A model generated the notes under the pieces. It worked only from the letters and a program-made list of their open reading frames with translations. It did not search any database and had not been told where the DNA came from. A DNA stretch of 64,000 bases, taken from the NCBI GenBank assembly GCA_963924555.1, contig OZ004583.1, forward strand, positions 2,141,501 through 2,205,500, in the 5' to 3' direction. The stretch comes from Crambe crambe (lineage: Eukaryota > Porifera > Demospongiae > Poecilosclerida > Crambeidae). Below, one piece after another: positions 1 to 64,000 of the stretch (its first letter is position 1; each line of letters opens with the position of its first letter). The translations under genes and the position numbers were made by a program.

Positions 1-1504
1 AAGTAAGATCAAGGAATTTCTTGCGTATATCTTTGGTCACTTTTTCGAGACCACTGAAGTATCTCTCTTTACTTCTTGGGTCATAGTCCTCCAAATGGGG
101 AGGAGAATCTTCTTGGGGGTCCTTAGTAAGACCAGTATATTCTTTTATACCTGAAAGGGGAAAATGTAAATCTGTCCCATCTTCTTATGAGGAAAACAAT
201 CTCACCACCATTATTTCCAGCTTCATGTACACAGAGTGGCACCACTTTTTTCATTTCTCCTTCAACTTGACCATCAGTATCTTCACTAAGATCTAACAGT
301 ATAATAATGGTAAGCTAATCCTAAACATGTGGTATTTAAACCAAGAGAACACCTCAAACAAAACTTTAGAGCCTAGAAATCTCATGTAGCTATTATAGCT
401 ACGTAGTAGCTATGTCATGATGTGTGACACACACATGCACACCACACACACAGATTTCCTGCCAACTAATGGAGTAGCTATATAGCTAGCTATTATGCTT
501 TCCATGTCAACACACAACACAGCCATCTATAGGTAATAGAGCTGCTCTGCACTATACTACATACACTGGCGTTTATTCTCATTCTCAGTTTGTGATGTAG
601 GGGGGGTCTTTCTTTTCATTCCTTTTTGCTCCTATTGAGTGCACAAAAGAAAGACAAGAAGAGAAAAAGGAAAGAAAGAAAGAAAGAAAGAAAGAGATGG
701 TAAGAAGAAAAAACCAGTAGCTAGACTGGTAACTTACCTTGATCACTATAACAGACTCAAATTTATGGCTTACGTTTTCCTCATCATCTCTGCCATCCTC
801 CTCTGGTGTCTGTGAGCATACTCCAGAGTCTTGCAGTTCTATGAGGGTGGGCGGGGAAACAGTAATAGCTAGCTAGCTAAAACAATTCTCTAAAGGGAGA
901 TCTACAATGTCACATGTTGGATGCCAGCAAACTAAACTACAGCTGAGTTGACTATAGCTAGAGTTAACTACAGCTGAGTTGACTATAGCCTCATTCCCAG
1001 GCCAGGCCGGCCTGGGAATGAGGCTAAGTTGACACAGTGAGAGTTGTAGAGTTAGCTATACAGCTGAGTGGACTACAGCTATAGAGCTAGAGTTATAATT
1101 AACCTTTTGAAGTTAAAATTCCCTTTTCCTTCAGCAGTTTTATTACTTTAGTGACACTGTCAGCCATCTTCATTTCTAAGCAAATCCTCATGAAAGATGA
1201 ATATGTTGCTTTAAATGAAAGCATTGATTTCCATTTTTTTATGATGGCCATTTTTTTTTTCCTGTACCCGTTTATATTCATTGTCAATATCATCTATAGA
1301 ATCTTCTGGTATACCCAATCTCGTAGCAATACTTTTCCAATTTGAGCCACTAACTACTTCTGCTAGAATTGGTAAACTCTCTTCTGAACACTCTTGATCA
1401 AGTTCCTTGCATGAAATTTCAAGATATTTACAAATCTCTTCCAGTGTTGGAGGCTTCTCTGAAGACAATGACATGTTGTTCTTGGGTGGGGAGTTGGAAT
1501 AAGC
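1..1504 (-). CDS. Death-domain protein, 3' exons, runs off the left edge, possible frameshift
   Basis: Minus-strand exons inferred from frame and phase: about 1504-1104, 838-738, 314-206 and 150-1. All borders are GT-AG and the phases join (1, 0, 1). The first exon encodes a death-fold segment: the run SNWKSIATRLGIPEDSIDDI fits helices 2-3 of a death domain, and the tail RICLEMKMADSVTKVIKLL fits the last two helices. Death domains are adaptor modules that pair with others in signalling complexes. The two halves lie in different frames, switching at a run of ten T (1251-1260); one base fewer would restore a single frame, so this is either a sequencing error or a broken gene. The later exons (acidic, then IIILLDLSEDTDGQ and KKVVPLCVHEAGNNGG) match no family I recognise. 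The start is not seen: an ATG lies at 1474, or an acceptor at about 1504 would read in from upstream. Confidence 0.55.
666..697. repeat. (GAAA)n microsatellite
   Basis: A short purine-rich AAAG/GAAA tandem run within an intron of the death-domain gene. Confidence 0.8.
986..1026. repeat. Perfect 18-bp palindrome with 5-nt loop
   Basis: Left arm 986-1003 and right arm 1009-1026 are exact reverse complements (core CCTCATTCCCAGGCC), giving a GC-rich hairpin inside an AT-rich intron of the death-domain gene. It is flanked on the left by two copies of the direct repeat CTGAGTTGACTATAG. Confidence 0.9.
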
Positions 1505-1862
1505 ACACCTGACTCTGTACAGTGCACAGTCATAGATTCTATCTCTGACCTCATCATAACCACAATGCTATGAATTGTATCCACAAGGGTTGCCTTATAC
1601 TTTGATCAAAATCTTCATTGTGTTGTCATACAACATAATTATAGCAGCTGGCAGTAGTATTAGGGTCCTGATTACTGAGATCTAGCTAGTGTCAGCTCAG
1701 CCTATAGTTCAGCATGCAAAATTCGTCAGGAGATATCCACACCTTTATCTACACTTAATTTTTATTTTTTGATCACTTCCTGTGAGAGGAACCAAATAAT
1801 TATTGTTATGATGATTTATTTACAAAATTAAAAAAATACCTTTGCATAATGACCTAATTTGT

Positions 1863-2927
1863 TTAATCATTCACAGAATTAGTGGAAGACTCTGAGCTGA
1901 TTGACCGAAGTCGTTCTATCTCAAACTGCTGGTCAGTTACCTTCTTTTCTAGTTTTCTATGTCGTTCCAGGGCTTGTTTTGAGTCATTTTCAGCCTTCTC
2001 CTCAACTCTCTTCTGTTGTTCTTCAGCTCTCTTTTGCCGTTCTTTAGCTAGTTTTGCATCTATTTCAGCCTTTTCTCGTTTTGACTGTTCAATCTCACGC
2101 TTCAGATTTTGCTCTACAGTTTCCATCTTAGATACTTTGAGCTGTAACTTCATAATCTCTAAATCTCTGTCATGAACTTCATTCTTACGCTGTTCTTCCT
2201 TCTCCTTTATCTCCTTCTTGAGTTTATCAATTTCAGCTTGATATTCCTGTCTTTTCTTATCATTTATTCTCTCAGCATTCGAAAGACGAGTTTTACCTTG
2301 TTCAACTTCTCTTTCTTTTGCCTCAATTTCTTGCTTCAACCTGGAGATTTCTTCATCTTTAGTTTTCACTATTTCTTCAAACTTCAATTTTGTATCTTCC
2401 AACTCCTTTTCGACTAGTTCTTTTTTGTTGATCGTTTCTTCCAATTCTTCGGTAAGTTGACGTTCTGCAACTTCTTTCTCAGCAAGTGAACCTTTCAAAT
2501 CCTGTATAGATCTGTTCTTTTCTTCCACTTCTAATGCAAGTTCACTTTCTCGAACACTGGGGAAATTTGGTGCTGATCCTACATTAAACACCACAGGGTT
2601 CTGAAGATCAGGCTGAGTAGCAAGGTCTTGCGACTGAAAACTCTTAATGATGTCCTCATTCTCGTGGACAGCAGCAATAGTTTCATTCTCGTGTGGTTGA
2701 TCGTATGTTAACACTCCACTTCCAACTGGAATGAAGTGGGTTGGGCTACTTGTGTTTGTTTGGGAGGCAGCCTGCTCTGTCGGTATATAGCCAGAGCTTG
2801 GTAATGTTGCTATGGAATCTGATTCTCCTGTGGTGATTTGTGACAGAGAATTGCTGGTCTCTGGTGGTACGCCTGAATCGGCTTCGTGATGGGTGGTGGT
2901 CGGACTTGTAGGCTTGAAATTGGCCAT
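1863..2927 (-). CDS. Coiled-coil protein of unknown function
   Basis: A single open exon of 354 codons from the ATG at 2927 to the stop at 1863. The reading frame is open 22 codons further upstream but without an ATG. Residues 1-125 are Ser/Thr/Pro-rich and probably disordered. From about residue 135 to 340 there is an almost unbroken Glu/Lys/Arg/Leu heptad pattern (for example KELVEKELEDTKLKFEEIV), which is a long coiled coil. No enzyme motif is visible. It lies 200 bp downstream of the nibrin stop codon and upstream of the death-domain exons on the same strand. It could be a 5' exon of the death-domain gene if an internal donor is used, but I could not find a convincing splice junction. The family is not recognised. 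Confidence 0.6.
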   Translation of the reverse strand: MANFKPTSPTTTHHEADSGVPPETSNSLSQITTGESDSIATLPSSGYIPTEQAASQTNTSSPTHFIPVGSGVLTYDQPHENETIAAVHENEDIIKSFQSQDLATQPDLQNPVVFNVGSAPNFPSVRESELALEVEEKNRSIQDLKGSLAEKEVAERQLTEELEETINKKELVEKELEDTKLKFEEIVKTKDEEISRLKQEIEAKEREVEQGKTRLSNAERINDKKRQEYQAEIDKLKKEIKEKEEQRKNEVHDRDLEIMKLQLKVSKMETVEQNLKREIEQSKREKAEIDAKLAKERQKRAEEQQKRVEEKAENDSKQALERHRKLEKKVTDQQFEIERLRSISSESSTNSVND

Positions 2928-3127
2928 TGATTGGTGGTCAAGCAGATAGAGGGCGTTAATTGAAAACAAACAAAGTGTGAACTTTCCACTCAATGTGAGG
3001 GGGATCCCCTCTATTCCCGTGAACCATTACACATAATATCTAGATCTATGATCGCCAGCGTTCGGCATACGGGCATACGCGCATACGTGGTCTACTGCAA
3101 TGAGTATTCGTAATTAGCATCATGTGT

Positions 3128-6100
3128 TTAGTGTCTGTTTGGAATTCGCTTTCTTCTTGTGCCAAGAGAGAACACATCTTGAGAGCCTTCATTGGATATC
3201 TCATTTTCTTGGCTTGTCTGCTGCAGAAGTCACAAATTAATGGAGAGAGGGTGAGAAGAGATGGAGGAAGAGAAGGGAAAAAATGATTGTCCACTCCCTG
3301 GCCCTGCCAACATCATTATTCATTGACCAATTTACTTTCGGGATCCCAGCCCCACCTACATCATCATGATTATGACCCATACTCAACCTGTGTCCCTGGC
3401 ACCTACAATATTGTTGATCTTTACCTCATGACTTGTGTCTTTCCCAGCCCCGCCTACAGCATCACTTGTGCCTGGTTGGTCCCCCACCTACAAAACTGTT
3501 GACCCTTTACCTCATGACTTCCATCTCCCTCCATGATACACCAATCCTGCAGTTCTTGGTTCACCTCGGGGACGTAGATGGCAACATTCACATAATGAGG
3601 GACACCATTCCCTGCATGCTGAACCTGATTCAATGGTACAATGATGATACTGACTAAACTGAGAGTCCATGGGTAAATAATAATAGTGGAATTAACCTCC
3701 GAATAATGGACACTCCAAATAAAGGACACCTCTCTGTAAAGGACACTTGTTGCTGTCCCACCATAGTACTTTGTGTATTGAATGACCTCTGAATAAAGAA
3801 CACCTCTCTATAAAGGACACTTAGTACTTTGTGTATTAAATGACCTCTGAATAAAGGTCACCTCTCTGTAAAGGACACTTGTTGCTGTCCCACCATAGTA
3901 CTTTGTGTATTGAATGACCTCTGAATAAAGGTCACCTCTCTGTAAAGGACACTTGTTGCTGTCCCACCATAGTACTTAGTGTATTGAATGACCTCTGAAT
4001 AAAGGTCACCTCTCTGTAAAGGACACTTGTTGCTGTCCCACCATAGTACTTAGTGTATTGAATGACCTCTGAATAAAGGACACCTCTCTGTAAAGGACAC
4101 TTGTTGCTGTCCCACCATAGTACTTAGTGTATTGAATGACCTCTGAATAAAGGTCACCTCTCTGTAAAGGACAATTTCAGTGGCCCCAGATTGTCCATTA
4201 TTCAGAAATTCCATTGTAATAGTATAGTAGAACCTCTAAATCTTGGGACCCACCATTGTGAAGAGGTCCTTTTTTTAAACAAAGGTATTTGTCCTTTGCT
4301 AAGAGATTTGTTCTCTTTGAAATGTCCTTCAGTGGAAGGTTTGACTGTATTTGCATCATCATGTAACCCCTGACATAAAGAGACCTCTAATCTCTAACAA
4401 GGACATCTTTCTGGTTCCAAAAAGTGTGCATTATATAGAACAGTTCCCCATACCTTTCGAAATTTCTTGAAATTTCTTAGTCTGGAAGACTGTTCCTGTC
4501 TCTGTTCCTCTGCCACACCTCTTGTCCTCTTCCTCTTCCCCCCGTCCGATACCACCACCAGATTTGTTAACTCCACCCCCACAGTGACGACAGGCTGGGA
4601 AGGGCCAAGCTTGGAGGACTCTGAAGGAGTAGTCTGTGACGTCAGCAAGTTGTTGGCACGCTGAGCCAATCTACCAAACCTTGAAAGAGGCTAAGGAGGA
4701 GAGAAGAAAAAATAAACTTAAATTTCAAAGAAGAGCCTATCAATTCAACAGTACACCAGACAGTGCTTTAAGAATGTCCTTTATTGCTTGCCACTGATCA
4801 AAGTGGATCTCTCTTACTGTATATAAAATTTAATGATAATATAATGGACACACTTGGGACCTAGCCTTTGTCCTTTGTGGAGAGGTTGTCCTCTTTTGGA
4901 AGTCTTTAGGAGCATCCTTTATCATCAGAGGTTCTGACTGTATTGTACCTTAAGTTGTGGTGTTGCTCTGGCCTTGATAAACCCATCAACAGTCAAGACA
5001 GGTTGGTAGCACCTCACAGATGATGACGGCATCCCACCACCATCTGTCTCCCCCAAAGGATCCTCCTCGTCCAAGTCCATCCCCCCACCCACCACCTCCG
5101 ACCTATCCTCTTGCATCCAGAGGGTGTCGGCAGCTGTGGCAGGCGTGACCTTGGTCCTGCGCCCACCTGTGGACATGGCCGTCAGGGGAACTGCCTCCTT
5201 CAGCTTAGCAAAAGAGAGAGAGGTGAAAGACCTTTGGGTACTAAAGTTAAAAGTGGTATCAATGACTGCAGTGGTGGATGAGTCAGCTGGTAACATGCTC
5301 GAGTTGTGTGGAGTGTCCACAGGCCCTGGAGTCACAGATTTCTTTCTTCGCTTGCGAGTGCTCAGAAAAGGTGTGGACGAGGACATCAAAGAATTATTTG
5401 CCTCTTTGTGTCTCTTCTTGGGAGTTCTTGGTTCCATCCCACCAGCTCTTCCTAGAATGAAACTGGTCTCTTTTGCAGAATTTGAAACTGGATCCGGATT
5501 CTTCTCGAGTTTCGGTTTGGGTGCATTGTGGTCTCTTAGAGGAATGGAATTGGCATTATCGTTCCCGTCTGATACTGGATCCAAAGGTCTCGCTAAATAA
5601 TGGGTTGTTTTTGGTTTTCTCTCACTGGAAGGCAGTTCATCAGGATCAAGAATTATAATAGTAGACTTATCCTCTTTTTCAACACCGACATTTCTCCTGG
5701 AATCATCTCGAGTTTTTCTACTTGACGACCTTTTACCAGTTACTACTTTCATCTCATCACTTTCTTTGCTCTTCACTGTATCACCATTACTCTTGACTTC
5801 ACTCACTGGATTCGGAAATGGACTACTTTGTGGAGCTGAAGTATCACTCTCAACCTTCTTCTTCCTGCTTCCTTTACTTCTCATTCCCCCGAATAACACC
5901 TTCCCGGTTTGACTATCATCTTGCGAGCGATTGGAAACACTTCCAGTATCAGTCTCCATACACTGTCTCTTGTTTCCCGTACCATCTGCCACTGAACCAT
6001 CTCTGTCATTACAGCTGTTGTCTTCATCTTCTTCTTCATCATCATCGTCATCTTCATAAAAGATGGCTCTCCTTTTCTTACTCTTCCTTCCCTTGAATAT

Positions 6101-9100
6101 CTCCGTCATGAGACCAGAACTGGGGAGATTGCCAGCACCGCCTGCCTTACTGCCAGATGAAGGTGTCAGAGAAGAGGGAGCTAAAATGCTTATATTTGAT
6201 GATTGGAGAGTATTCTGTTGATTCTCCATTTGGTTTGCTGGCTTGGTTACTGCTACTGAGCGATCACAACTGTTAGAAGGAAAAACAGAAGATGTGGAGG
6301 AAACATTTTTGGATTTGTCTTTGCTTTCTTCTGTTTTGATTGAATCTCCAATTGGTTGCTCATTGGAAGTTGGAGCAATATATTTTTTCTTCTTTCTGCT
6401 AGGGGGGTCCAACTTACTCCTGACATCCACAGGTGACAGGCTAAAGTCTTCATCAAGAGGAGACCGTTTTCTCTTAACTGGAGCTCCATCAGCTGCTGCT
6501 ACATTCCTGCCAGCTTCTTGCATTGCCAATGGTGGCAAGTTTGAGGACTGTGTTGGTCTTCCTTTTGGAAGCAGGTTTGATTCAGTCAATGACGCTGAAC
6601 TCTCGTCAATCTTTGTTGGAATTTTCCCATCTGAAGAAGCATCAATACTTGTTGACTCAGCCACTTTACTATTCTTCTGACTACTTCTGATGATCACTTT
6701 CTTCCTTAGAGATGGTCTAGCGTGTAGAGTGATTTTGGTTGTTTTAGTCTGAGAATTTTGTGCATTTGAAATGAGAGGGGATGTGGTGTTTGAAGGGTGA
6801 GGGAAAGAAGATGATTGAGACTGAGAATCGAAAGGCATCTGAGATAAACTTGGAGGAGGAAGGGGATCAGTTGCTTCTGGTACTACACAAGAACATAAAA
6901 AAGTTGTCAAGTCAATTCACTTCTGTGACCGTGACTACCCTTTACCAAAGCGCCTTTACTGTGACGACCCTTTACCAATTCATTCACATGTGTATCTAGA
7001 CCCTTTATTTTATAACCTTACCTTGACAGTGTTTTGGGTTGCAATAGGTCTCTGTGGACATGTGGAGCAAGGCAAAACCAATCTCAGAGTCTGGAATACA
7101 TCTCAGCTCCTGCCTAAAGGAAAAAAGGTAGTCACACAACAATGAATAGCTACTTAATTCTTGTACCTCCTGAGAAATTGCTGGACTTTGCTAATCCATT
7201 TGCCTTCATCTGATGCTGGGTCCCTAGGTGATAAGACCACTGATTCCTTAGTAACAAGAATTTCCAAAGATTCAGAATCAGGGGAGTCAATTAGCTTGCA
7301 CTTTGCACCTGCACTTTCAATGCAGCCGTGGAGATCGCCATACTAAAGGACAGATAGTATGTAATAAGATTATACCTTGGTAGAGAGACTACTGTGTATG
7401 CTGCTACTCTTGTTTGCTACCATGAAATTGTCTTCTACAGTGAGGTGGGGAATTTCTTAGGGAGGTCAAATAGCTGGAAAAGGTGCTGTTGGGACATGTT
7501 AGGTGATTTCATTACAGGGTAGTCTGATTATTCCAGAGCTCATGATTATGGAGTACAGAAGGATAATTGAGCAAGTACTACATGTAGTAAAAAAAATTTA
7601 GTCAACAAAGGTGGTGATGTAAGAAAAGTGTTGGAACAAGAGCTGGATGGACAACTCATTGACATCATCCTTGATTTATGTTGTTGTTTTTAAATAGAAA
7701 AGAAATTTCTTTTGCTTAAATGCCTAGGAGGTGATTTGTGCATATAATGATGATGATGATAATAATAATAAAATAATAATATTATGCTAATTAATTCTCT
7801 AACTAGACAGGCTATTATAGGCAAGGTTAATTGTAGCTGAAGTTCATAGCTCTTGTGTTGCAATGTGTTATAATGTTGGCTCATAATCAGGCTTGGTAAG
7901 CAATTGTGAGACCAAGGTAAGCATGTCTCAACCCTTTACCAACCCAAGGGAAGGGAAAGAGCAGTTTGCTGGCTTGCTCTAGTTACTAAGTCATAAAAAG
8001 TTGCATGGAAGGGTCAGCTGTGTGAGACTACACAGCAGCTACTGTGCCTTTGGAAAGCCCGGCAGAGATTGTGCTTGTGCTCAAGCTGTGTTAATAGTCT
8101 GGCTGTGCCGACCCTTTACCTCCTTTTTCTTGGGGGTGGGGGGAGGGAAAGGGTCTGGTAACTCTAGCATACAGCGGTTTTCCAAAACCTTGCAACAGGA
8201 AAGTGGAAAGCGGAAGTGATTGGAGCGAACTGGTTGGTCAGATTGCTCATATTGATCATGTGACTCGCTTTCTGCAGTGCAGTTGCAAGATTTTGGAAAA
8301 CCGCTGTAAACGAGTTGTGTCAACGCGCGCTGCCAGGACAGCAGCCCAATCAGATTGCTAGAAATTGGTGCACGCGCTCTTCTTAATTACCCGCGTGCTT
8401 CCCGGCATGGCTAGGCTAGCTGTAGACTGTAGTGTAGCGATGGCAGAACAGCCACAGTTCCCCTGCGCATGATGAGCGCTTCAAGAAGCACTTAGATTCG
8501 ACTGAATAAAGCCTGAATAGTTACAGGCTGTAGCAGGGCTATAGCCCTTCTACAAGCTTGTTTTCAGTCATTTATCAGCCTCCTGTCTCCAAACACACTG
8601 AGCCGGACTAGCAGTAAGCCCCACCTATCAATTGCAAATACGTGTGCGAAAATATTTGTGGTGATGTAATCTGTGAAAAAGGAGGTAAAGCAGCCAGACT
8701 ACTGTGTTAGCTGAAATCCATGGCATCAGGCTGGAAGAGACACTATTCCATGCGCGCAATTATGAGTTTGACCAAAACTCCCTTGGGTTGGTAAAGGGTC
8801 GGCCCGCGAGACTATCTAGCTTTCGTTTCTAAATAATGCACACCTTACGGGTACACAAGTGGTACTGAGCATAGATATCTATGTACTGAGTCAGCTAACA
8901 GGACACTAAGAAAATATGGTGCTTGGATTTATTGCAGCTGCAGGAGCAGCTTTAGCTGGATATGGCATATTCAGGGGAGCCACTGATGCAGGGAAGGCTG
9001 CAAGGAGGGTAGGGAGAGGAACTGAAGACACTCTCGACAGTATCAGGAAAGAGGTAACTCAAGTGAGGGTCTTTCTGACAAACACTGCCTGGCCTGAAGT

Positions 9101-11168
9101 CAACAAGACTCTTGTACAGTTTCGAGGGGTGCTAGACAGGGCTGATGTATTTCTTATGACCAGTACCTTCACCGTTAAGGTCTTGGCACTGTTCCTGGCT
9201 CTGTGTGCAGCTTACATGACCCACAAGATCATTTCAGGGAGGAACTTTGTCCCACAGTGGATGAGAAGGAGAGGAAACAATTTCACTGCAACTGTCGAGA
9301 ACACTGTTCTACAAATAGTGTATTCCTTGTGCCTGCTAATAGCCTTGGTGTTGGTGCTGCAGCTGCTCAGAGACCTTTTCAATATTTCATGGCCACACGC
9401 CATCCCATTGGTTGTCATTGTACCCTCCCTAGCAACACTCGTCATCCTCTACCAGCACTTAGTGGCCACAGTAAAATTCGTTCTTACACTACTGAGGCTC
9501 ATTCCCTATGTAATCATCAAACTTCCCATCAACATGGGCCTAAATCCAGTGACAAAGGGCTCTGGTTATATGGAGACAATTCTTCCTTTACAACTCTGCA
9601 TGTGTATCATCTACCTGGTTTTATACTCGTTTGTACCTTATGGCGCATACTTGCTCCTAGACTACCTTACACAATCAGAAGAGTCTGTTCTCAAGTGCCT
9701 GCTAATTGGGTACGGTGTGTTCTGTGGTGCTACCATGATGATAGGTGTCCTCGGTGCTCTCATCATCAAGCTTTTCATTCGTCCAATGTGGGCCTGTCTG
9801 GCTATAAGGAATCTTTAAGACCACTAAAATGTAAACCTGTAAGCGCAGTTTTTGTAATCCTTTATGTCCTGTTTACATGTCCTTTTTTACATGTCCTTTT
9901 ATGGTCTTCTAGAAGTTTCTAGATCTTAGTTTTTGTCAACAAGTGAGCGCAAAAAGTCATCAGAGTCATGTAGGAGAACCAAATTTCAGGGCCATCCCTA
10001 CATTTTATAAAATTTTGCAATGACTTATCTTCATTATTTTCTTTGTAGGTATTTAGCTACACATGTTTGTATTTGTATGTCAAGAGAGGAGAGTATGACT
10101 GCCATGAAGGATGACTATCTGCAATGCAATACAGTACTAAAGAGCGACTTAGATCCTAAACACCATTAATCATATGGCTAAGGTTTGTTGTCTCAAGTAT
10201 GACAGTCTTGGGGGGTCAGTGCAGCTGAGCAGTTCTGAGGAGTCAAGGAACTTGCTAGCTATGCTCAGTGCCAGGTGTGCGCACTCTCTGCATAATGCTA
10301 TCGATAGCATTGATTTTGTATAGTAGAAACTTAGTCAGCAAAAGGTACACCTCTAGATAGTGCTTGAGCAGATAGTAACAATATATCAATGTGATAGCCA
10401 CAGTCGGTACGTCAGTATGCTAATCTTTTTATTATTTATGAATAAACTGAATAAAAGTTGATTTTATGAATAGAATGTGTCTGGAATTTTTTTCTTTCTG
10501 TTGTATGAAGATCAGGTTTTTTGAGATCTGAGTTCATAGGCATTATCCTTAAGATGTCAATTCGTTCAAAAGCAAGTACATTCAACATATTGCACATCTA
10601 GCTCTATAAAATGTGTAACATTCATAACCAATTTTACCTGTTTATTATCGAGAAAGTAGAAGATGTGATCCTGAAAGAGGTTTCTCCTTCTGTAGTCGGG
10701 AGCAAAGGACACCTCATCAGTGGAGCACAGGTTGACGTCCACCACTTTAGGGAGATAAAGGTCCGTCCGAGGGAGCGACTGTGATTCTTCCAGACACTTC
10801 ACCCCTGCTTCCACCCAAGATGGAGTGACAATGGGTCTACAAGATGCCAAAGCTGAAACCACCTGGAGGGGAAGGGGGGAGGAAGAGGGAGAGGAGGAAG
10901 GGGGGAGAGGGAGAGAGAGGGGGAGGAGGAAGGGGGAGAAGGAGGGGAGGGGGAGGAGGAAGGGGGAGAAGGAGGGGAGGAGGAAGGGGGAGAAGGAGGA
11001 GAAGGAGGGGGGAGGAAGAGGGAGAGAGAGGGGGAGGAAGAAGGGGGAGAAGGAGGGAGGGAGGGGAACAGTAAGGGAGAGAGAAGGAGGGGAGGAGAGA
11101 GGGAAGGGAAATGCTTGGAATGCTTAAATATGAAGAGATTTCCATCTACATAATATTATGTATGTACC

Positions 11169-11200
<32 letters not shown>

Positions 11201-11875
11201 TACAGACTGACACACATGCATACACTCTCCCCCTTGTACAGACACATGTACATACTTACTTTAACTGTGACTGTGAGAGCTGACATCACCAAATGAGTGC
11301 AACTTGGGCTCCATGAATTCTCCAACTTACCCCCTACAGCGATATAATGCACAGTATATACTAGAATTATTGCGCATGCATAGGGCAAAGGGTCGGTAGT
11401 AGAATTCAAGAAACAAACCTAGTTTCGCAACAGAGCGTTTCAATTTTGACTTCTCAGCAGGGGACATGCTGGAACAGCAAAACACCAGTGGTCTGAACAC
11501 CAACCTGAAGGATTGGAACACAGTCCCATTATGATCAAACTATGAAATGTGGGACACATCCTGATTAAATTTAGGGGTGAATTTATATTGCATAGTTGGA
11601 TCCCTTGATGTAGAAGAAAAACTCACTTGAATCTCCCAGTGATGGGGCTCTGACCAAACCTTATCTCATCATTATGACGTAGAAGGTGCTTGCTCTGAGG
11701 TGACACCTTCACTCCATTAATGAACGTGCCAAACTTGGAGTTCAGATCTGCGATTTGTACAGCACTGTCCTGTATTTGTATGGGATGGGATGAGAATTCT
11801 GTGTGTACAGTCTTATAAACCACACCCCCATATGATGGGAAGAAGATCTGGTGATTATGATATTCCATACCAATC

Positions 11876-11936
<61 letters not shown>

Positions 11937-12486
11937 CCAACAAGATTTTGGGAATGAAAAAAAGACAACCTTCTCTAGGGTAAGAGAGAAATCTAAAAGT
12001 GGTACAGTATTTCTAATCACCTACATATAACCATGGTTACAGTAACTCCTGTGCTATATACCTTGCTATTTTCACTGACTGTGATGACGGCATGCTTCCT
12101 ACTGACGGATGAATCCTTCTCAATCAGAATGTCACAATCTACACATAAGAAATACTAACACAATTCTCTGTGGATGGTCTTCAAGTAGTGGAATTCGAGC
12201 TTCGCAATTTTGTGCAACTAATTGATTTGATTGGTCGTAATTAAAGGGTCAGACATCCAGTACCCTCCAAGACTAAGGCAGCCATCTCTTAAAAATGACC
12301 AGTGAGCAGCAGTTATTTTCAGCTCTGTTAATTACCTTTCCTTCCCACAACAAGGTCCTTCCCAACTGGTAGAGATCTGCAAAAGCCTGTGTGAAAGAAG
12401 GTATAGCATGCTCCAGTGAATAATAGGTAGCTGCTACAGCTGAAGAGTCACACACCTGCACTCAGGAGGTTTTGAAGAAACCACAT
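3128..12486 (-). CDS. NBN: Nibrin (Nbs1), MRE11-RAD50-NBS1 DNA-break sensor subunit
   Basis: Thirteen exons: 12486-12456, 12386-12336, 12138-12062, 11769-11627, 11504-11419, 11333-11260, 10862-10638, 7342-7167, 7113-7022, 6882-4949, 4690-4454, 3624-3511, 3220-3128. All are GT-AG, phases fit, and the total is 3333 nt (1110 aa plus stop). The start MWFLQNLLSAG parallels human MWKLL. An FHA domain (about 18-100; motifs VVGRKDCDIL, SSVSRKHAV, SKFGTFING) and tandem BRCT domains (about 106-320; CTHLVM, RPIVTPSW, CIPDSEIGFAL) follow. A single 1934-bp exon encodes a disordered Ser-rich middle with an acidic run. The C-terminus keeps the MRE11-binding motif RNFKKFRK (about 1033-1041) and ends with SQDVFSLGTRRKR where vertebrates have the ATM-binding FxF/Y motif. 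In other animals nibrin recruits MRE11 and ATM to double-strand breaks in the nucleus. At 1110 aa it is much longer than the human protein (754 aa), nearly all because of the middle exon. Confidence 0.96.
3711..4172. repeat. 74-bp tandem repeat, about six copies
   Basis: Unit starts (TGACCTCTGAATAAAG) fall at 3783, 3841, 3915, 3989, 4063 and 4137. Spacing is 74 bp except one 58-bp unit that lacks a 16-bp piece. The units are nearly identical, so the array is young. It lies in the intron between nibrin exons 11 and 12. An imperfect starter unit precedes it at about 3694-3782. Confidence 0.9.
7931..8799. repeat. 20-bp perfect inverted repeat flanking 0.83 kb
   Basis: ACCCTTTACCAACCCAAGGG at 7931-7950 is the exact reverse complement of 8780-8799. 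The pair encloses the 5' flank of the membrane-protein gene within the nibrin intron. No coding frame lies between them. They could be the ends of an old inverted-repeat element. Confidence 0.6.
8172..8306. mobile_element. MITE with 25-bp TIRs and TA duplication
   Basis: The left arm begins CAGCGGTTTTCCAAAA (8172) and is mirrored at 8283-8306 with one mismatch over 25 bp. TA dinucleotides flank both ends (8170-8171, 8307-8308). The 135-bp length, TIRs and TA target site fit a Tc1/mariner-type non-autonomous element. It is non-coding. Confidence 0.75.
8916..9818 (+). CDS. Multi-pass membrane protein nested in a nibrin intron
   Basis: An uninterrupted 300-codon frame from ATG to TAA. The N-terminus is small and hydrophobic with glycines (about 3-19), followed by a charged amphipathic stretch (about 22-80). 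Then come hydrophobic segments at about 82-105, 130-151, 162-202 (probably two), 222-249 and 258-288, so roughly six membrane spans. No signal-peptide cleavage site, catalytic motif or known channel signature is evident, and I do not recognise the family. The gene is on the strand opposite to nibrin and lies entirely within the intron between nibrin exons 7 and 8 (10637-7343). It has no introns in its coding part, which would fit a retrocopied origin, although no poly-A tail is visible. Codon use and the lack of stops support a functional gene. Confidence 0.7.
   Translation: MVLGFIAAAGAALAGYGIFRGATDAGKAARRVGRGTEDTLDSIRKEVTQVRVFLTNTAWPEVNKTLVQFRGVLDRADVFLMTSTFTVKVLALFLALCAAYMTHKIISGRNFVPQWMRRRGNNFTATVENTVLQIVYSLCLLIALVLVLQLLRDLFNISWPHAIPLVVIVPSLATLVILYQHLVATVKFVLTLLRLIPYVIIKLPINMGLNPVTKGSGYMETILPLQLCMCIIYLVLYSFVPYGAYLLLDYLTQSEESVLKCLLIGYGVFCGATMMIGVLGALIIKLFIRPMWACLAIRNL
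9819..10565. other. Non-coding part of the nibrin intron (3' flank of nested gene)
   Basis: No supported exon on either strand. It is AT-rich, with an AATAAA-like signal (GAATAAACTGAATAAAAG near 10440-10458) that could end the transcript of the nested membrane-protein gene. Confidence 0.5.
10864..11109. repeat. 245-bp polypurine/polypyrimidine tract
   Basis: Nearly pure G/A on the plus strand (GGGGGAGGAAG-like units). On the nibrin coding strand this is an unbroken pyrimidine tract that ends at the acceptor of exon 7 (10862). It is low-complexity, and apparent frames in it are not genes. Confidence 0.95.
11170..11199. repeat. Homopolymer C30
   Basis: Thirty consecutive C in the intron between nibrin exons 6 and 7. 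It is one of four C tracts of 28-34 bases in this window. Confidence 0.95.
11880..11935. repeat. (CT)n microsatellite, 56 bp
   Basis: A perfect CT dinucleotide run in the intron between nibrin exons 3 and 4. Confidence 0.97.
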
Positions 12487-12970
12487 TATGTTACCATAAA
12501 CAATAAACAGCAGAGCTGGAGCTAGCAAGCTATCAGAGCAGTAATTGCATGAGGAATAGTAGAAAATCACTCTAGTTTTGACTCTAGGCCCACCATGAAG
12601 AATGGAAAAGAAACACCTATGAGATCTATCTTGTAATCTACGAATCAGAAAGTGTAGGAATACTCCTAGCAAGAAGACAGAAGGTGAAATGGTTGTCGTG
12701 TGTGTTTCCAAATAGAGCGCACCAGTTTGATGTTTGTCCCCCCGCGAGTCGCGAAATTGCCTGCCCCCGACGCATGCGTAGTCTGTGCTGTCAAGGACCA
12801 CAAAGATGTGGGGTCGTTGAGGGAGTTCATGCACAAAGGACAAGGATGAAAGTTTAGGATCAGTTTTATGTCGTAGTTGTGGAGTTATTTCGTTTGAGAA
12901 GCATTCCAAAACTACCTACAAGCCCTAAAGAGGAATTATTGAGAGAATTTGGGAAGAAAAAAGCAGGAAA
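12487..12970. promoter_or_regulatory. Shared head-to-head promoter region of NBN and KDM5
   Basis: The nibrin ATG (12486, minus) and KDM5 ATG (12971, plus) are 484 bp apart with no coding sequence between them, so their promoters must overlap or abut. The interval is locally CG-rich (12735-12785, against an AT-rich background) and holds the palindrome ACGCATGCGT at 12770-12779, one base per side from the NRF1 consensus GCGCATGCGC. No TATA box is evident. Transcription starts are not determinable from sequence alone. Confidence 0.7.
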
Positions 12971-26248
<13,278 letters not shown>

Positions 26249-26551
26249 CTCCAGTATGTATGTATGTATGTATGTCTATTTTTCTTATTATCGTATTATT
26301 TTATTTGGTATTCAGTTTGTTTATGTCATTGCTAAGAATTACTTCCAACTGTTCTTCTTTTTATGTTGTCTGACTGCATCATTAATGCTGTTGTTTTTGT
26401 TTGGTGGTGTTACTGTTTATTTGTGTTCAATCTATTGTGTTTATCATTCAAGTTATTATAATCGCTGAAAAATAATAGTATGAAAGAAAGGAGGAAATAG
26501 AATTGCAAATAAAAAGAAATAGAAAGAAAAATAATTAGAAAAGTAATTGTT
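26249..26551. other. Convergent intergenic / 3' UTR region
   Basis: Between the KDM5 stop and the SMKR1-like stop on the opposite strand. It holds a (TATG)n run at about 26255-26274 and AATAAA-type words near 26470 and 26506 that could end the KDM5 transcript. No exon is seen. Confidence 0.5.
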
Positions 26552-26978
26552 CTACTTTTTCTTTTTGCCCTTTTTCTTTTTGGTCCCTCCCCCACTCCAT
26601 TTGTATCCCCTGAATTCAAGGAATTGCACTGGTCCGTGTGCGATGTAGTAAGCATTCAACATGGCAGCATAACTGAAAGGATCAGGTACTGGGGGAGCCT
26701 TCTTTGCTGAACCTAAGCGTTTCTTCCCCTTCTTCTTGCCACCAGCCTTCTTGGTTTTTTTCTTGCCAGTCCCTGTCTTGGCTTTTTTCTTGCCAGAGCC
26801 TGTACTTTTCTTCTTCTTCTTTAGTGGCTGTAAGTGATATGAGAGTGTAAGTGATATGAGAGAATCAATGAACTATGTATGAAGCCTCTCCAGTGTCTAG
26901 TTATCTCTCTGAACAACCTATATATCTGTAGCCGGCCTAGCTATACTGCTCTCTGGCTTGCAAAGCTATGCTTACCAT
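26552..26978 (-). CDS. SMKR1: Small lysine-rich protein (SMKR1-like)
   Basis: A two-exon model. The start codon ATG (26978-26976) is followed directly by a donor (ATG|GTAAGC). The acceptor CTTACAG precedes 26827, and the second exon runs 26827-26552, giving 92 aa. The N-terminal half is Lys/Gly/Thr-rich with repeated KKK blocks. The C-terminal part YAAMLNAYYIAHGPVQFLEF followed by RGYKW and a KKKKGKKKK tail matches my recollection of the small lysine-rich protein 1 family, whose conserved core is an AAMLNxYYIAH stretch and an RGxxW motif. The molecular role of that family is not well established. It is convergent with KDM5. The conserved core is clear; the one-codon first exon is the weaker part of the model. 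Confidence 0.72.
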
Positions 26979-27373
26979 TTGTGTGCTAGGGGAAAGTTGT
27001 GGTACTGTGCTTTATAGAAGTCATCAGGTAGAATAGGCAGAACCAACCAGCTACCAGAATGGTTGATTAACTACCCTGGTACCCCATCAACTGTATACTG
27101 GACAGTAACTACACACCGTACCGGATCGCGGAGCCGAGAAGAGTTTCATACAGTTGCCATGGCAATAATATCAATCACGGTCAATTCGCGCGCGTACAAA
27201 TATATTACAATGACGTAATAGATTAGAGAGACGCGCTGTGCGCATCAATCAATATATCACTGATGGATGTCACAAACGATGTACAGTATAATACTTTGAA
27301 ATGACCTCTAATGTAGCATAACAGTGTGTGTATGTTTTTTTATCAGTTGCCTTTTTTAGTACTAGCTGGCTGT

Positions 27374-30300
27374 TTAACTCTCAGGAGATTTTGTGCTTTT
27401 AGCATTCGGTTCATTGGCCATGGTTGTTGTCACAGGATCAGTTTTGCTAGACTCACTGGCCATGGGGGTCGTCATTGGATTGGGCATATCTTTCCTGTTG
27501 CTTGCCATGGCAGTCGACAAGGGATCACTGATCTCTTTTCCGCCATCACCTCCCATAGAGTATTCCCTGATAAGCTGTGCAGCCAAATCATTAGAGGAGT
27601 CCTCTTCGTTCGATCCCCCTACGTTCCCCTCGGTGGAAGGAGGGGGGAGTAAAGGATCAATATGAGAGGCACTGTACACAACCTGAACATTGCTGGCTGC
27701 ATTTGGTTGTGAGGTTAAGAACTGCGGGCTCCCCACTTCAGGGGATGGGTTGCTCAGTTGTTCCCCAGAGGAAGTGGTGCCTACTGTTGAACCAGTGGCC
27801 CCGCTGTGTCCCCCTGGATACGCAGTGAGAAGTACTGTTGTGGTTGAGCCAACTGGCTGTCCCAATGCTTTGGCATCTCGGTCGGTTACAGTGACAGTCT
27901 GAGTGGCGTACTGTACTTCCCCAGTCTCATCTGCCAACTATAGATAAGAGGAATGATTGACCTACTGTAGATTTCAGGATGGTTGTCCATAAGGAATGAG
28001 AAATAGGTAGTGGCTTACAAGGACCTAAGAAACCCAATCCTTTTATGTCCTATTCAATCCATGCAGTTGTGTAAACCATAGGACAAACTGTATCCACCTA
28101 TTCCCCTAACCTTTCTGACAACCAAACTGAAATCTACAGTAAACAACCTTGAGGTTTTATGGTTGGTACTTTGGTAAACCACATACTTAGGCTGGGCTAG
28201 TCTAAATAAAACATTTTATACGCATTTTTATGAGAAACATAGTCATTAAAAAGGCAACTTCCATACCTGTTGAAGTCTTGCAGCTGTTTCTGCCAAGCTA
28301 GCATCAGCCAGTGTAGGCATGCCTGTCATATCACAGTCTCCCAGTCCAGTGTCCACGGTAAACACTTGCTGATTATCACCCCCTACCATCATTTCCGGGT
28401 CATCACGACCTTCGACCCCTCCCGATGCCTCCGTGATCTCATTCAGAGCTGCTGCCACTTCATCAGCAGCTGAGTCAACTGAAGCACCCGCACTAGCAGT
28501 CGTTCCCATGGTAATTTCCCCTGATCCTGAAGACCCCTGCTGTTGTTGGAGGTTATCAAGCGAAACCTGTGTGCAAGATTTATATCAGGCCAGTAAAAGG
28601 GGCGGATATGAGGCTCAACACAGAACCCACAATCCACATGGACTTGTGACCTTGTGGACTGTAACCTCTCACCTAGGTAATCACCATAAAAACTAGGTTT
28701 CATAATAAGAATAATGTTTTCTTGTAGTGCTAAATACAGGTCATAGTAATCACCAAAATAGTCATAAAATGAATGGGATCATACAAGTCAAGTAGACAAC
28801 ACCAAAAGGGGAGATAACCCACAAATTTTTGGATTATCAATAACACTAACACTACACCTTTTAGAGGGCCCTCTTTTAAACTACCTTGTAGTATGAAAAC
28901 AATAATAGTTTGTTCCACCCAATTAATAGGGGAAGCCAATCTTTCTCTCCCTCCCTACTAACCTGAAGCTGCTGTGCAACTTGAGGAGTGAGGTATTGCT
29001 GGAGTTGGTCAATGGAGAATTCAGGAAGAAGGTCCATCCTTCCATGATGGAGGTAGCAGTTGATTACAATGCGTCTCAGGGCATCGGTCCACTGAAGAGC
29101 TTTCTTCTGTTTTGGATCCCGAATGTCACTCCGCACGTTTGCCCACGGAACATCGTCTGGCCACCAGACAGGACGGACGTCATCCTTGCCCCATCCAGGC
29201 TTTCCCCGACCGGTGGAGTATTTGAGCATATTTGGGATGAAAGTTCGAAGCTGCGCTTGTGTCATTTTATGAACAGGTGTGGGGATGCCTTCGAAGACCA
29301 ATGGAGGGAGATCGAATAAAGGCTCCCCTTGTTGTGTTGTGGGAGGAGTGGTAATGGTTGGAGCTTGGTCATGAAGCGCTGCTTCCATCTCATTCACTAT
29401 AGCATTACGCTGATTCTTAACAATCGTAACAAGAGGAGCAGCCCCGAAAACTTTAAACGATGGTTCATTCTTGCCATTTCCTTTCCCGGGGCGATACATC
29501 ACAACCACAGACTGCAAACCGACACGAGCCGTTAGTTCTTCGATAGTCTCTTTGAGTTTCTTTGTAAGCTTAGAACAATGCCGTTTACGGAAGGACGGAT
29601 TTGTCTCAAACATGTGCTGTCTCTTTCGTTTGCGATTGCTGGACATAATAGCAGCTGCTGCAGCGACTCCTATTGGACCTGATTGGGCTAGACGCTGGGT
29701 GACTTCGTCCTGGTGAGTAAGTGGGTTACTCAAAAGCTCGCTGCTGTCAAAATTACTCTCTGGACTAGAAGGTGATTCTGGATCATTCAGGACGCCACTG
29801 GTATCAATATTTGATGCGTTTCCGCCAACACTTAACTCCAAATCACTGTAATTTACACTCCCAGAAAGCAATTCTCGACCACGAGATGCCATGAGGGAGT
29901 TTGTAGGAGTGGAATACGACATTTGAGGCATTTGATAGTTCCCACTTATATCGGGGATAGACACTGATGTCACTGCATTAGCTGGCATCTCTAAGCCTTG
30001 TGCATCAGTAAGCTGTTCCATGACAGTTCGTGTAAGTTGAGACGAGTGAGGGTTTGAGGCATTTACTAGCATACTTTGAGAGGAAGTCAAACTCGAAGGA
30101 AAGGTTGTGGAAGATAGGAGACTGCTGTGTGACTGAGTAGAAGACACAGCAGTATTGGTGGAGACCGAAGAGGCAATATTCATCTCCAGTTGAGCCTGAG
30201 CAGATGAAGACTGAGAAGAGGGCGTTTCGCTAGACATTATCATTCCAGTCATGGCGGGAACGGCCATATCCACAACACTACTGGCAGCTGCTTGCTCTGA

Positions 30301-30552
30301 AGGCATAGGCAATTCGACTGTTCGAGGTGCATTAGAAAGCTGGGTACTATCCAGTCCCTGCGCATCTCCTTCCACGCTAATTTCCATAGCATCCTCGGCA
30401 GCAATATTTTGGGCGCCATTTTCACTCGATAGAACAGCGTTGGGCTGGTTTTCTGCCTCAACTATTTCAACAGGGACTCCTGCGTTTATTTGGGAAGAGA
30501 AAGCACTCGCTAACTCCAGGGAGCCACTCAATGATCCTCCTCTATGTTCCAT
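27374..30552 (-). CDS. NRF1: Nuclear respiratory factor 1, DNA-binding transcription factor
   Basis: Three exons, 30552-28963, 28566-28267 and 27937-27374, all GT-AG and phase 0, 817 aa. The N-terminal 290 residues are Ser-rich and disordered. A basic stretch SNRKRKRQHMFETNPSFRKR opens the conserved NRF1 DNA-binding and dimerisation region. It continues through VFGAAPL, MTQAQLRTFIPNMLKYSTGR, KPGWGKDDVRPVWWPDDVPW and LRRIVINCYLHHGR, nearly matching vertebrate NRF1, fly Ewg and sea urchin P3A2. The last two exons are a Gln/Thr/Ala-rich activation-like tail. The family binds the palindrome YGCGCAYGCGCR as a dimer in the nucleus. It is longer than human NRF1 (503 aa) because of the extended N-terminus. 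The start is the first ATG after an upstream open frame ends, with 230 bp to the next gene. Confidence 0.95.
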
Positions 30553-30782
30553 GAGGTTTGGTGTGTGCGCAGTAGCCAGTTTCTTGGTTCAAAACGACCC
30601 ACTTTTTTTTACGTTTCCAAGATGACTCTTTGAAATAGTGCCGTGAGCATGTGCAAATCTCGAGACAGGACGTGACGTATTGGCGCGCTTTTCAATTTTA
30701 GATCAAGTTTCCGGCTCAGATATCCGGGCATTAGTCAGAGTATAAAAGAGTATAAAAGAGTCTGGCTAGTGAGCTAAAGTTT
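30553..30782. promoter_or_regulatory. NRF1 5' flank
   Basis: A short gap between the NRF1 start and the stop of the kinase-Kelch gene. It contains GTGACGTATTGGCGCGC (about 30670), a CRE-like TGACGT next to a CG-rich stretch. About 85 bp of it (30648-30735) recurs at 34842-34926 beyond the second kinase-Kelch copy, at lower identity. Confidence 0.5.
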
Positions 30783-33700
30783 CTAGTGACTTGTCCCAAG
30801 AAGAATTAGTTCCATTTCAACACTATCACTGGTGCTCTCAAAAGAATCAATACTCATGTCTTCACTTCCTGCAATAATGAGCATCTTTCCCATCCCTCTG
30901 GTAACGAGGCCTGCCACACAGAGGCAACGGGCAGACTTCAAGTGACCCCACAATTCCCAGCTCCTAGACTTGGTGTCGTAAGCATTCACCTCATCAGTCA
31001 TTTCCCCATCAGCTTTCATCCCTCCAATGAATAGAACTGTGTTCATTTCCTCAACAGCAACAAAAGCTGCTTTTGTGACTGGAAACCTCATTACCTCACT
31101 CCACGGATTAGGTAGACTGCTGTAAGATAATGAACGTTTTAGCTTCTTGGTAATACTGGAGTGTCGTTGTGTTATAAGCTGCTGCAGCCCACACATGTAC
31201 ATGGAGGTCACCTGATCCCGAACCCCATCGATACCTCCAATCGCATAGATATTCCCATTACACACAAGAGCCGAGAGTGAAGTGGGTGTGATTGGTTTGG
31301 GTAAATCCACAGTACTGCTCCACTTGAGAGTAAAGATGTCAAGTATTTCAACAGTCTTCAGGAATGCTTGTTTCTGCTGTCCTCCCATGACAATGATGTA
31401 GTTCTCAGTACTAGCAGCTGCTGCACTGTGTCGCCTTGTTGGCATTAGAGGGATACTATCCATACTCCAGGACTCAGTTTCTGTCAGGACATAAACTTTA
31501 TTGGTAACTTCGCCTTTCTCCTTTCCTCCCACTGCAACCAGATTCTCTTCAAAGATTGCTAAAGTACTGTGATAGGTGGGACATTGTGAACGCACAACTG
31601 ACCACGTGTTATCAGTGGAATTGTAGTAGCGAATGAAATTCTGCCCACTACTCCGGCAATACATTCTGGTGCCTATTACTACTGCATCACAGCCTTTGTT
31701 TATGTCACTTGGTGTGAATTTGGGAACTGGAAGCCACTGGAAACTTTTTTTTGCTAATAACATAGCACTAGATCGAGTACCCTGATTTGTAGCTCCCCCA
31801 TCAGCGACTAATCCTATAGGAGGATTTTTACCCATATACATACTAGTCTTTGTACCTAAACCTGGTGGAAACTCTTCTCCAAATTTCTCCCACTGATCTT
31901 TTTTGGTATTGTGATCATCTCTTACTTGGAGCAACTCTATGCTTTCTTGCTTCCTACTAGCAATTACTTTTAATCTCTCCTCCAGCTCTCTATAATCTTG
32001 CTTCAACTTCTCCAATTCATCAAAAACCATCTTTTCTTCTTCAGCAGTTTTCCTCACTTTATTTTCCAATTTCTTCCTCTCTTCTTTCAATATTTCAATT
32101 TCAGCATGTGCAGATTCAAGATCTTTGTGCACCCCCAATTCTTCCTGCAAGCTTTGCTCGTATTTTTTACTCTGCCTATGATGACCGAAGTAGTCACACA
32201 GTGTAGTTGCTTGTGGTCTATTGGCAGGTTCGTCTGCGATGCAACTGAGGATAATAGGTCTGAAGGGGTGATGAAAGTCTATTAAACTCAAGTGATCCTT
32301 TCTTCTCTCGTGTTCGGGGACTGAGATAAAATTATATTGGGGTTCTTTGGTGATGATATGAAAACGATCTGTAGGTTCTGGATATTTTCTGGTCACTATC
32401 TGGATGGTAAGGACTCCAAGAGAAAAACAGTCAATCTTGTCTGTATGCACTTTCGATGAGACCTATATTATCATGATAAAAGTTTGATTAAGAAGGCAAG
32501 AATGGTTAGTAGTTGTAGGTTATTAAGCTGTATGAATGGTGAGTAGCAATAGTGTACTGGTTCTCTGTAGTACAGTTAGCTAGTACACCTCAGTTATCCG
32601 GATTTAGAAATAGTGCTACAAGCAATTTTAATGGATTTTAACAATACCAGCCCATAAACTATACAACACAGCATAACCACAACACTATTATTTTAATGTA
32701 CTTCACTTATCTGGACATCCAACATAAAGTAGGTCAGGTAACTACTCTATCTACAAATGTGGGTATACAGGTAGTAAAGGATCATAACTAACACATTTTT
32801 TTGATAATTTTTTATCACAACTCTATATGTGGAAATCCACTATGCATTATAACACAGCAACTACTAACTTGATGTGTCACTTTGATTTGTGACTGCATGG
32901 TTAATTTCTTAATCATAGCACTCCAATAGGGTCTCAGGCCTGAATGCTAATTCTAAATTCCTTCACCACCGCCTGACTGATTTTTGTCAAAACAAATTTG
33001 CTACATGCTAAATGATGCGTATATATATATATATATAGTGCAGCATATACATAGTGCCCTTTACAGTCTCAGCAGGACTTGCAACATTAGATACATCATA
33101 GTTGATAATGATTCTAATAATTCCCTTTATGATTACAAGTACCCTCTAGGGGGTAGCTGATGTCTCAGATATAACTAAGCTAAACAATAGATCCTGTCGA
33201 ATGTAGTGCCTTGTACCCTTTTGCTCCCTGCTAGTAAGGGGGATATGGTATACGTAGCTATTATGGAACAGTGGGATTATTATGAAACACTTTGACTCTC
33301 TTTCCAATGGGACAGTAAATTCCAAAGAATTACTGTTTTTTCTACACCTATAATAGTATTATAGATTTTACTTATAGTAACTTAAGGCTCACTGTTTCTG
33401 GAGCCATATACACATCAGCTCCTGGGACTTTTGTGACTGAACCTCCATCGCTCAACTCGTGGAGCTTGACCATTCCAAAGTCACTCAACTTTGCCCTGCT
33501 GTTGCCAATCAGCAGGACATTGTTACTTGAGAGATCTCTGTGGATAATATTGTTCAAATGCAAGAACGCTAACGCCAAAGAGATATCGTGTATAATTGTA
33601 ACTTGAATATGGAATGGAACTGGGACTTTGGAACGGGATAGGAATGTAGTCAGGTTCTCGTCCATTAGTTCCATCAAGAGAGCCGGCTGCTTGCAATCTT

Positions 33701-33980
33701 CCACCACTCCTAGGAACTGAACAATGTTGGGGTGATGGAGGTTGCTCAGAATCTCGCATTCCCTATTGAATCTGACCACAGGGAGGCGCCGATGGTACAG
33801 CTGTCTGCCTTCTTGTCCCACTCCAGGCTCCTCCTGAGCTAGCACTAAGTGGAGAATCTTGGCTGCACATATGAGATTGTCACACACGGCTTTATAAACA
33901 TTGCCATATGCTCCTGTTCCCAAGATGTCCTTGACACCTCTCTTTATCTCAACGTGTCTGAATCCTATTTTCTTGTCCAT
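30783..33980 (-). CDS. Protein kinase - coiled coil - Kelch repeat fusion, copy 1
   Basis: Two exons: 33980-33393 (196 codons, ends exactly after MAPET) and 32462-30783, 755 aa. The kinase domain is complete: glycine loop GTGAYGNVYK (21-30), lysine K41 in CAAKILH, catalytic HRDLSSNN (147-154), DFG (167-169) and APE (193-195), with the C-lobe in exon 2 (DCFSLGVLTIQI). Residues about 300-390 form a Glu/Lys-rich coiled coil. The remainder has Kelch-type repeats marked by GG pairs (AVGGKEKG, VMGGQQK, AIGGIDG, FIGGMKA). All residues for catalysis are present; substrate specificity is not predictable. The order kinase, coil, Kelch is not a common animal fusion. No signal peptide or membrane segment is seen, so it is probably cytosolic. 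A near-copy follows at 34999-38044. Confidence 0.85.
32585..32735. mobile_element. Tigger-like MITE remnant in the kinase-Kelch copy 1 intron
   Basis: Shares the words GCTACAAGCA, ATGGATTTTAACAA and CATAACCACAACACTATTAT with 54070-54352. Most of it is missing from the matching intron of copy 2, so it inserted in copy 1 after duplication or was lost from copy 2. Confidence 0.5.
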
Positions 33981-34609
33981 CTCCTCTTTTTAGTCATACC
34001 AGTGGTAGTCACTTCAAAAGAAAAAAAATTCCATGGAGTACCTATACAGCTACACAAGATTGCTAGCTAGTTAGCTATGGAAACAGCCTCTTATTATAAC
34101 CACTAGGAAACTACCTCTTTACAGTATAAAACTAGCTATAGCTACTGCAATATTATGAGCTACACAAGATTAGTTAGCTACCTGTAGCTAACTACCTCTT
34201 CATAGTAATACGGAAGAGTTATCTCACTCACCTATGTAGAAGTTGACTCTGTATGTGCAGAAGCTGCAGCCATACAAATACAGCTAGCTACATCCACATT
34301 AATTTTGTACATTCCCAACTAGATCACATGATAATTGTAAATGGATTCAGTAGTACTAGACACTTCCTGTTATAATCATTGCTATGATACCACATTCAGT
34401 AGGGTGTGTGTTAGAGAGATGATCTGGGAGCAATTAACTCCTATCCCATGCATCCACCCCCAAATCCCCTTCCCCCAATGCTCACATGGTCAGTAAATAA
34501 TTTTAATGGACAAAAGCATAAAATTTGATTACGATGTTGATTATAGAATGATAAAAATTAATGTTGGCATACTATGATACTAGAATGATAAAAAGAAACG
34601 AATTAAAAT
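33981..34609. other. Upstream region of kinase-Kelch copy 1
   Basis: No exon is seen. It is strongly similar to 38045-38694 and 55344-55936, the matching regions in the other cassette copies, so it is the conserved promoter plus TRIM 3' flank of the duplicated unit. Similarity right through the non-coding part indicates recent duplication. Confidence 0.65.
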
Positions 34610-34840
34610 ACTTGGAGTCTTTCAATCACAGATATACAAAAAACCATCCTTATCAACATTCACTCCATATGGATGCCTAAATTCGCCTTTGTTCTTCCCA
34701 GATTGTCCAAATGAGCTCCCCCATGGTGGTGTACACTTCCACATTCTGCTTTCCCCAGTTGGTTACGTAAATATATTCATCAGTGACACACACACCAGAA
34801 GGTTCCTTTAAGGAGTGGAGGAATTCACCTCTATTACTGA
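34610..34840 (-). pseudogene. TRIM-NHL 3' stub
   Basis: Matches only the last NHL repeats of the complete TRIM-NHL genes (for example the region encoding VTNWGKQNVEVYTT), with small internal deletions that break the frame. The similarity stops abruptly at 34840, where sequence related to the NRF1 5' flank begins. Confidence 0.85.
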
Positions 34841-34998
34841 GCATGTGAAAATCTCAAGACAGGAAGTGATGTTTGGCACGCTTTTCGATTTTAGACCGAG
34901 TTTCTGGCTCAGATACATATCTGGGTTGATTTCCACATTGGTTAAAGGGGTACGATAATTATGAACTTTACAAAGTATTTATTAGCTATTAGAAGTTT

Positions 34999-37900
34999 TT
35001 AGTGAAGAATTAGTTCCATTTCAACAGTGCTCTCAATACTCGTGTCTTCATTTCCTACAATAACCAGCACTTTTCCCATCTCTCTGGTAATGAGGCCTGC
35101 CACACAGAGGCAACGGGCAGACTTCAAGTGACCCCACAATTCCCAGCTCCTAGACTCAGTGTTGTAAGCATTCACCTCATCAGTCATTCCCCCATCAGCT
35201 TTCATCCCTCCAATGAGTAGAACTGTGTCCATTTCTTCAACAGCAATAAAAGCTGCTTTTGTGACTGGAAACTCCATTACCTCACTCCACAGATTAGGTA
35301 GACTGCTGTAAGATAATGAACGTTTTATCTTCTTGGTAATACTGGAGTGTCGTTGTGTTATAAGCTGCTGCAGCCCATACATGTACATGGAGGTCACCTG
35401 ATCCCGAATCCCATTGATACCTCCAATCGCATAGATATTCCCATTGCACACAAGAGCCGAGAGTGAAGTGGATGTGATTGGCTTGGGTAAATCAACAGTA
35501 GTGCTCCACTTGAGAGTAAAGATGTCGAGTATTTCAACAGTTTTCAGGAATGCTTGTTTCTGCTGTCCTCCCATGACAACGATGTAGTTCTCAGTACTAG
35601 CAGCTGCTGCACTGTGTCGCCTTGTTGGCATTGGAGGGATACGATCCATACGCCAGGACTCCGTTTCTGTCAGGATGTAAACTTTATTGGTAACTTCACC
35701 TTTCTCCTTTCCTCCCACTGCAATCAGATTCTCTGCAAAGATCGCTAAAGTACTGTGATGGGTGGGACATAATGAACACACAACTGACCACGTGTTATCA
35801 GTGGAATTGTAGCAGTAAATTAAATTCTGCCTGCTACTCCGGCAATACATTCTGGTGCCTATTACTACTGCATCACAGCCTTTGTTTATGTCACTTGGTG
35901 TGGATTTGGGAACTGGAAGCCATTGGAAATTTTTTTTTGCTAATAACGTAGCACTAGATTGAGAACCCTGATTTCTAGCTGCCCCATGAGTGACTATTTC
36001 AGCCAGAGGATTTTTTCCCATACTAGTCTTTGTAGCTAAATCTTGTGGAGAGTCTTCTTCAAACTTCACCAAATGCTCTCTGTTTTCTATGCTTTCTTGC
36101 TTCATACTAGCTATTCTCCCCTCCAACTCTCTATAATCTTGCTTCAACTTCTCCAACTCACCAAAAACCACCTTTTCTTCTTCAACAGTTTTCTTCACTT
36201 TATTTTCCAATTTCTTCCTCTCTTCTTTCAATATTTTGATTTCAGCATGTGCAGATTCAAGATCGTTATGCACCCCCAATTCTTCCTGCAAGCTTTGTTC
36301 ATATTTTTTACTCTGCCTATGATGACCAAAGTAGTCACACAATGTAGCTGCTTCTGGTCTATTGGCAGGTTCGTCTGCAATGCAACTGAGGATAATAGGT
36401 CTGAAGGGGTGATGGAAGTCTATTAAACTCAAGTGATCCTTTCTTCTCTCGTGTTCGGGGACTGGGACGAGGATTCCCTGATGATTGTATTGGGGTTCAT
36501 TGGTGATGATATGTTCGGTGTGATAACGATGACGATGTGTAGGTTCTGGGTATTTTCTGGTCACTATCTGGATTGTAAGGACTCCAAGAGAAAAACAGTC
36601 AATCTTGTCAGTATGCACTTTCGGCAAGACCTACATATTATGGAAGTTTGATTAAGAAGGCAAGAATGGTAGGTTATCAAGCTGTAATAGTGCACTGGAA
36701 TTAATTTGAAAACTTTCTCCGTATAATATAGTAGTTAGCTATAGTAGTCACTTTTAAGGTATTTTAACATAAAGTTGGTATACATAACTACGTAGCTAAT
36801 TTTATCACGACGACTGCCTACTCTTTAGCTAGCTATAGCTATAGAGGCTATATGTAGTATTATGGGAAATGGATCATAGGAGGAAATTCACCATGCATTA
36901 TAACTACTACACTAACTTGTCATTGATGTGTCACTTTGATTAAAGGACTGTTGTGAGAGCATGCATGGTTAATTTCTTAATCATAGCAATCCATTATTCA
37001 GGCCTGAATCCTCTCTACTTCTAAATTCCATCACCACCGGCTGACTGATTTCTGTCAAAACAAATTTGCTACATGCTAAATGATGCGCATAATATATAGC
37101 TAGTGCAATATGAGGCTTCCCTTCCTACTAGCTATACAGCCAACCTTTCAGCAGGACTTAGATACATACATCATAATTGATAATGATTCTAATGATTCCC
37201 TTATAATTTATGATTACAAGTACCCTCTAGGGGGTAGCTGATGTTTCAGATATGACTAAGCTATAGATTCAGTGCCTTGTGCTCTTTGGGATATGGTATA
37301 TAGCTAGCTATAGCTATTATGGAACAGTGGGATAATTATGAAACACTTTTGACTCTCTTTAAAGTAAATTCCACATAATTTCTGTTTTTATCTACCTAAA
37401 ATTAATAGTATATTTCGCACACAACAAACTATAATAATTTTTTATAGTAACTTAAGGCTCACTGTTTCTGGAGCCATATACACATCAGCTCCTGGGACTT
37501 GTGTGACTGAACCTCCATCGCTCAACTCGTGGAGCTTGACCATTCCAAAGTCACTCAATTTTGCCCTGCTGTTGCCAATCAGCAGGACGTTGTTACTTGA
37601 GAGATCTCTGTGGATAATATTGTTCAAATGCAAGAACGCTAACGCCAAAGAGATATCGTGTATAATTATAACTTGAATATGGAATGGAACTTTGGAACGG
37701 GATAGGAATGTAGTCAGGTTCTCATCCATTAGTTCCATCAAGAGAACCGGCTGCTTGCAATCTTCCACCACTCCTAGGAACTGAACAATGTTGGGGTGAT
37801 GGAGGTTGCTCAGAATCTCGCATTCCCTATTGAATCTGACCACAGGGAGGCGCCGATGGTACAGCTGTCTGCCTTCTTGTCCCACTCCAGGCTCCTCCTG

Positions 37901-38044
37901 AGCTAGCACTAAGTGGAGAATCTTGGCTGCACATGTGAGATTGTCACACACTGCTTTATAAACATTGCCATATGCTCCTGTTCCCAAGATGTCCTTGACA
38001 CCTCTCTTTATCTCAACGTGTCTGAATCCTATTTTCTTGTCCAT
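34999..38044 (-). CDS. Protein kinase - coiled coil - Kelch repeat fusion, copy 2
   Basis: Two exons: 38044-37463 (194 codons) and 36630-34999, 737 aa. The exon border is the same as in copy 1, directly after the APE motif. The kinase residues are intact (GTGAYGNVYK, CAAKILH, HRDLSSNN, DFG, APE). Compared with copy 1 it lacks two residues in a PVPFH repeat, gains a His/Tyr-rich insertion after KYPEPT, and has a shorter linker between the coil and the Kelch part (REHLVKFEEDSPQ versus a longer stretch in copy 1). Kelch GG motifs are retained (AVGGKEKG, VMGGQQK, AIGGING, LIGGMKA). Both copies keep open frames despite many substitutions, which suggests both are expressed and selected. It lies directly downstream of a complete TRIM-NHL gene on the same strand. 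Confidence 0.85.
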
Positions 38045-38694
38045 CTCCTCTTTTTAGTTATACCAGTGGCAGCCACTTCAAAAGAAAAAAAAATTCCTTT
38101 ATGGCTACACAAGATTGCTAGCTAGTTAGCTATGGAAACAGCCTCTTATTATAACCACTAGGAAACTTGCCTCTTTACAGTATTAAACTAGCTATAGGTA
38201 GCTAGGTATTATGAACTACAAGATTAGTTAGCTACCTGTAGCTAACTACCTCTTCATAGTAATCTTCTTGCGGAAGAGTTATCCCACTCACCTATGTAAA
38301 AGTTGACTCTGCATGTGCAGAAGGTGCAGCCATACAAATACAAATACATCTACATTTGTACAGTCCCAACTAGATCACATGATAATTGTAAATGGATTCA
38401 GTAGTACTAGACACTTCCTGTTATAATCATTGCTATTATATACCACGGTATGTGTTAGAGAGCTGATCTGGGAGCAATTAACTCCTATCCCATGCATCCA
38501 CCCCCAACCCCCCTCCCCCTCCCCCCAATGCTCACATGGTCAGTAAATAATTTTAATGGACAAAAAAAAAAAAAAAAAAAAAAGAAAAAAAAAAGCATAC
38601 AGTAAAATTTGATTAGCTATAAGTTGACATTACAGAATGATCAAATGAATGTTGGCATAGCTACTATAATACTAAAATGAGAAAAAGAAACAAA
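38045..38694. other. Region between TRIM-NHL A and kinase-Kelch copy 2
   Basis: Non-coding, homologous to 33981-34609 and 55344-55936. Includes an A-rich run (38563-38593). Confidence 0.6.
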
Positions 38695-40935
38695 CTAAAA
38701 TACTTGGAGTCTTTTATTAATACAATCACAGATATACAAAAAACCATCCTTATCAACATGAACTCCATATGGATACCTAAATTCACCTCTGTTCTTCCCA
38801 GATTGTCCAAATGAGGTCACGTGCTCCCCCATGGTGGTGTACACTTCAACATTCTGCTTTCCCCAGTTGGTTACGTAAATATATTCATCAGTGACACACA
38901 CACCGGAAGGTTCCTTCAACTCTTTTTCGCCAAAGGAGTAGAGGAATTCACCTCTATTACTGAAGACTTGAACGCAAGGATTCTTAGTGATGACACTGAA
39001 ATACAGGTTACCACGTTTGTCAGAAGACATTCGATTGAATAATCCAGTGCCTTTTTGAAGCGAAGCAAATTCCTTAACGTACTCCAAGCTTTTGGTGTAA
39101 CACTCGATATTACCTTTAATTCCACACACAATAACTTTATCTCCAACCACAATCAAATCGACATGTCCAGACTGTTTTCCAACTTGCTTTGCAGTTATTA
39201 TTGTCAGGTTCTTATCTGACTTGTAAATTGTACTGCTCCCCCAATCAACGAAGTAAATATTATCTTCACTGTCAACAGCCACACCATGGAGAGCTTGAAA
39301 GTTGTGCTTCCATCGTTTGATGCTTCTCAGCTTCTTTCCCTCCTTGTCCAACATCACAATGTCTCCCCCTCGTTCGGTCACAATCATCTCTCCCTTTGAA
39401 TTGAAGGCTACGTCAACTGGACAGTTCAGTCCAGGGATGATCTTGACAGGCTTACCCAGCTTACTTGGATGGATAGAGATAAACACAGGGAAGGGACTAC
39501 CAGCTACTTCCTGGCCATTCACAGTAACAGTCAGTTCATGAAGTCCACGAACAGGGGGCGTGTAGGAAATACGATATTCATTGCCTTCACTTCGATCAAT
39601 GTTGCACTTGATGTTTGATCCATTCATCAGTGACTTCAATTGGCCTGTGACAGCACACTCTTGTTTGGTGTACTTTCCATTAGTGAGTTTAGGTGTTAGG
39701 GAGAATTCACATTTCTTGTTGACTTCAGCAATTTTGATTCCTTCACCAACTACTGTACACTTTGTAGGATCAATGCTAAGAGAAATTATCTTTGCTTTAG
39801 TCTGACAAAGCTTCTTCAGGTCTTCAGCACAGCTCACCTCCACCCCTATGTCCACCTCCTCCACTGGATCCAGACTCATTCTTTCCTTTTCAATCTCTCT
39901 GTCAATGCGACTCTTGATCTCAGCATACATGCCCATGAACATGACTTCGTCTTTTGTCGAATGTTCCAAACATTGTTCAGTGAATTCAATCACACTTTGA
40001 ATGGCTGCACAATAAGTGGACAGATTTTTCTTCTGGCCAGAGAGATGCTCAAATTTCCCCATCACTTTTGATGCAGCCTCTTTCAACAATTTTTGTCTGT
40101 GATTTTCGAGAATCTTTTGAAATTCGTCAAAAGAGCTGTTGATGTGGTCGGCTATAGAATCTCCCTGGGCCTCTATCTCGTGCTGTGTGGTTTGTATCTC
40201 CTCCACAGCATGCGACAACTCCACCTTCACTTTTCTCAAAGGCTCCAAATCTGCCATCAGCTTCTTCTTCATCTCGGGAGCAGACGTTTTTACGAACTCA
40301 TAAATGTGACTCAAATGATCTTTGACAGTGCAATCACGACATATGAGAAGGTTGCAGTCAAAGCAATAGATCTTCAATGGTTCCTCATGCTTTTTACACA
40401 CTTGAAGTGGCGATTCTTCCATAACGATCTCTTCAGCTCCTTCTTTAAGCTCGTCTAGCGAAGCAATCTTGTGGCCAGCAAAAATTTTCATTCGATGATG
40501 TTGTTTGACACATTCTGTGCATATGAACTGGGTACACTGTCGACAGAAGGCTTCAGCCTTGCTCCCACAACACATTTCACACTTGGCGTCCACCATACCG
40601 TGAGCTCGTTCCAGCTTGGAGTGTAACTCTTTCATGCGATTGAGGAAGAAAGCTGTCGGGAGCTGATCTATGTTGCCCTGGGGGAGGATGGTGTCTTTAC
40701 GACACTCGGGGCAAGAGAATGGCTTGTTGATACCAGTCCTCAGGGTCAACCTGTGGATGCACTGCTTGCAGTAGTAGTGGCAGCAAGGAAGAACCTTGGG
40801 TTCTGTGTAGTGATCATGACAGATGGCACACGTGATCTCCTTCTCAAGATCTTCCACACTTTTCTCCAGGTCTTCCATACTCTTAATGTCTTTTTCAGCC
40901 ATGTATTCCATACTCTTAATGTCTTTTTCAGCCAT
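38695..40935 (-). CDS. TRIM-NHL RING-type ubiquitin ligase A
   Basis: A single-exon gene of 746 codons. Order: a RING finger (C36-C78; CAICHDHY, CCHYYCKQC, CPEC), two B-boxes (about 119-156 CEMCCGSKAEAFCRQC and 180-211 CKKHEEPLKIYC), a coiled coil (about 215-340), a filamin-type immunoglobulin domain (about 395-510; GSPFPVFISIHPSKLGKP) and a C-terminal NHL beta-propeller (about 515-746, ending LQVF). This is the TRIM2/TRIM3/TRIM71 architecture. Such proteins act as E3 ubiquitin ligases and many bind RNA or protein through the propeller. All zinc ligands of the RING look present. The N-terminus contains a tandem 10-residue duplication (MAEKDIKSME repeated) absent from TRIM-NHL B. It is intronless, as is its copy at 55937-58138, with which it is highly similar. 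Confidence 0.93.
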   Translation of the reverse strand: MAEKDIKSMEYMAEKDIKSMEDLEKSVEDLEKEITCAICHDHYTEPKVLPCCHYYCKQCIHRLTLRTGINKPFSCPECRKDTILPQGNIDQLPTAFFLNRMKELHSKLERAHGMVDAKCEMCCGSKAEAFCRQCTQFICTECVKQHHRMKIFAGHKIASLDELKEGAEEIVMEESPLQVCKKHEEPLKIYCFDCNLLICRDCTVKDHLSHIYEFVKTSAPEMKKKLMADLEPLRKVKVELSHAVEEIQTTQHEIEAQGDSIADHINSSFDEFQKILENHRQKLLKEAASKVMGKFEHLSGQKKNLSTYCAAIQSVIEFTEQCLEHSTKDEVMFMGMYAEIKSRIDREIEKERMSLDPVEEVDIGVEVSCAEDLKKLCQTKAKIISLSIDPTKCTVVGEGIKIAEVNKKCEFSLTPKLTNGKYTKQECAVTGQLKSLMNGSNIKCNIDRSEGNEYRISYTPPVRGLHELTVTVNGQEVAGSPFPVFISIHPSKLGKPVKIIPGLNCPVDVAFNSKGEMIVTERGGDIVMLDKEGKKLRSIKRWKHNFQALHGVAVDSEDNIYFVDWGSSTIYKSDKNLTIITAKQVGKQSGHVDLIVVGDKVIVCGIKGNIECYTKSLEYVKEFASLQKGTGLFNRMSSDKRGNLYFSVITKNPCVQVFSNRGEFLYSFGEKELKEPSGVCVTDEYIYVTNWGKQNVEVYTTMGEHVTSFGQSGKNRGEFRYPYGVHVDKDGFLYICDCINKRLQVF

Positions 40936-41536
40936 GTATTATGTCAAGATATAGATACAAATACAGAGTAGACTGGATCGAGTCTGGTTCACGAGACCGT
41001 AGATAGAGCTAGCTAGAGGAGAGAAGGGATTGGCAACGGGCTCACGTGCGCCATTGCGTTGTACAAAGTGGCGCGTTTCGCGCGGGAATTTGGTGGGAAA
41101 GAGTGAAAGTTAGGATTGTGCACCCCCCTCAAGCCAGTGGTCTAAATTTGGGGCTTGGGGGGGATGCAAGGTCACCTTAAGGTCACCACGTGGCTGTTTG
41201 GGGTTGTTTTCGGGTAAGAATAGGACTTCAATTGCTAGCTGAGGCTCTGTTTAGCACATTTTGGACCAGTAGTAGTTCTACAGCAGCCCTTCCTGCTTGA
41301 TCAGCTCCAGGTATGTGTTAAGGATGGATAGAGAAAGCTTAAGGATGCGTTAATTTAGCCTAGACTGGGGTGTAATTAAGTGTAGTGTTTGGTTGTATTG
41401 GTTTGTTGTTGTGTACCTGTTGCTGGTTCATTTTTCTTATGTTTGGTGTCATTTTAATGCTAGGGATGCTCCAGGTACACATTAGTACAATGAATTCTAT
41501 TTGGGGAGTTTTTAGTTCATTTTTCTTGTATTTTTT
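40936..41536. other. TRIM-NHL A 5' flank
   Basis: The first roughly 55 bp match the flank of TRIM-NHL B, then the two diverge. CG-rich words (GGCGCGTTTCGCGCGGG near 41071) suggest a promoter. No exon is seen. Confidence 0.5.
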
Positions 41537-42282
41537 TGCCTCGGCACCAAAGTGCCGAGGCGCAGTGCTGGAAGCGACTATGATCAGCGATGGTGGTACG
41601 TTTCACGCGCACGCGCAATGATGCACGATGATGCAGATCGAGCACGTGCATTAATTTAGCTCTGGCTAGCTAGACAAAGTACTAAGGACAAACAGACAGG
41701 CTCAGCTCAGGCTCGCAGTTACTACGCGATAACTCTAGTACTGATGATTCTTGGCCGTCTTTGCCAACAAATTAAGCCCATTATCACATGCAGAGAACTG
41801 ACTAAAAGACAGCAGTGAACAAAAACAACAGAGATTGCAAGGTACACGAACTAGTGCTTCGTTTGAAGTGTCAAAGAGAGAGCCATGGTGAAGGAGAATC
41901 TCAGAACTAAGACTTTGAGGCTTCCAAACAATGAGAATCCAGTACACATACTTCAATCAAGCTATGCTGAGAATAACCATTAAACGACAGTTGAACAGCA
42001 AGAATAGTGTGTAAATACTAATCTTACTACAATAATATTATAAGCCATGTTGCTCAGTGTGCTTTATTTGGAACTCTCCACAGAAAAGAAGCTGAGAGAA
42101 ATATTACAACCCCCCACACTTTTCATTAATTATGCCCATGAGTGTTCAGCCAATCATCCTTGTAGGACTCTGGTTTCAAGCTGGTGATCCTCAGTGTATC
42201 TTTATCGTCTCTTATATACCACTGTCACGTCGTATTCACTATAAAGCATTTAAAATAGAGGTTGCACTTAAGTGCCGAGGCA
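41537..42282. mobile_element. 746-bp element with TGCCTCGGCAC terminal inverted repeats
   Basis: TGCCTCGGCACC at 41537-41548 is matched by AGTGCCGAGGCA at 42271-42282 (11 bp perfect). A second inward copy, GTGCCGAGGC, follows the left end at once, making it a hairpin. No open frame of note lies inside. It may be a MITE, or the left part of the adjacent P-like element. Confidence 0.55.
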
Positions 42283-42719
42283 TTCCTAGTCTTTTTAAAA
42301 GACTAACTTGTTATAGGGTGTGTGAGCCTGTTATGTAATGGGGCGGAAGTTTAGGCTTACGCAGCCTAAGAATCTTGAGAGAAAAAAAAATGAGTTGAAA
42401 AAGGTTTGCTAACTATTTTATTGGGTCAGCTGTACTTAGAGTGAGCACATACTTGGAGTGAGCGCAGTGGCTGTGGTTTTCATTGTTATATATACTTGAG
42501 TATTATTTCCCTCACACTGGTGCACAACCAAGTTAACTTAGGCCATTCCAATCTGCATTTTAGTTTCAGATCCTTCTCAAGTGCCCTTAAGAGCTTGCTC
42601 TGCTTCTGTGAGCACCTTCGTATGGTAACTAGTCCTGCATCTTCATGCTGATAAAGTTGTGCGCCAAAATTTGTTTTACCACACCTACATAACATCACAT
42701 GTAAGTGCTCTATTTATTA

Positions 42720-45700
42720 ATAGGTTGCGTCTCCTGACCCGCCAGCCTCTGGTTCAGCATCCTCCGCATCCTCCACATCCGAATCTGTACCGTCTCCGTC
42801 TGTACTATCCCCACCTGTACCAGTACCATCTGCATCGGTACCCATAACACTACAGGACCTTCATTTGTTCATGTCTATCCATGAATTTAACAATGGATGG
42901 GTTGATCAAACAAAACTGGAGAAAATACGATTGTGTAAACTTTCCGATGATCCTTGTACTTCAGTTACACATTCTTTAATAATTGATCACGACTTAACGT
43001 GGACCTGCTTTTTCTACGGTCATGAAGTTAAATCTCTTCCTCCTTTCAACTCTTTCCCTAATATTATTGATCATGTGTCTCTTCAGCGACTCCTTGAAAC
43101 ATTGACTCCTGTCGTCTTTGCCCAGGAAATCCTGATAAACAGTTCCTTTCTTTGTGTGATGTGAGGAAGGGGAAGTTTTTCTCGGTTGACAAAAAAATTA
43201 CAGCATATGAAGATGCAAACTGCAAGATTAAGTATGATGGTGTGGAGTATGATCGTACAATACGAACAACAGGCTGCAGTATTTTGGTTTCAAGTGGGCC
43301 ATGCCTTTCATGTAAAAAATTTCGATCATCATTGAGATCCATGTATAGCAGGTGGCAGAAAAAGTCTCAGTCTCCGAAGAAGTTCAGTAATAATCGCTAC
43401 TTAACCACACCACAAAAGGCTAAAAAGTTGGCTCGTCTGCAAGCTCGGGCACTGTCTGCTGAAAGGGAACTCCAGTTGTTGAATGAAAAAATACAGAAGC
43501 AAAGGGCATAACAGTTGATTCTGATCTCCACAATGATTTAAGTTCCATCATGAAGGATAGTTCCTCATCTGTTCTAGCAAAATTTCCGGAAGGGAGTTTC
43601 CAGCGTCTCTTCTAGGAGCAACAATTTAAAGCATTATGTGTATCTTGTGCTAAGAACATGAAGTGGCATCCGATGATGGTGCGCTGGTGCCTCAATTTGA
43701 AGCTTCTTTCGACATCATGCTACCATGCTCTCAGGACGTCAGGATTTGTTAAGTTACCGTCAGAGCGTACGTTACGCGATTATACGCACTACGTCAAGTC
43801 ACGCTCGGGATTCCAGGATGACATCGATGATGACCTTGCTAAAGAGGCTAACATTAAAGAACTGCCTGAGTATAAGAAGTATATCGTTTTGTTAATAGAT
43901 GAAATGAAAATCAAAGAATCTTTGGTGTGTGACAAAATAGGCACGAAAGTTATTGGATTTGTGGACCTGGGGTCATTCAATAATCAGCTGGTTCAATTTG
44001 AGGAATCATGCAATACACCCCCAATTGCCTCGCACATGCTGGTCCTGATGGTACGTGGAATCTTCATGAAATTTGAGTATCCATACGCCCATTTTCCGAC
44101 TCACAAACTGTCTGGAGCTACATTGTTTCCTATTATGTGGGAAGCTGTGGAACGTTTGGAGTTCTTGGGGTTTAAGGTGATAGTCATTACCCTCTCCCAA
44201 CAGGAAATTTTTTAGTCTACATGGCTCTTACAAGACTAAAAATCCTTACAGTGAAGATCGATATATATTTTATGTCTGACCCGCCTCACCTCCTCAAAAC
44301 GGCAAGAAATTGTTGGTCTCACAGTGGGGCACACGGAAGGACAAGGGACCTGTGGGTGAGGTCAATGTAGCAGACTAACCCATTGGTTAGAAAAAGCGGA
44401 GTACCAACCACACCTTAGGAGATTTCCACTTCACACAAGTTTGGTGGGCCTTGTGTTTCTGATCCCCTAATCTCGGACTTGTCAATTGCCATGGTTATAG
44501 AGGGGTGGCCAATTCTTTTCAGGGGTAAATAAGGGACTTTTGAAGTGGCCTCAATATGTACAAAGGAGGTGTCCAGATTATAGGTTGTGTCCAAGTGTGC
44601 ATAGACTAAGCTATGGTTTGCATGTGTTATGTAGATTGATGGTGAAGAGATATCTTGGTTACACCTCACTGAGCTCTATGATGCTCAAGTTGGAATGGCT
44701 TCTAGTTCAAGTGGATTGAAGCTGCTTACGAAACTATCTCGTGACCATATTGAGCTAACGTCTTTTTTCTCGGATGAGGGTGGATCTTGCCACTCAGGTA
44801 CTACTTCTTCATTGTTTGTTGAAATTGGTTACTGTTGTTCAATGTGCAACACAGGCCTTGAGTGAATCAATGGCCAATGGACTGAACTATTATGGATGGT
44901 CAGGAACCAAGGAAACTGAGAAATTTATAAGAGTTTTTGACAAGTTTTTTGACTGTGTCAAATGTCCGCTCTATCAAGGAAGCAGCAACCAAGAGGAAAC
45001 CTGTTCAAGAGTCCTGACGATGCCAGGCTGAAGGTACAATAGTTCCCTAATCTGGACTAAATTTGGCCACCACTGTACAGATGCACTCAGGGTGCACTTG
45101 TAGTAGATAAGGCCTTAGCCAAACCTTATTCTTACCTGGCAGGGGAGGCTCCACCAAATTTGTGTTGGGGGGCTAAACTGTGTTTTAATTTCCCCCCTAA
45201 TAGTAAGCCATGGTTATTTGAAGGTTTTGATCATGCAGTCAATTGCTAATACCAATCAGGATATGCATGCTTTGTCTGGTCATTGATCTGAGATCTCAAA
45301 GAGAACAAGCCCATATCTTTTGCTGTGATCTGAATATAAAAATGTTTTGTAGCAGGCACCACATTAGTGAGAATTGCAAGTGGTGATTAGCACTTAATTT
45401 TTAATGCAGTGGTTGGAGAGAGACTTCCTTGGCTACTTGGATCACTGGGAAGAGTCTGTGTGGGCTCGAGAGGGTTTTACACCAGGAGAAAAGGCCATGA
45501 TGCTTCTTAGCAGAGAAACCTGAGAAGGTCTCAGAATGACAGGTGTGCACCATAAAGAATTTTCAAATGTGGCCACAATACACATGGTGGTACATAATGG
45601 GGTGCGCTAAATAGAATACTTTTACTAAGTGGAACTTATGAACAAAGGACATGTTGGGACCTGCCGTTTTGCCCTTAATAAAGGTGTTGCTGGTTAATAC

Positions 45701-46099
45701 AGATTATCAGGATGCATCAGAGGGCTCTTGTGTTCAGAGTACTCTAGGTAGTTTTGCGAATATTTCTTCTCTTGTTTTTGTGTAGTGAAATCATTTGTGG
45801 AAGTGACCAGACTACTCCTTAGACTTCCAGGGATCAGTGGACAGTACCTGCTGAGTGAAAGGTTTACCCAAGACCCCCTTGAGAACTATTTTAGCCGCCA
45901 AAGAGCCCAAGGATCTCGTTGCAACAACCCTACTGCTAGTGCTTGTCTTACAGCAGCACAGAGTATCCGAGTACAAGGTTCCGCAGCACTCCAACCTGTG
46001 AGAGGAAACTGCAGCAGGAAACATCGTCTCTTCTCTGGAAAAGAAGTTATTGATGATACCCCACTGAGGAAAAGAGCGAAGTCAAGCAAAAAAAAATAA
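42720..46099 (+). pseudogene. Decayed P-element-like transposase
   Basis: Plus-strand fragments in order: 42725-43110 (Ser/Pro-rich, then LHLFMSIHEFNNGW), 43115-43511 (CPGNPDKQF, TGCSILV, LSCKKFRSSLR), about 43585-44215 (LRDYTHYV, LLIDEMKIKESL, MVRGIFMKFEYPYAHFPTH), 44250-44340 (MSDPPHLLKTARNCW), 44640-45030 (LHLTELYDAQ, ALSESMANGLNYYGW; short intron 44799-44854), 45420-45540 (FLGYLDHWEESVW, FTPGEKAMMLLSRET) and 45785-46099 (DPLENYFSRQRAQGSR). These match the P-element/THAP9-type transposase core as I know it. There are at least five lesions: frame shifts near 43113, 43510, 44198 and 44280, an in-frame TAG at about 43615 and a TGA at about 45520. The SDGA-type segment expected before PNRKFF is deleted, so the product cannot be active. 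Confidence 0.75.
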
Positions 46100-46245
46100 A
46101 AAATAAACAGAACTGTTTATGAGACATTTGTTGTTTTTGTGTTTTTTTTAAATTCTTGTTCTGTTTACGTGGTAAGGGTTTGTTTGGGTTTGTCTTCCAC
46201 AGAGTGGGGTTCTTTTTATGAGTCAGCTTCACTGGCACTCCCATC

Positions 46246-47081
46246 TTATTCTCCAACACTACTACCACCATCCTGTTCGGTGTCAGTGCTGATGCTTCCG
46301 TTGTCTTCCTCCTCAACTGCAATACTGTCTTCTCCCTGTACTGTGGCAGTAGTTTTAGCGCCTTTCTTCCCCTTTGCTTTGATATCTTTACGGAGTGACT
46401 TCTTCCTTGTGACTGTTTTTTTTGGTCTGTTTCTTGTACTGGTCCATCCAGTTTCCAGCAGTAGAAAATCCCCGAACAGTAATCCACAACTCAACAATTT
46501 TTGTAAGTAGATGAAGGGCATCATTGTAGTCCGTAATATCAATTGATAGCATCGACCAAAAAAATTGAATATCATCGTCATCTAACAGGTCTTGAATTAG
46601 CAGCTCTTTAGTTTTAGATGGATTTCTTAGATGCTGGGGTAGAACACTTCTTGTTTTCAGCTCCAAAGCACGAAAAAAAAGGTAGCTGTTGTCATTGACA
46701 GCAAATAAACCACCCCGGTCGACCAGATGTATCCACATTTTAGTGTAGTCATAGAAGTTAGCCACTTACTGCCATTGATGTCAGGCACTCAACATACAAT
46801 GCAGCCCGAGGACTGTGGTCTTTCTTGTATACTTGCAACAGTTTATGGGCTATAAACCCACTAACATATCTTATTACGTTTTCTTCTGCATACAAGCCTG
46901 ACTGTGTGACTGGGTTCACCTTAGGAGTTGCAGAAAAGCGGCTGGTCAGCAATTTCTCAAAAATGCATCTGTTCACAGATTGTGAGAGAAGATTGGGGAC
47001 ATTAGGGACATATTCCTTCCATATTGAGGGGAAGCCCAATCGATTTTTCTGAAACTTGCTAAACGACCTTTCTTTTGCCAA
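46246..47081 (-). pseudogene. Second ORF of the P-like element, unknown function, frameshifted
   Basis: Three overlapping minus-strand frames: 47081-46758 (motif ENVIRYVSGFIAHKLLQVYKK), 46765-46388 (motif WIHLVDRGGLFAVNDNSYLF) and a Lys-rich acidic tail to 46246. One-base shifts near 46762 and about 46440 separate them. It is convergent with the transposase, whose stop is at 46099. I recall similar RYVAGY / DRGGLF proteins as repeat-associated ORFs in cnidarian and sponge genomes, but their function is not known to me. It is probably carried by the transposon. Confidence 0.5.
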
Positions 47082-47768
47082 ATGATGTCTTGGTCACAAC
47101 AATACATGCCTAAGAAAGAAATTCTTATCAAGGGGTAATAAGAGGTAACAGGAGTAAACTTGCCTCAATTGCTTCCAATAGTTTCTGGGCAAAGCTGCTG
47201 ATATCTGGCTTCTCCAGTAGTGTTTCCATAACTGGCACAGCTGACTCATGGCTACGTCGCCTCTCTGTGATGAGTTGTCACTTTTGTGTTGAACCTTGAC
47301 CTCTAGTACTCGACGCCAACTGTTTTTAATTAGGGGCGTGGCTCAGTTAACTTCCGTCCACTTATCAGCTGATACAGTGGTGGATTCGCAGCAATGCGAG
47401 GGACCATGCCTTTTTACGAGGGTAACAATCATGGCTCAGTTAACTCCCATGCAACTTTCCATTTTGGAAGATGGTAGAGTTTTATGTGTTATTCAGGGCC
47501 ACTCATGATCTGTCTCATATTATTGAGTAAGTTAGCTACCTGATTATGATTATTAACAATGGCAATGCAGTGGTCCTTAGTGTATATTCAAGTTTTAGCT
47601 GTTCATATTATTATTTAAGATTATGAATAAGGCTGGCATTTTCTGAAAATTAGAAGCTATAGCTTCTTATCAAGTTAGTGGTGAACCCATAATAGAGACT
47701 GACTCATAGCTAGAATATACTCACATCTACCCTAGCAATGTCATTGCAGTGGAGTAGGAATAGGGCTA

Positions 47769-47771
<3 letters not shown>

Positions 47772-47802
<31 letters not shown>
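47772..47802. repeat. Homopolymer C31
   Basis: A run of 31 C, paired with a 34-base run in the duplicated block. Confidence 0.95.
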
Positions 47803-47805
<3 letters not shown>

Positions 47806-48472
47806 ACTATAAATACAGCCAGTAGCTATGACCGATCTGAATAAAAAAGCACAGGGAAGCAATGATGCTAGCTACAAGATGGAGTAAAAAGTGAATATCT
47901 AAGGTTATTTTTAGATGAAATCTTAGCTACATTAGACAGAAATCAAGCCAGCACGTGACTCATAATTAGCTATATCATGTAAGATCATTGACTCCTATGC
48001 TTTCTTTCTCCACACATTAGTTCTAGCTACATAACCCGGAGCATTCTAGCTAGTTAACATTTCCAAGAAAAGAACAACAATACCTAACTGAATCATGATA
48101 CCTTTACAGAGGTGTTGGAAACAAGATTAGATTGGTCAGGCCTGAAAACGGAATCCCCAGACCATTGAAGTTCTACAATTTACTATTAATTAGTATTCGA
48201 GCATCATAGGACACTTTCTCAAGTTATTGATTGGTAGCCACATATTAATTAATAAACTTGTTTTTCCCAAAATAATTATTGGTCAGGCCTATATGCTTAT
48301 ATCCCAAGTGATTATTCCATAGCATCTGTTGTGACGCAGTGATATGCCAGTTACCATCACTTTATTCAGGTGGTCACATACTCGATATGTAGAGTAATAG
48401 TGGTCCCACAGTCAGTTCCTAGCGCAAATATGATTGGAGAACCCCTTCTGATCTAATTCATAATGAAGTCAA

Positions 48473-48601
48473 ATAAACCCCCTACCTGGACTTTTATTGA
48501 GTTTTTTATCATGCATGATGATGGAATCCCCCAAGATGTGCGTAGCCAGACCCTTTACAGGAGTTCATCCATTACTATGTAAGTCCAGGTAGGGGGTTTA
48601 T
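48473..48601. repeat. 21-bp perfect inverted repeat, stem-loop of 129 bp
   Basis: ATAAACCCCCTACCTGGACTT at 48473-48493 is repeated as its exact reverse complement at 48581-48601. It is probably a small MITE. The duplicate block has only a degraded version near 59830-60000. Confidence 0.75.
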
Positions 48602-48841
48602 TTATTAAATCATAATAGTGGGGTTCCATTATACTAAAGTAGCCATGGTTGTCATTAACATAGCTAGTATGGTACAGTGGGGAAGGATATATGTATCTAT
48701 AGGGTTACCTTTACCATGACATTGACAAGCGGTGTCATCACTTTTTTTTTTTTCCACGGACACCTTCAATTAATTAACTATTGTAATTGCATAATAATAA
48801 TTCTTTTTACATAATAAAATAATCAGCATGTGTGTAGCTTA

Positions 48842-50330
48842 TTAAAATATTTGGAGTCTGTTATTATAACTATCACAAATGTACAAAAAACCATCCTTAT
48901 CAACATTCACTCCATAGAGATACTTGAATTTGCCATCATTACTACTCCACTGTCCAAATGAGGTCACATGCTCCCCCTTGGTGGTGTATACTTCTATGTT
49001 GTACTTTCCCTTGTGAGCAACACAAATATATTCATCAGTTAAGCACACTCCATCAGCTCTTTCTCACCGAATGAGTGGAGGACTTCACCTCCATCACTGA
49101 GGACTTGGATGCAAGGATTCTTATTGATGACACTGACATAAAGGTTACCATGTCCAGGGATGATCTTGACAGGCTTGCCCAGTTTACTTGGATGGATGGA
49201 AATAAGCACAGGGAAAGGACTACCAGCTACTTCCTGGTCATTCACAGTGACAGTCAGTTCATGATGTCCACGAACAGTGGGTGTGTACGAAATACGATAC
49301 TCATCGCCTTCACTTCGATCAATGTTACACTTGACATTCAAATCGTTCATCAGAGACTTCAATTGGCCTATGACAGCACATTCTCGTTTAATGCGTTTTC
49401 CATTAGCTAGTGAGTTTAGGTGTTAGGGAGAAATTATATTTTTTTGTTAATCTCGGCATACTTCACCAGATACTATACACTTAGCAGGATCGAAAATAAT
49501 TTCGCTTTAGTCTGACAGAGCTTCTTCAGATCTTCAGCACAGCTCACCTCCACCCCTAGGTCCACCTCTTCCACTGGGTCCAGACTCCTCCCTTCCTTGC
49601 AGTGCTCTTTAATCTCCCTGTCAATGCAGCTAACAGACTCTTCTCCTGGCCAGAGAGATGCTCCAACTTCTCCCTCACTTTCAATGCAACCTCATTCAAT
49701 AGTCCTTGCCTGTAAGGATTTTTTTCGAGTTCATCAAAAGAGCTGTTGATGTGGTTGGCCACAGAATCTCCCTGGTCCTTTATCTTGTTTTTTGTGGTTT
49801 GTATCTCCTCCATAGCATGTGACAACTCCATCTTCACTTTCTTCAAAGGCTCCAAATCTGCCACCAGCTTCTTCTTCATCTTGGGAGCACACTCTTTCAC
49901 GAACTCGTAGTTCTTACCCGAATGGTCCTTGATAGTGCAATCATGACAGATGAGAAGGTTGCAGTCAAAGCAATACATCTTCATCGGTTCATCATGCTCT
50001 TTACATATCTGAAGTGGCGATTCTTCCATAACAATGTCTTTAGCTCCTTCTTTAAGCTCGTCTAAAGAAGCAATCTTGTGGCCAGCAAAAATTTTCATTC
50101 GATGATGTTATTTGATACATTCTGCATATATGAACTGGGTACACTGTCGACAAAAAGCTTTGGTCTTGCTCCCAGAACACATTTCACACTTGGCGTCCGT
50201 GAGCTCGTTCCAGTTTGGAGTGTAATTCTTTCATGCGATTGAGGAAGAAAGCTGTCAGGAGCTGATCTATGTTGCCCTGGGGGAGGGTGGTGTCTTTACG
50301 ACACTCAGGGCAAGAGAATGGCCAGTCCGC
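48842..50330 (-). pseudogene. TRIM-NHL C, decayed
   Basis: Homologous to the TRIM-NHL genes but broken. It is cut within the RING at 50330 (starts at the CPEC part), shifts frame in the B-box and coiled-coil regions (longest frame 50098-49556), and jumps from the filamin domain (PVKIIPG) straight to a late NHL repeat (NLYVSVINKNPC), deleting roughly 120 codons. It then ends in a separate frame (49048-48842). It is more divergent from A and B than they are from each other, so it is an older paralogue. Confidence 0.88.
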
Positions 50331-50843
50331 TAGTTGCTGGAATGGTAGAGTTTATCAGGGCCACTCATGATCTGTCTCATATTCTGTTACTTGTTGCTAT
50401 TGAGTAAGTTAGCTACTGGATGGCAATGACATGGTCCTACAGAAATCAGTGTAATTATAGGAATTTTGCCTACAGTCACTCTAGGCCAGGAAAAATTTAA
50501 GTGACTTCTGCCTACTCTAGGGAAAATTTTAAGTGATTTCAGCCTACAGTTATACTCCAGGAACAATTTACACACTGCCCTTTATTAGCTGTTACTTTCA
50601 TTCAATTATATGGGTAAATTTACACTACGTACTTCAGTATTAGTAAATAATGAAGGGGCTATTAAAATACTTATTATGGGAAAATTTTACACTACTTCAT
50701 TACTGGCAAGTAATAGAGGGGCTAACTCGTGTAAAATTTTCTCTGATAGTAATATCACTTCTAGGGGGAAAAATTGCACACTTCATGAACAGATGTTCTT
50801 AGCAAGTACATGGTGTAAAACTTTCCCTTATAACTTTACCAGA

Positions 50844-50856
50844 TGACCTTTGACCT
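50844..50856 (-). promoter_or_regulatory. Perfect DR1 nuclear-receptor half-site pair
   Basis: TGACCTTTGACCT, i.e. AGGTCAAAGGTCA on the minus strand, is the consensus DR1 site of RXR/HNF4-type receptors. It sits at the inner edge of the left foldback arm. Function is not shown. Confidence 0.4.
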
Positions 50857-52888
50857 CAATGTCAGGTTCTGATGTGCGCAGGAAGGCTGGGAGTGGGGCT
50901 GACAATGAGGGAATTTGGCTGGTACTGTAGTTTCATGGAAACAATAATGTACTGAAGGTGATCTTTTTGAGTGGGGGTGACTATGGTCTTGTACCTGCTT
51001 CTTTAGAAGCATTTGGATCCCCAAGATGTGATGGCAGAGCAAACCTGATATTCTGTGTTCTTGTTGGATTCATGCTGGTAGTGATTGATCTTTTAAAGCC
51101 AGTCCTCAGGAGAAGTAGCTATGGATTTCAATTCAGCTTATCTACATGTAATTAGATGAATTGCATACAATTAACCACAACCAGCTGCCTACAGGGCTAA
51201 AAATTAATGCTTTCTTTCTTCCTCTTCTTCTTTTTTTTTTTTTTTTTTTTTTTTTTGCTGCTCCTCCAGCTGCGATCTATTATTCTTTTCATGGTAGCTT
51301 GTCATTCTAAACACATTATTTGAACTGTGTGTAGCAATTAGCTAGCTAAGTTGTGACCAAAACCTACTCAGAATGCAATGCTAGAGCACATGCACCCATA
51401 TCACAGTCATGTGACATGCAAAGGAGCGAGATTATAGTAGCTAAAACTATAACTGCAGCCTATTATTCTCAGTGAATCCCCCAGCATATTAGCTAGCCCC
51501 ATTCCTATACCTACATACTATAATGACCAGTTTGTGGTACACATTACGCATGTAATCTTAATCATTCATGGAAAATGCATGAAGTTTCTTGAAGAGATCA
51601 GCTTCATAAGGTATAGCTATGAAACAATAATGGGTAGGCTAGCTAGCTATAGCCCTAATGACTAATTTTTTTGCACATCCTATAGCATTAGGTGATTTAT
51701 ATTGTGATCAATGATATCAGCTAATAGAAAGAGAGGATTATTCATTCCATTTTCTCCTTAAATGTCCATCTCAAGAGTCAAGACTTCCAATCTCTGTCCA
51801 TTAAATATAATGCTTATAGCTACATCAGTGCATTGTTGAAGAAGTTATAAAGGCTAGCTACTGGCAGCAATAAATGCTAACAAGTGTAAAACAATACTTG
51901 AGACCTGATAGCTATTCCTTTCTATCAAAGGTCGTGGTGGAGCTGGAGGTGGTGGAGGATCAGACTCAAAATCAGAGATAGCTATAGCTAGCTACTGTGC
52001 ATATAAATTTATTCCAGATGGTCATCCTGAACTTCAAGGGAAAAATGTAAGGGGTCAAAACTGAAGTGGTACAATGGGGTGATCTACACATAGCTAGCTA
52101 CAATGGAATGGCAGGAAAATATCTTTTCCATGTGATGGACTAACTATTGATACCCACATAGCTACTTGGATGGCTGTCACAGTAACTTAGAGCATAGATG
52201 CCAACTGTCGGTCCCCAAACTTCGGGGACGGTCTCCAAACTGGCAGCTTTGTCCCCAAGTCCCCAAAGGGGTACTGATTTGTCCCCAAAGGCCAAGGTCC
52301 TGACTGAGCACATTGTGGTTTCATGGTTCATAGGTGGATACTGCAGTATTAGCTACATAGCTATATCATTCAGTACATTATCTGTACTGTGCAGATAATG
52401 TACTGAGTGATGTATGCAGTACTGATGTGCCAAAGCTAACTAGTAGTAAGCAGTGCCTCCAACCTATGAAGTTTAATTTCAGTATAAAGTGCTCCCATTT
52501 TCAGTATTTTTACCATGAATTTCAGTATTTTCAGCCATTTTATAAGTAATGCAATATAAAATGTGTATAGTAAGTTTATCTAAATTTCAGTATTTTTGAA
52601 AATTCTTCAGTATTTTTGGTCAAATTTCAGTAAAAATACTGATGAATCAGTATAGTTGGAGGCTCTGAGTAGCTAAGTAGCTATTTTATAATGATGACAA
52701 TCCTTTGCATAAATGGGTGTGGTTAGTGGGTGTGGTTGGGATGTGGCCTGTGTGTCTCCAAAGCCAGTTTGAAAAAGTTGGCACCTATGTTAGAGACAGG
52801 TATTACTGCAACTTTCATCATAATCAACACAACATTCAGCTAGCTATAGCTTGATCAATTATTCTGTCCCCAACTCTTCTAAAATAGG

Positions 52889-52901
52889 AGGTCAAAGGTC
52901 A
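52889..52901 (+). promoter_or_regulatory. Perfect DR1 nuclear-receptor half-site pair
   Basis: AGGTCAAAGGTCA, the mirror of the site at 50844-50856, at the inner edge of the right foldback arm. Confidence 0.4.
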
Positions 52902-53895
52902 CTTGTAAAACTCTTGCTGCTTATGACATTATTGTATTTTATACTTGACTATAAAGAAAGTTTTACACCACTTGCTAGGAGCATCCATTGAAGTAGTGTA
53001 AATTTTCCCCCATAGCAGTGATATTAGCTACTATCAGGGAAAATTTTACACGAGTTAGCCCCTCTATTACTTGCCAGTAATGAAGTAGTGTAAAATTTCC
53101 TATAGTAATAATAGTGTATTTTAATAGGGTGAATTTTATATGAGTTAGCCCCTTCGTTATTTACTAATACTGAAGTACGTAGTGTAAAATTTGAAACAGC
53201 TAATAAAGGGAAGTTTTATACCAAATTTTCCCTAGAGTAACTGAAGGTTGAAATCACTTAAAATTTTCCCAGAGTAACTGAAGGTTGAAATCACTTAAAA
53301 TTTCCCCTTGAGTAACTGTAGGCAGAAGTCACCTAAAATTTTCCCTATAGCTAGTAACTGTAGGCAAAATACCTATTTTTACACAAACGTCTTTCAATAT
53401 TAAAATTTAGTACTTCACCAAGAGATGTCTCCTGACATCCACCAATATGAGGGTACCGCTCTTTAAGTAGAATTTGGGCACAGTTAATATTACCTCGAAA
53501 TGGGATCAATCTCTTTATTCTGTATATCCACCTACGTACATATATACGCACCATTATCTGAAGCTACCCGATGTACGTATATGTAGGGATTGTTAGCTGG
53601 CCCTAGCCCTACTCCTACATAGGTGGTGGAACAGGTCAGGCCAGTCAATATTTTGGGAAAAACAAGGTTAATTATTAAGTAGCAAAACAGAAGAAAGATG
53701 CTCAAAATTAGCAAATCGTAGTCAGTGGTCTGTGGGATTACATTTCAATTTCGGGCCTGACCAATACACATCTGCCCTAGCCCTAGCCCTAGCACTAGCC
53801 CTAGCCTGGATACAGAACGAAGATTGATCCCATTTCCATCCTTCATTCCTACCCTTACTTTTTTGAGCAGTGGTCATCCCTACATTTCAAGGATA

Positions 53896-54019
53896 CACTG
53901 TAAAAATGAAAGTGTTTACTGCACACCATTTTGTCCCAATACACACACTGTTTTTGTTTTTGGTGTGTGTAGCTATTGGGACAATTTAGTGTGCAGTACA
54001 CACTTTCGTTTTTACAGTG
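53896..54019. mobile_element. 124-bp hairpin MITE with TA target duplication
   Basis: CACTGTAAAAATGAAAGTG at the left end is mirrored by CACTTTCGTTTTTACAGTG at the right end (one mismatch). The pairing continues inward through TGCACAC and TTGTCCCAATA, so nearly the whole element folds. TA flanks both ends (53894-53895, 54020-54021). Confidence 0.8.
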
Positions 54020-54069
54020 TATAGTTATAATTATTTCCTGCAAGCTGTAGCATAGAGTGTATATACAGT

Positions 54070-54352
54070 GTACATCTTATCCAGGCTGAAATCTGGAATA
54101 CATGTACTACAAGCATTTTCAATGGATTTTAACAATTAGCTATTTGAGATTTTTTTTTTTTGAGTGCTTTGTACAGGCAACTGCATAACAATAGTCAGTC
54201 TGTTCTAGGCTGTTAGTACTAGCCCATAATTATCAAAAATACTACATAGCATAACCACAACACTATTATTTTAATGCACTTTACTTATTTCACTCCAGCC
54301 TGGAAAAAAAAGTTTGTACTGTATCAGGATAACCAAGGTTCAGACTGTATAA
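54070..54352. mobile_element. Tigger-like MITE remnant
   Basis: Shares ACTACAAGCA, ATGGATTTTAACAA and CATAACCACAACACTATTAT with 32585-32735, and the end word GGATAACCAAGGTT with 23505-23724. Confidence 0.45.
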
Positions 54353-54384
54353 TTAACCATACAGTAAAGTATAAAGATAAAAAA

Positions 54385-54913
54385 TTAAAATACTTGGAGT
54401 CTGTTATTATTACAATCACAAATATACAAAAAACCATCCTTATCAACATGAACTCCATATGGATGCCTAAATTCACCTCTGTTCTTCCCATATTGTCCAA
54501 ATGAGGTCACATGCACCCCCATGGTGGTATACACTTCAACATTCTGCTTTCCCCAGTTGGTCACATAAATATATTCATCAGTGACACACACACACCAGAA
54601 GGCTCCTTCAGCTCATTTTTGCCAAATGAGTAGAGGAATTTACCTCTCTTACTGAAGACTTGGACGCAAGGATTCTTAGTGATGACACTGAAATACTCTG
54701 TCAGAAGACATTCATTGACATTCGACATTCGATTGAATGATCCGGTGCCTTCTTGAAGCGAAGCAAATTCCTTAACATACTCCAAACTTGAACTTTTATA
54801 CTTTTTAACATATATATTCTTTTTATATTTTTTAACATACTTTTGGTGTAACACTCGATATTACCTTTAATTCCACACACAATAAATTGTTTATCTTTAA
54901 CCACAATTCAACG
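54385..54913 (-). pseudogene. TRIM-NHL E, 3' fragment
   Basis: Covers only the last NHL repeats (VTNWGKQNVEVYTT, YGVHVDKDGFLYICDCNNN) in two frames, with an inserted AT-rich stretch (about 54795-54845) that repeats part of the gene's own sequence. The similarity to TRIM-NHL ends at about 54913, next to the kinase fragment. Confidence 0.85.
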
Positions 54914-54926
54914 ATTTTCATTTGCT

Positions 54927-55343
54927 GAAGAACGCTAATGCCAAAGAGATATCGTGTATAATTGTAACTTGAATATGGAATGGAACTGGGACTTTGGAAT
55001 GGGATAGGAATGTAGTCAGGTTCTCGTCCATTAGTTCCATCAAGAGAATCGGCTGCTTGTGAATGTTTTCTTCCACCACTCCTAGGAACTGAACAATGTT
55101 GGGGTGATGGAGGTTGCTCAGAATCTCACATTCCCTATTGAATCTGACCACAGGGAGGCGCTGATGGTATAGCTGTCTGCCCACTCCAGGCTCCTCCTGA
55201 GCTAGCACTAAGTGGAGAATCTTGGCTGCACATGTGAGATTGTCACACACTGCTTTATAAACATTGCCATATGCTCCTGTTCCCAAGATGTCCTTGACAC
55301 CTCTCTTTATCTCAACGTGTCTGAATCCTATTTTCTTGTCCAT
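54927..55343 (-). pseudogene. Kinase-Kelch copy 3, truncated after the N-lobe
   Basis: Begins with the same MDKKIGFRHVEIKRG start (ATG 55343) and keeps the glycine loop and the lysine, but lacks five residues in the loop after EEPGVG (four codons plus change) and gains two near GVVEENIHK. It breaks off at ISLALAF, before the catalytic HRD, and reads into a stop at 54918. The catalytic loop, DFG, C-lobe and all Kelch repeats are missing. A product would be a catalytically dead N-lobe fragment of 141 aa. Confidence 0.85.
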
Positions 55344-55936
55344 CTCCTCTTTTTAGTTATACCAGTGGCAGCCACTTCAAAAGAAAAAAAATTCCATGGA
55401 GTATCCGGCTACACAAGATTGCTAGCTAGTTAGCTATGGAAATAGTCTTATTATTTAACTAGGAAATTGCCTCTTTACAGTATTAAACTAGCTAGGTACT
55501 GCAATATTATGAGCTACACAAGATTAGCTAGCTGTAACTACCTCTTCATAGTAATTTTCTTGTGGAAGAGTTATCCCACTGACTCACTTACCTATATAAA
55601 AGTTGACTCTGCACGTGCAGAAGCTACATCTACATTTGTACATTCCCAACTAGATCACATGATAATTATAAATTTCCTGCATAGATTCAGTGAGAGTACA
55701 ATCGTTGCTATGATACTGCATTCAGTAGGGTATGTGTTAGAGAGATGATCTGGGAGCAATTAACTCCTATCCCATGCGTCCACCCCCAATCCCCCTCCCC
55801 CCTCCCCCCAATGCTCACATGGTCAGTAAATAATTTTAATAGACAAAAAAAAGCATACACAGTAAAATTGGATTACAATGGAATGATAGAATCAATGTTG
55901 GCATACTATAATACTAGAATGATAAAAAGAAACGAA
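55344..55936. other. Region between TRIM-NHL B and kinase copy 3
   Basis: Non-coding, homologous to 38045-38694 and 33981-34609; no exon. Confidence 0.6.
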
Positions 55937-58138
55937 TTAAAATACTTGGAGTCTTTTATTAATACAATCACAGATATACAAAAAACCATCCTTATCAACA
56001 TGCACTCCATATGGATGCCTAAATTCACCTTTGTTCTTCCCAGATTGTCCAAATGAGGTCACGTGCTCCCCCATGGTGGTGTACACTTCAACATTCTGCT
56101 TTCCCCAGTTGGTTACGTAAATATATTCATCAGTGACACACACACCAGAAGGCTCCTTCAACTCTTTTTCGCCAAAGGAGTGGAGGAATTCACCTCTATT
56201 ACTGAAGACTTGGATGCAAGGATTCTTAGTGATGACACTGAAATACAGGTTACCATGTTTATCAGAAGACATTCGATTGAATAATCCAGTGCCTTCTTGA
56301 AGCGAAGCAAATTCCTTAACGTACTCCAAGCTTTTGGTGTAACACTCGATATTACCTTTAATTCCACACACAATAACTTTATCTCCAACCACAATCAAAT
56401 CGACATGTCCAGACTGTTTTCCAACTTGCTTTGCAGTTATTATTGTCAGGTTTTTATCCGACTTGTAAATTGTACTGCTCCCCCAATCAACAAAGTAAAT
56501 ATTATCTTCGCTGTCAACAGCCACACCATGGAGAACTTGAAAGTTGTGGTTCCATCGCTTGACCCTTCTCAGCTTCTTTCCCTCCTTGTCCAACATCACA
56601 ATGTCTCCCCCTCGTTCTGTTACAATCATCTCTCCCTTTGAATTGAAGGCTACGTCAACTGGGGAGTTCAGTCCAGGGATGATCTTGACAGGCTTGCCCA
56701 GCTTACTTGGATGGATGGAGACAAACACAGGGAAGGGACTACCAGTTACTTCCTGGCCATTCACAGTAACAGTCAGTTCATGACGTCCACGAACAGGGGG
56801 TGTGTAGGAAATACGATATTCATTGCCTTCACTTCGATCAATGTTGCACTTGATGTTTGATCCATTCATCAGTGACTTCAATTGGCCTGCGACAACACAC
56901 TCTCGTTTGGTGTACTTTCCGTTAGTGAGTTTAGGTATTAGGGAGAATTCTGATTTTTTGTCGACTTCAGCAATTTTGATTCCTTCACCAACTACTGTAC
57001 ACTTTGTAGGATCAATGCTAAGAGAAATTATCTTTGCTTTAGTCTGACAGAGCTTCTTCAGGTCTTCAGTACAGCTCACCTCCACCCCTATGTCCACCTC
57101 CTCCACTGGATCCAGACTCACTCTTTCCTTTTCAATCTCTCTGTCAATGCGACTCTTGATCTCAGCATACATGCACATGAACATGACTTCGTCTTTTGTC
57201 GAATGTTCCAAACATTGTTCAGTGAATTTAATCACACTTTGAATGGCTGCACAAGAAGTGGACAGATTTTTCTTCTGGCCAGAGAGATGCTCAAATTTCC
57301 CCATCACTTTTAATGCAGCCTCTTTCAACAGTTCTTGTCTGTGATTTTCAAGAATCTTTTGAAATTCATCAAAAGAGCTGTTGATGTGATCGGCCACAGA
57401 ATCTCCCTGAGCCTCTATCTCGTGCTGTGTGGTTTGTATCTCCTCCACAGCATGCGAAAACTCCACCTTCATTTTTCTCAAAGGCTCCAAATCTGCCATC
57501 AGCTTCTTCTTCATCTCAGGAGCAGACGTTTTTACGAACTCATTATTGTGACCAAAATGATCTTTGATAGTGCAATCACGACAGATGAGAAGGTTGCAGT
57601 CAAAGCAATAGATCTTCAATGGTTCTTCATGCTTTTTACACACCTGAAGTGGTGATTCTTCCATAACAATAGCTCCTTCTTTAAGCTCATCTACAGAAGC
57701 AATCTTGTGGCCAGCAAACGCTTTCATTCGATGATGTTGTTTGACACATTCTGTGCATATGAACTGGGTACACTGTCGACAGAAGGCTTCGGCCTTGCTC
57801 CCAGAACACATTTCACACTTGGCGTCCACCATACCATGAGCTCGTTCCAGTTTGGAGTGTAACTCTTTCATGCGATTAAGGAAGAAAGCTGTCGAGAGCT
57901 GATCTATGTTGCCCTGGGGGAGGATGGTGTCTTTACGACACTCGGGGCAAGAGAATGGTTCGTCGATACCAGTCCTCAGGGTCAGCCTGTGGATGCACTG
58001 TTTGCAGTAGTAGTGGCAGCAAGGAAGAACCTTGGGTTCTGTGTAGTGATCGTGACAGATGGCACACGTGATCTCCTTCTCAAGATCTTCCACACTTTTC
58101 TCCAGGTCTTCCATACTCTTAATGTCTTTTTCAGCCAT
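55937..58138 (-). CDS. TRIM-NHL RING-type ubiquitin ligase B
   Basis: A single-exon gene of 733 codons, highly similar to TRIM-NHL A along its whole length and with the same domain order (RING, two B-boxes, coiled coil, filamin-type Ig, NHL propeller). Differences: it lacks the N-terminal 10-residue duplication and three residues before VMEESPLQVC, and has scattered substitutions (for example MKAFAGHK for MKIFAGHK, CTIKDHFGHNNEF for CTVKDHLSHIYEF). RING and B-box zinc ligands are intact. The open frame and mainly conservative changes suggest both A and B are functional E3 ligases. It lies upstream of the truncated kinase copy 3, in the same order as A and kinase copy 2. Confidence 0.93.
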   Translation of the reverse strand: MAEKDIKSMEDLEKSVEDLEKEITCAICHDHYTEPKVLPCCHYYCKQCIHRLTLRTGIDEPFSCPECRKDTILPQGNIDQLSTAFFLNRMKELHSKLERAHGMVDAKCEMCSGSKAEAFCRQCTQFICTECVKQHHRMKAFAGHKIASVDELKEGAIVMEESPLQVCKKHEEPLKIYCFDCNLLICRDCTIKDHFGHNNEFVKTSAPEMKKKLMADLEPLRKMKVEFSHAVEEIQTTQHEIEAQGDSVADHINSSFDEFQKILENHRQELLKEAALKVMGKFEHLSGQKKNLSTSCAAIQSVIKFTEQCLEHSTKDEVMFMCMYAEIKSRIDREIEKERVSLDPVEEVDIGVEVSCTEDLKKLCQTKAKIISLSIDPTKCTVVGEGIKIAEVDKKSEFSLIPKLTNGKYTKRECVVAGQLKSLMNGSNIKCNIDRSEGNEYRISYTPPVRGRHELTVTVNGQEVTGSPFPVFVSIHPSKLGKPVKIIPGLNSPVDVAFNSKGEMIVTERGGDIVMLDKEGKKLRRVKRWNHNFQVLHGVAVDSEDNIYFVDWGSSTIYKSDKNLTIITAKQVGKQSGHVDLIVVGDKVIVCGIKGNIECYTKSLEYVKEFASLQEGTGLFNRMSSDKHGNLYFSVITKNPCIQVFSNRGEFLHSFGEKELKEPSGVCVTDEYIYVTNWGKQNVEVYTTMGEHVTSFGQSGKNKGEFRHPYGVHVDKDGFLYICDCINKRLQVF

Positions 58139-58241
58139 GTATTATGTCAAGATATAGATACAAATACAGAGTAGACTGGATCGAGTCTGGTTCGCGAGAT
58201 TAAGGACTACAATGGCAAACCATGAACCTTGACCTCTAGTA

Positions 58242-58453
58242 AGGTAAAGCGGAGCTATTTCGAACGGCGGGTAATTCTGTATTTTTTAAAATATTTCTGA
58301 AACTACTGAAGCTTCTGAGCTCAATGTTGGAGGATATAATCTACTATAATAGTAGAATATACCTTTCAAAATAGAGCTCATAAGCTCGACGAGTTTTGAA
58401 AATATTTGACCCTACGGAATAGCCCCACCTTTCGGAATAGCCCCGCTTTGCCT
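58242..58453. mobile_element. 212-bp MITE with proven empty site
   Basis: TIRs AGGTAAAGCGGAGCTATT and AATAGCCCCGCTTTGCCT, flanked by TA on both sides (58240-58241, 58454-58455). The duplicated locus at 47300-47315 reads CTAGTACTCGACG with a single TA and no insert, giving the exact pre-insertion site. Confidence 0.92.
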
Positions 58454-58862
58454 TACTCGACGCCAACTGTTTTTAATTAGGGGCGTGGCTCAGTTAACGG
58501 CCGTCCACTCGAGAGTTAGGTGGCAATGACAATGGTTATCAGATACAGAAGTGGTGCAGCTCTATCACACATCTAGATTCGCAGCAATGCAAGGGACCAT
58601 GCCTTTTTACGAGGGTAGCAATCATGGCTCAGTTAACTCCCATGCAACTTTCCATTTTACTAGGAAGATGGTAGAGTTTTAATGTGTTATTCAAGGCCAC
58701 TCATGATCTGTCTCATATTCTATTGTTGCTATTGAGTAAGTTAGCTACCTGATTATGATTTTTAACAATGGCAATTCAGTAGCTTGCTTGGTCCTTGGTG
58801 TTATATATATTTACTTTCAGTATACTCAAGTTTTAGCTGTTCATATAGTTTAAGATTAGGCC

Positions 58863-59112
58863 AGATCTAATTGATTTTCTGTTGCTCGGGCTGCTGAGTG
58901 CAAAAAAGTGACCCGGGTGGCCGAAAAAAATTTTTTTTTTCACATCAGAAGATCAATAAAATTGAGCTTACAAAGCTAAAAAATTAATTATTTTACAGCC
59001 AAATTGAGCCGATAGTGGCTAAGTTAATGATATTCATGATAGAAATTTTTATTTCAGTTTGACTAAAAATGGACCCGGGTGGGCCCGAGCAACAGAAAAT
59101 CTATTAGGTCTG
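58863..59112. mobile_element. About 250-bp inverted-repeat insertion
   Basis: GATTTTCTGTTGCTCGGGC near the left end is mirrored by GCCCGAGCAACAGAAAATC near the right end, with AGATC/AGACC-like outer words. The stretch is absent from the matching place in block V copy 1 (around 47627), which makes a second insertion likely. Confidence 0.65.
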
Positions 59113-59295
59113 GCCTTATGAATAAGGCTGGCATTTTCTGATATGATCAAAAAATTAGAGCTAGCTATAGCTGCTTATCAAGTTAGTGGTGAACCCATAA
59201 TAGAGACTGACTCATAGCTAGAATATACTCACATCTACCCTAGCAATGTCATTGCAGTGGAGTAGGAATAGGGCTAGTGCCCCCAATTGGAGGGG

Positions 59296-59300
<5 letters not shown>

Positions 59301-59334
<34 letters not shown>
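59301..59334. repeat. Homopolymer C34
   Basis: Thirty-four C, the counterpart of the C31 tract at 47772. Confidence 0.95.
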
Positions 59335-59337
<3 letters not shown>

Positions 59338-59883
59338 AAGATCTTTTAAAAATACAGCCAGTATAATCGTGACCGATATCTGAATAAAAAAAGCACAGGG
59401 AATCAATGATGCTAACTACAAGATGGAGTAAAAAGTGAATAGATATATATCCAAGGTTATTTTTAGATGAAATCTTAGCTACATTAGACAGAAATCAAGC
59501 AAGCATGAAAGCTATATCACGTAAGATCATGACTCCTATGCTTTCTTTTTCCACACATTAGTTCTAGCTACATAACCCAGAGCAATATTTTCAGCATTCT
59601 AGCTAGCTATAACATTTCCACATATTAATTAATAAACTTGTTTTTCCCTATTGGTCAGGCCTGACCTGTTCCACTGCCTAGGCTTATATCCCAAGTGATC
59701 ATTCCAAGTGATCATTCCTGTTGTGATGCAGTGATATGCCAGTTACCGACGCTTTATTCAGGTGATCACATACTCGATGTGTGGAGTAATGTATATAGCT
59801 AGCTAGCTAGCTAGTGGCACAGTCAGTTCTGGACTTTTATTGAATTTTTTTTCATGCATGATGATGGAAACCCCCACTACCTT

Positions 59884-59890
59884 CCCCCCC

Positions 59891-59911
<21 letters not shown>
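59884..59911. repeat. Homopolymer C28 followed by A11
   Basis: A C run followed directly by a run of A; absent from the matching position of block V copy 1. Confidence 0.9.
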
Positions 59912-59921
<10 letters not shown>

Positions 59922-60274
59922 AATGTGCATAGCCAGACCCTTTACAGGAGTTCATCCATTACTATGTAAGTCCAGGCAGGGGTTTATTTATTAAATGGAT
60001 TGGGTTCCTCATCATAATTGTGGGGTTCCATTATATAATAATATTATATTAAAATAGCCATGGTTGATAGTAGATTTCATTAACATAGTATAGTACAGTG
60101 GGGAAGGATTATATCTATAGGGAATATTGACTGAAGACCTTTTACCACGACATTCACAAGCGGTGTTATCACTTTTTTCCACAGACACCTTCAATTAATT
60201 AACTATTGTAATTGCATAATAATAATTCTTTTTACATAATAAAATAATTATTTTAACAGCATGTGTGTAGCATA

Positions 60275-60810
60275 TTAAAATATTTGGAGTCTGTTATTAT
60301 AACTATCACAAACGTACAAAAAATCTTTATCAACATTCACTCCATAGAGATACTTGAATTCGCCATCATTACTACCCCACTGTCCAAATGAGGTCACGTG
60401 ATCCCCCTTGGTGGTGTATACTTCTATATTGTGCTTTCCCTTGTTGGCAACATGAACATATTCATCAGTTAAGCACACTCCATAGGGTTCCCTCAGCTTT
60501 TTTTCACCGAATGAGTGGAGGACTTTACCTCTATTACTGAGGACTTGAATGCAAGGAGTCGTATCGATGACACTGACATACAGGTTATCAGAAGATATTC
60601 GATTGAATGTTTGTGTGCCTTCTTGACGAGAAACGACCCTAACGTACTCCAGTTCTGTAGTGTATACCTTAATTGATAGTAGCTACCATGATTATTCTGT
60701 TCAGTCACCATGACTTCATCTCCAATCACCTTCAAACCTAGATGTCCATATTGTTGTCCAACTTGTTTTGCAGTGACTTTGGTTATGTTTTTATCTGACT
60801 TGTAAATTGT
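60275..60810 (-). pseudogene. TRIM-NHL D, 3' fragment
   Basis: Only the distal NHL repeats remain (VEVYTTKGDHVTSFGQW, VCDSYNNRLQIF). The first frame (60478-60275) lacks a residue next to KDFLYV, and the second (60735-60493) is out of frame. The similarity stops near 60810 within the SDKNLTIIT-equivalent. It is closest to TRIM-NHL C, as expected from the block duplication. Confidence 0.85.
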
Positions 60811-60850
60811 ATATCAGAGAGTGCGCTAGCACTCTCTAAGTAGGGATGGC

Positions 60851-60863
60851 GGGTCAAAGGTCA
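60851..60863 (+). promoter_or_regulatory. DR1-like site
   Basis: GGGTCAAAGGTCA, one base from the DR1 consensus, just beyond the TRIM-NHL D breakpoint. Function is not shown. Confidence 0.3.
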
Positions 60864-61043
60864 TAAGACTGTATAAACTAAAAACTCTTCTTTCTCTTCT
60901 ACCCTTACTCTACAGGTTCTCAGAAGGCTACAGTGAATTATTACATCTACAAAGAAGAGAGGAGAATGTTCAAAGACCAAAAATTCATTCGCTAACATGA
61001 GAAAAAAACGATGTCTAAAATTGACTTTTGTTCTTTTTCTTTA

Positions 61044-61095
61044 TAATAATAATAATAATAATAATAATTGGCGAGCGAGCGAAGCGAGCGAAGCC
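61044..61095. repeat. (AAT)n run followed by GCGAGCGAAGC repeat
   Basis: An AAT trinucleotide run is followed by a short GCGAGCGAGCGAAGCGAGCG stretch. The latter is a compact CG-rich word in an AT-rich area, typical of dispersed repeat edges. Confidence 0.7.
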
Positions 61096-61149
61096 CCACA
61101 CTAATTGGTCAAAATGGAAAATTGCGATATTTATATGTTACACCATAGA

Positions 61150-62237
61150 TATAAGATGTTTACGGGATTGGAAACGGATCACGTGCTCTCGTTAGCAACT
61201 AACAACCGAGGCGCGTTGACAGCTGAATGACATAGCACTTTTGTCAAAGTTGCTGTTCTGACAAGATCCGTGAGGTAAGACTTACGCCAATGATACTATA
61301 ATACACTAGGGCATAGATTTACTGTATGAAATAAATTTTAGCTCAGATTTTCAAGTTTATTCCTACAAATACTACTGTGGTGGTTAATGGGACTGTAATC
61401 CCTCTCACGCTTGATGGAATCAATTGCTGTTGCCCATTTTCTGATCAAAAGGCATGTAAACTTTAGCTACATGGAATAGTAATGTTAGTTTTTGTATTAG
61501 CTGATGTATATTGTCTCTAGCATTTGCAAGTGGTGCTAAAACTGTAATCCCTCTCCCAAGAAATAGATTAACAATATTGCAACTGTATTAGTTATTTCAG
61601 GGAAAGGATAGAACAGTAAATGGAATTGGTGCATTCGTTTTCTATACAATAGTCATCCTATGGAGATGGCAAGTTTACTATATTTCCCCCCTAATATCCA
61701 TAGGGTCCACAGGACAGCTGACTGAGCCGAATTCTTGAGGTGGATGGTGTCAAAACCCAACAGCCAAAAGCTGAAAGTATTGCAATAATGTTGATGAGGG
61801 AGAACTGAGCAGAAACTGGCGGATAACTTTGGGGCAAAATTATCTAGCTATGATAATAATGAATTTATGTCTAATTTTAATACCAAAAGTCATTCTGGCC
61901 TTTCTTTCAAATCAATCACATAAAATTAATGTATAATGAGCAATGATAGGTACTCATAGTTATAATTACAAGGAAAAAAGTTATGAATAATTAATAACTT
62001 CCTTCCTCAGACTCTCCAACTTCAACTCTCTGACTCTTCACTTCTTCAATACCTTCCCCTTAGCTTACTTGTACTATTCTGTGAGCTGTAGGGGCAGAAT
62101 ATCATTTTAACTGCCTTGAAAGGAGTGAATATTGACAACGATTAATATAATTAATGCTGCATGCGCGTGCGCATCTGTCAACGCGCCACGGTTGTGCAGT
62201 TCATTGGGCGTTTCCAATCCCGTAAAACCTCTTATAT
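61150..62237. mobile_element. 1.1-kb inverted-repeat element X
   Basis: The left arm around 61150-61222 (GTTTACGGGATTGGAAACG, GGCGCGTTGACAG) is mirrored at 62175-62237 (CTGTCAACGCGCC, CGTTTCCAATCCCGTAAAA). No transposase is visible between them. Confidence 0.6.
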
Positions 62238-63818
62238 CGGGTGTGTATAAACTTCGGACCATATCGGGTGTGTATAAACTTCGGACCGGACCGGACCAAC
62301 GGACCGTGACCGATCTGCGTGCGCGGAGCGAGGCGGACCATGATTTGCCCGCTGCTGTTCTTTTTTGCCAGCTAAAGGATGGAAGCAATGAAGAACTAAA
62401 GTTTACTGATGTTTTGAAGTATTTTAAGCAAAATACAAATCTTAACCCCACCTATCCTCCTAGGAATGCAAACCTCCTAGGAATGCAAATGGTCGAGAAG
62501 TAAATCTTTACTTAATCCAGTTTTTTTGAAGTGAGCTTCCTTAACTTCTTTTCATACCACCATACTTATTCTGTAGATGACGATGGTTATCACTTGTACC
62601 AGAATGGGACCAAATTGATTCCTAGCGGTGATCTAAAATTTATTTTTCAATCGTTTTTCCCTCACGAAGAGATCTGAGATTTAAGCATCATGCCACATTT
62701 ACTTTTGGATTCTACCAAGTTTTAACTACATAGGAGATGAAAGTGTTGCTATAAACTTTCCTCATGGACATTCCAAGTCTGAAAACTGCATATTTCATCA
62801 GCTAATGTCCCTCTGTTCTGCTTCTGTTCCTCTAATGTGTATAAGAATTCTATTTTGTCCTTTATCAAAGATTTGTCCTCTTTTGGAGTCTCCTTTATTG
62901 AGGTTCCAAGATAGTTTGCTTTTGCCTTTCACTCATACAATGTCCATGCATACATACGTAGGTCAATGTTCTCAAATACAAAAAGAGTACCAATCAACAG
63001 AGGTGCACACTGGTGTCTAGCTATTGTAGACACTATACTATGCAGGAATTGCGTTACTATGACTCCGAATACATCAGATACTTGGAAACAATCAGGTATA
63101 GCTAAACATATACGTTATTATTACAACATTGAGTTTCATTGTCTGCTTTTCTGATTCAGAAATTACCTAAGCAAGGCAAATCCCAATGTAGACTTCTCCA
63201 GAAGATGCTATGCCCAAAAGTATTAAGAATTTATTCAAGTTATTTATTATATTTTTGTTATTAGGATAATACCTATATGCAAACAAATGGTTATGACTGT
63301 GGTGTATTCACATGCATGGTAAAAATACTTCAATTAATATCAATATAAAACTAGCTAATTTTTTTTGTATAGTATGCAAGATATCAAGTGTTTTATCAGC
63401 CTTTTTCTTTCAGTCAGGTCAGATATACCATAATGTTGTGTTTTTTTGTTTTTTAGTTATTCCTTCCCTGCAGGATCTAGGAACACAAAGAATATCAGAA
63501 AAATAATGATTTTAGAGTTAAAAGAACAATCATTAATTGACTAACTAAAATAGCCTATAGTCAATGTTCTAGAAAAATTAATAGTGAACCAGATGCAAGT
63601 GGTCTATCAGACTAGCTAGCTACCAATATTTAGACAAATATAACAGTTTAGCTAGCTAGCTATCTAACTGGGCTTCTAGGCATGAGGTATGAATTATCAT
63701 TTGCTCAGGTAGCTACATTCTTCAGCGCAGCGCAATGGTCCGTCTTGCTCCGCCCACGCAGATCGTACACGGTCCGTGGGTCCGGTCCGGTCCGAAGTTT
63801 ATACACACCCCTTATATC
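62231..63818. mobile_element. 1.6-kb inverted-repeat element Y
   Basis: The left arm (62231-62340) and right arm (63731-63818) are reverse complements (shared TATAAACTTCGGACCGGACC and CGATCTGCGTG). The left tip carries a perfect 27-bp tandem duplication (62234-62260 and 62261-62287). The interior holds protease remnants. Confidence 0.7.
62960..63320 (+). pseudogene. Ulp1-type (C48) cysteine protease remnant inside element Y
   Basis: Pieces in different frames spell the family's landmarks in order: VPINRGAHWCLAIVD (the catalytic His in HW), then ELRYYDSEYIRYLETI (the strand with YYDS), then TYMQTNGYDCGVFTCM (the oxyanion Gln region and catalytic Cys in DCG). Ulp1/SENP proteases cleave SUMO-like proteins and occur as passengers or parts of several DNA transposons. 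Frames change between the pieces (either introns or lesions), and an in-frame stop precedes the last piece, so it is probably inactive. Confidence 0.6.
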
Positions 63819-63844
63819 TATGGTTACACGTACGTCACTCAAAA

Positions 63845-63868
63845 TGCGCATGCGCTTACGCATGCGCA
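63845..63868. promoter_or_regulatory. Paired NRF1-type palindromes
   Basis: GCGCATGCGC (63846-63855, an exact core of the NRF1 consensus) followed four bases later by CGCATGCGCA (63859-63868). They lie about 80-100 bp upstream of the ATG at 63949. Confidence 0.65.
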
Positions 63869-63948
63869 TGAAATAGCTACTAAGCAACGTCATAATAAGC
63901 AATCATTTTCGTTAAGCTTGAAGTTGAAACACTATTGTAGCGAGTATT

Positions 63949-64000
63949 ATGGAACCCAGAGAACCAGAAAACAAGCGAAGGAGGGCCCCAGAACACCCTC
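63949..64000 (+). CDS. Possible start of a gene running off the right edge
   Basis: ATG at 63949 opens a frame (MEPREPENKRRRAPEHP) to the end of the window. It is basic and Pro/Glu-rich. Support is only the open frame, the CG-rich upstream region and the paired NRF1-type sites. It is too short to identify. Confidence 0.3.
   Translation, partial: MEPREPENKRRRAPEHP

Follow-up and report, generated by a model that had tools for sequence, protein, structure and literature searches.

Positively selected propeller loops in kinase-Kelch and TRIM-NHL gene families of the sponge Crambe crambe: two candidate intracellular recognition repertoires

In other animals, Kelch and NHL propellers bind the animal's own proteins or RNAs, as in the pairing of Keap1 with Nrf2 and in Brat and TRIM71, which act on RNA. 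KLHL proteins are BTB-Kelch adaptors of cullin ligases, and the NHL domain is conserved in the best-known members of TRIM class VII. The top faces of NHL relatives bind RNA, and some TRIM ligases are antiviral restriction factors whose loops are under positive selection. The kinases TNNI3K, IRAK4 and BIK1 carry other accessory domains and have no Kelch repeats. Protein kinases that do contain Kelch repeats are known in Entamoeba and in trypanosomatids (PMC2939887, PMC1266030, PMC8519429). In the WD40 propellers of the Podospora proteins HET-D and HET-E, positively selected codons lie on one face, in each repeat's d-a loop and b-c turn (PMC1805685).

Here we consider two gene families of the sponge Crambe crambe that meet in a window of 64,000 nucleotides (C5:2141501-2205500, on contig OZ004583.1), the whole stretch of DNA that was analyzed, within a genome of 143 Mb and 119 contigs (Table 1). 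A sequence-only reading of this window had described kinase–coiled coil–Kelch genes with intact catalytic residues in two copies, together with RING–B-box–filamin–NHL genes, and this gene content holds. The catalytic lysine, HRD and DFG are present in both kinase-Kelch A and kinase-Kelch B, and the Kelch repeats of both are above the Pfam cut-off. In both, an intron is predicted to split the kinase domain just past the APE motif; the splices were read from the sequence alone, and A and B are therefore predicted gene models, with 755 aa predicted for exons 1 and 2 of A. T1 and T3, which belong to a tandem TRIM array on C5, each hold two B-boxes, a filamin domain and NHL repeats in one frame, all over Pfam cut-offs. 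Their RINGs score just under (25.1 and 24.1 bits against a cut-off of 25.2) with C3HC4 ligands legible, and T1 and T3 are predicted ubiquitin ligases on the plan of TRIM class VII (TRIM-NHL). Pfam scans of the window genes and their relatives matched no NACHT or NB-ARC domain, and those of the window genes and 21 family frames matched no BTB or BACK domain. Eight protein pieces were checked and showed no clear membrane segment, the top 19-residue hydropathy (1.73) lying within folded domains; both protein families are probably cytosolic. A P-element-like fragment also lies inside the window's cluster.

Table 1. Kinase-Kelch and TRIM-NHL features of the window (positions are those of the whole stretch).
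Feature	Position	Strand	Remarks
Kinase-Kelch A, exon 1 (ATG to APE motif)	33393..33980	-	Pkinase 2.5e-31; catalytic Lys, HRDLSSNN, DFG; donor ACA|GTGAGC
Kinase-Kelch A, exon 2 (kinase C-lobe, coiled coil, Kelch propeller, stop)	30783..32462	-	Kelch_1 2.3e-14; KLHDC2/KLHL20-type Kelch 1.6e-18
Kinase-Kelch B, exon 1	37463..38044	-	Pkinase 1.5e-30; catalytic residues present
Kinase-Kelch B, exon 2 (C-lobe, coiled coil, Kelch, stop)	34999..36630	-	Kelch_1 4.7e-17
TRIM-NHL T1 (RING, two B-boxes, coiled coil, filamin, NHL)	38695..40938	-	directly upstream of kinase-Kelch B
TRIM-NHL T3, intact frame	55937..58141	-	94% identity to T1
TRIM 3' end remnant (NHL tail) before kinase-Kelch A	34589..34849	-	duplication junction 34838/34840
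Kinase-Kelch C, 5' part of kinase exon only	54928..55343	-	break before HRD catalytic loop
TRIM 3' remnant fused to broken kinase C	54371..54907	-	
TRIM T2, T1 relative with internal stops and frameshifts	48841..50322	-	downstream kinase match absent
TRIM 3' remnant T4	60274..60811	-	
T1-to-kinase-B intergenic DNA	38054..38697	-	recurs at 33990-34608 and 55353-55939

The joining of kinase and Kelch, which had been taken for an unusual fusion, is no one-off: Kelch kinases are in print from Entamoeba and trypanosomatids, and a search with the kinase exon found at least 75 related kinase loci in 39 clusters of this genome, the window's three counted. These are the best 75 of 150 rows, cut by our own choice at E 2.7e-31, and the family sizes given here are lower bounds. 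Outside the window 30 copies were read, not counting a broken fragment in L010; 22 have Kelch, two have an AIG1 exon and six are not classifiable from the slice. Kinase and Kelch share one open frame in six of the 21 frames scanned and in two of the five kinase frames of a second set, and these single-frame relatives settle that the fusion exists in the family; in the other 15 of the 21, a kinase-coil frame precedes Kelch (13) or AIG1 (2) in a frame of its own. The catalytic lysine, HRD and DFG are invariant in all 21 aligned kinases, and a text search of 31 rows found L032a and L032b (C15) without the HRD or DFG pattern and L031a-c (C16) without the DFG pattern. A tree built from 31 kinase rows places the window copies next to an intronless C5 group (support 92/80), on a long stem and apart from the C3 group. 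The nearest solved kinase domains include TNNI3K, BIK1 and IRAK4 (the tree had no named kinase groups), and the nearest solved Kelch domains are those of KLHL20, KLHL12, KLHL2 and Keap1 and designed propellers. Outside this genome, a close-relative search, from which records of this genome may be excluded, matched two kinases (29-31% identity) in genome contigs of prokaryotes; viral contigs gave nothing related.

The C-terminal part of the kinase-Kelch plan varies by whole exons as well. L026 and L027 carry an AIG1 (GIMAP) GTPase exon where near relatives have Kelch, and in the kinase tree both are nested in a group of ten rows (100/100) in which all the others have Kelch. Donor phase is 0 in 14 of the 15 kinase exons examined, both AIG1 genes among them, so that exons are exchangeable without a change of frame. 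At C10:8.310 Mb and C6:5.766 Mb, as judged by coordinates only, there is one more AIG1 frame each, 2-3 kb downstream of a same-strand family kinase.

Codon site models (M1a against M2a, in our own script) place positive selection at specific sites of the Kelch propeller in the C3 clade. Seven exons give a 2ΔL of 98.7 (p 3.6e-22), or 93.1 on the kinase tree; six held-out exons, unused in defining the sites, give 104.1, and all 13 together 212.7. The held-out exons were L036, L037, L038 and L041 from eight slices (L039, L040, L042 and L043, without a matching frame, were dropped), together with L021, which is cut by the slice end, and L026, which is a Kelch frame lacking an adjacent kinase. In 40 sets simulated without positive selection, with the true tree and shorter fits, the largest 2ΔL was 6.2; the number of columns with at least five residues (8 of 302) lies inside the simulated range of 0-9. 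The kinase domain of the same clade shows no positive selection, with omega 0.18-0.19 and a 2ΔL of 0.03 (seven genes) or 0.76 (eight genes), and its non-significant M2a fit placed 11 codons in a class of omega 1.27. The coiled coil (eight genes) also carries a signal, with a 2ΔL of 15.6.

The selected Kelch codons gather in two types of loop: D-A, just before the inner strand, and B-C, just after the second strand of the blade. The first eight all fall in these loops, which span 47 of 302 codons (P 2e-7) and were drawn after the first eight sites had been seen, guided by register to solved and designed Kelch propellers. With the loops fixed beforehand, the held-out six place nine of 12 selected codons in them, one of the three outside being an insertion column that adjoins a loop; 10 of the 12 columns with at least four residues are in loops (P 4e-7), and pN/pS is 1.45 in loops against 0.79 elsewhere. 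Across all 13 exons the figure is nine of 10, the tenth being an insertion column beside a loop. We take the registers of the selected residues to be those that hold the contacts with the substrate Nrf2 in Keap1, and the variable loops may form one Keap1-like binding face; a structure model from two window copies reached a pLDDT of 32 and was discarded. Close paralogue pairs on C3 point the same way. For L017/L018 the kinase has dN 0.013 and dS 0.156, and Kelch has dN 0.080 and dS 0.057; in the other close pairs Kelch dN is 0.11-0.20 against dS of 0.10-0.42, with dN near or over dS in several. The Kelch copies L012a/b look constrained, with dN/dS 0.24.

The NHL propeller of the TRIM array carries a signal of the same kind. 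Twelve C5 array genes, T1 and T3 among them, give a 2ΔL of 124.3 for NHL. Of the 15 codons selected there, 12 fall within the equivalent loops, which make up 60 of 262 codons (P 2e-6) and in this case were set after the sites had been seen. For nine array genes, NHL reaches 68.4, or 104.0 on the RING/B-box tree; the RING/B-box part of the same nine reaches 6.6 (p 0.036), with one site. Two unrelated propellers thus vary in the same kind of loops, and the positively selected class in the Kelch and NHL fits has omega 7-20 at 4-8% of codons. Between T1 and T3 there are 12 differences, three of them at the 15 selected NHL sites. In C3 TRIM pairs, NHL dN/dS is 0.5-0.94, which is above that of their RING/B-box part and not above 1.

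The window's own kinase-Kelch copies stand apart from this pattern. At seven of the eight hypervariable Kelch positions they can be aligned, and there A and B do not differ; of the 34 differences between them in Kelch, eight are in loops, which take up 51 of 281 columns, and this is no enrichment. The contrast between kinase and Kelch in the comparison of A with B is not significant (p 0.096). Since A and B lack the loop pattern, diversification is a property of the C3 Kelch clade and the TRIM array and is not demonstrated for the window's kinase pair. The earlier suggestion of recognition by β-propellers nevertheless comes out stronger than that reading could have made it, with diversified loop residues in both propeller types in the groups tested.

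We think it probable that these genes are two separately expanded intracellular recognition repertoires built on one plan of enzyme, coiled coil and hypervariable propeller, the one pairing a putative TKL kinase with Kelch and the other a putative RING ligase with NHL. Where recent paralogues join a conserved enzyme end to diversifying propeller loops, different copies should bind different ligands. The propeller would pick the target and the coiled coil would provide self-association; a ligand on the propeller, presumably held by its loop face, would lead to clustering through the coiled coil, and the putative kinase activity of kinase-Kelch or ligase activity of TRIM-NHL would then phosphorylate or ubiquitinate the bound target or downstream partners. 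The output could be an innate step in the sensing of non-self or altered self, which would give the families an immune or self/non-self role. More tentatively, we propose a germline-encoded intracellular receptor repertoire that evolved at least twice in one genome, with exchange of Kelch and AIG1 C-terminal exons: it would be an animal equivalent of the incompatibility receptors with propellers in fungi, and a candidate for the specificity of immunity or allorecognition in sponges.

The propellers might instead have diversified toward endogenous targets, as adaptors that specialize in development or metabolism and have no part in non-self recognition. The constraint on some copies, namely L012a/b, would fit such a history, and the habit of Kelch and NHL propellers elsewhere of binding the organism's own molecules counts for it; but omega so high at so few codons, in the same few loops and beside a conserved enzyme, is more typical of a moving target, and we consider this explanation unlikely. 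Defense against viruses or transposons, in which the hypervariable NHL and perhaps the Kelch domain would track viral or transposon RNAs or proteins much as TRIM5 does with another domain, seems to us quite improbable. The RNA-binding relatives of NHL, the antiviral TRIM ligases with selected loops and the transposon-like fragment inside the cluster all lean toward it, but a single fragment is no evidence of function, and RNA binding and antiviral activity are purely putative here. An artefact, in which relaxed constraint and gene conversion between paralogues mimic positive selection, is very unlikely: gene conversion is visible (in exon 1 of A/B and in the mosaic L010a/b), the script is self-written and the count of highly variable columns is within the range of the simulation, but the signal persists on the tree of the kinase part and in the six held-out exons, falls for the most part in equivalent loops, in several blades of both unrelated kinds of propeller, and does not show in the C3 clade's kinase domain.

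The favored reading of two separate repertoires treats the neighborhood of TRIM and kinase-Kelch genes in the window as incidental, and the duplication map bears on this directly. The pair had been said to recur three times together with its intergenic DNA; the intergenic DNA is indeed there three times, with identities of 90.8% (A/B), 84.8% (B/C) and 86.4% (A/C), but both genes stand intact side by side once only, as T1-B. In the self-comparison, A and B are head-to-tail copies of a stretch of ~4.1 kb. The junction falls within the last TRIM repeats, which leaves just ~250 bp of TRIM tail upstream of A. In the T3 block, T1 and the spacer are copied along with the beginning of the kinase (~420 bp), up to a break at ~54928, and the broken kinase C joins another TRIM tail. 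Protein mapping found no kinase match 3' of T2. The segments of the self-comparison overlap, and neither it nor the protein mapping shows copying of the whole pair. Exon 1 of A/B has four synonymous differences at 139.5 sites against 39 at 352.8 sites in exon 2 (Fisher p 0.0024), and this greater likeness at silent sites suggests gene conversion of exon 1. The edge of the tandem TRIM array may have come to lie beside a kinase-Kelch gene, with later local duplications copying the stretch piecewise.

Across the genome, linkage of the two families is no closer than chance. Two of the 39 kinase clusters, the window included, lie within 10 kb of a TRIM-like locus, where the null mean is 1.3 (P 0.38); the counts are two of 39 at 5 kb (P 0.24) and three of 39 at 20 kb (P 0.32). 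The null consists of 5000 within-contig shifts, with contig sizes known for six and estimated for the others, and the TRIM set is a lower bound of 177 TRIM-like loci, the union of searches with the B-box (150 of 426 candidates scored; 122 genes after second matches in the same gene were dropped), filamin (150 of 624 scored, from which only frames of TRIM size were picked by eye) and the query P0003 (60 of 611 scored). Among the best 60 of the 611 TRIM relatives, T1 and T3 are alone in having a family kinase within 10 kb, and the TRIM array extends over at least 13 more TRIM places without a family kinase within that distance. At C3:5.911-5.918 Mb the order of T1-B is repeated, with an intact TRIM-NHL frame and a same-strand kinase-Kelch gene ~4.3 kb downstream of it; this TRIM was excluded from the linkage test because it had been found only by reading beside a kinase, which would have biased the count. 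At C3:6.47 Mb the order is reversed, and two TRIM open frames stop before any NHL repeats.

With so few of the 39 clusters near any of the at least 177 TRIM-like loci, the neighborhood is no conserved unit, and on the duplication map and the linkage test together we reject the pair as one; T1-B looks like a local duplication accident. The proposal that kinase and TRIM act as a conserved pair is not supported. A version of it in which TRIM-NHL and kinase-Kelch act on one target by the logic of a phospho-degron and were duplicated for that purpose, could draw on the strand and order shared by T1-B and T3-C, on intergenic DNA kept at 85-91% and on the repeated order at C3:5.911-5.918 Mb, but with a single intact pair in the window, linkage at chance level, only T1 and T3 near a family kinase among the best TRIM relatives, and a reversed order with NHL-less frames at C3:6.47 Mb, we hold it to be highly improbable.

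To our knowledge, how sponges tell self from microbe or neighbor without adaptive immunity is largely an open question. The present finding points to particular genes, and to a small number of loop codons inside them, as likely determinants of specificity, and in this way makes the question testable; it also shows the same solution in two unrelated propellers, and it corrects the sequence-only reading in that the gene neighborhood is incidental and the propeller loops are the signal. Among the literature matches listed, to which subscription papers and bioRxiv did not belong, there was nothing on hypervariable Kelch kinases and nothing on sponge kinase-Kelch/TRIM pairs, and we do not claim absence in print. 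Kelch kinases as such are already known; the hypervariable version was not seen among those matches.

Compared with described systems, the two families share parts with several. The TKL kinases TNNI3K, IRAK4 and BIK1 are among the nearest solved relatives of the kinase domain and differ in having no Kelch. Keap1 and the KLHL proteins offer the nearest solved Kelch domains, and the selected residues fall in what we take to be their substrate-contact registers, but here the partner of Kelch is a kinase and BTB was unmatched. TRIM subfamily C/class VII (TRIM2, TRIM3, TRIM71 and Brat-type; subfamilies listed in PMC3503706) has the same B-boxes, coiled coil, filamin and NHL, and a RING whose counterpart here scores just under the cut-off, whereas the genes described here form tandem arrays with hypervariable NHL loops. 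The Kelch kinases of Entamoeba and trypanosomatids appear in few copies in the accessible text of the papers cited for them, which does not mention hypervariable loops. In two other sponges, one Kelch-motif gene each decreased after exposure to microbial products (PMC6208332), which would fit an immune reading and does not identify the kinase-Kelch family. HNWD, HET-D and HET-E are fungal, with HET and NACHT domains and WD40 repeats under concerted evolution, unlike the families here, which combine a kinase or RING with a coiled coil and Kelch or NHL and gave no NACHT match. With no NACHT or NB-ARC match, the sponge families are not members of the HNWD/NLR-type receptors but would work like them: an effector end is joined to a propeller, and, by sequence register here, selection falls in the same two loops that are described for the fungal proteins (PMC1805685).

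Within the kinase-Kelch family, two genes lying in tandem (on L010 and L011, genome slices outside the window) are almost identical across the kinase and the first Kelch blades and strongly divergent in the last blades; as judged from their sequences, the pair is a mosaic produced via conversion or domain exchange. Two members on contig C15 yielded neither of the usual HRD and DFG patterns in a text search and may possibly be inactive kinases.

In two further family genes (on slices L026 and L027) the Kelch propeller is replaced by an AIG1/GIMAP GTPase exon joined at phase-0 splice sites, and coordinates point to two more candidates. AIG1/GIMAP GTPases are abundant in this genome (96 matches), frequently in clusters (C3:8.59-8.61 Mb, C5:8.67-8.75 Mb and C11:6.95-6.98 Mb).

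Beyond the window, at C5:2264870-2365696, three TRIM genes reappear with the same scores at a fixed offset of 56,848 bases, reflecting either a recent segmental duplication or a duplicate in the assembly. Within the window, TRIM copies flank a transposase fragment, the Nrf1-domain frame immediately adjoins the intact gene kinase-Kelch A, and the self-complementary stretch is probably a small foldback element.

Coordinates of the features (L positions are local to each slice)
Feature	Position	Contig or region	Strand	Basis
Tandem kinase-Kelch genes	L010:5440-7533 and L010:8816 to L011:891			
Kinase + AIG1 gene	L026:5371-2980	C3:7.05-7.06 Mb		
Kinase + AIG1 gene	L027:3302-930	C3:7.05-7.06 Mb		
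Further kinase + AIG1 candidate	8.310 Mb	C10		coordinates only
Further kinase + AIG1 candidate	5.766 Mb	C6		coordinates only
Kinase-family member, no HRD/DFG pattern in text search	L032:595-2592	C15		
Kinase-family member, no HRD/DFG pattern in text search	L032:2961-4379	C15		
Fragment resembling a P-element transposase (PF21787, TNP-like RNase H)	43616-44212	window	+	domain match
Frame with Nrf1 DNA-binding domain (PF10491, 1.9e-92)	28879-30588	window	-	domain match
Self-complementary stretch, ~130 bases	53893-54022	window		self-comparison
Tandem repeat, unit ~74 bases	3718-4176	window		self-comparison
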